Shown: positions 1-64,000 of the stretch, in pieces | How the letters are laid out: each line of letters begins with the position of its first letter | Numbering within the stretch: position 1 is the first letter of the stretch | Source of the DNA: Tubulanus polymorphus | Lineage: Eukaryota > Nemertea > Palaeonemertea > Tubulaniformes > Tubulanidae | Direction of reading: 5' to 3' | Assembly (NCBI RefSeq): GCF_964204645.1 | Contig: NC_134034.1 | Location: 12,176,462 to 12,240,461, forward strand | DNA length: 64,000 nucleotides | Notes under the pieces: model-generated | What the model saw: the letters and a program-made list of their open reading frames with translations, nothing else | What the model was told of the DNA's origin: nothing | Databases searched by the model: none | Made by a program: the position numbers and the translations under genes

Positions 1-460
1 GGTCGTGTGAAGATCGTGATGGATAGAGCGCTCCTAACCACGCAGAGCGACCATCACTGAGATCATCACGTTCTCCGGGAACCCTCAATTCGGGTCGAGT
101 AAAGATCGTGATGGATAGAGCGCTCCTCACCACGCAGAGCGACCATCACTGAGATCATCACGTTCCCCGGGAACCCTCAATTCGGGTCGTGTGAAGATCG
201 TGATGGATAGAGCGCTCCTAACCACGCAGAGCGACCATCACTGAGATCATCACGTTCTCCGGGAACCCTCAATTCGGGTCGTGTGAAGATCGTGATGGAT
301 AGAGCGCTCCTCACCGCGCAGAGCGACCATCACTGAGATCATCACGTTCCCCGGGAACCCTCCAATTCGGGTCGTGTAAAGATCGTGATGGATAGAGCGC
401 TCCTCACCAGGCAGAGCGACCATCACTGAGATCATCGCGTTCGGCCGGGACCCTCAATTC
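1..460. repeat. 92-bp tandem repeat, about 5 copies
   Basis: A unit of about 92 bp beginning GGTCGTGTGAAGATCGTGATG recurs at 1, 93, 185, 277 and about 370, and the array runs off the left edge. Copies differ by a few substitutions and one single-base insertion near 363. It contains no convincing gene: the minus-strand open frame across it is a by-product of the repeat. Confidence 0.9.
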
Positions 461-1085
461 ATGGATCTTCCGCGGGATCTTACGCTTTCGATTCCCGGGT
501 GACTGAACGACCGATTCCTTTCATTTTCTGAAAAATAGAAAATGCGCGCACGGTCGCAGCCGTCCGAATAGAATATTCCTGCGACAGATAATATGAAATT
601 CGTTCTTTTCTTCTTATTGTTGTTTTTTTGTCTGGAATGATGAGAGACAGCTGGTAAAACACATCGACGCGCAGTATGCGACACAGATGCCGCTTTCATA
701 CACTCGATACGATTGAATAGTTATTGTGACAGTCGACTGACAGTAGAACAGCGCTGATACACGCGCCGCAAAAAAACAAAAAAAAATATCTAATTCTCAC
801 CAGTAAATATGAATAGTTACTGAAATACGAGTGAATGAAGACATGAATACAGTTTCATGAAAATCGATCATATCAGAATTTCGTGTCTACATCACATCCG
901 GAAACAGTGCGTCCGTACGGAAGGGGCGGATTCGAAGGGAGTATGCAGGGCTGTGATCCCAAAATGTCAAACCGCACGTGAATATGAAAAAAATATTAAA
1001 CTGATTCCTAAAAAAGTTTTAATTCATAAGTTTGTCCCGTATTTAAAAAAAATGAGTTAATGTTTTTTCAGATGAGCCTTTTTTC
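461..1085. other. Unannotated intergenic DNA
   Basis: Nothing recognisable. Short open frames have no family resemblance and no splice context. Confidence 0.5.
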
Positions 1086-1089
1086 GGGG

Positions 1090-1222
1090 TGCCCTATGGT
1101 GCGCACTATTTTGGGAATCGAACCTTCCCCGAGTCAGAACCTAGATCCGCTCCTGGCTTCAGGAAATAGGATCTAATGCCGTCCGAACAGCCTCGGGCGC
1201 GCGGTTAGCTGCGATAAAAAAA
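1090..1222 (-). mobile_element. tRNA-derived SINE-like fragment
   Basis: The minus strand reads GGTTCGATTCCC (1113-1124 on the plus strand), a good RNA polymerase III B box. A possible A-box-like segment with a GCTAACCGCG core lies further 5' on the minus strand, near 1195-1215. The spacing is longer than in a normal tRNA and no cloverleaf closes, so a SINE head or decayed tRNA-like element is more likely than a functional tRNA gene. Confidence 0.35.
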
Positions 1223-1555
1223 AAACATGTGATTGAATTTTCTAAGCGAATGCGGCGATTCCGATAACGAATCGAATCAGCGGGCAATTCAGAGATATTA
1301 TCAGTTTATTTATGTGGTCATCTTCTCTGAGATTAACGCTTATGATCGAATCAATCACCGACATAATAAGATGAAATGGTTTGTTGTGTGAGCATCTAAC
1401 TCGATTATAGGTGTATTGCCTATATTCTAGATCTGGTTTAGTCGTAATGTATAAATTGTTGAAATTTATATCTGAAATAGATAAATCGATCAATGAAAAT
1501 GGTAAGAATTATAGTTCGTTTTCATTGCCTTAAGATAAAAATAACCGTCAAGTCA
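1223..1555. other. Unannotated A+T-rich DNA
   Basis: No gene, repeat or regulatory signal that I can support. Confidence 0.5.
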
Positions 1556-1559
1556 AATT

Positions 1560-1840
1560 GTATATATCGGGATGGCACGGAGACGATTTGGCCTGGGCCA
1601 AATTGGCACGGATCGGGCTCGAGTCAAATTCGGCGCGTGTCCATAAAGCGCGTTCACACGTAAACCACTCACTCGGTACTAAACAATGCTTTGAAGAAGC
1701 GAAGTACGTCATTTCCGGAACCAATTGCAATTCACACTTTGTACTTTGACCCATGCTGACATTGTGTTCGAGCCTGGTCCGACGTATTTGGTCGGGCCAA
1801 ACAGGCACGGGCACATCAGTTGTTTCGAGGCAAAAATGCT
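1560..1840. mobile_element. Dispersed palindromic element, copy A (degraded)
   Basis: Shares several blocks with 19,560-19,935, including GCCAAATTGGCACGGATC, the segment CACGTAAACCACTCACTCG and a CCGGAACCA-TTGCAATTC block. Related inverted sequence (GGTCGGGCCAAACAGGCACGGG) lies on the right. It is probably a non-autonomous foldback or MITE-like element. No transposase is visible. Confidence 0.5.
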
Positions 1841-1939
1841 CGTGCGATCGTGGCTCATAGCAACTGCGGAACTGGGTGTATTGAAAGTCAGATCGCCGTA
1901 TGGATGGAACCACGTATCTGCGACATAATTACGTGAAAT

Positions 1940-4900
1940 CTCGCCGTTTCGCGCTTAATAACGTGTTAATCTCGTAATACGATTAGCACAGGGAAATCAC
2001 AGTAACGTCGTCAATCAGTAGACACTGAGTCGGATTAGAACCTACGCAAGTTGGGCTGTGGTGCGCACCTGTCTAGTCAAACATAGCCGCAGGAACAACC
2101 TTAATGTAATTCGTATTCGCGCTACTTAGATTCGCTCTAGAACATTCCAAATGCATTTTTTTATAAATGTTTTTTTTTGACGCTGTAAAAACCGTTACAA
2201 TAATGTTTATATACATTGATACCTAGTACGCGTTATATAAGGTTCGGTATGATTCGATCTGTGCACTACGTCATCGATATTGGCGTTTTGAAATAACAAT
2301 TACAATATTGTGAATTTTGCCGTTAATTTTGTGATCAAATATATTTCTTAATTCTTATTTCATTTTTGATAGATTATAGTAATTGTTTTTGAGAGGAAGT
2401 GCACTTCGACATCAGTATATCGAAGCTAGACTGGTTGCCGGTCAATTCAATTCAATTATCTATATATTCAAATCCGAAATAACTTTATTGATACTTATTA
2501 AATATCGCCGACAATATCAGGCAATATATGTGTTATTTTTCGAGGCATTATTTTTCTTTTGATACCATGGACTCTTTTCGTCTTATAAGAGTCCGTTGTT
2601 ATACCAACAGCTTTTGAGCAACAGGGTCTTGTATCCCGAAAATTTTAACCTCAAATTTTTAGTTCAATTTATATTGTTGTAAACTTCATGTTTTCAACGT
2701 CGACCAACTATTCGAACTTAACCGTTTCCAAGTTGAAACTTTTTCGCGAATCTGCACCTACGGGGCCGCTCAACAGATGACTTCAAATGCACTTAAAAAG
2801 TATCTTGTATTTTGTTTATGTCGTATACGATTCTTCAGTTCCCCCCGGTCTCCGTCATTAGTTACAATTTAATTTCTTCATGGCCAACCCGTTTACCACA
2901 TTTTTATTATCCGCTCTTGCCCAGTCCTGTCCAATTATTTGCACCTACGTTCATTTTATCAACATAAATATGGATTAAAGGATTATCTAGTTGTTAATCC
3001 TATCAAAATAAGAATTAAGTTGTCGGGATTTTACGACGGCCTTAAATTATTAGTATAATAGCCATTTTTATTGCCTGGTATTCTGAATCTCTCGGCTTCC
3101 GAACGATTAAAGTCGGATTAGATTTGGCTTTATTAGTCATTGTGAAATCATAAGATTTAATTGGACGCCTAATATCAACAGTTTTCGTGAAATTATTTAA
3201 ACTCTAATATCGCCCTCGAGTTGGAGTTGGTCCTCGGATACTTGAGCGGTGGCTTTTTGATCCTTCAAATTCGGAAAATACGTCATTACGCAACGTTTTC
3301 CACAGGGTAACACTTAACCTTTTTTCAAAACCTACTCGATGGTCACATCGTCTTTACCGAGTAAGGAATGAGCGACCGTAGACATACCCCCGAAACAGAA
3401 GAAAACAATTCGAAGATTTGACCGGTCTCAACAAAATTCCATCGTGCCATCGTGAAAACTTTTCGGTATGCAAATTAAGGCGCAAAATACGACCTTGAAA
3501 ATATGACCGGAATATTACCGAGAAATATTCGAAATAACGGTTCATAACAATGTCAAGGACGAATGACGAGCTGTTTCCGATGCGCGAAGAAAAACAAAAA
3601 AGCAAATCACCGGAAAAAATCGGCGCGGTTTTATCAGCGGACGTAACGATTTCGCGAAGATAACGAAATTATCGGAACCTACATCGATTTATTGATCGGT
3701 TATCGATTCGCAGCTAGGGATGTAATGAATTTACCGTTGAACGAATGAAGGTAATATTTCTGCGAGTATCAGGCAGCGAGTATTTTACCTACAAACGGGA
3801 AATTCACAAAGACTAGTCTTTACTGTAAGTTAGAAAGTGGACTCGACGCGCGTAACGCATCCTACAAGCAGAGGTTAATGGCTCGAAAGTTTGTTAGATT
3901 AAACTTAAACTTGTGGGTAAAATAGTAACAACGCAGACATTCACCCGCTATTCAAATAAGCCAACCCACATTTGATATTCTAACCATCTATTTTCTGACA
4001 GTTCCGAAGTTTTCACTTCTTTATCATCAGAGAAACAAAATCGCTCATTTACTCAACTGGTATTAATCTCAGTTTACCAGTCACGCGACTGCGGTGTTGT
4101 CGAAAATCCAATATCGCTGCTTTGCGGTCGTGTTTAATTTAAAAAAATTTTTTTTATCGATAAAACATGTACGAAATACGAAAGAAAAGTTAATATCGAA
4201 CGAAAAAAGAGCAGAATTTTCTTCCGATAAAGAAACCTTTTTTTTCTAAGACGGCCGAGAGATTTTGCCGAACACTCGTCACGGAGTTGTTCATTGCTAC
4301 GAGAAATATTTCAACGTACGTCGGAAAGCTTTCGTTTCACCTCCAGGGGTATAGAAATAACAACGATTATGAAATAACAGAAAATTCAGCTGCGAGTCAA
4401 CGCAAATAAACTCGACGGCATTTTATTGCAATATCCGAATGTTCCCGAAATTCCACGGTTTTATCGTGTTAGCCGTTATGAAATATTCCAACTATGAGAT
4501 CACTGGATAGCTGCTTAACGGAAGGGTTCGGAAATAAGAAATCAGAGATTTCGAGCCTCGGGGCCGTTCCCGAAAAACAATCACTAGCAGGTTTATTTTA
4601 CTTTCCTATCCTTGTATAGCTAGCGACTTTTTGCTCTCCTCCTCCCCCAATTTACCCCCTCCCCAATTCCCCGAGTGTCCCGTGTTAAAAGACAAATTCC
4701 CTGTGAGAGATTTTGTGAGTTAGGCCAATACACCTCGCAATCAGAAACCCAATGACAAACTCTAAAGTGCTATTGAACTCAGCGGAACAGTAACAGTAGG
4801 CAGCGAAAGAACTAACAGGTGGTAATTCAAATTTGGATTGATTTCAAAATGCAAATTTCATTCTAACCCATAATTTAGTATTAACAACAACTTTTAAAAC

Positions 4901-5530
4901 CTTCACGCAGTGAACTAACTATCTATAAGAGAGACATTAGTTATTGGTAACGTTTTTTTTTTCTTTCTTGATGTGAAAGTCAGAAATGGGCGTAGATTTG
5001 TTTATTTGTTTCGCGGAAAACTGGGGCGTGGATCGATGTACCGTTTGACCGCCGAGCGCGCAAGAATTTCCGTCCGGGATGGCCTGTTCGCGCGCAGCGG
5101 CTTAATTAAGTAGTTCCGATGGGCGCGAGTGAGATTTTTGTGTATCGGTGAGCGCCGATTGTGGACGGGTTTTATGGCGATGTATGGTGACAGCTGCGCA
5201 TCGGAACGAATTGATATCGATCGCGCACGACGCGTTACACACACACACACACGACCGCAGACGACAGAGAGAAGGAGAAAGTCGAATCGTAGTCGATAAA
5301 ATGATAAATCGTTTTTATGTTGTTGAGGAACTTTTAGCGCAAACAAGTGCAAAACATGCAGCACTGAAGCAGACTTGAATAAATATGTATTTACATATAT
5401 TCCAAATGATTGTTTAGCTAATGTGACTAAGACGTCTTCTTTTTCTCGTCGTCTGCAAGTCACTGGGTCGATATATTGAACATTTAGGGACGCCTTTTAA
5501 GCAACCTTTTGGATATTGATATCAGGAGAC
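1940..5530. other. Long gene-free interval
   Basis: About 3.6 kb of A+T-rich sequence. Short open frames (for example minus strand 3354-3605 and 5002-5463) have no recognisable motif or convincing splice context. A short CA run lies near 5239-5253. I see no gene here, although unrecognised non-coding exons cannot be excluded. Confidence 0.5.
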
Positions 5531-5537
5531 AGTTTTC

Positions 5538-5704
<167 letters not shown>

Positions 5705-5764
5705 TGGCGAGTATAGTAGGAATGATTTTCAGTACTGTAACACAGAACAGGATTTGAACATTAG

Positions 5765-5845
5765 GATTTAGTTCCACAGTTTTGAGATACGACCGAGGGT
5801 TAATTAACTCAGTTAACTGTGAGTTGACGCTCAAATACCGTGTTT
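5765..5845. mobile_element. Fragment of the GTTCCACAG...AACTCAGAGTTAA foldback family
   Basis: GTTCCACAGTTTTGAG followed by a TTAACTCAGTTAA palindrome resembles sequences at 26,108-26,215, 31,730-31,820 and 32,085-32,200. A small palindromic non-autonomous element is likely. Confidence 0.45.
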
Positions 5846-6047
5846 TGTTCTTCATGTACTTTCTATGTATATAGACTAGGCCAGTAATACTAAGTATATA
5901 AATACTTCGAAAAACAGAAAAAAAAGAAATAAATTGATTTCTATTTTTTGTTTCCGACAGACCAGCTGTTTGCTATTAGATATATCATCTTATACCGTGC
6001 CGTTATTGTGTGGAGTGGCAAGTTCTTGATATTGGAAGCCGGCCGCT

Positions 6048-6103
6048 CGAGAGTGAGAGAGAGAGAGAGAGGGAGAGAGGGAGAGAGGGAGAGGGAGAGA
6101 GAG
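6048..6103. repeat. GA-rich microsatellite
   Basis: GAGA/GGGA purine run on the plus strand. Confidence 0.9.
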
Positions 6104-6196
6104 AGGCGAACTAAAAAACCTCTAGTTTCAGTTACTGAGCTGTAGTTGATATAAATGGCTTGTGCAGTGTAGTATTATCACTTAACGATTATACTA

Positions 6197-6432
6197 TATC
6201 TCTCCTCTCTCCCACTCTCTCCTCTTCCCTCTCTCCTCTCTCCTCTCTCCCACTCTCTCCTCTTTCCTCTCTCTCCTCTCTCTCACCTCCCCCCACTCTC
6301 TACTCTCTCTCTCTCTCTCTCCTCGCTCCTCTCTCCCCCTTTCTCTCTATCTCCCCTCTCTCTCCCCACTCTTTCCTCTCTCTCCCCTCTCTCCCCTCTC
6401 TCTCCTCTCTCTTCCTCTCTCTCTTCCTCCCA
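6197..6432. repeat. CT-rich low-complexity tract
   Basis: About 235 bp of CTCTCC/CTCTCT pyrimidine sequence. The open frame through it is low-complexity Ser/Leu/Pro and not a credible protein. Confidence 0.9.
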
Positions 6433-6727
6433 ATGGAGTATTCGATTGCACTTTCAGAGCACTCGAACGCACCGCAAATAAAAACGATTCTTCCCGTATT
6501 AATTCACATCTGCGGATTAATATTCAACAACAACAAAAAATAGAAAAGGGAAACCACGTGATAACTGTATTTTCAGTTGTAGTGCGTAATAGTGCGCGGT
6601 TAGTGTCAGTGAAGAGACCATTCGACAACCAGTCATTACACCCATAACTGGCTGGTCACCAGTAACCACACCTGACTGGTCACTGCGGTTTGATGGTCCA
6701 TCGACCAGATATTCAGAAACAACTGTA

Positions 6728-6800
6728 GTTCGGGCTCCTCTTGTGGCTAGCATGCCGGCCTTGGATGCCACAGGTTCTGGGTTCGAGTCCCGCTAAGCGT
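6728..6800 (+). mobile_element. tRNA-derived SINE-like head
   Basis: An A-box-like TGGCTAGCATGCCGG (from 6744) and a B box GGGTTCGAGTCCC (6779-6791) have tRNA-like spacing. The ends do not pair as an acceptor stem and no anticodon arm can be drawn with confidence, so I call a SINE head rather than a tRNA gene. Confidence 0.45.
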
Positions 6801-7292
6801 ATTTCGATATCTATTTTTCATTTCTGTCGATCGATTTTTCGCTTAAGCCGACGAACACAATTCAAAGATTATTTTCCTATTTTACCCGAAGTGGTGTCTA
6901 ACATTTTAACCTCAACGGGTCTCGGGTTATGCCGAGTTTACAAAAACGTCGTATATAACATACAAATTGCCTTGTGGTCAAAACGACGAATCAATTTACA
7001 AGCGGATTTCGAATTTCAAACGCGATGACGGTTAAAACGGTTGAACGAAAATAATTCCCGATGATGATAAAAAAAAGCCCGGCGGATATGTTAAATACAT
7101 CGAAACCGCCTATAAAAGGAACTAATGATTGAAATATCGCTATTTATAAGCATGTTTTAAGTAAAGACGGTTCGTTTCCATGCCCCCACCCCCGGGGGTG
7201 GAATTCTAACCGTGGAAAATAGAAAAAGACGTTTCTTCCCCATACTTCCACTCCACAGCAAAAGGACAAGTTTTCGGTTCATGAAACGCACT

Positions 7293-7390
7293 CAGGGGCC
7301 AATTGTTGAACAATCGTGGCTAACATGTAAGACCAGTTTAAGACCATATAGATTTTTACAGCCAAATCTAAAGACTGGTGTAACTGGAAT
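7293..7390. mobile_element. Fragment of the TTAAGACCAGT foldback family
   Basis: GGGGCCAATTGTTGAACAA, then AAGACCAGTTTAAGACCATA and ending GACTGGTGTAACTGG. This matches the pattern of the better-preserved copy at 41,706-41,848. Confidence 0.5.
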
Positions 7391-7399
7391 CAGAGCGGG

Positions 7400-9400
7400 A
7401 CGAGGATCTTTTGCTCGTACGAAAATGTCAGAAAATAATGGAAAATTATTTCGTATATGATAACAATTTTGAATACACTTCGTTGAGTAGCATGGCGACA
7501 AAATTCTGTCGTTGATGTGCTCCCTCGAGCTAATAGCGTTCATTCGACATGTTTCGACTATGTCTTATTAGTCATCTTCAGTAATGCCGAGAAATATACG
7601 GCTTCAAAATGCCGTCGTCACTCGAATATTTCGGGTACAGGGGCTGGGTTCGGGAGTTAATGAGTTCGTTGTAAATATGGCGTCCGTGACGCGCCGGTAT
7701 AAATGAATGGCCACTTTGATCGATCAAGCGCGCCGGTTGTAACCTGATATATCTCTCTCTAATGTTAACATTTAATGAAGATGTTGCTCATTAGGAAGCG
7801 GAAACGATACAAGATATATGATATATGATATATGATATGAGGTGCCGTTTTGCCAACACGGCCGCCATCACTGATTACTGTACGCGAAATATATCGTTCT
7901 TTGATGAGTAATTTTGTTTATGCGCTCATCAACGGCAAACTTCATAAAACATAAAATTCATTAGGTCGAAAGCGTCAAAAGACTCATCTCCGACACCCTA
8001 CTCCCCCTCCCGCCCCCTCTCTATGCTAGACAGCGACAATCTTTTCTTGATTCTAAGTAATTAAGACTAAAACATTTAGCGGACGCTCACTCTCGTTCAA
8101 TTTTTCAAATTCATTTTCAAATAAATCTCCGAAAATGGCTGCTGGAAGTAATCCTCCAGAAAAGTCTGATCAAAAATGATAAAAAATGTTTTTTTAATTT
8201 ACATTGTGGGTGAAACAACTATAATCCAGACTGAAAATAGTCACAACTATCTACAAAATCTAGCGGACGTAGGTAAACCCGAAAAGTGCAGTTCTATAGG
8301 CTAATATTTTCCAAAAGGGTAATTCCTGCCGCTATATATGGTCCTGTCATCTTTATGGAACTGTTTGAGAGATTGGTGCTCTGAGCGCCGGTGAACATTT
8401 CTTGGATGCAACCGGTGCGATGCAAATATCTAGATTATCATCCGGGCATTTTTTAAGAATTTGCGAGCTAGGGATATTTTACTCATACTTTGTAGTAAAC
8501 TTTAGATCTCTATTTGTGAATCGGGTTCGACATTCCTCGGTGAAGTTTGAGATTAGATAACTAGCTTGGGATTGAATTATTTTCGATGTGTCCACCATTT
8601 AGAGGCAAATTTGAATCAGAATCGAAATACACGGTCCTACATTTTTCGTTTTAGTTCGACTCATGATTGAAAATGGGTTCGTTTTTAAACGATTTTCTAA
8701 ACGTTTCAACCTATAGGGAACTGTGGATCTGGATCCTGTTTTCTGTTCCGATAAATCAATAAGAGCTACTAAAAGAAAATAGCGCCGCGGATGGAAAAAA
8801 CCTACTGAAGATATCCGAAAACGAATCGCGAAAAATGAAGAAAAAAGTTGTGAACTCACCGAAATTATCGATACGTTTTCATTCACTGAAAGCCGAAGTC
8901 GGATGTCTGATGTCGAATGGCGCGAGTAGAAAGTGGCTGATCGTATATTCCGGTTTAAATCCGAATCCGACGATTTTACTAATTAAGACCGGTATCGTAT
9001 TACACGCACTCGTCCGTCAAACCGACCAGCTAAGCGAGCGTCTTTCCCCGCGCGCTACTGACGTTTACGTCAACGAACGTCAACTCGGGATATGACGTTA
9101 CGTATTCGAGAACGTATGATAGTAACGATAAACGCTGCTAGCGCGCGCGTTCACGTTTCAGCGTAGACTAACGCTAAAGATAATAAGTACCGTAATAAAC
9201 TTTGCGTCACGTGAAGCGAACGCCCGATTAATTGCTATTTAACGTTTTAAATAGTCGACGTCGTTACGTAATTGAATTAAAAGACAACGCTCGCGATAAT
9301 TCAGCGTTTACGTAACGTAATTAACGCGAGAATTAAGTAACGTTTCGACGGCGTTGGTAAGTATGGAGTCGCGTCGTACCGGGCTGTGGAGGTGTAGGTA
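7400..9400. other. Gene-free interval
   Basis: Contains a short GATATAT run near 7818-7842. Open frames at 8599-8886 (minus) and 8835-9095 (plus) are unsupported by motifs or splice context. Confidence 0.45.
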
Positions 9401-9564
9401 CTGCTGGGTGTTGCTGCTGCTGCTGCTGCTGCGACGCGCGTGTGCGGTGCGATTCAGCGTCATTCCACGTCCCCGTGAATGCGATCATTCGATAAAATGG
9501 AAATAGAAATGTGCACGTCCGCTTCGCTGGCAATCACTGGTTACCGTGTAATTTAAGTATCCAT

Positions 9565-9699
<135 letters not shown>

Positions 9700-10185
9700 G
9701 CCGTAAACGAATCGGAATCAGTTTCCGAACCGTTTAGTTTCCGATTTCCTGACGGATAGAGATATTTCTCTCGACCGGACGGTGCAGTGCGGTTACGTCT
9801 TCTTGTTCCGCACCCCGTAGAAGTAGTAGCGCCTTGTTTTATGGTTAGACATAAATCTACGTTTTATAAGTGGTCGGTGTGTGCGTGTGGTGTGCGTGTG
9901 GTGTGCGTGGCGGGAACGAGTACATGAGAGACGAGAAAAACATCATAAACTAGATAATAATTGATCTGATGCTTGATCGTAATTTAACCAGTGAGATTCC
10001 AAACTCAAAACCGCTCCCAATATTCACTTACTGGTTTTAGTTAATGGTTTTACGGGTCAGACGAGCGAGTTTGCTTTTTTCAATTTTTTTCGCAACAAAA
10101 TACCAGATTTTTTTACACACTTTCCACAAGTCAAGACACAATCACGTTATAAGCAGTGCTGATCTTAATCTGAATATACGGAGTG
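9700..10185. other. Unannotated DNA
   Basis: Only a small GTGTGCGTGTG run near 9880-9912 stands out. Confidence 0.45.
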
Positions 10186-10189
10186 ATTT

Positions 10190-10332
10190 CCAGGGGCCAA
10201 TTGGACAACCAAGGGCTTAAGACCAGTTTAAGACCATCTTTAGATCGTTCTATAGCCGAATCTAAAAACTCAAGATCAGACTTGAGATTTAAGACAGAAT
10301 GTTGTCTTCGGTCAAGATTGGTGCAACTGTTG
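10190..10332. mobile_element. Copy of the TTAAGACCAGT foldback family
   Basis: Left end CAGGGGCCAATTGGACAA, internal TTAAGACCAGTTTAAGACCA and TCTATAGCCGAATCTAAA, right end TTGGTGCAACTG. The ends are roughly inverted relative to each other. Confidence 0.55.
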
Positions 10333-10844
10333 CTGATCACAATCTAAACGGGTACAAGTTAAATTTCTTAAACAGTTTTAACGCAGCTAACGTGCATTCT
10401 GAGCTTCGTTTTTTAAATGGTGCTTTGTGAAAATTATAACTTCCGAAGCTACCAAACTCCTCGTGATAAAGTTTGAATTGTGCTCTAAACTTTCCACGCG
10501 TCGCCGGTAAGTAAATTTCCATTGAATCGCCTTCCCCTAATCAACTTCATTGTGTTTTTATCGTTTCTTGGTCGCCGGGTTATTTTTGAAATATATAATT
10601 CGCAATTAAACGATGGTAGGTGGCACGTGAGACCGTGCGAAGCGTTTTGTCCGGCGCGCTCGAGTTTGGGCGACAAATCCGTACGGTCGATAAATCATGC
10701 GAAATACGTATATGATCTATTGAGCAACAGTTTTTATTACAGCGAGTTGTTGTAGTTTAATGGGACGAAGCAAGAATTCATTTATACAACTATTTGTTGA
10801 AACGAGTTTTATGTACCGTGATATCTTATATAAGAACTATAGCT

Positions 10845-11120
10845 TCGAAGAAGCGATAACGGGTTTTCCGCCTAGTAGCATCATTAACGTGCAAATCTTT
10901 GGAAGTTAGAAATAGAAAATATAGCCGCAAAGTAATGATAAAGGGTTTCCTGCCTAGCAGCATCATTAATAAGCAAATCCTTGAAAATTAGAAATAGAAA
11001 ATATAGCCGCAAAGCAGCGATAACGGGTTTTCTGCCTAGCAGTATCATTGATATGCAAATCGTTGAGAATAATATACATGTAGCTGCAAAGCAGCGATAA
11101 CGGGTTTTCTGCTTTCGGTT
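10845..11120. repeat. Degenerate ~77-bp tandem repeat (AGCAGCGATAACGGGTTTTC unit)
   Basis: The block GCGATAACGGGTTTTC followed by TGCCTAGCAGCATCATT and a TAGAAATAGAAAATATAGCCGC linker recurs about four times. A related core (GCTGCAAGGCAGCGATAACATG) reappears in the GH3 array spacers near 47,000, 52,460 and 57,910, so this is a dispersed family. Confidence 0.65.
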
Positions 11121-12055
11121 TTCTTTTCTGCTTTGGGAGTTATGAATAGAAATGAAGAAAATATTGTTTATTGTCGGCAATTCATACCTGATGCGACTGG
11201 TACAACTACGTGAATGTATGTAAGACGCTACCCCTGCAGCACCGCGATACTGATATAGAAAAACATGTATGAATATGAACCCTGATGAACCCTGAACTGT
11301 GTTACTGCTTTTCTATGAATAAAAATCTCGAATAGAAATGAATTGAGATGGTTTTATGTCGATTCATTCAGTGCAGATTTAGGCGTCAATTTTATGGTGT
11401 CAAAATTCAATAAATCTCAATAGAACTCGTGATAAAATCTGTGTCAATCGGTAAATAGTATACGCGCTCCACTCGCGGTTAAACGCAATCGGGCACACCC
11501 CGACAATCGTCATCGGCATCAAATATCGGCGTCGACCGAATATCGAAAGTCGTCGGTCGCACGTGTGACGTTCACACACGCGCGACCGACATCAGATTTA
11601 TCAACGATCGATTTTCGACATTCGATTCATTTTGATTTCGACGACGAAACCGGGATTTCTCTCAGTTCGTGTCGGTTCACAGAGAAATTGTCGAATCTGA
11701 TCGAGTTTTCCTCTCGCGTCACACCTCAATAGTAAGCATCGCATTATTCTCGCAGCTTCTCGTAATTTCGCGTCATGTCTCGCGTAGCCGTCCGAGAATA
11801 TTTTCAATTGAGTTTTGATTTTTCGATTGAATTTTGTTTAGCGAGATTTCAATATTTTCACGCGAAAATTAAACGAGCATTTGCGGCGTGTTTTTTTTTT
11901 AATATCTTTAAATTGAAATTCATCCGAATTCACAAAAACGTGCTGAGACTACTGACATCAACAAATTGTATTGATCTTAATCCAACTAGCTCCAACCGCA
12001 TATAGCCCTGTCATCGAATAGTCCGTACAAAGCATTCTAGATCAGGCGTCTGCCT
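11120..12055. other. Unannotated DNA
   Basis: No gene signal. The small open frames at 11,601-11,807 and 11,775-12,005 have no supporting features. Confidence 0.45.
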
Positions 12056-12059
12056 CGAT

Positions 12060-12325
12060 CTACACTCCCCCTATGACATCATAAATATCTGCTCCCATAG
12101 AATCACTATGACATTATAAATTGCTCACAAATTGTTCAAAAAATAGAAATGACTCCGGAGTAGGCCACCACCGACCCCCTATGACATCATAAGGTTGGCT
12201 ACAAACTCATTTAGAAGTTAGTGTCTGCCTCCCCACTTATCCCCCTATGACATCATAAGGTTGGCTACAAACTCATTTAGAAGTTAGTGTCTGCCTCCCT
12301 ACTGATCCCCCTATGACATCATCTC
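12060..12325. repeat. Short tandem repeat with CCCCCTATGACATCATAA core
   Basis: The core recurs near 12,067, 12,176, 12,240 and 12,307. The two middle units are nearly identical over about 63 bp. Confidence 0.75.
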
Positions 12326-13085
12326 CATGGAATATGTGTTCTTCCATGAATAGTTGAAATAGAAGTGACACCTCTAACGTAACCACTCGGGAAGGGAAGG
12401 GGAGTGGGGAGAAGAGAAGGGGCGGCTTCAACCCGTATGAATCCGGTTTATTTCTAAACGCGCATCACGACACGACGCGTGATGCCGGAATAAACATTAA
12501 TATACATGGGCGCGCGCCGCGTAAAAAATATCTCATTATCATAAATAATACGTCATCGTCGACATCAACTTCCGGCAGCGCAAAAAGAATCATAATTAAT
12601 ACGACACATGGCGTCAGCGGCGTGAAAAGACTAATGCGTTTTAAATCGTTCTCTGGCGGTTCATAGCGGGACTCGATTTATAAAATTTACTCTCGCCGGT
12701 CGGCGCGCGCTCTGTGATTCGGTTTTGGACGCGCGGTTTAAATTGATGAGGATTAAGCGAAGTTAAAGGAGGTCGTACCGTATGTGGAGACTGTTCTTCA
12801 TTCAATCCCCACCGCCACCCCCCCCCCCCACCATATGGCATTAAAAATAGTTTGATTCAGACTGAACCTTGCTTGGAACCCGTGCTGAGCTGTGTTGTGT
12901 ACAAGGAGAAGGCGACCAGTTTGGCTGCTTGCTTCATACCCCCCCCCCCACCTCCATCCCTTCACAACCGAGGCAGGTTGGAGGCAGGGGTATGCTTATG
13001 ATATGGGTAGATAAGCCAGCTGCCTGCGAGGTGAGATGAAAAAGCCATTAAACTGAAGCAGCCAGCAGACCGATACCTGTGCATA
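12326..13085. other. Unannotated DNA with poly-C runs
   Basis: C runs at about 12,819-12,829 and 12,940-12,950. No gene found. Confidence 0.45.
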
Positions 13086-13086
13086 T

Positions 13087-13342
13087 ATAAGAAATCAGCA
13101 ACCCGCTAGCTGTGGACAAGAAACCAGCAGAGGCTGCTAGCTGTGGATAAGAAACCAGCAGAGACCGCTAGCTGTGGATAAGAAACCAGCAGAGACCGCT
13201 AGCTGTGGACAAGAAACCAGCAGAGACCGCTAGCTGTGGATAAGAAACCAGCAGAGACCGCTAGCTGTGGATAAGAAACCAGCAGAGACCGCTAGCTGTG
13301 GATAAGAAGCCATCATCCGAGACCGCAAACTGTGGATAAAAG
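13087..13342. repeat. 31-bp minisatellite, about 8 copies
   Basis: The unit GCTAGCTGTGGATAAGAAAC followed by CAGCAGAGACC recurs head to tail with few substitutions and no unique spacers. Confidence 0.9.
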
Positions 13343-13774
13343 CCGATACACCTGTACTTCAGTCTGTAAATCGAATCAGCCACAGCCCTGTACTGATAGG
13401 TGACAGAGGCGGGAAGGCGTATATCACTGATAAATCGTTAATCCAACATTATGGTCATATTAGGACAGGTATTATTATTTTACTGCCCGCATTTTATGTC
13501 CATAACTCGCCGTATCTGACGCACGCACGGAATGAGCGCGGTGGATTGAGACAGTGATAATCAACAGACGCGTGAACGTCAGTATCAGTTATTTTTCGCA
13601 ACACCTGTGCGCGTTGGTTGTTACCCTGAAACCAGTCATTTCAATCACGTTTTATTATTTTTTTCTAGACCGTGCGCGAATACGACGACTAATGACTAAT
13701 TTCGGTATCCAAGTCTTCGGTATTTTGCTCGGTATAAAACAAGGCAGAATTTCACCCTGGTTTCAACGACGCAA

Positions 13775-14085
13775 TGTAAGGGACAGAGTCTACTGTATTT
13801 CACAAACTCATACTCAGTATTTGACACCAACTCGGGGTAGAATTTTACCAGTCTCAACTTTACCGCAGTAAGAGACAGAGTCTACTGTATTTCACAAGCT
13901 CTTACTCAGTATTTGACACCAACTCGGGGTAGAATTTTACCAGTTTCAACTTAACCGCAGTAAGAGACAGAGTCTACTGTATTTCACAAACTCTTACTCA
14001 GTATTTGACACCAACTCGGGGTAGAATTTTACCAGTTTCAATTTTACCTCAGTAAGAGACTGAGTGTACTGTGTTTTAGAAAGCA
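13775..14085. repeat. 92-bp tandem repeat, 3 to 4 copies
   Basis: GACAGAGTCTACTGTATTTC recurs at 13,782, 13,874 and 13,966, and degenerately at 14,058. Each is followed by a block ending GGGGTAGAATTTTACCAG. The period matches the array at 1-460, but the sequences are unrelated. Confidence 0.9.
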
Positions 14086-14429
14086 CCGAATAAAAACAGC
14101 ATACCCTAGTGCACGTACTGTGTTGCACCCTTGCAATTCTTGAATATCATTTACTGTTTCGTCTTCTCGTTCTGAGAAAATTGCTGTTAAATTGGCCGTA
14201 AAAAAGGCTGTTTCAAGTATATCCGGCGCGCTAGTAGTTTTTTATGGTCTCCGCAGTGCATTTTTCATCGCTGTTTCCAGGAAACCGCCTCAGATAAAAA
14301 AAATCAAGTTTATCACACGAAGATGCATCTTTAAGAGGAAAACAAAATGTTTTCTTCGAAGCAAAAATTCGCGTAATCTTTAACAGCATGGGTTGATGGA
14401 TTTCAACTGGGAGCTATAGCTGTGGAGTC

Positions 14430-14800
14430 GTGACGTCGGTCCATAAGTAATGTCGCAAATCTTATGGCTGGTCATGAGTTATTAGATTGGCTATAAAACG
14501 AAAATGAGCTTAGACTGGTCTTAAGTTGTTAGATTGGCTATAGAACTAAAATGAGCTTAGACTTGTCTTAAGTTGCCTTAGATTGGCTATAAAACTAAAA
14601 TGAGCTTAGACTGGTCTTAAGTTGTTAGATTGGCTATAGAACCAAAATGAGCTTAGACTGGTCTTAAGTTGTTAGATTGGCTATAGAACCAAAATGAGCT
14701 TAGACTGGTCTTAAGTTGTTAGATTGGCTATAGAACCAAAATGAGCTTAGACTGGTCTTAAGTTGTTACATTGGATATAGAACTAAAATGGTCTTAGTCT
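14430..14800. repeat. ~47-bp tandem expansion of a foldback-element interior
   Basis: About seven units of TTGTTAGATTGGCTATAGAA then CCAAAATGAGCTTAGACTGG and TCTTAAG. This is the internal sequence of the dispersed TTAAGACCAGT family, so a mobile element appears to have seeded a minisatellite here. Confidence 0.85.
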
Positions 14801-15375
14801 GATCGTTATTCTAAGCCATCGACTAGAGGCAACCGGTCGCTACAGGCCGCACAGGTTTTTAAAAGATGTCGACAGTAAAACACTGCCTCCTAGTGGGCGT
14901 TTATCCAGTTAAACGGGACCGGAAGGACGAAACGACGAGAGAAAACTAGAAAACAACTGCTCGTCGCTGTATCGAGAACAAAATTACGAATAATGATAAT
15001 AATTGAATGCAGAAGATGAGATAGAGAGGAAAGGAGAGGGATGGAAGAGAGAGATTGGGGATTTTACGGTAAGATACCTCTCCTCATACGAAACTGTAGA
15101 TAGATCGCGAGCGAACGCGGTGGCAAATTGACCAGTAAATTAGTCTCGGCTACTAATGGAACCTAAAATACCATCAGTAAAAGTATAGCGGATGAGGGCT
15201 ATAAAAATGGGCTCTTACAGTTGTTGTCTCTGACATATACACTGACAGTAGGAAAACAAACTTAACTCGATATATATATACAGACTTTAGAAGATCGATA
15301 TGATTTTAATAGTTCGCGTCTGCGTCTAGTCTTCATAGTTGTTTGGAATTTTATCATTAGCGGACGAGACGGATT
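14801..15375. other. Unannotated DNA
   Basis: No gene, RNA or clear repeat seen. Confidence 0.4.
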
Positions 15376-15379
15376 CAGA

Positions 15380-15872
15380 TGAAAGGGCAAGGGGAAAGAG
15401 CGAGGGGAGAGGGGAGAGGGGAGAGGGAAGAGGGGAGAGGGGAGAGGGGAGAGGAGAGAGGACAGAGGAGAGAGGGGAGAGGAGAGAGGAGAGAGGAGAA
15501 AGGAGAGAGGAGAGGCGGGAGATGAGAGAGGAGAGAAGAGAGACGAGAGAGGAGAGAGGAGAGTGGAGAGACAAGAGAGGAGAGAGGAGAGAGGAGAGAG
15601 GAGAGAGGAGAGAGGAGAGAGGAGAGAGGAGAGAGGAGAGAGGAGAGAGGAGAGAGGAGAGTGGAGAGACAAGAGAGGAGAGAGGAGCGAGGAGAGGGGA
15701 GAGCGGAGAGAGGAGAGAGGAGAGCGGAGAGATGAGAGAGGAGAGAGGAGAGAGGAGAGCGGAGAGAGGAGAGCGGAGAGATGAGAGAGGAGAGAGGGGA
15801 GAGGAGAGAGGAGAGAGGAGAGATGAGAGAGGAGAGAGGAGAGAGGAGAGAGGAGAGTGGAGAGAGGAGAAT
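15380..15872. repeat. ~490-bp GAGAGGA purine tract
   Basis: Almost pure purine plus strand built on GAGAGGA and GAGGGGA, with rare C or T. It is open in several frames on both strands (Arg/Glu/Gly or Ser/Leu/Pro), which is expected from composition and is not coding evidence. Confidence 0.95.
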
Positions 15873-15879
15873 TCCTAGA

Positions 15880-17805
15880 ATCGACACTTGTTCATTTCGC
15901 TGCACTATTCGATAATGAAGTGAACGGTGAATTGGTTGCGAGTAGCTCTTAATGAGAATCCGCGGATAAAATCATTAATTACTGATGACTTCAGGTGCGC
16001 GCCAGATGCTCTCACATATCGAATAACGATTTCATAACAGTTGATTCTATTCAAAACCGAATCCAAGTTACTTAATACTCTGAACGTCTAAATTCCGCAG
16101 GGCAGTTGAGACTTTTGAATTGTAAACATTTCTCTGTATGTTCTGGGGACTTATTAGAAAAAAAACTTAAGAAATTTACTCCGAGTTTGAGCTAAGACGG
16201 AATGAAATTCCAAAGATCTTCCATTTTCTAGTAAAAATATATTTGTTCCCAAGACGGTTCTCTGGTAGCCTGTTTCGTTACAGCCATTGCAATAACTACG
16301 TAATGATCATTTATCGAAACCACGGACTCTAAAACGAATTTAGATTCCATGTCGGAACATTTAATTGGTTACGTATCAGAAATGAAAAAAAATAGTAATC
16401 ATTTACTTACCTTTTTCGTTATTCAAACTAAACCGTTGAAAAGCTTTGGTTGTGATCCCCGAGGATATATAGGCTCGTTAACCGATATAGGGGTTTGGAA
16501 GTATAGCGATAAGTGGATATTCTGTAGATCCGCTTTGTTTATACCGTTAAACTGTTGGACAAAACGGTTTTAATGTTAAGAAGTCCGCGTTTAGAAATGC
16601 CAATTTAGCCTCCGGGTGATTACAAGGCTTTTAAGTGTTCTACCGGCTCCTACTAATTGTTTATGAATCAGTAATACCAGCGAAATACAATCAGTACAAT
16701 CAGCGCGAACTACTGAATTCATTGCATTCAAACGAATCTGATTGTAGAGAGGATTGCGCTGCAATGTGTGACCTCAGGCGTCGGGGAACGCGGTCGTTTC
16801 TGAAACCGACCGACCGCGCGTCAGGTCAAGTTATCCGAACCGAATAAACTCCACTTCATCGCGCCATATTAACAAAACGTATTTTCTTAACGGAGAATTC
16901 TTCACAAGTACTTGAAATATTGCTTTCAGTAAGAGCTAGAATAATTGTTTCGAAGTTTGAATAGGACGTCCGTGCCTAGCTGTAAGAAATAACCGCCCGG
17001 AAAACGGCCAAGAGAGTCCAACAATAAGGGTGTCAATCATAGAGGTATTTAGAATGACAGATTTTCGTGTCAGAGTCAGATAGATGTAGATTAGAAAGGC
17101 AGAAGTATAAATCTACAAGGGATTAACGTTAGACAATAATCTGACGAATGAACTAATTCCTGCAATTCAGTCCTCGAGTCAATTTTAAAGCGAGATTGAT
17201 AAACATTGATGATGAAATACTCTCGAGTCCGTGTAACACGTTAAGAAAGAAAAGACGGTGCGAAATGTTTCCGCGCTTTACGACTATATCCTATAACAGT
17301 CGTTTTCGGGAAATGGGCAAAACCCACAGTAATGATAATTTAACAATTTGCTTTCTGAGAGTTTCAAAGACTAAACCTCGATATCAGAAGAAAAACGAAA
17401 AAATCATGGTATATACAGTTATCAATGACATAGATAATTGACTTTGAAATACTGAGATTGATCTCCATGAAAATCGGCAAAACTGAGTTGATGAAATAAC
17501 AGTTTATTTTGACAGTTTCGCAGTTTTGATTGAACTTCACCATCAGAAAAATCAGAATAACACGATAGTTATAATATACAGTGATTTGAAAAAGAGATTA
17601 TCATCTCTGAAATATACTGAGATTAATATCAGTCCACCAGTCAACTTCAGAAACACATTTCGGACTGTTTTCGGACTCCATTTTTGTTTTTTGTCGGTGG
17701 GGATTTTATATTATCCTCACAACACGGACTCAGAGTCTTTCATCAAAGGCTTTCGCGATCTCAGAGATTATTTTTTGTTTTGTAAGTTTTAAGCGAAACA
17801 GGATT
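15880..17805. other. Gene-free interval
   Basis: A+T-rich. Short open frames (for example 16,349-16,573 and 17,196-17,792) carry no recognisable domain. Confidence 0.4.
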
Positions 17806-17811
17806 TTAGTG

Positions 17812-18103
17812 GTCGCGGAGAGAAAGAGACAACGGAAGAGAGAGTGAGAGAGAGAGAAGTGGGAGGGAGGAAGAGGATAGATAGGAGAGAGAAGAGAGGG
17901 AGAGGGAGAGGGAGAGGGAGGGGGAGAGAGAGGGAGGAGCGAGAGATGAGAGAGAGGGACACGGGAGGAGAGGAATAAGGGAAGATGGAGAGAGAGACAG
18001 AGAGAGGGGGAGAGAGAGTGAAGGAGAGGGAGAGAGGAGGGAGAGAGAGGGGGAGAGAGGGGGAGAGGAGAGAAATAAGGGAAGAGGGAGAGAGATAGAC
18101 AAG
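17812..18103. repeat. GA-rich purine tract
   Basis: About 290 bp of GAGAGG/GGGAGA sequence with few pyrimidines. Confidence 0.93.
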
Positions 18104-18109
18104 AGGTAT

Positions 18110-18955
18110 GTAAAGCTTGGATCGAGAGATGTAAGAAGTACCGCGTGCGTTCAGTGCTGCATCAGAGTCGAATAAAATCAGCGGTATCAAAGCCGTTCAT
18201 TTCTCAACACGAATTCACCCCTTTTTAGGCTTATACCGAGAAAATCCTCGCCACGGTTTGAACATCACAAAAAGACCGTTTTTCGATTCGATCAAAGGTG
18301 GAATTATTTTTTTTTTGGCATTCACACACGCGTCGCGACGAGGGCGCTAGGGAGATAGGGGTTTATAGCCGGCGATATGAAAGCGGTTTATTATTCGAAC
18401 GCATCCAAAGACATCTGCGGCCTGGAGAATACAATATCTCCGGATTCATAATAAAAGAAAACTAGAAAAGCGTTCTGCGAGTCGCGAACTTCTGTAAGGA
18501 TTAATGATACAGCCAGTTCCCAACTCGAGAATAGGAAACTTCGGTTGAGACTCGGTTGAGATCATCCAACAATAAGTGACCACACAGAATAGTCTGAAGA
18601 AAAAAAACAGTCTGGACAGACATGAGACGTGAGTTTAATACCCATGAAGGCTATGCCATAGTTAAATCTAAAACCATAGCCAGAAAGCTATACAGACATA
18701 TCGTCAGTGCTGACGATGACCAGTTCGCTCGCAGGACTTCGATGGATCAGGTCATGTGTCACGAGCGCTTGTCTTACGGGACAGTATTCTCTATAGATAT
18801 CTTCTAATACGTTATCATTAGGTTTTTCTAGCACCATGTTGCAAGTTTTTAGCTTTTCTTAGAATCAGGACCAGATTTAACAGTGGCGCCCCCTGCTGGG
18901 GTTGCTCCCAATTAACACGTTGCTGATGATTCGCCATTTTTTTTGTTTCCGAAAT
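18110..18955. other. Unannotated DNA
   Basis: No supported feature. Confidence 0.4.
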
Positions 18956-18959
18956 CATC

Positions 18960-19020
18960 TTAGAAAGAGGGAAAGGGTGATGAGGGAGAAAAAGGGGTAG
19001 AGGAAGAGAGAGAGGGGGTA
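18960..19020. repeat. Short purine tract
   Basis: GAAAGAGGGAAAGGG-type sequence. Confidence 0.75.
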
Positions 19021-19077
19021 GGGCAAAAGCCATCACCACAATGCGTTTTGATAAAATACAATATTGCCTGATGGAAA

Positions 19078-19124
19078 TCTGGGTGGAAACCTGGGTGGAA
19101 ACCTGGGTGGAAACCTGGGTGTGA
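19078..19124. repeat. Short ~15-bp tandem repeat
   Basis: CCTGGGTGGAAA units, about three copies. Confidence 0.8.
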
Positions 19125-19559
19125 CTGCGTAAGCATCTGATACGGATGACCCGGTTGATACGAGGACGTCCTTACTGTCAAAGTCGTGTTGGAATGAAGC
19201 TAATTTGAACGCCGTAATTCGGATACGAAGCCACGTCTCACACGCCCGGTGATGATCATTTCATTCAATATGTTCGCGGATATAGACAGATAGATGACCG
19301 AGGTGTATCTAGCTTTAGCTCGCGCCGGATTGCGCTGTTATTTTGATAAGGTCATCACGATTCTGGTAACTCATTATCAACCAGACAATTCGACAGTCAT
19401 TATTAGCACGTTGTAATCTCTAAACGACATGTGTATCCGGCTGCATATAAAAGATACATCAAACTGATCTTTTATTCTGCATTTCAGTAACTACCTCCCT
19501 TTATGTGTTCTTTGTCTCTCCAAGCCGTGATATCGTAAACATCCCGATCTCTGGTAAAA

Positions 19560-19935
19560 CATTAGCCAAATTGGCACGGATCAGGCTCGAGCCAAATTTG
19601 GCCCGTGCCTAATTAGAGAGCGCGTTTACACGTAAACCACTCACTCGATACTAAACAACGTATATTAAACTTACTATGCATCAAAGCGAGTTGCTACCGG
19701 AACCAGTTACAATTCAAACGGCCGTGCTAAAAATTGCGCATCTGGCACCCGTGCTGATAGTTCAAGCATGGATCCTTCGTTTTGGAGACCATGGTTCAAG
19801 GTAACATTTCTAAATGTCAGAAATGTTTTAACTTCACTTTAAGCAGTACGGGTGCCAAATGGGCAAATTTGGCCAGGCCCAAGCCAAATTTTAGCACGGG
19901 GCCCGATTGAATTGCAACTGGTTCCGGTAGTGACT
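19560..19935. mobile_element. Palindromic MITE-like element, copy B
   Basis: Inverted arms: left CTACCGGAACCAGTTACAAT (from about 19,694) pairs with right TTGAATTGCAACTGGTTCCG (ending about 19,933). The inner GGCACCCGTGCTGA and AGTACGGGTGCC blocks also pair. A left extension (GCCAAATTGGCACGGATC onward) is shared with the copy near 1560. No open frame suggests transposase, so it is non-autonomous. Confidence 0.7.
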
Positions 19936-20259
19936 ATCTATATAAAGTATATACGACTATTTTGTATAACCTGATCGCAAATCGTTATCGTAAATAATAT
20001 GTATCAATTTATCATTCGAAATAAATCACTGATTAAATCTGGGCAGCAGTAGTGAATGTTGTCGTGAATGTTGACAGTCTATTTAATTAATTTCACGCTG
20101 ACTCGCGCGTCTCCGGCGCAACGTGAATTCCACAATTAAACATCGATATAGCAGAAAATCCGATCATCATCGAGAACAAACAACAACTTCATAAATTCAA
20201 ATTAGTAAATGTATCCGTCGAAATTGAAAGAATTCGTCGCCGAAGGTTGCGTCGTTTTA

Positions 20260-20400
20260 AAAGGCCACCAGTGCGCTGTATATCGCAGACGACATAGTGA
20301 ATTAATATGCCCCCGGGGGGTCGCCGCGGCGCGTCGGGGTGATTTGTGACCCGATCCCGCTGCGAGCGCGCGCCGATAGATTTAATTGCGCGAGAAAGTT
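20260..20400. other. G+C-rich island
   Basis: A locally G+C-rich stretch (CCCCCGGGGGGTCGCCGCGGCG near 20,310) in A+T-rich surroundings. It could be a promoter or exon edge, but no gene was found beside it. Confidence 0.25.
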
Positions 20401-20948
20401 TTCGAATGATTTGTTTACATTTTGATTCAGTCGCAGACGCGGATAAAATTTGAAACTGAAAAATTTGTTTCAAGTTCAAACGTATAAATTACTTGGTCGA
20501 CGATGGATGAGTCTTTATAGTTAGAATCGATTGAAATGGAGGCCATTTTGAGTGATTTGAGAACAATCTCCGACTATAATGTTAAGTATTATCTTAAGTA
20601 AGGAATTTCTAGCGCCGTTCATTCATTTTTTGTTGAAAAAAAGTTAATTTATCCACAAAAAATGTTTAAGCAAGGAACACGGATTTGTGATAATACCGCG
20701 GAACTAGCATCCACGAGGTCCAAGCTCGACACGTTGGCCACTCGACATAACCCTATAGCTACCAGAGTGTCGACTACTCCAGTTCAGAAAATCTTAAAAT
20801 CTGTCCAACTACGCGAGACCTGTGGAACCGCCCCAAAATGGCGCCTTTGTAACTGGAAACTTCCCTATTAAGAGAATTTAACTATTGGCCCTAGATACAA
20901 CATATGCAAAATAACGATAACCATCACACTCAAACGTGGTGAACGGAT

Positions 20949-21209
20949 AATAAGATAAAAACCCAGTATCTACAGATTAAAAGAATTTAAAAACAAGAAT
21001 CTATTTATTCAATCTAAAAATATATAGAATACACGACGTTTCGATCTCACCCTAGAGATCATCGTCCATTGATCGACCCTTTCACACCTTTGACGATGAT
21101 CTCTACGGTGAGATCGAAACGTCGTGTATTCTATATATTTTAGATTGAATAAATAAATTCTTGTTTTTAAATTCTTTAATCTGTAGATAGTGGATTTTTA
21201 TCTTATTAA
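20949..21209. mobile_element. Near-perfect foldback element, ~118-bp arms
   Basis: The left arm (20,949-21,066) and right arm (21,092-21,209) are inverse complements over almost their full length. For example, GACGTTTCGATCTCACC pairs with GGTGAGATCGAAACGTC. The ~25-bp loop contains ATTGATCGACCCTTTC. The arms have few mismatches, which suggests a fairly recent MITE-like insertion. Confidence 0.88.
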
Positions 21210-21214
21210 CTCTG

Positions 21215-21730
21215 GTAATTTCGCGGCAGTTCGTGTTCGGGTCTGCCATTGTCGCCTATGGCTTGTCTGAACTATTGATAGACTGTTTCGGGGGCGATTG
21301 ATCGATATTCGACCCTCATAGACAATATTTCCTCCAGAATTACCAAATGTCCTTCGAGTAAGAATGACGTAAGTCAATATGATTAATCAGCAACAAGAAT
21401 TCGGAGAAATTTGTCCGCCGTCGTCATAGAACGGCAGCAGACGATATAGAAGATAATGCCGATATACCGCATTATTCGTCCCTAAGGGCGGGGTTAATTT
21501 GACTGGATTTAAACTGAATGGCGATCAAATTTCCATCTACCGTGGATTATCTCTTCAATCGATCTAAACCGAACAGTGACGGGGCGACGCGTGACGGCAT
21601 TTCCGTTTGGGGGGATCTTCTTCCTCAATCTGTCGCAGCTGTATAGAATCCTTCGAGGCAGTGTTTTGGGATTTCGAAAACGATTGGAACTTTCTTTATT
21701 TGGTTACGATACCGATTTGGTTTCCATCCC
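21215..21730. other. Unannotated DNA
   Basis: No gene recognised. Confidence 0.4.
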
Positions 21731-21734
21731 AATC

Positions 21735-22030
21735 TCCCCCTTCTCTCCTTCCTCCTTACAACATCCCTATACCCTCCCCCATTGATCGACCCTTTCCCAC
21801 CTTTCTCTCTCTCCCCTCTTCCTAGCCCTTCTCCATTCTCTCCATCCTCTCACTCTCTCTCTCTACCCTCACTCTTTCTCTCCCTCCTCTCACTCTCTCT
21901 ACCCTCACTCTTTCTCTCCCTCCTCTCACTCTCTCTCTCTCTCTTTCCCTCACTCTCTCTGCCTCTCTCTACCTCTCTCTCTCCCCTCACTCTCTCTACC
22001 TCTCTCTCTCACTCTCCCCTCACTTTCTCT
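21735..22030. repeat. CT-rich tract with CTCTCTACCCTCACT units
   Basis: About 295 bp of pyrimidine-rich sequence with a loose 30-40 bp periodicity. Confidence 0.9.
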
Positions 22031-22189
22031 AACCTCTTGTGTTGTGTTGGTCGCGCTACCGCGATGGAGATGAATGTATTCAGGATTTCATTAACGACGT
22101 CGTTTATTTACGTCCGTGATTTATCATTCGACAAATCCTGATTTGTCAAAAATCCAATCGAGTGCGAGCCGTCTGCGAGTAACAAACAA

Positions 22190-22692
22190 CCAACGCACAC
22201 GAGCAGCTCATAGACCACATTAAACCCGCACACGAGCAGCTCATAGACCACATCAAACCCGCACACGAGCAGCTCATAGACCACATAAAACCTGCACACG
22301 AGCAGCTCATAGACCACATAAAACCCGCACACGAGTAGCTCATAGACCGCATTAAACCCGCACACGAGGAGCTCATAGACCACATCAAACCCGCACACGA
22401 GCAGCTCATAGACCGCATTAAACCCGCACACGAGCAGCTCATAGACCACATCAAACCCGCACACGAGCAGCTCATAGACCGCATTAAACCCGCACACGAG
22501 CAGCTCATAGACCACATCAAACCCGCACACGAGCAGCTCATAGACAACATTAAAACCGCACACGAGCAGCTCATAGACCACATAAAACCCGCACACGAGC
22601 AGCTCATAGACCACATCAAACCCGCACACGAGCAGCTCATAGACCACATTAAACCCACACACGAGGAGTTCACAGTCAACCGGGCACGAGCA
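22190..22692. repeat. 33-bp minisatellite, ~15 copies, with 66-bp higher order
   Basis: The unit CCGCACACGAGCAGCTCATA followed by GACCACATYAAAC recurs about 15 times. CCACATCAAA and CCGCATTAAA versions alternate over much of it, giving a 66-bp higher-order pattern. Because 33 is a multiple of 3, the minus strand stays open for 200 codons (22,108-22,710) as repeats with a VYELLVCGF core. No signal peptide, splice signal or flanking gene supports translation. Confidence 0.92.
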
Positions 22693-22699
22693 GCTCATG

Positions 22700-23300
22700 G
22701 ACCACCGCACACTTCAATTCCAACCCGGCAGATTTATCTATTTCGTTTAGCTATTTCCAAATCTCGATACATCAATGTAGGCAGCGAACAATAATTATCA
22801 CCCAATCAGTCGCTTTGCTAGATGGAAGATTGTTTATGAGGGAAACTATTCTTTGTTCTAAGACAAAAAAAGGACAAACCAAATCCTATATAGTAATTTT
22901 CATGAACGAATCACTAATGCGGGTTTAGTACGAGCTTCGTCATCTAAACACCGCGAAAGTCAAACGATAAAAATTGCCGATCAGATTTCTAAAGAATTCC
23001 TCGAACGAGCGATCATCTCCAACCGCTGAACGCCAGAGATTGTGGCAATTAATTATGAAATTTGACACCGAATGTTTTCACTTTGACAAATAATCATCTG
23101 CGGCGTGATTTGAAAGGCGATTCCGCGGTGTGGTTTCAACTAACAGCGACTGTTGTATTGTAGTAGCAATAACATCCAGTTAGAAATAATACCTGCTCAA
23201 TAAACATCGCGGGGTCGTGTGGTAAAAGTGCGCGATTTCTTCATTGCGCATGATTTTCCATACAGATTCTCTACAGATTTTCTATATATTTATATATATA
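22700..23300. other. Unannotated DNA
   Basis: Nothing supported. A short AT run lies near 23,287-23,305. Confidence 0.4.
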
Positions 23301-23305
23301 TATAT

Positions 23306-23760
23306 TCCTCCAAAGCAGGGATTCGAACCTGATGGCGTCGTGGGACTCGGCTAGTTCCGCTGAAGCACGGGTTCGAATCTGATGGTATTGTGAGACTATA
23401 CCATCAAATTCCTCCCAAGCAGGGATTCGAACCTGATGGCGTAGTGGGACTCGGCTAGTTCCGCTGAAGCACGGGTTCGAATCTGATGGTATTGTGAGAC
23501 TATACCATCAAATTCCTCCCAAGCAGGGATTCGAACCTGATGGCGTCGTTGGACTCGGCTAGTTCCGCTGAAGCACGGGTTCGAACCTGATGGTATTGTG
23601 AGACTATACCATCAAATTCCTCCCAAGCAGAGATTCGAACCTGATGGCATCGAGACTATATCATTAGATTCCCCCTAAGCAGAGATTGAAATCTGACAGA
23701 TCATTAGACTCTACCAAGTTCCTCCCGAGCAGATATTCGAACCTGATGGCATCCAATTTC
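23306..23760 (-). repeat. 104-bp tandem repeat carrying B-box-like motifs
   Basis: Units begin CCTCCCAAGCAGGGATTCGA at about 23,307, 23,411, 23,515 and 23,619, and decay at about 23,720. Each full unit holds two minus-strand motifs of the type GGTTCGAATCCC or GGTTCGAACCCG, the tRNA T-arm/B-box signature. No complete tRNA cloverleaf is present. Confidence 0.85.
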
Positions 23761-25065
23761 TCAAGTTTAAGTCAAACGAAACCGACGTTTACAGGCGATA
23801 CAAGTTACAACATCTCATATACACAAACTCAGAACTACAGTGCAAGTGAAACGGATACAGTTCCCGTTACGAAAGACCTTGGAAGAGAAAAAGATCCTAA
23901 AAATACAATCTGCTGTAAGAAACAATGAGGAACTACTGTAGCGACCGTAAAGATAGGTTTATATCATAGTCGTGTTGCGTGTAGTTGTGTGAGCTCGTCA
24001 GAGATATCTTTCCGTTTCAACAGAGAATTTTCAACATAAATAAATGTTACAATGAAACTGGCGATCAGTAAACGTCAGGCGGCGGCCTCCACGAGTAATT
24101 ACTCAACCTGTATACGATACGCCAAATACTATCTATTATACTCGATTTGAATATATGTTTTTGAACAGTAATACTGTCCTACTCGGGACCGCAAAAACAT
24201 AGGGTAAAAAAGGCCGGGATAATCTTTAAAAATCTGTGAACGAATGTGGACTTTTTAAAGCTTGCTCGGTGTCAATCTCCGTATTGTGAATCAAGTATTC
24301 TATGTAGGCCTATTTTGTTATTAATAAAAAATTTTGTGGAGAAAATAAACAATATCATTTCATATCATCAGTGAATTTAACAGGAAGTAAACAGTTCCGC
24401 TCACAGTGGCGCCGCCCTGGTGAGATATTAACTGAGACGGCCCATCGGTCCGAGGTAAGCCAATTCTGAGATAAGGATATGAAAACACTTTAGGCACTTT
24501 TCGAACTTGGATATACAGTATAGGTGTGGAATACAGCGACACGTTGCTTCACTCGGACCGGCAAAATTCATACGTTACGATGTTACATTGTAACATCGTA
24601 ATGAAAATAAATTTCAATTTCAATACGAAAGGATCGGAAAGATTGATGATAATTTCGTTCTTACACGAGTTAGTCAAATTCCGAGTTTTACTAAATCCTG
24701 TCTTCGGGGAAGATTCTCACCGGTTTTCGCTCGGTAGAAAACTTGTCGTTCGAATAAAGCTCGAATTGAACTAATTTCAACAAAACCCCGCCGAATTTCC
24801 GATTTATTGCCCTCTAGGGACCTAGATTTTTAATAAAATTGGACTCATTCTCAATTCTTACAACTGAAACGAAAAGAAAGAACAACTTGATCCTACAATG
24901 CGCGTAATTCTTTATAAGCGAATTAACGAACGAAACGTGATATTTGTTGGCGATATTTGACGAGATTTGACGAGATATGACGGCGTTATCGATTGACAGA
25001 CAGCGGCGGGGAACATGATAAAACAAAACGACCCGGATGACTCGAACTACAGTTATCACCACCAC
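23761..25065. other. Unannotated DNA
   Basis: No gene found. The open frame 23,686-23,928 overlaps the end of the repeat and is not credible. Confidence 0.4.
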
Positions 25066-25067
25066 CA

Positions 25068-25098
25068 GCAGACGACAGAGAGAGAGAGAGAGAGAGCG
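25068..25098. repeat. GA microsatellite
   Basis: A (GA)n run. Confidence 0.85.
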
Positions 25099-25218
25099 CG
25101 CGACGACGAATCAGCGAAAATGAAGCCAATTTGACAGTAACAGGAGGAACAGTCACGTTAAACACCTTCGAAAGGTCATAACAGCGAACACAGCCTAATT
25201 CACCAAGGTTCTCCCGTC

Positions 25219-25242
25219 GTATATATATATATATATATATAT
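25219..25242. repeat. TA microsatellite
   Basis: A short (TA)n run. Confidence 0.9.
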
Positions 25243-25318
25243 ACATATCATATTCTCATTAATCTGAATCATTTGTTTGCGTCTTTTTGTTATTTTGTAG
25301 GGAAAGGACATCTTTACT

Positions 25319-26065
25319 ATGAAGGGGCCCGGCCTCCATCGGGATCAGGCTATCCTTGTAGGTCTCCATGGGCACCGGACATCTTCAGACCAGGCCTCCA
25401 TGGTCACAGGAGGGTCGGGTCTCCACGGGTACACGATTCTATCTAGTGGTATATCCATCTATCGCCAATTACTGCGCGTGACGTCACACGAAGGATGGGC
25501 CATTTTTGCGGAAGGATTCAACGCTAATGCCTACGACAGAAAACACTCTATTTCATACGGACGAAGCCATGTCGATTTTTATAATAAATTAGTCCCATTA
25601 GCGGCAGTCAGGATTTATGCGAAAACGTTAATCGTAACCTCTCAAAACTCACAAAGATCATCAATCAGTAAAAGAGCAAACAGATTTCTAATCGGTGCCC
25701 GAAACGACGCTCTATCTTTCAATTCGTGTTTTCGCCGTATGGAATGACTTGAGATTATCGTGTTTAGATTGAGAGCGATAATAATGATAATTCCCTCCCT
25801 CTCCCTCTCCCTCTCCCTTTCTCCCTCTCCCTCTCTCTATCCATCTGCAGTTGAATATCGAGATGTTTTTAATGATGAAATCTTTCTGTCACGGCGATGT
25901 ATATCTCCAGTTGGTCTCGATGTGATGCTTAGTTTCCCGATTCCGCAAAAAAGGTCTCAACAGGATTTTGCATTATTGAATGACGCAAAAACCTATAATC
26001 GTGCTGAACTCGTTCGTGTTGCATCACGTTATACATGGATGATATTTCCAGACGCTGTAAAGTGA
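25319..26065 (+). CDS. Tentative two-exon gene, unrecognised protein
   Basis: This is the only plausible gene I found in the left 37 kb. Frame 25,319-25,747 and frame 25,760-26,065 are in the same register, separated by one TGA. A GT at 25,737 and a strong pyrimidine-rich acceptor (CCATCTGCAG, ending 25,850) would remove that stop with matching phase: 1 base left before the intron, 2 bases supplied after it. The model joins 25,319-25,736 to 25,851-26,065, giving about 210 residues. AATAAA lies 22 bp past the stop, at 26,087. I recognise no domain, signal peptide or membrane segment. The intron would be only 114 bp and is mostly CCCTCT microsatellite, which can mimic a polypyrimidine tract. 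Start and upstream exons are unknown. It could be chance. Confidence 0.3.
25479..25486. promoter_or_regulatory. Palindromic CRE-type site TGACGTCA
   Basis: A perfect 8-bp CRE consensus. It lies inside the tentative open frame, so its relevance is unclear. Confidence 0.25.
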
Positions 26066-26107
26066 TGCTAAATCTCTAAAGATAAGAATAAATATATGGA
26101 TACTATA

Positions 26108-26218
26108 ATTTCGGTTCCACAATTCTGAGTTAAGATTTGGCTCTGGGTTAACTCACTGAAAATGCACCAATTTTAACTCAGAGTTAACTCTAACTCACAA
26201 CTGTGGAACTGGATTCTG
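26108..26218. mobile_element. GTTCCACA foldback family copy
   Basis: Left end GGTTCCACAATTCTGAGTTA and right end TAACTCACAACTGTGGAACT are inverted, with an internal TTAACTCAGAGTTAA palindrome. It is about 110 bp and non-autonomous. Confidence 0.7.
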
Positions 26219-26764
26219 GTCAACCTTTTTCGAAATTTGGATACAATTTTCATATTTCTATTCTTTGAAAAATAAAAAGAATCCTTAACATAAGAATTGA
26301 TAAGATCGAATAATAATGAGACGTTGTTTGAAATTAGGTTATCGATGATATAATCATATTTAAGATCAGCCCTTTTTCACGAGGAAAGTGGCACCCGATC
26401 ACGGTGAAAAAGTGCCGTCTTTCTTGAAATAGAACTAGCCCCTCGGAAAAGCTCGACACGGCCCTGAAAACTGTGGAACTGAGTTCAGATTTTCAGTCCC
26501 GGTTCCTTGAAGCCGGACTGTAAGTAGTTGATTTATGAATTGTAGGTTGTTGTAGCCTTGTTTCACTCTCCCGGCGCTGATGTCACACGCGATAGTAATG
26601 CGCGATACAGCAGCAGTTCCTTAACCGAATGACAAATGGCAATTTGACGTGACATAACCAATATGACATCGGGCCAAAGTTGATAATATATTCAATCTCT
26701 CGTCTGACCACAACAGCAAAATCGATCACAGAAAATATCATTGATAAGATTCGCGTGTTCGTAA

Positions 26765-27153
26765 GGAGAGGGGGAGCCAGGAGAGGGAGACCCGAGATAA
26801 GGAGAGGGAGAGCCAGGAGAGGGAGAGGGGAACCATGCGAGGGAGAGCGAGGAGAGGGGTAGATCCAGAAGTGGGAGAGCCAGATGAGGGAGAGCCAGGA
26901 GAGGGATAGCCATGAGAGAGGAGGTGAGAGAAAGCCATGGAAAGGGAGAGGGAGGCCCAGGTTAGGGAGAGGGAGAGCCATCAGAGGGAAATCCAGGACA
27001 AGGAGGGAGGAGGGACAGGGAGGGGAAGGGAAAGGCAGAGCAAGGAGAGAGAGAGAGAGGGAGAGCCAGGCATGGAAGAAGGAGAGAGGGAGTGGGGAGA
27101 GAGGGAGGGAAATGGAAATGGAAAGGGGGAGCCAGGGGAGGGAGAGGGAGAGT
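26765..27153. repeat. Purine-rich GGGAGAGCCAGGAGA tract
   Basis: About 390 bp of degenerate GAGGGAGAGCCAGGA-type repeats. It is open in several frames on both strands by composition only. Confidence 0.9.
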
Positions 27154-27159
27154 GACCTT

Positions 27160-27950
27160 GTACACAACACACACACATCTACAAAAACCAATCAACGAAT
27201 TAATGAAATGAATGTTGTTTCGTGCATCAAGATTTGAACCGACAAATAAATCTTCTCACACTCCTCGCGGGATCCGCCATATCGATGATCAGATTATATT
27301 GTAGATTATGTTGTTGTGGTATACGGGAAGTTTAAGCCCGAGGAGCACGCCACGCAGTATATTAACAACTCGCTCTATACGGTTAGAGCTAGTTCTCCGC
27401 GGAGGACGGCAGGTTTTCAGGTAATTGCGGCCATTTGGAGATAATCGCACCCGGGAAATGTTGATGTAGTTTGTATTTAAATGAATACGTGTAACACGAA
27501 CTGACGGCCCGTGACTCTTTTGACATTTTTATATTCTGACCACTGCGGAAGTTTCATATAGATACAAGCAGCAAATCGAGATTAATTCCAAAATTAGGTC
27601 CTCTGAAATTTGAATTTCCGGTGAAAGATTGAGACAGGAAATCCTGAGAAAACTAAGAAGTCTTCATCGCCTCAAAGCTATATTATATACAACGAAGTCA
27701 ACATTAAATATTGTCTAATGTCCGTCTATAAAGTCTATGGATTGAAAATCGATGTTTTAGGTTAGCTGCCTATCTATGCTGGTCCTGTTAAGACCTGTGT
27801 GAGGTATTACTGAAACTGACTGAGTAAGGCTTGCCGATGTCCTCTCGTGGAAAATTGAAATCGACATCAGTATTGTCAGCGGAATAGATCATCGAACTTC
27901 GTCGCACCCGTTCCGCTGGCCCTGGGCCCGATTCCGCGTCGAGACTTAAG
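27160..27950. other. Unannotated DNA
   Basis: No gene or repeat supported. Confidence 0.4.
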
Positions 27951-27954
27951 TCCA

Positions 27955-28079
27955 AAAGGGATCTTAAATCTTAAGACTAAGTCTTAGCTTGTTCGATTGG
28001 CTATATATCTTAGTTGGTCTTAGACTGGTCTTAAGTCTATGCCGGTCCGGTCTCTGGTATATAGGCTTAGCTTAAAAGT

Positions 28080-28080
<1 letters not shown>
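27955..28080. mobile_element. TTAAGACCAGT family fragment
   Basis: Contains TTAAGACTAAGTCTTAG, GATTGGCTATA and TTAGACTGGTCTTAAG. A TA microsatellite abuts it on the right. Confidence 0.55.

Positions 28081-28082
<2 letters not shown>

Positions 28083-28129
<47 letters not shown>
28083..28129. repeat. TA microsatellite, ~23 units
   Basis: A pure (TA)n run directly after the foldback fragment. Confidence 0.93.
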
Positions 28130-28131
<2 letters not shown>

Positions 28132-28590
28132 AGAATTCAAAATTGCAGAGAAAAAATATGAATTCTCGATGGGAAAAGAATGAAGACATTTTTAAGTGAC
28201 AACTACGAGAAAAAAAACACTTTCTATATGATTTTCGCCGACGTTAATTCCACTAGAAGTACAAATATACATATTTAGATATGTGCGCGGCGGCGGCAGC
28301 GGCGGCGAATGACGGACGGCGACGCGAGTGTTGTTGGTCAAAACCGGCTGGTAAATGACCATCGGAATATTGATGTTTAGTGTCGAGTGATATCGGCGAC
28401 AAAAATCGGATTATACATAAACGAGTTATAAGCGTGTTTGCATCTCATGAATAAAAGAATTTCATGTGCGTCTCGACTCGACGACAAGTAGGACTACACA
28501 ACACGTAAACCAGCGCTGCACCAGCGCTACAAGTATCCAGAAACTGTCGCAGTGGTAACAGCGCAATAATATCGCTCAGCTGACCAGTCG
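28130..28590. other. Unannotated DNA with GCGGCGGCGGCAGCGGCGGC run
   Basis: The GGC-rich stretch near 28,290-28,312 could mark a CpG-rich promoter, but no gene was found beside it. Confidence 0.3.
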
Positions 28591-28593
28591 AAC

Positions 28594-28905
28594 AGAGGGG
28601 GAGAGAGGGGGAAGGGGGTGGGGGGAGGTAAAGGGAAGGGATATGAGAGACAGGGAGAGAGTTTGGGGGGTGGAAGAGAGGGAGGCAAGGGAGATCTAGG
28701 ATAGAGGAGGGAGAGAGGGGTGTATATGTCGGTGGAAGGGGAGAGGGATTGGGATATGAGAGGCAGGGAGAGAGTTAGAGGGGTTGAAGAGAGGGAGGCA
28801 AAGGAGATCTAGGATAGAGGAGAGAGAGAGGGGTATATGTATGGGTGGAAGGGGAGAGGGAAGGGATATGAGAGGCAGGGGGAGAGTTTGAGGGATGGGA
28901 AAGAG
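28594..28905. repeat. Purine-rich tandem repeat, ~120-bp period
   Basis: GGGATATGAGAGGCAGGGAG, GGAGGCAAGGGAGATCTAGG and GGTGGAAGGGGAGAGGG blocks repeat about 2.5 times within a G/A-rich tract. Confidence 0.85.
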
Positions 28906-29234
28906 GCAAGCTATAAAAATTCATATGAAAATTGTTTAATAGTTTAATGCTGCAGTTGATGGATGCAGTATAGATTTTATCATTTTACGCACTAAAATGA
29001 GTAAATTTACTTAAGAAATTAATTCAATCTGATCATCGCTATATTAAACACAGCTCATCCCTCTCTCCTCCCCCTCTCGCTCTCTTTCTCTATCTCTTAC
29101 TCGGTAGTTATTCAATTTAAACCGGTGAGATGCAAAATTTAATTTCATTAGAGCCGTATTACGGTGACACGAGCATTGAGGCGCGAAATACCGCCGCCGG
29201 GGACGCGTGGAGAAATCCAGCTTATACCGCCGCA

Positions 29235-29282
29235 CTCTCTCTCTCTCTTTCCCTCTCTCTCTCTGTCTCTATCTTACTCTGC
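29235..29282. repeat. CT microsatellite
   Basis: A (CT)n run. Confidence 0.85.
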
Positions 29283-29458
29283 TCTCTTTCTCCGAGAAAC
29301 AATTATTTATTGAGTTTTTGTCTGCTTCCAGATGAAATGACCGGTAGGAAACGACTGTTCGCTAGAATAACCCGCATCGTATAGTCTACTGGAATGCGTG
29401 ACTGATTCATCCACGTTACGGATAGATAACTCGCTCTACCAACCGCCGCCACCGCTTA

Positions 29459-29936
29459 CTGAGGGAGAGGCAGAGGGAGAGGCAGAGGCAGAGGAAGAGG
29501 CAGAGGGAGAGGCAGAGGCAGAGGCAGAGGCAGAGGCAGAGGCAGAGGCAGAGGCAGAGGCAGAGGCAGAGGCAGAGGGAGAGGGAGAGGGAGAGGGAGA
29601 GGGAGAGGGAGAGGGAGAGGGAGAGGGAGAGGGAGAGGGAGAGGCAGTGGGAAATGTAGAGGGAGAGGGAGAGGCAGAGGGAGAGGCAGAGGCAGAGGCA
29701 GAGGCAGAGGCAGAGGCAGAGGCAGAGGCAGAGGCAGAGGGGAGACGAAGAGGGAGAGGCAGAGGCAAGAGGGGAGACGAAGAGGGAGAGGCAGAGGCAA
29801 GGGCAGAGGCAGAGGCAGAGGCAGAGGCAGAGGCAGAGGCAGAGGCAGAGGCAGAGGCAGAGGCAGAGGCAGAGGCAGAGGCAGAGGCAGAGGCAGAGGC
29901 AGAGGCAGAGGCAGAGGCAGAGGCAGAGGCAGAGAT
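29459..29936. repeat. GAGGCA/GAGGGA hexanucleotide array
   Basis: About 480 bp of GAGGCA and GAGGGA hexamers with a few interruptions (a GAGACGAAGAGG block twice). Since 6 is a multiple of 3, most frames stay open: Glu-Ala/Glu-Gly on plus (29,398-29,943) and Ser-Ala, Leu-Cys or Leu-Pro on minus. No flanking non-repetitive coding sequence, so I call a microsatellite. Confidence 0.93.
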
Positions 29937-30137
29937 CATGTAATACTACATTAGAGAGAAATGAAGGTCGATACGAGTTATTTTTTTCTTCATTCTCTGG
30001 TAAAATGCGGAAAAGCAATAGCTCAACAGTATAAGAGTAATCTATCATGACTGACGCAGCTATGTACCTCCCTAGAGTCAATGTAACAAACGCTAATTAC
30101 AGACCTTTAGTTTTGTTCTATATGTGAGCTATGAAGC

Positions 30138-30180
30138 GATGGGGAGAACAGAGGGAGAGGGGGAGGGAGAGGGGGAGTTC
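30138..30180. repeat. Short purine tract
   Basis: GGGGAGAACAGAGGGAGAGG-type sequence. Confidence 0.75.
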
Positions 30181-30361
30181 TGTGCAGCTCACCGATCCAA
30201 CCCAATTAAAGTGTAGAGTCTATAAAAATGTGACATTTTGTTTGCAACACTTTTCGTAACATTCTTTTCGGTTCAATATTAGCAGCGCTTGTATTTTTCA
30301 ACGCCTTAAAATATACCTTATATTAACAAAAGATGAAGCTGATGGTTGTCGTAAACAATAA

Positions 30362-30645
30362 ACAAGTGGAACAGAATAAACCCTCCTCAGGTATTCAGGA
30401 ACAGAATAAACCCTCCTCAGGTATTCAGGGACAGAATAAACCCTCCTCAGGTATTCAGGAACAGAATAAACCCTCCTCAGGTATTCAGGAACAGAACAGA
30501 ACCTCCTCAGGTATTCAGGGACAGAACAGAACCTCATCAGGTATTCAGGGACAGAATAAACCCTCCTCAGGTATTCAGGGACAGAATGGACGATCCTGCG
30601 GTACGGTATTCAAGAACAGAACAGACCCTCCTCAGGTATAATACT
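30362..30645. repeat. 30-bp minisatellite, ~9 copies
   Basis: The unit ACAGAATAAACCCTCCTCAG followed by GTATTCAGGR recurs. The plus strand is open through it (30,333-30,641, NKPSSGIQGQ repeats) because the unit is 30 bp. Confidence 0.92.
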
Positions 30646-30974
30646 GTACAGTGAATAGATAGCGTGCTACCGGGTATAAATTTACCGCAGTTTGCGCAAT
30701 GTTTGAACAATAAAAAACGAAACAACGGTTTTATGTGTTTTTGCCTCGGCATGAAACCGATGTAAAGCGAGCAATTCGACAATGTTGAATCGTGTAAGTT
30801 ACAGGATATATGATCAGTGTCCGTCTCCTCAATACATACTAGGGCTTCGTGGGAAACTAGCGCAACTCGGGTTTTCAAATACACGCTATCAGATAGTAAT
30901 TATTATTGCCAAAAAATTCTGTAAATTCGACCACCGATCACATTACTTTATAATATCTGTACTCCGATTTCCGA

Positions 30975-31040
30975 TTTCAAAAATCATTCTCCCTGTTTTG
31001 CTCCCGGCAGATTTGGTGGGTTTGTAAGGGACACCAAATC
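30975..31040. mobile_element. Dispersed repeat fragment shared with 34,350-34,415
   Basis: The block CTCCCGGCAGATTTGGTGGG then TTTGTAAGGGACACC is nearly the same as at about 34,373-34,408. Possibly a SINE tail. Two copies only in the window. Confidence 0.5.
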
Positions 31041-31725
31041 AAGACAAATCAAACGAAATCTAACAATCAAATGAATAACCGGGACAATCCCTATTCCAAG
31101 ATCATATACCCTAAGATGGAATTGAAGCCATTTAAAGATTACCTTTCATCTGACAGCGAATATTTGATTCAACTACATCAATTTATATAAATTTCATTGG
31201 AATCAGAACACTCTGAGTGAACGAATACGATGGACTAATATCTCCTAGGAAAAAAAAGCACATATTCGAGTCGCTGTTTCGTTGTAAAATTCTCGCGTAC
31301 AGAACTGAGCCCACAGAGCCGTCACCACAATAACACGGACACCTTTTGTCATACACGCCACGAACTGGTTTGTACCAGAACAATCAAAAACTGACCTATT
31401 TGGCCAATCTATAGATTGCGCATGAGTGGTCTGTCGAAGGATTATTCCAGCTCGCCTTGAGCATGATCTACCAGAGACCAGGGTCACATAAAATGATAAA
31501 CACACGACCTGAGGTGCCACGACCACAATTTTGTAGATTTTAGCTAAAAGTACTAAGAACTCTACCAGGACATCCTCACCTTTGATTGGTGCAGTCTTTG
31601 GGCTCGAGGATGTCTTATCAATTATATACAGGATAGGTGGCGGTAAATCAATATGAAATAGTTTACATATTGAACTAAATGGTTCACTACGTTAGCGAGG
31701 AATGAACTATGTTAAAGACAAGCTA
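31041..31725. other. Unannotated DNA
   Basis: No gene found. Confidence 0.4.
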
Positions 31726-31729
31726 GGTC

Positions 31730-31820
31730 CGGTTTCACAGTATACCGAGTTAGAATTAAAATCAGTTCATTTTAAATGTCTAAAGAGTCAAATTCAACTC
31801 AGAACTATGACACTGGATCC
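31730..31820. mobile_element. GTTTCACAGT foldback family copy (degenerate)
   Basis: CGGTTTCACAGTATACCGAG on the left and AACTCAGAACTATGACACTG on the right are roughly inverted. Same family as 26,108-26,218. Confidence 0.5.
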
Positions 31821-32084
31821 CGGGATAAAGATATGCCAAGTTATTCTCGAAAAGGCTTTAAATCAATAGAAAAAAATACTCTAAATATAGTATAGAAAAA
31901 ATACTCATGCATGTAAAACAAATCACTTATAGTACTTTTGTAATGTAAGTCTTATTATATCTTGTATACATTGATGTAAATTATTCAGAAAATAAATATG
32001 ATATGATATGATACTCGCACTTTTTTAGTTGCTGTTTCCTTTTCAAACTCGCTGTTTCATTTTTCGAATTACGGGATATTTCTG

Positions 32085-32205
32085 TTACGACTATACCGAG
32101 AAACTAGGTTCTTGTGAGTTAAGAATTGACTCTGAGTTATCGCATTGAAAACGAACTAACTTTTGACTCGAGAGTTAAGTCTGACTCGCAACTGCGGATC
32201 CAGGC
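32085..32205. mobile_element. GTTCCACAG family copy (degenerate)
   Basis: GTGAGTTAAGAATTGACTC and GAGAGTTAAGTCTGACTCGC flank an A+T core, and the right end CAACTGCGGATCCAGG resembles the family's CAACTGTGGAACTGG end. Confidence 0.5.
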
Positions 32206-32689
32206 TTCTATATTCGTCGCTGTGATCACATCGAGCACGCGTATCAATCGGTGGAATTCAGATTTTAATCAGTAACTCGTAACACCCTCCTTAATGTTGT
32301 CCAATTCGCGTTTATCGGCAATCGGAGACTAGACGCCGTTCTCGTTGTTTTCACGGGTTTTTTTTCGCTTTCGCAGCGATAACCGTTTCGAGAGAACATT
32401 GATGTTTGAAATGTTTGTCAGGTTTTACTCGATCGACGAGGCGGCGGAGATGGTTATTTTTACGTCGGTTATGTTTAAGCGTTATCGGGACGGGATCGAA
32501 ACCGGGGCTGCTCTTACGAAACCGACGATATGGGTAATTCAGGGAAAAAAAGCTACACAAAGACGGGCTGTTGTATAACAAACTAGCGATTCATTCAAAA
32601 CACCGAAAACGTCTAGAAACTTATCTAAATATAGATCCGGGTGTAAACATCTGCAGGTTGCATTTGAAACAACAGAATTAAGAAAAGTT

Positions 32690-33035
32690 CCTAGGTTAGT
32701 TACGTCAAAATTAGACCCACACAACTGTTTAACTGGATTCAAGGTCATATTAAACCCACACAACTGTGGAACTGGGCTCAGAGTCGATTAAAACCCACGC
32801 AACTGTGGAACTGGATTCAGAGTCATATTAAACCCACGCAACTGTGGATATGGATCTAGAGTCAAATAAAACCCACGCAACTGCGGAACTGGGTTCAGAG
32901 TCATATTAAACCCACGCAACTGTGGATATGGATCAAGAGTCAAATTAAACCCATACAACTGTTGAACTGGGTTCGAGTCAAATTAAACCCCACGCAACTG
33001 TGAAACTGGGTGCAGAATCAAATTAAACCCCAAAA
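32690..33035. repeat. ~39-bp minisatellite (ACTGTGGAACTGGGTTCAGA)
   Basis: About nine units of CCCACGCAACTGTGGAACTG then GGTTCAGAGTCAAATTAAA. The unit resembles the terminal sequence of the GTTCCACAG foldback family, suggesting it arose from a mobile element end. Confidence 0.88.
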
Positions 33036-33409
33036 TCGATCGAGTTACTGTTTCAACTGACTTTGAACTGAATTTTCGATTTTCAGTTTTGAAGAATGTC
33101 ACAGCAATCTGTATTGAAGTTTATGTGATTTTCGGCGGTCGTATCTTCTGAGAAATGAGAGACTTGTGAGTGTGTTCCAAGTGAACCCGGGACTCGTCGT
33201 GTTGTTCGTGAGTTTTATGAACTTATAACACGATTTCAGTGCAAGTCGATTCGACACGTAATTCACAATCGCTGTCGATCAATTATTCATAATAATTCCA
33301 GCCACGACAAACAATCAGTGCAGTAGTAAATTCTGATAGTTTTGTAGCGGTTGCGGTTTTCTTTTTGAAAATCGCCGTAGCATTTCCAAAAAATCGATTC
33401 TTGAACCAA

Positions 33410-33670
33410 ATAAAACCAATACAACTGTGAAACTGGAGGCAGGGTTAAATTGAGCCCACACAACTGGAGCCAAAGTTTAGTTAAACCAACATAATCGTGG
33501 AACTGGGTCCAGAGACCCACACGGAACTGTACCCAGAGTTTAGTTAAACCCTAAACTGGGTTCAGGGTCAAATTAAACCCACGCAACTGTGGAACTGGGT
33601 CCAGAGACGAATTAAACCCACACAACTGCGTAACTGGCTTCAGAGACAAATTAAACCCACGCAACTGATG
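33410..33670. repeat. Second block of the same ~39-bp minisatellite
   Basis: The same ACAACTGTGGAACTGGGTCC-type units, more degenerate, after about 375 bp of unrelated sequence. Confidence 0.85.
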
Positions 33671-34345
33671 AACAGGATAATGATGACAATGATCAGACGA
33701 GTGGATGAGTCAATAATGAGGAATATATTTATCAATCAATACGGATAATCACGTGACCTACTATGCAAAATAAGAAAACGCCTCGTAATGAGATAATATA
33801 TAGTCGATATGTTAACGATAATTGTCGCGTTCGGCTATTGTGGAGAATTACAAATTAATCATTACTCGAACATTATGGGAACGGACAGGACAGGACAAAC
33901 CGCGCTACTTGTGACGCAGTGATAATTTATTCACGAAACGACTTGTTCGTTACTAGCAACATATATAACAAATTAATAACTGAAAGAGCGTCACTTGATC
34001 GGATTAATCACGGTACAATATACTGACTATATGCATGGTGTCTCTGATCGCGCGTAGAGGGAGAGGGAGGGAGAGAAAAATAGTTGCTGAAATACTTTTT
34101 AAAAGTCTTTTTCGATGATATCTCCAGTGCCTGGTTTCACGAAAAGATGTTTGGCGTAATTGCAATTGGTTACTTCATGTTTTCAATGAGGACAACAATT
34201 CAAACTTAACTGATTTAAGCTTAAACTTTTTTCACGAAACCGACCCCAGTTGTGCTGTTCGAAATTACCTTAAAACACGCGACGAAATAGACGAACCAAA
34301 TCTACGCATTGTTCGGTGTTTGAAGCCGTTGCTAAAAACAAATCT
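33671..34345. other. Unannotated DNA
   Basis: No gene supported. Confidence 0.4.
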
Positions 34346-34349
34346 AAAT

Positions 34350-34415
34350 TTCAAAATCGAACCCCCTGTTTCGCTCCCGGCAGGTGTGGTGGGTTTGTAA
34401 GGGACACCGAATAAA
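34350..34415. mobile_element. Dispersed repeat fragment, second copy
   Basis: CTCCCGGCAGGTGTGGTGGG then TTTGTAAGGGACACC, as at 30,975-31,040. Confidence 0.5.
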
Positions 34416-35430
34416 AAAAATCAATTTGTATTTTTTTTTTTAATTTTATACGATTCTGTTAAAATTTGAATTCAAAATGCACCCGATTAGAGAAGTCAAA
34501 TTGATATTCGAACGAAAATGAAAGAAAAAGTTAAAGAACGACATACCTGTTTAATTTCTGAAATTACGAGGGCTGAATATTTTGTTAGTTTGTTGTTTGT
34601 TCCTCGGGGAGGGGTATCCTGCAGTTCTGTACACAGACACACTGTTAATCCGTAACTGAGCGTCTGCACACAGAGCGCGCGCTGGCGGGAGTTCGGCATG
34701 CGCCGCCGGACTGCGCGCGCCATGCACATGATTGTGGAGCCAGCCGGGATCACGTAAATCTGGCCCGGATCAGACCCGAACTATAGAAACGGTTGAAATT
34801 TTTTAAAATTTAGCCCGTCACTTGCGTTTTTAAATTTTGATAATTTCGTACATGATATCGCGACGAGCGTGAAATGTCCTCAGTCTCGACAAGTAACAGG
34901 GTTTAGTTTTTAGAAAACATCATCAACTTCAGGGCACGATGACAAAATCGAAGATCGAAGAGGCATTATCCGGCCAAGTCCGCATTTTATTGTGGGAGGT
35001 AGGTGAAATTCGATACGTTTAATACCGACTAAGCGGATTTACACAGACTACTCAATAAAGCTTTGCAGTGAGCGAGTGAGGCTGATGGTTTCTAGACGGA
35101 AGCCATGAGTTCTCAGTCAGGGAAACTACTATTATTTCGAGCTGAATGATCGAGAATTTGTGGCACAGACTCGAACGTGGGTTGTTTATCGACACATTCC
35201 GGCAATTGAAGAACCTGCAAGAACCATCGACGCTACTGTGGTAATCGAGGATTCCTCGTGTGGCAAGTGAAGATCCACCAGGTGTGCTAGTAGTAAGCAA
35301 GGTTACTGCGGCAGCCGATCATTCCTTCTGTGGTAAGTGAGGTTCAATCAGGTGCGCCAGTGCATGATAGGACAACAACATTGACAAAAGAGGATTCCAC
35401 TAGTGGCAATCGAGGACTCACCTGATGTCA
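34416..35430. other. Unannotated DNA with a G+C-rich island near 34,670-34,760
   Basis: CGCGCGCTGGCGGG and GGCATGCGCCGCC (resembling an NRF1 half site) occur near 34,675-34,705. A promoter is possible but no coding exon was identified downstream on either strand. Confidence 0.25.
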
Positions 35431-35435
35431 CAAGT

Positions 35436-35662
35436 GTTACAAGTAAACCGACAGCCCGGGAAGGCACGTAATCGTGTAAACCGACAGCCCGGGAAGGCAC
35501 GGAATCTTGTAAACCGACAGCCCGGAAAGGCACGGAATCGTGTAAACCGACAGCCCGGGAAGGCACGGAATCGTGTAAGCCGACAGCCCGGGAAGGCACG
35601 GAATCGTGTAAACCGACAGCCGGGAAGGCACGGAATCGTGTAAACCGACAGCCCGGGAAGCC
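35436..35662. repeat. 33-bp minisatellite, ~7 copies
   Basis: The unit GTAAACCGACAGCCCGGGAA then GGCACGGAATCGT. Units abut without variable spacers, so it is not a CRISPR array. Confidence 0.92.
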
Positions 35663-35898
35663 ACTGTCAAAACAATCTAGTGAACGCGCTTCACGACATT
35701 TAAACTAAAAAGCGAATAGTATCAGGTGAAGTACGATCGAGCCGGCGGCGTTCAGTGGAAACGATCAATTTTCAAAGTAGATTTTATCTTTTGTTTCAAG
35801 AGACGGTTTTGCGACGAACCAAATGGCCCGTAATTACTAAGATTAATGAGGTCATTATCGGCAAGTGAAACCGTTCACGAAATGGCCGGTGATATTAC

Positions 35899-36638
<740 letters not shown>

Positions 36639-37124
36639 AGCAACTACACCATTTTACTGTCATACATCATTTTTGAATTGAAAGAGTTTTTTGGGGGATA
36701 TATTCAAGTTAGCGGAGGAACCATATCCAAATTAGACTCGATTCATAAAAGAAATATCAGAAGACACAATTTATGGTTTTTAGGGCCACACAGTCAGTTC
36801 ATTGGTCTTGCTATAAACCAGTATGAGCTTAGACTGGTCCTGAGTTATTAGATTGGTTATAGAACCAAAATGAGCTTAGAGACATGCGTTAAGTTGTTAA
36901 AATATATACAACCGAATGAGCTTAGACTGGTCTTAAACTGATAGATTGGCTAAAGAACGATATCTAGCTTAGACTGGTTCTAATTTAAACATCGACAGTG
37001 AAACAGGCCTGGAACATAAGTACAAATCATGACACAATCTTAGCCACTACTGCCCCAGTTCTACTGTGCCCGTGTTGACATTTCGTTTGATAACTTAACC
37101 TTGGATCTATTTGTAACTGTGGGT
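36639..37124. other. Spacer before the GH3 array, with a foldback-family fragment
   Basis: From about 36,795 to 36,990 there are TTAAGACCAGT-family blocks (GAGCTTAGACTGGTCCTGAG, AGATTGGTTATAGAACCAAA). No exon was recognised. Confidence 0.5.
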
Positions 37125-37271
37125 CAAATTGATAAAACTGTAAAGCCTATGCCACGAAATTACGCCTCAGTTGTTTTTCAACCTATATCTGACGAAACTA
37201 CATTAGGATAGTTATCAGTTATATTCGACTCATAAGACATTCAGTGACTGCTCGGTTGAACTGGTGTTTGT
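37125..37271 (+). promoter_or_regulatory. Promoter-like block of cassette 1
   Basis: Contains blocks shared with the other cassettes: GCCACGAAATTACGCC...CAGTTGTT, ATATCTGACGAAAC, AGTTATCAG and CTCATAAGACATTCAGTGAC, leading to the ATG. No TATA box is obvious. The promoter call is an inference from conservation between paralogues. Confidence 0.45.
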
Positions 37272-39163
37272 ATGATGGGTATGCACAGGCAGTTGTACGC
37301 GATGTGGCTGATGTTCTTGACGGCCAGTTTTATAACAATTATCTGGATCGCTGTCAATATTCACTTGTACGGTTGGAACTGCGATAATATATGCGCAGGT
37401 AAGAGATTCACCTCCAGCACATGGGAGCCCTTCACCCGACTGACAGGGTTCGTGAGGAGCCCTTCACCCGACTGACAGGGTTCGTGAGGAGCCCTTCACC
37501 CGACTGACAGGATTCATGGGAGCCCTGCACCTGACTGACAGGATTCATGAGAGCCCTGCACCTGACTGACAGGGTTCGTGAGGAGCCCTTCACCCGACTG
37601 ACAGGGTTCGTGAGGAGCCCTTCACCTGACTGACAGGATTCATGGGAGCCCTGCACCTGACTGACAGGATTCATGGGAGCCCTGCACCTGACTGGTAGGG
37701 TTCATGGGAGCCCGTCAGCCGACAAGCAAGGCTCAATGGGAACCCTTAACCCGACTGGCACGGCTCATGGGGAGCCCTTCATCCGACGGGTAGGGTTCAT
37801 GGGGAGCCCTTCGCCCAACTGGAAGGGTTCATGGGATGCCCTTCACCTGACTGACAGGGTTCATGGATAGCCTTTCATCCGACTAGCAGAGTTCATGGCG
37901 AAACCCTCCTTGACACCAATAAATTCATTAGTATGATGTTGTTGATGTTTTGCAGGTTGTGTCTCTTTAGTGTTAGTCGTTATAACCGGTATCATCAGTG
38001 ATATTCGCAGCCGAGATCCCAGTGATTCTCACTCCTGGTCCAGTCTCTATCACCAATACTACGAAGTTGTAAGAACACTAACCACCGGCAGATGGCGCTA
38101 CGCTCAGTTTATACGTCACTCGCTGGACGTCGCCAAGCAGCAAGAAGCCTTCCTAGTCAATCTACTGAAGGAAGCAAGTCACACAGAATACGGCAGGAAA
38201 TTCGGATTCGCCGAAATTAACGACGTAAAGAGATTCCGACAGCAGGTGCCACTGTCTAAATACGACAGTTACCGTGAACTGGTGAATAGGATGCTAGAAA
38301 CAGACGCCGGGGACCTGGTCAGTCCGGGTAAAGCCATCAAATACGGTATGACGTCGGGAACCACTGGTCCGAATAAACACATACCTTACAATTATAAAGC
38401 TTGGAATACGCTCGTAAACGACTACCTGTATTTAATCAGATACACTGAATACAAGCACGGTATGACTGCACGAGCAGGACTTCGTAAAATCCTCGAGCTT
38501 CTAATCCTGCATAAACCGAATCTAAACCGTTTTGGTAAACCAGTCGCCGGTATACTGGTGCTAGTGGGCGAGCAGGCTTATTCGGTAAAACCGGACTGTA
38601 TGCGAGGACGGAAACTGAGTGAATCGTTACAGATGTACATTCAGGCGCGGATTGCTTTACAAGAACCAAAACTACAATTCATACAAGGCTCATTCCCGAC
38701 TATTATGCGCAGTTTCGTTTCCACGATCGAATCTCGCTGGCAGGAAATCTGTGACGACATCGAACGCGGTACATTGACCGACAAACTCGACCTTGACATC
38801 GACCTGCGCCGTCAGATCGTCTGCCAGCTGAAGCCGGATAAAGCTCGCGCTGATGAACTGAGAATGTTGTTCGGCGAAGGTTTCGATAAGTTGCTCAGTC
38901 GCGTGTGGCCGGAGTTGCAGATGGTTGCACAGGTGACGACTGGAGCGTTCACTCATGAGTCAGCTGTCATCAGAGCCAAATATCTGAACGATTCTGTAAT
39001 GATGAAGTCTATAATGTATGGAGCTACTGAAGGCTTATATGGTATCACTATGCCTGGTGTTCCTGATGGTCATTATGTTCCGATGTTACCGCTACAGTTT
39101 CTAGAATTTATACCTCGTAACGAATGTGAACTCGACAAACCGACCACAAGACTAGCTCATCAG
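37272..39163 (+). CDS. GHDC-like: GH3/GHDC-like variable cassette 1
   Basis: Exon 1 is 37,272-37,398 and exon 2 is 37,956-39,163 (phase 1 junction, GTAAG donor, TGCAG acceptor). Exon 1 starts MMGMHRQLYA and supplies an N-terminal hydrophobic anchor; a second hydrophobic stretch (LVLVVITGII) opens exon 2. Exon 2 carries motif I (MTSGTTGPNKHIPY) and motif II (SIMYGATEGLYG) of the GH3 branch of acyl-adenylate-forming enzymes, and ends RLAHQ in phase 0 at a CAG|GTTTAT donor. Motif III is absent, so the protein would be incomplete unless spliced to the shared exons from 61,115. Family knowledge: plant GH3 proteins adenylate acyl acids and join them to amino acids; the animal GHDC reaction is not established. 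The frame runs 78 codons past the donor, to 39,397. It belongs to the PNKHIPYNYKAW class and is the first cassette seen. Confidence 0.88.
37403..37905. repeat. ~30-bp minisatellite inside intron 1 of cassette 1
   Basis: Units of GGAGCCCTTCACCCGACTGA then CAGGGTTCRTG recur about 16 times, degenerating to the right. They fill nearly the whole 557-bp intron; other cassettes lack it. Confidence 0.9.
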
Positions 39164-39319
39164 GTTTATGAATATTCTTTTCTCATTTCTTTCATCATCT
39201 TAACCTTACTTATCATCGATTATGTTCATCTATTTCATTCCTCATTTACCAGGCATTTCATGTGGTTTTTTCCCATTACAAAAAAATGTAATATGTTTTA
39301 TAACGTACTCGGGCCAGAT

Positions 39320-39469
39320 TTCAAAGGTGACACGATAAGATATAGTAAAATCTATGTCAACAAAGATACCTTAGTATTTAAAGAAATATCTATATAAACT
39401 GCCATTCGATGACAGATACCAGAATCACGAGACGGCATTCTGCGAGTTGCGGTTTCAAGGTATTGTAAG
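39320..39469 (+). promoter_or_regulatory. Promoter-like block of cassette 2
   Basis: ACACGATAAGATATAGTAAA (GATA-type core), ATCTATGTCA, ATATCTATATAAACTGCC, GACAGATACC and ATCACGAGAC are shared with cassettes 3-5. No experimental support. Confidence 0.5.
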
Positions 39470-41124
39470 ATGGGTATGCATAGACGGTTACATGCGTTAT
39501 GGCTGGTGATTTCGACGACCAGTTTTGTCACGATGACCTGGATCGTTGTCAATATTCACTTGTACGGTTTGAACTGCGATACTATATGTGCAGGTAAGGA
39601 GCAACTGTTTCCAAATAATATCGATTGAAAATTCTGGACCAAAACACATGAAGACTTATAGTGCCTAATAGGTTAACGTGATTGTATCGATAACTTTCGC
39701 TACTACATCGTAGTATATAGTGGCATAGTGTCGTCATCAGGTAGATGAGACCTGTTGAAGCTTACATGCACTTAACTGATTAGCCCGTGTTCTTAAAACA
39801 ATCAAGGTTACCTACCGTTCAACCAGTCTTCGCAATTATTGATTTTAAACGGCTACAAATTCAAGGCAACTTCAACCAATCCTGATATGACCTTCGATGC
39901 TGTTGATGTTTTGCAGGTTGTGTGTGCTCAGTGTTAGTCGTTATAACCGGTATTATCAGTGATATTCGCAGCCGAGATCCCAGTGATTCTCACTCCTGGT
40001 CCAGTCTCTATCACCAATACTACGACGTCGTGAAAACACTGACCACTGGTAGGCGGCGCTACGCTCAATTCATACGTCACTCGTTGGACGTCGCCAAGCA
40101 ACAAGAAGCCGTTCTTGTTGATCTGATGAGGGAAGCAAGTCACACAGAATACGGCAGAAAATTCAGATTCGCCGAGATTAACGACGTAAAGAGATTCCGA
40201 CAGCAGGTGCCACTGTCTAAATACGACAGTTACCGTGAACTGGTGAATAGGATGATAGAAACAGACGCCGGGGACCTGGTCAGTCCGGGTAAAGCTATCA
40301 AATACGGTATGACGTCGGGAACCACTGGTCCAAACAAACACATACCATTCAACTATAAAGCTTTGAATATGATTGTAAGTGACTTGATCTATTTACGCAG
40401 ATACACCGAGTACAAACATAGTTTGACCGCGAGAGCGGGGCTTCGTAAAATCCTTGAGCTTCGTATCCCGCATAGGCCGAATCTAAACCGTTTCGGCAAA
40501 CCTGTCGCCGGGATAATGGCGCTAGTTGGCGAACAGGCTTATTCGGTAAAACTAGACTGTATGGGAGGGTGTAAACTGAGTGAATCGGTACAGATGTACA
40601 TTCAGGCGCGGATCGCTTTACAAGAATCAAAACTACAATTCATACAAGGCTCATTCCCGACTATTATGCGCAGTTTCCTTACTACGATCGAATCTCGCTG
40701 GCAGGAAATCTGTGACGACATCGAACGCGGTACGTTGACCGATAAACTCGACCTTGACATTGACCTGCGCCGGCAGATCGTCTGCCAACTGAAGCCGGAT
40801 AAAGCTCGTGCGGATGAACTGAGAATGATATTCGGTGAAGGTTTTGATAAGTTGCTCAGTCGAATGTGGCCGGAGTTGCAGATGGTTGCACAGGTGACGA
40901 CTGGAGCGTTCACTCACGAATCGGCTGTCATCAGAGCCAAATATCTGCACGATTCTGTAATGATGAAGTCTACAATGCACGGAGCTACTGAAGGTGTATA
41001 TGGTATCACTATGCCTGGTGTTCCTGATGGTCATTATGTTCCGATGTTACATCTACAGTTTCTAGAATTCATACCTCGTAACGAATGTGAACTCAGCAAA
41101 CCGACCACCAGACTAGCACATCAG
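39470..41124 (+). CDS. GHDC-like: GH3/GHDC-like variable cassette 2
   Basis: Exon 1 is 39,470-39,593 and exon 2 is 39,917-41,124; together 444 codons. Using its numbering, the anchor spans about residues 8-33, a second hydrophobic stretch 45-56, motif I (TSGTTGPNKHI) 174-184 and motif II (HGATEGVYGI) 396-405. Exon 1 is the most divergent of the PNKHIP class (MGMHRRLHALWLVISTTSF). It also has changes in otherwise fixed places: KLDCMGGCKL for KPDCMRGRKL, and CELSKP for CELDKP. It is intact, with a GTAAG donor after exon 1 and a CAG|GTTTAT donor after exon 2. Its predicted role is the N-terminal anchor and variable adenylation half of a GH3-type enzyme completed by the shared 3' exons. The frame stays open for 44 more codons into the spacer, hydrophobic because the DNA is T-rich. 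Confidence 0.88.
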
Positions 41125-41284
41125 GTTTATAAATCTTTTTCCTTCATTTTACCAGTACTTATCGTAAATTTCGTTTCAATTCTTTGTTTTCTTATTTCTC
41201 ATTTTTTACGCCTCCGGGCTACTTGTTTGTTTTTCATAGCGAATGATTGCATGTTTTAACAAAGTGCTCGGGCCTGATTTTTAA

Positions 41285-41447
41285 GTATGACACGATAAGA
41301 TATAGTAAACTCAATGTCACAAAATGACGACAGTTGTTATACGCATATAAACTATGTGTATGACGTAATCGCCTGAGGATAGTTATCAGATCAGGATCAC
41401 GAGACTCATAAGACATTTTGTGACTTCTCGGTTTAACTGGTGTTTGT
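41285..41447 (+). promoter_or_regulatory. Promoter-like block of cassette 3
   Basis: GACACGATAAGATATAGTAA, TGTCACAAAATGACGACAGT, TAGTTATCAG, ATCACGAGAC and AAGACATTTTGTGACT precede the ATG pair, in the same order as in cassettes 2, 4 and 5. Confidence 0.5.
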
Positions 41448-43210
41448 ATGATGGGTATGCACAGGCAGTTGTACGCGTTATGGCTGATGTTTTTAACGGC
41501 CAGTTTTATCACAATTATCTGGATCGCTGTCAATATTCACCTGTACGGTTTGAACTGCGATACTATATGCGCAGGTAAGGAGCGACTGCTTTCAAATAAG
41601 TGAATCATAAATTCTAGACTGATGCACGTGAAGACTTATAGTACTTACTAGGTTATCTTGATTTTATTAGTAACTTAAGCTTCTAGTACACAGTGTTACC
41701 ATCAGGGGCCGGTTGCATAGTCATGGCTTAGACTTAAGACCAGTCTAAGACCAACTCAGTTCTATAGCCCATCTAACAACTTAAGACCAGTCTTAAGATT
41801 TAGGACCACTTTTGGGCTTAAGTCACGACTGTGCAACTGGCCCCAGGTTAATGAAACCTGATGAAGCACTAGTAGCTACTTTTTCTTATAAACTCAAGGT
41901 AACCTACGAGCAATTAGTTTTCAAGTGTATTGATTTTACACGGCAATTGATTTTAGAGAACCTCAACCAACCCCGATATTTATGACCATTGATGTTTTGC
42001 AGGTTGCGCATGTTCAGTGTTCGTCGTTATAACCGGTATTATCAATGATATTCGCAGTCGAGATCCCAGTGATTCTCACTCCTGGTCCAGTCTCTACCGT
42101 CAATACTACGACGTCGTCAAAACTCTGACCACCGGTAGATGGCGCTACGTTCAATTCATACGTCACTCGTTGGACGTCGCCAAGCAACAAGAAGCCGTTC
42201 TTGTTGATCTGATGAAGGAAGCAAGTCACACAGAATACGGCAGGAAATTCAGATTCGCCGAAATTGATGACGTAAAGAAATTCCGACAGCAGGTGCCACT
42301 GTCTAAATACGACAGTTACCGTGAACTGGTGGATAGAATGATAGAAACAGACGCCGGGGACCTGGTCAGTCCGGGTAAAGCTATCAAATACGGTATGACG
42401 TCGGGAACCACTGGTCCAAATAAACACATACCTTACAATTATAAAGCGTGGAATTCTCTCGTGAACGATATGATCTATTTTGCTAGATACACCGAGTACA
42501 AGCACGGTTTGACTGCAAGAGCGGGGCTTCGTAAAACCCTCGGGTTTCTAATGCCACATAAACCGAATCTAAACCGTTTTGGTAAACCAGTCGCTGGTAT
42601 AATGGCGCTAGTTGGTGAGGAGGGTTATTCGGTAAAACCTGACTGTATGCGGGGGCATCATCTGAGTGAATCGGTACAGATGTACATTCAGGCGCGGATT
42701 GCTTTACAAGAAACAAAACTACAATTCATACAAGGCTCATTCCCGACCATAATGCGCAGTTTCGTTTCCACGATCGAATCTCGCTGGCAGGAAATCTGTG
42801 ACGACATCGAACGCGGTACATTGACCGATAACCTCGACCTTGACCTTGACCTGCGCCGGCAGATCGTCTGCCAACTGAAGCCGGATAAAGCTCGCGCTGA
42901 TGAACTGAGAATGTTGTTCGGTGAAGGTTTTGATAAGTTGCTCAGTCGCGTGTGGCCGGACTTGCAGATGGTTGCACAGGTGACAACTGGGGCATTCGCA
43001 CACGAATCGGCTGTCATCAGAGCCAAATATCTGAATGATTCTGTAATGATGAAGGCTGTGGGGTATGGAGGTACTGAAGGTGTATATGGTATCACTATGC
43101 CGGGTGTTCCTGATGGTCATTATGTTCCGATGTTACATCGACAGTTTCTAGAATTTATACCTCGTAACGAATGTGAACTCGACACACCGACCACCAGACT
43201 AGCCCATCAG
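41448..43210 (+). CDS. GHDC-like: GH3/GHDC-like variable cassette 3
   Basis: Exon 1 is 41,448-41,574 and exon 2 is 42,003-43,210. It belongs to the PNKHIPYNYKAW class but has its own pocket residues: NDMIYFARYTEY, GLRKTLGFLMPHKP and GEEGYSVKPDC, and motif II reads AVGYGGTEGVYG (Gly for Ala before TEG). Other private changes are FAHES for FTHES and WPDLQ for WPELQ. It ends RLAHQ at a CAG|GTTAAA donor in phase 0. Intron 1 (428 bp) holds a foldback element at 41,706-41,848. The frame closes 16 codons past the donor. Membrane anchor and motif layout are as in cassette 2; motif III must come from exon 3 at 61,115. Confidence 0.88.
41706..41848. mobile_element. Foldback element inside intron 1 of cassette 3
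   Basis: Inverted ends GGGGCCGGTTGCATAGTCAT and CACGACTGTGCAACTGGCCC enclose TTAAGACCAGTCTAAGACCA and its inverted partner ACTTAAGACCAGTCTTAAG. This is the best-preserved copy of the family that recurs at 7.3, 10.2, 14.4, 28.0, 36.8, 61.6 and 61.8 kb. Confidence 0.82.
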
Positions 43211-43349
43211 GTTAAATATTTTCACCTTTTATCGGTACTTTTTATCAATTTCTTTTAATACTTTTTCATTCCCCAATTACCGATGTTTTACGTGTTCTTT
43301 TTCATAAAAATCGTTGCATGTTTTTGTGTAACGTATAACGACCTGATTT

Positions 43350-43504
43350 AAAGTGCGATACGATAACATACAGTAAAATCTGTGTCACAAATTGGCGACA
43401 GTTGTTAAAGATATATCTATATGAACTGCTAATCGAGGACAGATAACGGGATCACGAGACGAATAAGACATTTTGTGACTGCGCGGTTTTAAGGTGTCTC
43501 TACG
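43350..43504 (+). promoter_or_regulatory. Promoter-like block of cassette 4
   Basis: CGATACGATAACATACAGTA, GTCACAAATTGGCGACAGTT, AGATATATCTATATGAACTG, ATCACGAGAC and AAGACATTTTGTGACTGCGC precede the start. The GATA core is altered to GATAAC. Confidence 0.5.
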
Positions 43505-45126
43505 ATGGGTATGCATAGGCAATTAAACGCGTTATGGCTGATGTTTTTGACGGCCAGTTTTATCGCAATGATCTGGATCGCTGTCAATATTCACCTGTAC
43601 GGTTTGAACTGCGACACTATATGCGCAGGTAAGGAGCGACTGCTTCCAATTATTATCGATTGCAGATTCTAGCCCGCGACGACTATAGTGCTAAGCACGT
43701 TAGGTTGATATAAATAGTAACTAATAGCCTAATAGTGTATAGTAGATTGTTCGGGTAAACAACCTGATTAAGCTACTTTTGACAAGTAGCGAAAGCTTGT
43801 ATTTCTCGTGATACCAGTCTTCGTGTTTTTTTTTTTAATATTTTGCACTGCTAAAAATTCTAGACGACCTCGTACAACCCCGATATTCATGACCTTTGAT
43901 GCTGTTGATGTTTTGCAGGTTGCGCATGTTCAGTATTAGTCGTTATAACCGGTATTATCAGTGATATTCGCAGCCGAGATCCCAGTGATTCTCACTCCTG
44001 GTCCAGTCTCTATCACCAATACTACGACGTCGTCAAAACCCTGACCACTGGTAGGTGGCGCTACGCTAAATTCATACGTCACTCGCTAGATGTCGCCAAG
44101 CAACAAGAAGCCTTTCTAGTCGATCTGATGAGGGAAGCAAGTCACACGGAATACGGCAAGACATTTCGATTCACCGAAATTGACGATCTAAAAAGATTCC
44201 GACAGCAGGTGCCACTGTCTAAATACGACAGTTACCGTGAACTGGTGGATAGGATGATAGAAACAGACGCCGGGGACCTGGTCAGTCCGGGTAAAGCCGT
44301 CAAATACGGTATGACGTCGGGAACCACTGGACTGAATAAACACATACCGTACAATAATAAAGCGTGGACAATGATTTATAACTATTTTCATTATTTCTGC
44401 AGATACGTCGAATACAATCACGGTGTAACTTCAAGGGTGGGATTGGGCAAATTATTGGAGCTTCGCATCTCACATAAACTAAAAGTTAACCGTTTCGGCA
44501 AACCGATCGCTGGGGTATTAGTTTTACTTGGTGAGCAGGCTTATTCGGTAAAACCGGACTGTATGCGAGGGCACGAATTGAGTGAATCGGTACAGATGTA
44601 CATTCAGGCGCGGATTGCTTTACAAGAATCAAAACTACAATCCATACAAGGCTCATTCCCGACTATAATGCGCAGTTTCGTTTCCACGATCGAATCTCGC
44701 TGGCAGGAAATCTGTGACGACATCGAACGCGGTACATTGACCGACAAACTCGACCTTGACCTTGACCTGCGCCGTCAGATCGTCTGCCAGCTGAAGCCGG
44801 ATAAAGCTCGCGCTGATGAACTGAGAATGTTGTTCGGTGAAGGTTTTGATAAGTTGCTCAGTCGCGTGTGGCCGGAGTTGCAGATGGTTGCACAGGTGAC
44901 GACTGGAGCGTTCACTCACGAGTCAGCTGTCATCAGAGCCAAATATCTGAACGATTCTGTAATGATGAAGTTTAACTTGTATGGAGGTACTGAGGGTTTA
45001 TATGGTATCACTATGCCTGGTGTTCCTGATGGTCATTATGTTCCGATGTTACCGCTACAGTTTCTAGAATTTATACCTCGTAACGAATGTGAACTCGACA
45101 CACCGACCACCAGATTAGCACATCAG
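43505..45126 (+). CDS. GHDC-like: GH3/GHDC-like variable cassette 4
   Basis: Exon 1 is 43,505-43,628 and exon 2 is 43,919-45,126. It is the sole member of its class: motif I reads TSGTTGLNKHIPYNNKAW, followed by NYFHYFCRYVEYNHGV, SRVGLGKLLELRISHKLKV and AGVLVLLGEQ. Motif II is FNLYGGTEGLYG. The block between motif I and GEQ resembles cassettes 7 and 9 more than 1-3 (SRVGLGK, LLGEQ), as if the pocket were exchanged into an otherwise common scaffold. It ends at a CAG|GTTGTT donor. After the donor comes TTCCTCATTTTCCAG near 45,190 and an AATAAA at 45,233, the best candidate for private polyadenylation of any cassette. The frame closes 28 codons past the donor. Confidence 0.88.
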
Positions 45127-45308
45127 GTTGTTAAATTATTTTTCATTATCCTCCAATACTTTTTATCAATAACGTTTCATTTTTTCATTCCTCATTTTCC
45201 AGGCTTCTAGTACTTGTTGTTTTTTTTTTTCAAATAAAAAACCGTGAACTCGGGCCGATGTTCTGACTACGATCTGTTCGGGTCGTTATGCGACCTGAGC
45301 TTGGCTAA

Positions 45309-45458
45309 AATGTGAGACGATAAGATAGAGTAAAATCTATGTCACGCAATGACGGCAGTTGTTAAACATATCTGTGACGAAATCGCCTGATAATAGTTAT
45401 CAGGATCACGAGACCCATGGAACGGCCTGTGAATGTGTGGTTTCAAGGTTTTTTTTCT
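45309..45458 (+). promoter_or_regulatory. Promoter-like block of cassette 5
   Basis: GAGACGATAAGATAGAGTAA (GATA core), TGTCACGCAATGACGGCAGT, TAGTTATCAGGATCACGAGA and the GTGTGGTTTCAAGG block are shared with the neighbours. Confidence 0.5.
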
Positions 45459-46872
45459 ATGATGGGTATGCATAGGCAGTTATACACGTTATGCCTGATG
45501 TTTTTGACGGCCAGTTTTGTCACGATGATCTGGATCGCTGTCAATATTCACCTGTACGGTTTGAACTGCGATACTTTATGCGCAGGTAAGGAGCGACTGC
45601 TTCAAATTAATATCGATTGTAAATGCTAGAGTACGCAGAGACTAAGAATGTTAATGTTTTGCAGGTTGTGTGTGTTTAGTGTTAGTCGTCATAACCGGTA
45701 TTATCAGTGATATTCGCAGCCGAGATCCCAGTGATTCTCACTCCTGGTCCAGTCTCTATCACCAATACTACGACGTCGTGAAAACACTGACCACTGGTAG
45801 GTGGCGCTACGCTCAATTCACACGTCACTCGTTGGACGTCGCCAAGCAACAAGAAGCCGTTCTTGTTGATCTGATGAGGGAAGCAAGTCACACAGAATAC
45901 GGCAGGAAATTCAGATTCGCCGAAATTAATGACGTAAAGAAATTCCGACAGCAGGTGCCACTGTCTAAATACGACAGTTACCGTGAACTGGTGGATAGGA
46001 TGATAGAAACAGACGCCGGGGACCTGGTCAGTCCGGGTAAAGCCATCAAATACGGTATGACGTCGGGAACCACTGGTCCAAATAAACATATACCATTCAA
46101 CTATAAAGCGTGGAATTCACTCATGAACGATTACCTGTATTTAGTCAGATACACTGAATACAAACACGGTATGACTGCAAGAGCAGGACTTTGTAAAATC
46201 CTCGAGCTTCTAATCCTGCATAAACCAAATTCAAACCGTTTTGGTAAACCAGTCGCTGGTATAATGGTGCTAGTGGGCGAGCAGTCTTATTCGGTAAAAC
46301 CGGACTGTATGCGAGGACGGAAACTGAGTGAATCGGTACAGATGTACATTCAGGCGCGGATTGCTCTACAAGAACCAAAACTACAATTCATACAAGGTCT
46401 TTTTCCGACTATTATGCGTAGTTTCCTTACTACGATCGAATCTCGCTGGCAGGAAATCTGTGACGACATCGAACGCGGTACATTGCCCGATAACCTCGAC
46501 CTTGACCTCAACCTGCGCCAGCAGATCGTCTACCAGCTGAAGCCGGATAAAGCTCGCGCTGATGAACTGAGAATGTTGTTCGGTGAAGGTTTTAATAAGT
46601 TGCTCAGTCGCGTGTGGCCGGAGTTGCAGATGGTTTTACAAGTGACGACTGGAGCGTTCACTTCTGAATCGGCTGTCATCAGAGCCAAATATCTGCACGA
46701 TTCTGTAATGATGAAGGCTATCGAGTATTGGGGTACTGAGGGTTTATATGGTATCACAATGCCTGGTGTTCCTGATGGTCATTATGTTCCGATGTTACAT
46801 CTACAATTTCTAGAATTTATACCTCGTAACGAATGTGAACTCGACAAACCGACCACCAGACTAGCTCATCAG
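45459..46872 (+). CDS. GHDC-like: GH3/GHDC-like variable cassette 5
   Basis: Exon 1 is 45,459-45,585 and exon 2 is 45,665-46,872. The intron is only 79 bp, against 290-557 bp elsewhere. An in-frame ATG at 45,417 could add MERPVNVWFQGFFS ahead of the usual MMGMHRQ start; I keep 45,459 because it matches the other cassettes. Class PNKHIPFNYKAW, with NDYLYLVRYTEY. Private changes are numerous: GLCKILEL, PNSNRF, QGLFPTIM, LPDNLDLDLNLRQQIVYQL, EGFNKLL and VLQVTTGAFTSES, and motif II has AIEYWGTEGLYG with Trp at the second position. It is the most divergent PNKHIP-class exon 2 but still fully open. The donor is CAG|GTTTTT, and the sequence after it matches cassettes 7 and 9. Confidence 0.87.
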
Positions 46873-48113
46873 GTTTTTAAAATCTTTTTACATCATTCTA
46901 TTGGTATATTTCGTCAATTTAGTTTTTTTTTATTTTCATTCCTCATTTCCCAAGTGTTTAGGTGTTTTTTTCTCAGATAACGATTAAAATCAATATAGCT
47001 GCAAGGCAGCGATAACATGTTTTCTACACCTCTTACATTTGAACTCAGGGGAATGACCATAGAATATACAAGGTTTATAAGGTAAATTCATTGCCGGGAA
47101 TTCGAAGCTGATATTATGATAAGAGAAAATAATGGAGAATGTGACTGAAATGGATGTTTGATTCGGATATTCCCGGAGTATTCCATTTATTTTGGCAAAT
47201 GAATAATGCTCACAGCACAAACAAACGAAGAGTATGTGATATCCTACAGCAATTATATACCTACCTACAAGAATCCTTGAAATTGAAATATTTGATAATT
47301 TCAAGTTTTACCTCATTTGTTGATGGTGTTCTGTTCCGTAAATAACGAGTTTAAAATCGGATGCATACCACATACATGGAATCCACTAGTTCAGAGTGTC
47401 TGTTATATTTTAGTCAGAATTTATTATCGCGTCAAGATGCTGCTACTAGTCGAATTTGATAGGACATAAATTTTTAGAACGCTCGCGAAAGGGGAATGGA
47501 AAATAATATCACGAAAATAACAATAGTTTCCTGCGAAGTTATCAGTGATGATAATTTAATTTTCTTTTCTGCGCTCCACTGCGTTTCAGAGCAGTTTACA
47601 TACTTAAGTAAAAAAGTGCTCGATGCTTTATAACGCAGTCCTGTCAGACAACTGGATATACAGTCGACCTCGCAATAATCGTCAATTTAGGGACCGGCTC
47701 AAAAGTAACGATTCATCTAATTGACGGATTAAGTGCATTGTGACTTTCTGACTCATATCACCAGTCTCTGTTTTTCAATATCTACTATGAATGAATGAGA
47801 ACATGCGATGAGGTCGTCGTGATTCATGTATGTATCGATTTTCTGTGTGTATTTGCTACAAAGCTATAGGGTCTGTGTCAAGGCAATATGGCCTAATAAA
47901 CGCGGCACCTGCTGATTAATATTCATTTGTGCAGCGACGGTTTAACTGATATCATTACGTATGAGCAGTACTTATAAACGGACTTGATGTAGCAGTGTCT
48001 ATGCAATAAAATGACAGCTCAGTCGCTATAGATATCTAGCGAAACCGGCCGAACTAGTTTTCTGGCTAAATGAGAATATTTCATTCTGTGACAGCGCGGT
48101 GTAAGGCGTTTTT
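46873..48113. repeat. 1.24-kb spacer A, copy 1 of 3
   Basis: Spacer between cassettes 5 and 6, nearly repeated at 52,334-53,569 and 57,788-59,033. It contains the dispersed block GCTGCAAGGCAGCGATAACA and a pogo-like terminal sequence CAGTCGACCTCGCAATAATC (47,661). No 3' constant exon is present: I looked for YRTGD-like and LGQLLN-like coding and saw none. The open frames in it are unsupported. Confidence 0.8.
47990..48113 (+). promoter_or_regulatory. Promoter-like block of cassette 6
   Basis: ATGCAATAAAATGACAGCTC, ATAGATATCTAGCGAAACCG, GAACTAGTTTTCTGGCTAAA and TTCATTCTGTGACAGCGCGG. These are related to the cassette 1-5 blocks (TGACGACAGT, GATATCTATAYGAA, TTTTGTGACTGCGCGG) but diverged. Confidence 0.45.
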
Positions 48114-49745
48114 ATGACGTTGGGTATGCACAGGCAGTTATACGCGTTATGGCTGATGTTTTTGACGGCCAGTTTTGTCACAATGATCTGGATCGCTGTC
48201 AATATTCACCTGTACGGTTTGAACTGCGATATTGTATGCGCAGGTAAGAAGCGACTGCTTTCAAATATTAATTATATCGATTGTAAATTCTAGACCAAAA
48301 CACGTGAAGACTTATAGTAATTAGTAGGTTAACTCGATTTTATAAGTAATTTTAGCTTCAAGTGCACAGTGGCTCAATCAGGTTTAATGAAACCCGGCGA
48401 AACATAACTCGTCACTAGTAACGAAAGCTTGCATTTCTCGTGTTACCAGTCTTCGCGGTTATTGATTTAACACCTCTTCAAATTCTAGACGACCTCGATC
48501 AACGCCGATATTTATGACCTTTGATGTTTTTGTTTCGCAGGTTGCGCATGTTCAGTATTAGTCGTTATAACTGGTATTATCAGTGATATTCGCAGCCGAG
48601 ATCCCAGTGATTCTCACTCCTGGTCCAGTCTCTATCACCAATACTACGACGTAGTGAAAACAATGACCACCGGAAGATGGCGCTACGCTGAGTTCATACG
48701 TCACTCGCTAGACGTCGCCAAGCAACAAGAAGCCTTTCTAGTCAATCTGATGAGGGAAGCAAGTCACACAGAATACGGCAGAAAATTCAGATTCGCCGAG
48801 ATAAACAACATAAAGAAATTCCGACAGCAGGTGCCACTGTCTAAATACGACAGTTACCGCGAACTGGTAGATAGGATGCTAGAAACAGACGCCGGGGACC
48901 TGGTCAGTCCGGGTAAAGCCGTCAAATACGGTATGACGTCGGGAACTACTGGCAAGAGTAAACACATACCGTACTGTTGTACAGCTTGGAATTCACTCAT
49001 GAACGATTTCTTCCCTTTCCTGAGATACACTGAATACAAACACGGTATGACTGCGAGAGCGGGGCTTCGTAAAATCCTCGAGATTCTTATTCTACAAAAA
49101 CCGAATCTAAACCGTTTTGGTAAACCAGTTGCCGGTATAATGGCGCTAGTAGGCGAGCAGTCTTATTCGTTAAAACCGGACTGTATGCGAGTGCACAAAC
49201 TGAGTGAATCGGTACAGATGTACATTCAGGCGCGGATTGCTTTACAAGAACCAAAACTACAATTCATACAAGGCTCATTCCCGACTATTATGCGCAGTTT
49301 CCTTTCCACGATCGAATCTCGCTGGCAGGAAATCTGTGACGACATCGAACGCGGTACATTGACCGATAAACTCGACCTTGACCTTGACCTGCGCCGTCAG
49401 ATCGTCTGCCAACTGAAGCCGGATAAAGCTCGTGCTGATGAACTGAGAATGTTGTTCGGGGAAGGTTTTGATAAGTTGCTCAGTCGAATGTGGCCGGAGT
49501 TGCAGATGGTTGCACAGGTGACGACTGGAGCGTTCACTCACGAGTCAGCTGTCATCAGAGCCAAATATCTGCACGATTCTGTTATGATGCAGTCTGAGTA
49601 CGGAGCTACTGAGGGCAAATATGGTATCACTATGCCTGGTGTTCCTGATGGTCATCATATTCCGATGTTATCGCTACAGTTTCTAGAATTCATACCTCGT
49701 AATGAATGTGAACTCGACAAACCGACCACCAGACTAGCTCATCAG
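48114..49745 (+). CDS. GHDC-like: GH3/GHDC-like variable cassette 6
   Basis: Exon 1 is 48,114-48,243 (starts MTLGMHRQLYALW, one codon longer) and exon 2 is 48,541-49,745, one codon shorter than usual. Class KSKHIPYCCTAW, with NDFFPFLRYTEY and ILEILILQKP; motif II is MMQSEYGATEGKYG, where one residue before the motif is missing. Lys after TEG replaces the Leu or Val of cassettes 1-5, and SLKPDC replaces SVKPDC. It shares these traits with cassette 8. The acceptor is TTTCGCAG rather than TTTTGCAG. The exon is open from the acceptor, although its first internal ATG is only at 48,664. The exon 2 donor is CAG|GTTTAT. The predicted role is as for the other cassettes, with a different predicted pocket. 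Confidence 0.88.
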
Positions 49746-50695
49746 GTTTATGAATATATTTTAACCATTTTACAAGTACTTCTTATCAATTTCGTTTTAT
49801 ATAATTTTTCCATTCCTCATTTTCTAAGCTTTTACCGGTTTGTTGTTTTTTTTTCATAGATAATGATTATGATTAATGCACCTGCTAAGCAACGATAAGC
49901 AGTTTTCCGCACCTTTTGCATATGAAGTTAAGGGATTAAAAAATTGCAAAAGATATTTATTGCCGGGGAATAAAACCTGATATTATAACTGTAGAAAATC
50001 GGTAATGTTACTGAAATGGATATCTGATTTGGGTATTCTCGGTTCCGTCCACTTACTTTGGCACGTGACTAATGTCACAAACGATCAATATCGTGCAGTA
50101 ATTATATCCGAATCCACAACAGTACTTGAAACTGAATTTTCAAGTAATTGTACGTTTTACCGTATTTCTGGGTGGTGTTTTGTTTCGTAAAATAAACATT
50201 TTAAAATAGGATGGACGGTACACATATTGAAACTACTGGTCCAGAAAGTGTGTTTTATTTTTGTCAAAATTTATTATTACGTTTAGAAGCTGTAACTAGT
50301 CGTGTTGACGAGGCACACGTTTTATAGAACGCTTGCTGCTTGACAAGGGAAATGAAAATGACAATCACGAAAATAAACATATTATAGAATTTTCTGCGAA
50401 GTGATAATTACTGATGATGATTTCATTTCATTTTCTCTGCGCTCGACTACGTTTCGTGGCGGTTTACATGTTCAAACGTCAATAAGTCAAAATCAAAAAT
50501 AGCTTTATTTGTTTGATAACGTAGTCGGGTCAGAAACGACTCAGTATTGTTAAATCTATACCATAAAATGAGAGGTCACAGTCTTTAAAGATATCTAACG
50601 AAACCGCCCGAACTGGTTTTTAAGCCAAGCGTAGGTATTTCATTTTGTGCATCGCAGTTTTTAAGGATTTTTAACGAGGGTTTACTGGTGTTTTT
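49746..50695. repeat. 0.95-kb spacer B, copy 1 of 2
   Basis: Nearly repeated at 55,198-56,147. It shares faint ancestry with spacer A (CTGCGAAGTGATAATTACTG and the CTGCGCTCGACTACGTTTCG block), implying an older duplication. No coding exon found. Confidence 0.8.
50540..50695 (+). promoter_or_regulatory. Promoter-like block of cassette 7
   Basis: TAAATCTATACCATAAAATG, GATATCTAACGAAACCGCCC, GAACTGGTTTTTAAGCC and TTTCATTTTGTGCATCGCAG precede the start. Confidence 0.45.
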
Positions 50696-52333
50696 ATGAT
50701 GGGTATGCGTAGGCAGTTGTACGCGTTATGGATGATGTCTTTAGCCGCCAATTTTTTAACAATTACCCTGACCGTTGTCAACATTCACCTGTACGGTTTG
50801 AACTGCAATACTTCATGCGCAGGTAAGAAGCGACTGCTTTCAAATAATATCGATTGTACATTCTAGAGTAGTACGCAAGAATAGTTTTTTAGTGGTTAAC
50901 TTGATTTCATTGAAACTATCGCTAGTACATTGTAGTAGATAGTGGCTTCATCGGGTAGATGAGACCTGTTGCAGCTACAATGCACTTAAAGTAACTTGTG
51001 TTCTAAAAACAATCAAGGTTACCTGCCGTTCTAACCAGTATTCGCGTTTATTGATTTAAGACGACTACAAATTCTAGACGAACACAATCAACCCTCATAT
51101 GACGTTTGATGTCGTTGTTTTGCAGGTTGTGTGTCTTTAGTGTTAATCGTTATAACCGGTATTATCAGTGATATTCGCAGACGAGATCCCAGTGATTCTC
51201 ACTCCTGGTCCAGTCTCTATCGTCAATACCGATGCGTAGTAATAACGCTTATCACCGGAAGATGGCGCTACGCTCAATTCACACGTCACTCGCTGGACGT
51301 CGCCAAGCAACAAGAAGCCGTTCTTGTTGATCTGATGAGGGAAGCAAGTCACACAGAATACGGCAGGAAATTCAGATTCGCCAAAATTGACGACGTAAAG
51401 AAATTCCGACAGCAGGTGCCACTGTCTAAATACGACAGTTACCGTGAACTGGTGGATAGGATGATAGAAACAGACGCCGGGGACCTGGTCAGTCCGGGTA
51501 AAGCCGTCAAATACGGTATGACGTCGGGAACTACAGGCAGGAGTAAACACATACCGTACAATAATAAAGCGTGGAAAATGCTGTTTAGTTATTATCATTA
51601 TTTCTTCAGGTACATTGAGTGCAAACACGATGTCACATCAAGAGTGGGTTTGGGAAAAATATTGGAGCTACGTATGTTACATCGACCGATTCTAAACCGC
51701 TTCGGTAGGGCAGTAGCTGGGGCATTAGTTTTACTAGGTGAACAGGCTTATTCGGTAAAACCGGACTGTATGCGAGGGCAAAAACTGAGTGAATCGGTAC
51801 AGATGTACATTCAGGCGCGGATTGCTTTACAAGAACCAAAACTACAATTCATACAAGGCTCATTCCCGACTATAATGCGCAGTTTCGTTTCCACGATCGA
51901 ATCTCGCTGGCAGGAAATCTGTGACGACATCGAACGCGGTACATTGACCGATAACCTCGACCTTGACATCGACCTGCGCCGTCAGATCGTCTGCCAACTG
52001 AAACCGGATAAAGCTCGCGCGGATGAACTGAGAATGTTGTTCGGTGAAGGTTTCGATAAGTTGCTCAGTCGTGTGTGGCCGGAGTTGCAGATGGTTGCAC
52101 AGGTGACGACTGGAGCGTTCACTCACGAGTCAGCTGTCATCAGAGCCAAATATCTGCACGATTCTGTAATGATGAAGTCTATAATGCACGGAGCTACTGA
52201 AGGTTTATATGGTATCACTATGCCTGGTGTTCCTGATGGTCATTATGTTCCGATGTTACATCTACAGTTTCTAGAATTTATACCTCGTAATGAATGTGAA
52301 CTCGACAAACCGACCACCAGACTAGCTCATCAG
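50696..52333 (+). CDS. GHDC-like: GH3/GHDC-like variable cassette 7
   Basis: Exon 1 is 50,696-50,822 and exon 2 is 51,126-52,333. Exon 1 differs clearly from the rest: MMGMRRQLYALWMMSLAANF, then TITLTVVNIHLYG and NCNTSCAG. Exon 2 class is RSKHIPYNNKAW with FSYYHYFFRYIECKHDV, SRVGLGKILELRMLHRPIL and GRAVAGALVLLGEQ; motif II is SIMHGATEGLYG. The N-terminal linker also differs (QYRCVVITLITGRWRY for QYYDVVKTLTTGRWRY). It ends RLAHQ at a CAG|GTTTCA donor. Cassette 9 is nearly identical. It lies head to tail with cassette 6, as one half of the 5.46-kb duplication unit. Confidence 0.88.
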
Positions 52334-53569
52334 GTTTCAAAAATATTTTTACATCACTCTATTGGTATATTACGTTAATTTATTTTTTTTTATTTTCATT
52401 CCTCATTTCCCAAGTCTTTATGTGTTTTTTTTCTCAGATAATGATTAAAATCAATATAGCTGCAAGGCAGCGATAACATGTTTTCTACGCCTCTTACATT
52501 TGAACTCAGGGGAATGACCATAGAATTTACAAGGTTTATAAGGTAGATTCATTGCCGGGAATTCGAAGCTGATAAGAGAAACTAATGGAGAATGTGACTG
52601 AAATGGATGTTTGATTCGGATATTCCCGGAGCATTCCATTTATTTTGGCACATGAATAATGCTCACAACACAAACAAACGAAGAGTTTGTGATTTCCTAC
52701 AGCAATTATATACCTACCTACGAGAATCCTTGAAATTGAAATATATAATAATTTCAAGTTTTACCTCATTTGTTGATGGTGTTCTGTTTCGTAAATAACG
52801 AGTTTAAAATAGGATGCATACCACATACATGGAATCCACTACTTCAGAGTGTCTGTTTTATTTTTGTCAGAATTTATTATCGCGCCAAGATGCTGCTACT
52901 AGTCGAATTTGATAGGACATTAATTTTTTAGAACGCTCGCGAAAGGGGAATGGAAAATGATATCACGAAAATAACAATAGTTTCCTGCGAAGTTATCAGT
53001 GATGATAATTTAATTTTCTTTTCTGCGCTCCACTGCGTTTCAGAGCAGTTTACATACTTAAGTAAAAAAGTGCTCGATGCTTTATAACGCAGTCCTGTCA
53101 GACAACTGGATATACAGTCGACCTCGCAATAATCGTCAATTTAGGGACCGGCTCAAAAGTAACGATTCATCTAATTGACGGATTAAGTGCATTGTGACTT
53201 TCTGACTCATATCACCAGTCTTTGTTTTTCAATATCTACTATGAATGAATGAGAACATGCCAAGAGGTCGTCGTGATACATATATGTATCGATTTTCTGT
53301 GTGTATTTGCTACAAAGCTATAGGGTCTGCGTCAAGGCAATATGGGCTAATTATTGCGGCACCTGTTGATTAATATTCATTTGTGCATCGACGGTTTAAC
53401 TGATATCATTAAATTTACGTATGAGCAGTACTTATAAACGGACTAGATGTAGCAGTATTTATGCAATAAAATGACAGCTCGGTCGCTATAGATATCTAGC
53501 GAAACCGAACAGGTTTTCAGGCTAAAGGAGAATATTTCATTCTGTGACTGCGCGGTGTAAGGCGTTTTT
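52334..53569. repeat. 1.24-kb spacer A, copy 2 of 3
   Basis: Near-copy of 46,873-48,113, with a small deletion around 52,572 that drops the ATATTATGAT block. No constant exon. Confidence 0.82.
53450..53569 (+). promoter_or_regulatory. Promoter-like block of cassette 8
   Basis: Near-copy of the cassette 6 block. The CGGCCGAACTAG segment is shortened to CGAACAGG. Confidence 0.42.
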
Positions 53570-55197
53570 ATGACGTTGGGTATGCACAGGCAGTTATACG
53601 CGTTATGGCTGATGTTTTTGACGGCCAGTTTTGTCACAATGATCTGGATCGCTGTCAATATTCACCTGTACGGTTTGAACTGCGATATTGTATGCGCAGG
53701 TAAGAAGCGACTGCTTTCAAATATTGATTATATCGATCGTAAATTCTAGACCAAAACACGTGAAGACTTATAGTAATTAGTAGGTAGATTGTATAAGTAA
53801 TTTTAGCTTCAAGTGCACAGTGGCTCAATCAGGTTTAATGAAACCCGGCGAAGCAGCAACTGGTCACTAGTAACGAAAGCTTGCATTTCTCGTGTTACCA
53901 GTCTTCGCGGTTATTGATTTAACACCTCTTCAAATTCTAGACGACCTCGATCAACCCCGATGTTAATGACCTTTGATGTTTTTGTTTCGCAGGTTGCGCA
54001 TGTTCAGTATTAGTCGTTATAACTGGTATTATCAGCGATATTCGCAGCCGAGATCCCAGTGATTCTCACTCCTGGTCCAGTCTCTATCACCAATACTACG
54101 ACGTAGTGAAAACAATGACCACCGGAAGATGGCGCTACGCTGAGTTCATACGTCACTCGCTAGACGTCGCCAAGCAACAAGAAGCCTTTCTAGTCGATCT
54201 GATGAGGGAAGCAAGTCACACAGAATACGGCAGAAAATTCAGATTCGCCGAAATAAACAACATAAAGAAATTCCGACAGCAGGTGCCACTGTCTAAATAC
54301 GACAGTTACCGCGAACTGGTAGATAGGATGATAGAAACAGACGCCGGGGACCTGGTCAGTCCGGGTAAAGCCATCAAATACGGTATGACGTCGGGAACTA
54401 CTGGCAAGAGTAAACACATACCGTACTGTTGTAGAGCGTGGAATTCACTCATGAACGATTTCTTCCCTTTACTGAGATACACTGAATACAAACACGGTAT
54501 GACTGCACGAGCGGGACTTCGTAAAATCCTCGAGATTCTTATTCTACAAAAACCGAATTTAAACCGTTTTGGTAAACCAGTTGCCGGTATAATGGCGCTA
54601 GTAGGCGAGCATGCTTATTCGTTAAAACCGGACTGTATGCGAGGACGGAAACTGAGTGAATCGGTACAGATGTACATTCAGGCGCGGATTGCTCTACAAG
54701 AATCAAAACTACAATTCATACAAGGCTCATTCCCGACTATTATGCGCAGTTTCCTTTCCACAATCGAATCTCGCTGGCAGGAAATCTGTGACGACATCGA
54801 ACGCGGTACATTGACCGATAACCTCGACCTTGACCTCAACCTGCACCGTCAGATCGTCTGCCAACTGAAGCCGGATAAAGCTCGTGCTGATGAACTGAGA
54901 ATGTTGTTCGGGGAAGGTTTTGATAAGTTGCTCAGTCGAATGTGGCCGGAGTTGCAGATGGTTGCACAGGTGACGACTGGAGCGTTCACTCACGAGTCAG
55001 CTGTCATCAGAGCCAAATATCTGCACGATTCTGTTATGATGCAGTCTGAGTACGGAGCTACTGAGGGCAAATATGGTATCACTATGCCAGGTGTTCCTGA
55101 TGGTCATTATGTTCCGATGTTACATCTACAGTTACTAGAATTTATACCTCGTAACGAATGTGAACTCGACAAACCGACCACCAGACTAGCTCATCAG
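53570..55197 (+). CDS. GHDC-like: GH3/GHDC-like variable cassette 8
   Basis: Exon 1 is 53,570-53,699 (MTLGMHRQLY) and exon 2 is 53,993-55,197. It is a close copy of cassette 6: KSKHIPYCCRAW, NDFFPLLRYTEY, ILEILILQKP and MMQSEYGATEGKYG, with the same one-codon deletion before motif II. It differs by SYSLKPDC becoming AYSLKPDC, MRVHKL becoming MRGRKL, LDLDLDLRRQ becoming LDLDLNLHRQ, and QFLEF becoming QLLEF. It is fully open, with a CAG|GTTTAT donor. The few differences from cassette 6 and the shared flanks show that the pair arose through the 5.46-kb duplication. Confidence 0.88.
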
Positions 55198-56147
55198 GTT
55201 TATGAATATATTTTAATCATTTTACAAGTACTTCTTATCAATTTCGTTTTATATAATTTTTCCATTCCTTAGATTCTAAGCTTTTACCGGTTTGTTGTTT
55301 TTTTTTCACAGATAATGATTATGATTAATGCACCTGCTAAGCAACGATAAGCAGTTTTCCGCACCTTTTGCATATGAAGTTAAGGGATTGAAAAATTGCA
55401 AAAGATATTTATTGCCGGGGAATAAAACCTGATATTATAACTGTAGAAAATCGGTAATGTTACTGAAATGGATATCTGATTTGGGTATTCTCGGTTCCGT
55501 CCACTTACTTTGGCACGTGACTAATGTCACAAACGATCAATATCGTGCAGTAATTATATCCGAATCCACAACAGTACTTGAAACTGAATTTTCAAGTAAT
55601 TGTACGTTTGACCGTATTTCTGGGTGGTGTTTTGTTCCGTAAAATAAACATTTTAAAATAGGATGGACGGTACACATATTGAAACTACTGGTCCAGAAAG
55701 TGTGTTTTATTTTTGTCAAAATTTATTATTACGTTTAGAAGCTGTAACTAGTCGTGTGGACGAGGCACACGTTTTATAGAACGCTTGCTGCTTGGAAAGG
55801 AGATGAAAATGACAATCACGAAAATAAACATATTATAGAATTTTCTGCGAAGTGCTAATTACTGATGATGATTTCATTTCATTTTCTCTGCGCTCGACTA
55901 CGTTTCGTGGCGGTTTACATGTTCAAATGTCAATAAGTCAAAATCAAAAATAGCTTTATTTGTTTGATAACGTAGTCGGGTCAGAAACGACTCAGTATTG
56001 TTAAATCTATACCACAAAATGAGAGGTCACAGTCTTTAAAGATATCAAACGAAACCGCCCGAACTGGTTTTTAAGCCAAGCGAAGGTATTTCTTTTTATG
56101 CGACGCAGTTTTTAAGGATTTTTTAACGAGGGTTTACTGGTGTTTTT
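55198..56147. repeat. 0.95-kb spacer B, copy 2 of 2
   Basis: Near-copy of 49,746-50,695. No coding exon found. Confidence 0.82.
55990..56147 (+). promoter_or_regulatory. Promoter-like block of cassette 9
   Basis: Near-copy of the cassette 7 block (TAAATCTATACCACAAAATG, GATATCAAACGAAACCGCCC). Confidence 0.42.
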
Positions 56148-57787
56148 ATGATGGGTATGCGTAGGCAGTTGTACGCGTTATGGATGATGTCTTTAGCCGC
56201 CAATTTTTTAACAATTACCCTGACCGTTGTCAACATTCACCTGTACGGTTTGAACTGCAATACTTCATGCGCAGGTAAGAAGCGACTGCTTTCAAATAAT
56301 ATCGATTGTACATTCTAGAGTAGTACGCAAGAATAGTTGTTTTAGTGGTTAACTTGATTTCATTGAAAACTATCGCTACTACATTGTAGTAGATAGTGGC
56401 TTCATCGGGTAGATGAGACCTGTTGAAGCTACAATGCACTTAAAGTAACTTGTGTTCTAAAAACAATCAAGGTTACCTGCCGTTCTAACCAGTATTCGCG
56501 TTTATTGATTTAAGACGGCTACAAATTCTAGACGACCACAATCAACCCTCATATGACGTTTGATGTCGTTGTTTTGCAGGTTGTGTGTCTTTAGTGTTAA
56601 TCGTTATAACCGGTATTATCAGTGATATTCGCAGCCGAGTTCCCAGTGATTCTCACTCCTGGTCCAGTCTCTATCGTCAATACCGATGCGTAGTAATTAC
56701 GCTTATCACCGGAAGATGGCGCTACGCTCAATTTATACGTCACTCGCTGGACGTCGCCAATCAACAAGAAGCCTTCCTAGTCAATCTGATGAGGGAAGCA
56801 AGTCACACAGAATACGGCAGGAAATTCAGATTCGCCAAAATTGACGACGTAAAGAAATTCCGACAGCAGGTGCCACTGTCTAAATACGACAGTTACCGTG
56901 AACTGGTGGATAGGATGATAGAATCAGACGCCGGGGACCTGGTCAGTCCGGGTAAAGCCGTCAAATACGGTATGACGTCGGGAACTACAGGCAGGAGTAA
57001 ACACATACCGTACAATAATAAAGCGTGGAAAATGCTGTTTAGTTATTATCATTATTTCTTCAGGTACATTGAGTGCAAACACGATGTCACATCAAGAGTG
57101 GGTTTGGGAAAAATATTGGAGCTACGTATGTTACATCGACCGATTCTAAACCGCTTCGGTAGGGCAGTAGCTGGGGCATTAGTTTTACTAGGTGAGCAGG
57201 CTTATTCGGTAAAACCGGACTGTATGCGAGGACGGAAACTGAGTGAATCGGTACAGATGTACATTCAGGCGCGGATTGCTTTACAAGAACCAAAACTACA
57301 ATTCATACAAGGCTCATTCCCGACTATTATGCGCAGTTTCCTTTCCACGATCGAATCTCGCTGGCAGGAAATCTGTGACGACATCGAACGCGGTACACTG
57401 ACCGATAAACTCGACCTTGACATCGACCTGCGCCGTCAGATCGTCTGCCAGCTGAAGCCGGATAAAGCTCGCGCTGATGAACTGAGAATGTTGTTCGGCG
57501 AAGGTTTCGATAAGTTGCTCAGTCGCGTGTGGCCGGAGTTGCAGATGGTTGCACAGGTGACGACTGGAGCGTTCACTCACGAGTCAGCTGTCATCAGAGC
57601 CAAATATCTGAACAATTCTGTAATGATGAAGTCTATAATGCACGGAGCTACTGAAGGTTTATATGGTATCACTATGCCTGGTGTTCCTGATGGTCATTAT
57701 GTTCCGATGTTACATCTACAATTTCTAGAATTTATACCTCGTAACGAATGTGAACTCGACAAACCGACCACCAGACTAGCTCATCAG
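56148..57787 (+). CDS. GHDC-like: GH3/GHDC-like variable cassette 9
   Basis: Exon 1 is 56,148-56,274 and exon 2 is 56,580-57,787. It is almost identical to cassette 7 in exon 1 and in the pocket block (RSKHIPYNNKAW, SRVGLGKILELRM, GRAVAGALVLLGEQ, SIMHGATEGLYG). Differences include VANQQEAFLVNL for VAKQQEAVLVDL, IESDAG for IETDAG, and YLNNSVM for YLHDSVM. It is open and intact, with a CAG|GTTTTT donor. Downstream sequence is again spacer A. It is probably younger than cassettes 1-5, given its similarity to cassette 7. Confidence 0.88.
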
Positions 57788-59033
57788 GTTTTTAAAATCT
57801 TTTTACATCACTCTATTGGTATATTTCGTTAATTTAGTTTTTTTATTTTCATTCCTCATTTCCCAAGTCTTTATGTGTTTTTTTTCTCAGAAAATGATTA
57901 AAATCAATATAGCTGCAAGGCAGCGATAACATGTTTTCTACGCCTCTTACATTTGAACTCAGGGGAATGACCATAGAATTTACAAGGTTTATAAGGTAAA
58001 TTCATTGCCGGGAATTCGAAGCTGATATTATAATTAGAGAAACTAATGGAGAATGTGACTGGAATGTATGTTTGATTCAGATATTCCAGGAGCATTCCAT
58101 TTATTTTGGCACATGAATAATGCTCACAACACAAACAAACGAAGAGTTTGTGATTTCCTACAGCAATTATATACCTACCTACGAGAATCCTTGAAATTGA
58201 AATATATAATAATTTCAAGTTTTACCTCATTTGTTGATGGTGTTCTGTTTCGTAAATAACGAGTTTAAAATAGGATGCATACCACATACATGGAATCCAC
58301 TAGTTCAGAGTGTCTGTTTTATTTTGTCAGAATTTATTATCGCGCCAAGATGCTGCTACTAGTCGAATTTGATAGGACATTAATTGTTTAGAACGCTCGC
58401 GAAAGGGGAATGGAAAATAATATCACGAAAATAACAATAGTTTCCTGCGAAGTTATCAGTGATGATGATTTAATTTTCTTTTCTGTGCTCCTCTGCGTTT
58501 CAGAGCAGTTTACATACCTAAGTAAAAAAGTGCTCGATGCTTTATAACGCAGTCCTGTCAGACAACTGGATATACAGTCGACCTCGCAATAATCGTCAAT
58601 TTAGGGACTGGCTCAAAAGTAACGATTCATCTAATTGACGGATTAAGTGCATTGTGACTTTCTGACTCATATCACCAGTCTTTGTTTTTCAATATCTACT
58701 ATGAATGAATGAGAACATGCCAAGAGGTCGTCGTGATACATATATGTATCGATTTTCTGTGTGTATTTGCTACAAAGCTATAGGGTCTGCGTCAAGGCAA
58801 TATGGGCTAATTATTGCGGCACCTGTTGATTAATATTCATTTGTGCATCGACGGTTTAACTGATATCATTAAATTTACGTATGAGCAGTGCTTATAAACG
58901 GACTAGATGTAGCAGTATTTATGCAATAAAATGACAGCTCGGTCGCTATAGATATCTAGCGAAACCAGCCGAACTGGTTTTCAGGCTAAATGACAATATT
59001 TCATTCTGTGACTGCGCGGTGTAAGGCGTTTTT
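57788..59033. repeat. 1.25-kb spacer A, copy 3 of 3
   Basis: Near-copy of the two earlier A spacers. No constant exon. Confidence 0.82.
58910..59033 (+). promoter_or_regulatory. Promoter-like block of cassette 10
   Basis: Near-copy of the cassette 6 and 8 blocks, with GAAACCAGCCGAACTGGTTT and TTCATTCTGTGACTGCGCGG. Confidence 0.45.
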
Positions 59034-62000
59034 ATGACGATGGGTATGCACAGGCAGTTGTACGCGTTATGGCTGATGTTTTTGACGGCCAGTTTTGTCA
59101 CAATGATCTGGATCGCTGTCAATATTCACCTGTACGGTTTGAACTGCGATATTGTATGCGCAGGTAAGAAGCGACTGCTTTCAAATATTGATTATATCGA
59201 TCGTAAATTCTAGATTAAAACACGTAAAGACTTATAGTAATTAGTAGGTTAACTCGATTTTATAAGTTTAGCTTCAAGTGCACAGTGGCTCAATCAGGTT
59301 TAATGAAACCCGGCGAAGCAGAAACTGGTCACTAGTAACGAAAGCTTGTATTTCTCGTGTTACCAGAGTTCGCGGTTATTGATTTAACACCTCTTCAAAT
59401 TCTAGACGACCTCGATCAACCCCGATGTTAATGACCTTTGATGTTTTTGTTTCGCAGGTTGCGCATGTTCAGTATTAGTCGTTATAACCGGTATTATCAG
59501 TGATATTCGCAGCCGAGATCCCAGTGATTCTCACTCCTGGTCCAGTCTCTATCACCAATACTACGACGTAGTGAAAACAATGACCACCGGAAGATGGCGC
59601 TACGCTGAGTTCATACGTCACTCGCTAGACGTCGCCAAGCAACAAGAAGCCTTTCTAGTCAATCTGATGAGGGAAGCAAGTCACACGGAATACGGCAGGA
59701 AATTCAGATTCGCCGAAATTGACGACGTAAAGAAATTCCGACAGCAGGTGCCACTGTCTAAATACGACAGTTACCGCGAATTGGTGGATAGGATGATAGA
59801 AACAGACGCCGGGGACCTGGTCAGTCCGGGTAAAGCCATCAAATACGGTATGACGTCGGGAACTACTGGCAAGAGTAAACACATACCGTACTCTTGTAGA
59901 GCGTGGAATTCACTCATGAAAGATTACTTCCCTTTACTGAGATACACTGAATACAAACACGGTATGACTGCACGAGCGGGGCTTCGTAAAATCCTCGAGA
60001 TTCTTATTCTGCAAAAGCCGAATTTAAACCGTTTTGGTAAACCAGTTGCCGGTATAATGGCGCTAGTAGGCGAGCATGCTTATTCGTTAAAACCGGACTG
60101 TATGCGAGAGCACAAACTGAGTGAATCGGTACAGATGTACATTCAGGCGCGGATTGCTTTACAAGAACCAAAACTACAATTCATACAAGGCTCATTCCCG
60201 ACTATTATGCGCAGTTTCGTTTCCACGATCGAATCTCGCTGGCAGGAAATCTGTGACGACATAGAACGTGGTACATTGACCGACAAACTCGACCTTGACA
60301 TCGACCTGCGCCGCCGGATCGTCTGCCAACTGGAGCCGGATAAAGCTCGCGCTGATGAACTGAGAATGTTGTTCGGTGAAGGTTTCGATAAGATGCTCAG
60401 TCGCGTGTGGCCGGAGTTGCAGATGGTTGCACAGGTGACGACTGGATCGTTCACTTCTGAATCGGCTGTCATCAGAGCCAAATATCTGAACGATTCTGTA
60501 ATGATGAAGTTTACCGTGCACGGAGCTACTGAGGGCAAATATGGTATCACTATGCCAGGTGTTCCTGATGGTCATTATGTTCCGATGTTACATCGACAGT
60601 TTCTAGAATTTATACCTCGTAACGAATGTGAACTCGACAAACCGACCACCAGACTAGCTTATCAGGTTCACGCAAACATGCATATTTTCATTTTCTATAT
60701 CAAGAAGGTTCAATTCAATTACGCTTTATCGAGGTTCCTTGAAAAGTCATTTCAGATTAAGCTTATGACCGAGCAAAAAGTCATTTTTATCCATAAAACA
60801 TATATTTTAAAGGGTCCATGAGCACAGTGTAAAGTCATTGATCGGTTGCAAATATTCCAAATGCATATTTTTCTAGAAACACAATTTTTGCGTTCTTCAC
60901 AAGTGCGTTGCGTGAATATTCTGTTATTTCATTTTGTTCTCCTGCCGATGACTTATATTACTTTTGGCCGAAATTTTGCTCGAAATATATACCACAGAGC
61001 TTTTCACTTTTGGCTGAATCTATTCTGGGATTTCCCTCTTCATCGTACACGGATAATGTGTATCTTCTCCACCCATGTATTAACTAATAACTATGATTTC
61101 TATTTTTGGTATAGTTAGTCGAGGATGAAGAATATGAAGTTGTCAGTACAGGAATGAATGGTGTTTACAGATATAGGACCGGGGACGTGGTTAAAGTGAA
61201 AGGTTACTGGAATCAGTTACCAGTTTATCGTATAGAATACAGGTAAACTCCCGAAAACATGGCTGCCAACATAAGTCCCATTACGACATCAACGTCAAAA
61301 CACTCTTGATTGGTCGCTTCCACAATCCCTCTTCGGCATCATGTGACCACTCGTCACGAATTTCAATCTTGTATTTTTTTTCTCTCGAAGGTTGGGTCAA
61401 CTTTTGAATTTGTTTTGGGAGAAGACACCAGAGGGCGTATTTCAAGCAGCTATCGACGCAACAATGGGCGAATTGACGGAGGTCGAACTGGTCAGTTACA
61501 CGGCAACCGAGAACATACACTGGCAGGCGATTACTGGAGAAGGTGAGTTTGAAATATATACAAGGGCAGTTTTGCAGTCATGGTTTGGAGTGAAGACCAG
61601 TCTAAGACGAACTTGGTTCCATAGCTAATCGAACCAATCTAAGCTAATTGCGGTCATAAAGCCATTCTAAAAATTTCTTAGTTACCGAATCGTTAGTGGT
61701 AAGTTTTTTGCAATCAGATGGGCTTATACCAATATGTGGTTTGTGAAAATATCCGATCGTGCGTGAAACTATACCACAGGACATGTTACTCACTAGACCA
61801 GTCTAAAACCAGCATAGTCCTATAGCCGATCTAACAACTTGAGCTAAGTCTAAGCTCACTTTGGTTCTATAGCCAATCTAACAGCTTAAGACCAGTTTAA
61901 ACTCATTTTGGTTCTACAACCAATCTAACAACTTAAAACTAGCCCTTTTAAGATATTTAAACCAATTTGTAGTGAAGTCACGTTGACTGTGATGCAACGA

Positions 62001-62885
62001 GGCTCGGGAAACTATGTATCTGCATCTAATTCCATGTTCTGTGTTTATGTTTCATTAAGACGGAGGAGATGAAGGGAAGCAACGATTTTACGTGTTGTTT
62101 ATTGAGATACAAGGAGACACGGCATTGACAGCTGAACAGAAAACAAAGGTATTTCTATTAACTAAAGTTCTGCGAATTTGATAAGAATCCAGGAAAAAGT
62201 CAAACCACGATAAACCCATGGTCGGCTCCGGCCTACCATCCGGCCAGTTGTGATCTCGATCGTGTCTTTTGATTAATATTTCCCTATCACCCTTAAGTAA
62301 CTTGCCTCAGTGAGATAAGGCGTGATGCCGTTGCATCCACTATCAGTGCTGAGTGACCAGTGGGTTCGAGTCCTGCTGGCTGACTTGTGCGGGCAACACG
62401 TCAAAGGCCTTAGTCCCGTCGTGAGGTTAAACGAATAATCGGACATGGTTGGGGAAAACAAGATCCAAACGACGTTAAGCCAAAACAAACAAACAAAACT
62501 TTATACCGAGGGGGACCTTTGTAGCGTGACCTGATGCCATCACCCTATTTTTACACTTACCCACCCACTATAAGACTAATTGAACCATACGCGAAATCAC
62601 GAACATCCCCTACGAACTTGTTTATCCTCATCGTTTTTTTCCCCCTCTTCGTTCTAGTTCGACGAGAATTTGATTCGTAAATTCGACGTTTACGGCATGC
62701 TCAGGAAAAACGGTTCGATCAGTCCCATGCAGGTGATACAGGTGCAAAAGGGAACGTTCCTCGAGTTGAAACTTCTTTACCTAGAACTGAACCCGAACAC
62801 AACCAGCAACCAATTCAAACAGCCCAGAGCTATTCGAGATGAAAGGTGTCTGGAATTAGTCAAACGTAACATCTTTCAAGCTTGA
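59034..62885 (+). CDS. GHDC-like: GH3/GHDC-like gene, cassette 10 plus shared 3' exons (complete)
   Basis: Six exons: 59,034-59,163; 59,458-60,665; 61,115-61,242; 61,391-61,542; 62,060-62,148; 62,658-62,885. Phases agree at every junction and the product is 644 residues with TGA at 62,883. An N-terminal anchor and second hydrophobic stretch are followed by motif I (TSGTTGKSKHI), motif II (FTVHGATEGKYG), motif III (YRTGD) and a C-terminal domain ending RNIFQA. Length is near that of plant GH3 proteins (about 600) and somewhat longer than I recall for human GHDC. The reaction is probably acyl adenylation; acceptor and substrate are unknown. The pocket block is of the KSKHIPYSCRAW class, but the region before motif II lacks the one-codon deletion of cassettes 6 and 8 and has GSFTSES, KMLSRVW and RLAYQ, so this cassette looks recombinant. 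No AATAAA was seen between the stop and the satellite. Confidence 0.9.
61115..61242 (+). CDS. GHDC-like: Shared constant exon 3 (motif III)
   Basis: Starts after TTTGGTATAG in phase 0 and ends in phase 2 before GTAAAC. It encodes LVEDEEYEVVSTGMNGVYRY then RTGDVVKVKGYWNQLPVY. YRTGD is the GH3 motif III whose Asp binds the ATP ribose in the family. Only one copy in the window, 449 bp after cassette 10. Confidence 0.9.
61391..61542 (+). CDS. GHDC-like: Shared constant exon 4
   Basis: Acceptor TCTCGAAG, donor GTGAGT. After joining, the frame reads RLGQLLNLFWEKTPEG and continues to IHWQAITGE. RLGQLLN follows motif III in the family and leads into the mobile C-terminal domain. An open frame in another register (61,310-61,546) is a shadow. 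Confidence 0.9.
61580..61665. mobile_element. Foldback-family fragment in the intron after exon 4
   Basis: GGAGTGAAGACCAGTCTAAG and CCATAGCTAATCGAACCAAT match the TTAAGACCAGT family. Confidence 0.55.
61790..61990. mobile_element. Second foldback-family copy in the same intron
   Basis: GACCAGTCTAAAACCAGCAT, AGCCGATCTAACAACTTGAG and TTTGGTTCTATAGCCAATCT repeats, ending GTGATGCAAC. Part of it is a short tandem of the ~47-bp interior unit. Confidence 0.6.
62060..62148 (+). CDS. GHDC-like: Shared constant exon 5
   Basis: An 89-bp exon after TTTCATTAAG, with donor GTATTT. It encodes GGDEGKQRFYVLFIEIQGD and TALTAEQKTK, phase 1 in and phase 0 out. It is too short to appear as a long open frame. Confidence 0.87.
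62215..62502 (+). mobile_element. SINE in the last intron
   Basis: The tRNA-like head contains B box GGGTTCGAGTCCTG (62,360-62,373). The body runs through CGTCAAAGGCCTTAGTCCCG and GACGTTAAGCCAAAACAAAC, with an AAACAAACAAAAC tail ending near 62,500. The A box is only weakly recognisable. It is in the same orientation as the gene and away from the exon borders. Confidence 0.7.
62658..62885 (+). CDS. GHDC-like: Shared constant exon 6 (terminal)
   Basis: Acceptor CGTTCTAG. It encodes FDENLIRKFDVYGMLRKNGS through LKLLYLELNPNTTSNQFKQP to the stop. The RDERCLELVKRNIF-type ending resembles the GH3 C-terminus, where conserved basic residues close the active site. Confidence 0.9.
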   Translation, partial: FDENLIRKFDVYGMLRKNGSISPMQVIQVQKGTFLELKLLYLELNPNTTSNQFKQPRAIRDERCLELVKRNIFQA

Positions 62886-63104
62886 AATAGATTTATGAAT
62901 ATGAGAAATTAGCAATTTCGTCGCACTTGTTTCTTAGAAACGTAATAAGTTTTAAGATGAACATTGAGAGAAGAAAACGATTTCTAAATATTGTGATTAT
63001 TTTAACGTCTGGGGATTACTATAAGCTTAAACTTTTCAAACAGCTATTTCCTCATTTTTTGTTTATTAGAAAATCATACGGTAGTTTTCGATTTGAAGTA
63101 TTCC
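62886..63104. other. 3' flank of the GH3 locus
   Basis: A+T-rich. I see no AATAAA or ATTAAA before the satellite, so the polyadenylation signal is non-canonical or lies further on. Confidence 0.4.
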
Positions 63105-64000
63105 GGTTTAGGAATATCAATTCCGGATTACAAACTCTCTACCGGCCGCTTCCGTTAGGTTTACAGATTACAAACTCTCTGCCGACCGCTTCTATCAGGT
63201 TTACAGATTACAAACTCTCTACCGGCCGCTTCGATCAGGTTTACAGATTACAAACTCTCTACCGGCCGCTTCTATCGGGTTTACAGATTACAAACTCTCT
63301 ACCGGCCGCTTCTATCGGGTTTACAGATTACAAACTCCCTTCCGGCCACTTCTATCAGGTTTACAGATTACAAACTCTCTACCGGCCGCTTCTATCAGGT
63401 TTACAGATTACAAACTCTCTACCGGCCGCTTCTATCAGGTTTACAGATTACAAACTCTCTACCGGCCGCTTCTATCAGGTTTACAGATTACAAACTCTCT
63501 ACCGGCCGCTTCTATCAGGTTTACAGATTACAAACTCTCTACCGGCCGCTTCTATCGGGTTTACAGATTACAAACTCTCTACCGGTCGCTTCCATCGGGT
63601 TTACAGATTACAAACTCTCTACCGGCCGCTTCTATCGGGTTTACAGATTACAAACTCTCTACCGGCCGCCTCTATCGGGTTCACAGATTACAAACTCTCT
63701 ACCGGCCGCTTCTATCAGGTTTACAGATTACAAACTCTCTACCGGCCGCTTCTATCGGGTTTACAGATTACAAACTCTCTACCGGCCGCTTCTATCAGGT
63801 TTACAGATTACAAACTCTCTACCGGCCGCTTCTATCAGGTTTACAGATTACAAACTCTCTACCGGCCGCTTCTATCAGGTTTACAGATTACAAACTCTCT
63901 ACCGGCCGCTTCTATCAGGTTTACAGATTACAAACTCTCTACCGGCCGCTTCTATCGGGTTTATAGATTACAAACTCTCTACCGGCCGCTTCTATCAGGT
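63105..64000. repeat. 40-bp satellite, ~22 copies, running off the right edge
   Basis: The unit TTACAGATTACAAACTCTCT then ACCGGCCGCTTCTATCAGGT is repeated with rare substitutions (mainly A/G in the ATCRGGT part). The first two copies are more diverged than the rest. Confidence 0.95.

What the first reader, a model, noticed from the sequence alone, without database searches (positions are those of the whole stretch)
37272..62885. Variable-constant GH3 locus: ten 5' cassettes, one shared 3' end
Seen: ten plus-strand pairs of exon 1 plus long exon 2, all open. Exon 2 lengths are 1,208 bp (eight copies) or 1,205 bp (two). All end at the same codon (CAG) in phase 0 before a GT. The four remaining exons, carrying motif III and the C-terminus, occur once, after cassette 10, and none was seen in the nine inter-cassette spacers. 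Inference: alternative promoters and cassettes spliced to a common constant region, an arrangement known from clustered protocadherins and UGT1A but not, to my knowledge, from an adenylating enzyme. Alternative: a row of 3'-truncated duplicates. Ten of ten open frames with conserved splice phases argue against simple decay.
Basis: partly seen in the sequence, partly recalled or inferred. Interest (0 to 1): 0.95.

Follow-up and report, generated by a model that had tools for sequence, protein, structure and literature searches.

The report
Ribbon-worm enzyme gene with interchangeable fronts
In a ribbon worm, ten similar front halves of an enzyme of the kind that joins acids to amino acids stand in a row before a single shared back half, so one gene can probably make several enzymes that differ mainly around the substrate pocket.

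Summary
The window is Tubulanus polymorphus (Nemertea). Ten of ten two-exon cassettes are open, in phase, and end CAG|GT; the four 3' exons occur once. Genome-wide there are 19 GH3 N-terminal matches but 10 exon-3 matches. Nine of nine GH3 copies elsewhere have their own exon 3, including a tandem trio; nine of ten cassettes do not.

The NCBI protein LOC141911654 isoform X2 is letter-identical to cassette 4 joined to the shared exons, skipping six cassettes: the strongest evidence for splicing.

Against the simplest version: NCBI models of cassettes 1, 5 and 8 end locally, all ten exon-2 donors are weak, and no reads could be counted.

dN/dS is 0.19-0.39 in 45 of 45 pairs. Divergence concentrates in codons ~180-262, around the helix beside the acyl pocket of plant GH3 enzymes; the rest looks homogenised by gene conversion.

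Best reading: a UGT1/protocadherin-like variable-constant locus, in a GH3 adenylating enzyme and with two-exon cassettes. My paper searches listed no GH3 precedent. Splicing is supported for cassette 4, inferred for others; promoters are untested.

The parts
37275..37398 (+). cassette 1 exon 1 (in-frame ATG also at 37272)
37956..39163 (+). cassette 1 exon 2, donor CAG|GTTTAT
   Evidence: NCBI model P0005 uses this donor, with a local acceptor matching 39366
39470..39593 (+). cassette 2 exon 1
39917..41124 (+). cassette 2 exon 2
41451..41574 (+). cassette 3 exon 1
42003..43210 (+). cassette 3 exon 2
43505..43628 (+). cassette 4 exon 1
43919..45126 (+). cassette 4 exon 2; joined to 61115 in NCBI LOC141911654 isoform X2
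45462..45585 (+). cassette 5 exon 1
45665..46872 (+). cassette 5 exon 2; NCBI model P0006 joins it to an SSLHT-stop end, nearest match 47590
48114..48243 (+). cassette 6 exon 1 (ATG at 48114; the codon at 48120 is TTG)
48541..49745 (+). cassette 6 exon 2 (1,205 bp)
50699..50822 (+). cassette 7 exon 1
51126..52333 (+). cassette 7 exon 2
53570..53699 (+). cassette 8 exon 1 (ATG at 53570; the codon at 53576 is TTG)
53993..55197 (+). cassette 8 exon 2 (1,205 bp); NCBI model P0004 reads through its donor
56151..56274 (+). cassette 9 exon 1
56580..57787 (+). cassette 9 exon 2
59040..59163 (+). cassette 10 exon 1
59458..60665 (+). cassette 10 exon 2, next to the constant region; donor CAG|GTTCAC
61115..61242 (+). 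constant exon 3: motif III GVYRYRTGD, GH3_M (PF23571)
61391..61542 (+). constant exon 4
62060..62148 (+). constant exon 5
62658..62885 (+). constant exon 6 with TGA stop (C-terminal domain)
47590..47607 (+). candidate local terminal reading frame (SSLHT stop) after cassette 5, behind a pyrimidine-rich acceptor; acceptors with the same reading at 53044 and 58504

Best explanation
This is one gene with ten interchangeable 5' cassettes and one constant 3' region. Each cassette (exon 1: start codon and hydrophobic helices, probably a membrane anchor; exon 2: most of the GH3 N-terminal domain, with motifs I and II) is spliced at a conserved phase-0 CAG|GT donor to the single exon set 3-6, which carries motif III, the hinge and the C-terminal domain. 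The products would be GH3-type acyl acid-amino acid ligases that differ mainly around the acyl-acid pocket (the block with the helix at residues 188-208, and residues flanking motif II) and share the moving C-terminal domain. Shown: the anatomy, single-copy constant exons, open and constrained cassettes, and a public gene model for cassette 4. Inferred: splicing of the other cassettes, choice of cassette by local promoters, membrane anchoring and different substrates.
Against: No transcript reads could be examined. Three of the four NCBI protein clusters at this locus are truncated models: cassette 1 (39163 to 39366), cassette 5 (46872 to an SSLHT end, nearest 47590) and cassette 8 (read-through; a cluster of two). 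All ten exon-2 donors are weak: CAG|GTT, computed U1 pairing -5.6 kcal/mol, against -6.7 to -11.0 in eight paralogues and -5.7 to -10.2 in the constant exons; cassette 10's own donor is equally weak. AATAAA occurs in six of the nine inter-cassette spacers (4 to 9), 11 in all against about 6 expected from base composition, and neither AATAAA nor ATTAAA occurs in 315 bp after the constant exons. In the 15 pairs compared, upstream 200-bp blocks are no better conserved than introns, so promoters are not supported from sequence.
Confidence: 0.8

Rival explanations
1. A row of 3'-truncated duplicates. Cassettes 1-9 are separate short genes ending in their spacers and encode N-terminal-only proteins; only cassette 10 makes the enzyme.
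For: NCBI models LOC141911620 (c1), LOC141912164 (c5) and LOC141912165 (c8) end locally; AATAAA in spacers 4 to 9; weak donors; the two GH3 copies on contig C1 gave an exon-3 but no exon-6 match, so 3' loss may occur elsewhere in the genome.
Against: The cassette 4 isoform is joined to the constant exons. CAG|GTT is kept in 10 of 10 while flanks diverge. dN/dS is well below 1 in all pairs. Spacers 1-3 are 294-326 bp without AATAAA or ATTAAA. Truncated proteins would lack motif III and the C-terminal domain. Nine of nine GH3 copies elsewhere keep exon 3.
Confidence: 0.12
2. Mixed locus (not exclusive of the best reading): cassette transcripts choose between the distant constant exons (full enzyme) and a local terminal exon or retained intron (truncated protein), so weak donors and local acceptors act as a switch.
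For: Both kinds of NCBI model exist; a pyrimidine-rich acceptor with the same SSLHT reading recurs after c5, c7 and c9; donors uniformly CAG|GTT.
Against: Spacers 5, 7 and 9 are 95.6-98.1% alike throughout, so the shared acceptor may only reflect recent duplication; local NCBI models may be computational.
Confidence: 0.3
3. One upstream promoter with mutually exclusive splicing (Dscam-like) instead of a promoter for each cassette.
For: Upstream 200-bp blocks are 64-78% alike between diverged cassettes, like introns (15 pairs), so separate promoters are not evident.
Against: Each cassette has its own start-codon exon, and by eye no conserved acceptor stands out in the upstream alignment.
Confidence: 0.1
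4. Assembly artefact: falsely duplicated or collapsed copies.
For: Units 6-7 and 8-9 are 95-100% alike segment by segment.
Against: Cassette pairs outside the 6/8/10 and 7/9 groups differ by about 11-19% in protein with distinct introns and spacers; the genome is 267.8 Mb in 77 contigs.
Confidence: 0.03

Closest known systems
Vertebrate UGT1 (UGT1A) cluster (PMC1885805: abstract, Background and section 14 read; PMC3325998: abstract start in a listing)
   Same: Tandem variable 5' units, each encoding a membrane-targeting N-terminus and the substrate-binding domain, before constant exons for the C-terminal domain; hypervariable positions lie at the substrate pocket.
   Different: Glycosyltransferase, not GH3; one variable exon per unit, here two; in UGT1 gene conversion is said not to be predominant, whereas here the framework looks conversion-homogenised; own promoters are reported for UGT1, untested here.
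Clustered protocadherins (PMC1885805, same sections)
   Same: Variable/constant genomic layout; gene conversion contributes to evolution.
   Different: Adhesion proteins, not enzymes; single variable exon per unit.
GCNT2 variable-first-exon cluster (PMC1885805, abstract and section 14)
   Same: An enzyme locus with alternative first exons and common 3' exons.
   Different: Unrelated enzyme; the layout is called vertebrate-specific in that paper.
Plant GH3 acyl acid amido synthetases JAR1/GH3.11, GH3.12, GH3.15 (PMC11253546, PMC12493201, PMC6073592: passages read)
   Same: Domain, motifs and fold.
   Different: Plant enzymes are separate genes without a shared 3' end (general knowledge); the worm protein has an N-terminal pair of hydrophobic helices (low confidence there).
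Other GH3 genes of the same worm (LOC141906355 on C5; trio on C3; five others)
   Same: Same phase-0 donor position in 8 of 9.
   Different: Each has its own exon 3.

Membership tests
[quoted passage not shown]
   Two of ten cassettes scanned with Pfam, 172.8 and 175.9 bits, cut-off 23.6; all ten match over the cut-off in the genome search
[quoted passage not shown]
   Motif I (SGTTG..K) and a motif II equivalent ([YH][GW][AG]TEG) in each cassette; motif III GVYRYRTGD in constant exon 3. Motif definitions from PMC12493201 (passages)
[quoted passage not shown]
   needs enzyme assay
Variable-constant cluster (UGT1/protocadherin type) | Tandem array of intact variable 5' units with compatible splice phase | tested here: met
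   10 of 10
Variable-constant cluster (UGT1/protocadherin type) | One set of constant 3' exons | tested here: met
Variable-constant cluster (UGT1/protocadherin type) | mRNAs joining different variable units to the same constant exons | tested here: inconclusive
   An NCBI isoform identical to cassette 4 + constant; no reads seen; c1, c5 and c8 models end locally; four further members of that protein cluster not visible
Variable-constant cluster (UGT1/protocadherin type) | Own promoter for each variable unit | not testable with these tools
   needs cap-site data; upstream alignment not informative
Decaying 3'-truncated duplicates | Relaxed constraint, broken frames | tested here: not met
   0 internal stops in ten cassettes; dN/dS 0.19-0.39
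Ordinary tandem array of complete genes | Each copy has its own 3' exons | tested here: not met
   True of the C3 trio, not of cassettes 1-9

The most novel reading that the evidence does not exclude
An animal small-molecule conjugation repertoire built like a receptor repertoire. About ten promoter- or splice-selected acyl pockets share one catalytic back end. Gene conversion homogenises the framework but spares the pocket block, so new specificities arise by duplicating only the front half of the enzyme. Weak donors and local terminal exons would set the ratio of full enzyme to truncated protein.
Probability: 0.35. Interest if true: 0.87.

Novelty: new variant of a known kind. Interest (0 to 1): 0.76.

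Why it matters
The layout behind UGT1 drug metabolism and protocadherin diversity would have arisen independently in an adenylating enzyme of an invertebrate. GH3 chemistry is well studied in plants, and one bacterial GH3-like enzyme makes N-acyl ornithine (PMC12493201, passages). Among the titles and abstract starts listed I saw no functional study of an animal GH3. The locus offers natural chimeras in which only the acyl-binding half changes, so the role of pocket versus C-terminal domain can be tested. NCBI's annotation splits it into at least four gene loci, so similar layouts may be hidden in other invertebrate genomes.

Tried and rejected
Hidden 3' exons in spacers: permissive tblastn/blastn found none; genome-wide searches agree. 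The C-terminal family PF23572 could not be searched.

Positive selection on the pocket block: not shown. Pairwise dN/dS in codons 181-262 is 0.24 because silent divergence there is also high (dN 0.19, dS 0.79). Helix 187-202 gives pN/pS 0.57. The four positions 393-395 and 402 give 1.80, but these were picked after seeing that they vary.

Promoter motifs: the 260-bp upstream alignment gave no convincing core promoter by eye.

Poly(A) signals: uninformative or against.

Related arrays in other animals: protein searches gave a few animal relatives (Helobdella, Lamellibrachia) and unnamed ones (one search listed 120 of 147, and searches scored only the candidates sharing most words). P0015-P0018 are N-terminal-only ORFs ending at the same junction, from unnamed contigs; I did not reach their DNA. 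Scans of the viral and bacterial/archaeal contig collections were not run, as they are not animal collections.

Identity of the other four members of the P0003 cluster: not visible; an isoform with cassette 10 is expected but was not seen.

Other genes in 1-37000: stop-to-stop frames of 75 aa or more that passed a complexity filter were listed and read by eye; none was scanned against a library.

Papers: no GH3 variable-constant locus seen in the lists (11 of 11 listed; 20 of 135; 0 papers; 20 of 710; 20 of 133); only titles and abstract starts were seen. Subscription journals and preprints are mostly not held.
Full report
WHAT IS THERE. The window lies at contig C10:12176462-12240461 of a 267.8-Mb genome in 77 contigs. 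NCBI names of proteins encoded here give Tubulanus polymorphus, a palaeonemertean ribbon worm. The contig length listed for the paralogue P0007 (24873478) equals that of contig C5 of the window's assembly. Ten plus-strand cassettes are present, each with exon 1 (124 bp) and exon 2 (1,208 bp in eight, 1,205 bp in two). All ten are free of internal stops and splice in phase. The four 3' exons follow cassette 10 and are intact. Cassettes 6 and 8 start at an ATG two codons upstream of the codon aligned with the other starts.

ONE 3' END FOR TEN FRONTS. A permissive tblastn of the constant protein and a blastn of its exons found only one copy in the window. The genome gives a built-in control. GH3 N-terminal domains: 19 matches, ten of them the cassettes. 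The exon-3 domain GH3_M: 10 matches. Nine of these ten lie just downstream of the nine other N-terminal copies; the tenth is the constant exon of this locus. A search with the constant protein agrees: it finds exon 3 at nine of nine other copies and exon 6 at seven of nine; the two copies on contig C1 gave no exon-6 match. A tandem trio on C3 (L018) shows what ordinary duplication looks like here: each copy has its own exon 3 and exon 6. Two of the nine other copies carry an in-frame stop in the matched N-terminal stretch, and one of these is partial, yet both still have exon-3 matches. These searches score only the best candidates, so counts are formally lower bounds; all first-look candidates were scored (19 of 19, 22 of 22, 13 of 13).

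EVIDENCE FOR SPLICING. P0003 (NCBI: LOC141911654 isoform X2, 642 aa) is identical, letter for letter, to cassette 4 plus the constant exons, so that model has an intron of about 16 kb from 45126 to 61115 over six cassettes. A homology-only model would be expected to take the nearest cassette (10), so I read this as transcript-based; that NCBI isoform numbers usually rest on transcript alignments is my general knowledge, not a call. The last 20 nt of cassette 4 exon 2 are unique among the ten, so junction reads would not easily be misassigned. The P0003 cluster holds five member sequences; the other four cannot be seen. Evidence the other way: LOC141911620 is cassette 1 spliced to an end IP-stop, whose only match in the searched stretch is 39366; LOC141912164 is cassette 5 spliced to an end SSLHT-stop, which fits 47590 and, less simply, 53044 or 58504; LOC141912165 is cassette 8 read through its donor. 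Whether these three rest on reads is unknown.

DONORS. All ten exon-2 donors read CAG|GTT. Downstream of GTT only 10 of 200 alignment columns are invariant, against 33 of 40 in the exon end. The same phase-0 position is the donor in 8 of 9 paralogues; in the ninth (L020) the reading continues across the junction and an intron lies upstream. ORFs P0015-P0018 from unnamed sources end at the matching Q-V or E-V, as expected from read-through of a CAG|GT or GAG|GT donor. So a large exon 2 with this junction is probably ancestral, which makes amplification of the front half easy to picture. The eight paralogues have A or G at +3; the cassettes have T, with computed U1 pairing of -5.6 kcal/mol against -6.7 to -11.0. 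Cassette 10 is as weak as the rest, so weakness does not separate used from unused cassettes; it may point to regulated splicing.

SELECTION AND MOSAIC HISTORY. dN/dS is 0.19-0.39 in 45 of 45 pairs. The youngest pairs, 7/9 and 6/8, already show a deficit of nonsynonymous change (12 to 17 synonymous, P=5e-5; 19 to 15, P=0.006). Silent divergence is uneven: mean dS is 0.79 in codons 181-262, 0.34 in 386-405 and 0.12-0.24 in the other segments. Fourfold sites differ at 0.427 in codons 181-260 and 0.127 outside, with 0 of 20000 column shuffles as extreme; a scan for the best 80-codon window lands at codon 177 (0 of 2000). These fourfold counts used 41 of the 45 pairs, leaving out 6/8, 6/10, 8/10 and 7/9. 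The nearest relative of a cassette changes along the exon: cassette 9 is closest to cassette 7 in six of eight segments, to cassette 6 in codons 263-330 and to cassette 1 in codons 331-390. This is what gene conversion between cassettes would give, acting outside a spared central block.

WHERE THEY DIFFER. Columns with three or more residue types: 26 of 83 in codons 180-262 and 15 of 361 elsewhere (Fisher P=2e-11; the region was drawn after looking). The model of P0003 has a helix at 188-208 in this block. Using the printed alignment to GH3.12 and JAR1 numbering from PMC12493201 (passages read), six JAR1 jasmonate-pocket residues map to 186, 190, 197, 198, 401 and 402. Four of these vary among cassettes (186 Y/F, 197 D/Y, 198 Y/L/M/F, 402 L/V/K) and two do not. 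PMC6073592 (passages read) places the hydrophobic pocket at helices 5 and 6 and names residues 146 and 151 for amino-acid choice; by offset these also fall in the N-terminal half, so cassettes may alter amino-acid choice too. Positive selection is not demonstrated.

HOW IT PROBABLY WORKS. A cassette is transcribed, probably from its own upstream region; exon 2 is spliced over any downstream cassettes to exon 3; the product is a ligase with a cassette-specific acyl pocket. Steps shown: anatomy, constraint, single 3' end. Step supported by a public model: cassette 4. Steps inferred: other cassettes, promoters, substrates. Local terminal exons after cassettes 5, 7 and 9 may give truncated forms, but those spacers are 96-98% alike overall, so their conservation proves nothing.

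COMPARISON AND NOVELTY. It works like UGT1 (PMC1885805: abstract, Background and section 14 read): substrate half variable, C-terminal half constant, hypervariable pocket. It differs in enzyme family, phylum, two-exon cassettes and apparent conversion. My searches listed no GH3 or adenylating-enzyme example; only titles and abstract starts of those lists were seen, the longer lists were cut at 20, and many journals are not held. I call it a new variant of a known kind.

Noticed in passing
L018 (G000:C3:8620300-8630200): A tandem trio of GH3 genes in the same genome, each with its own exon 3 and exon 6; ordinary duplication, a contrast to the shared-end locus.
   Followed up: yes
47590, 53044, 58504: The same pyrimidine-rich acceptor followed by a short frame SSLHT-stop after cassettes 5, 7 and 9; the reading occurs in an NCBI model for cassette 5.
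   Followed up: partly
63126-64000: A 40-bp minisatellite of about 22 copies begins about 240 bp after the constant region and runs to the window end.
   Followed up: no
37420-37898: A 32-bp minisatellite of about 15 copies inside intron 1 of cassette 1.
   Followed up: no
proteins P0015-P0018: N-terminal-only GH3 frames from unnamed contigs (392-433 aa), in clusters of 2-4 members, ending at the homologous junction; possible further arrays in other animals.
   Followed up: partly
48120-59163: Cassette pairs 6-7 and 8-9 plus the front of cassette 10 are spaced about 5.46 kb and are 94-100% alike by segment, so the array seems to have grown recently in two-cassette steps.
   Followed up: partly
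G000:C4:24939024 and C1:8152511: Two other GH3 copies with an in-frame TAG in the matched stretch, possibly decaying, yet still with exon-3 matches.
   Followed up: no
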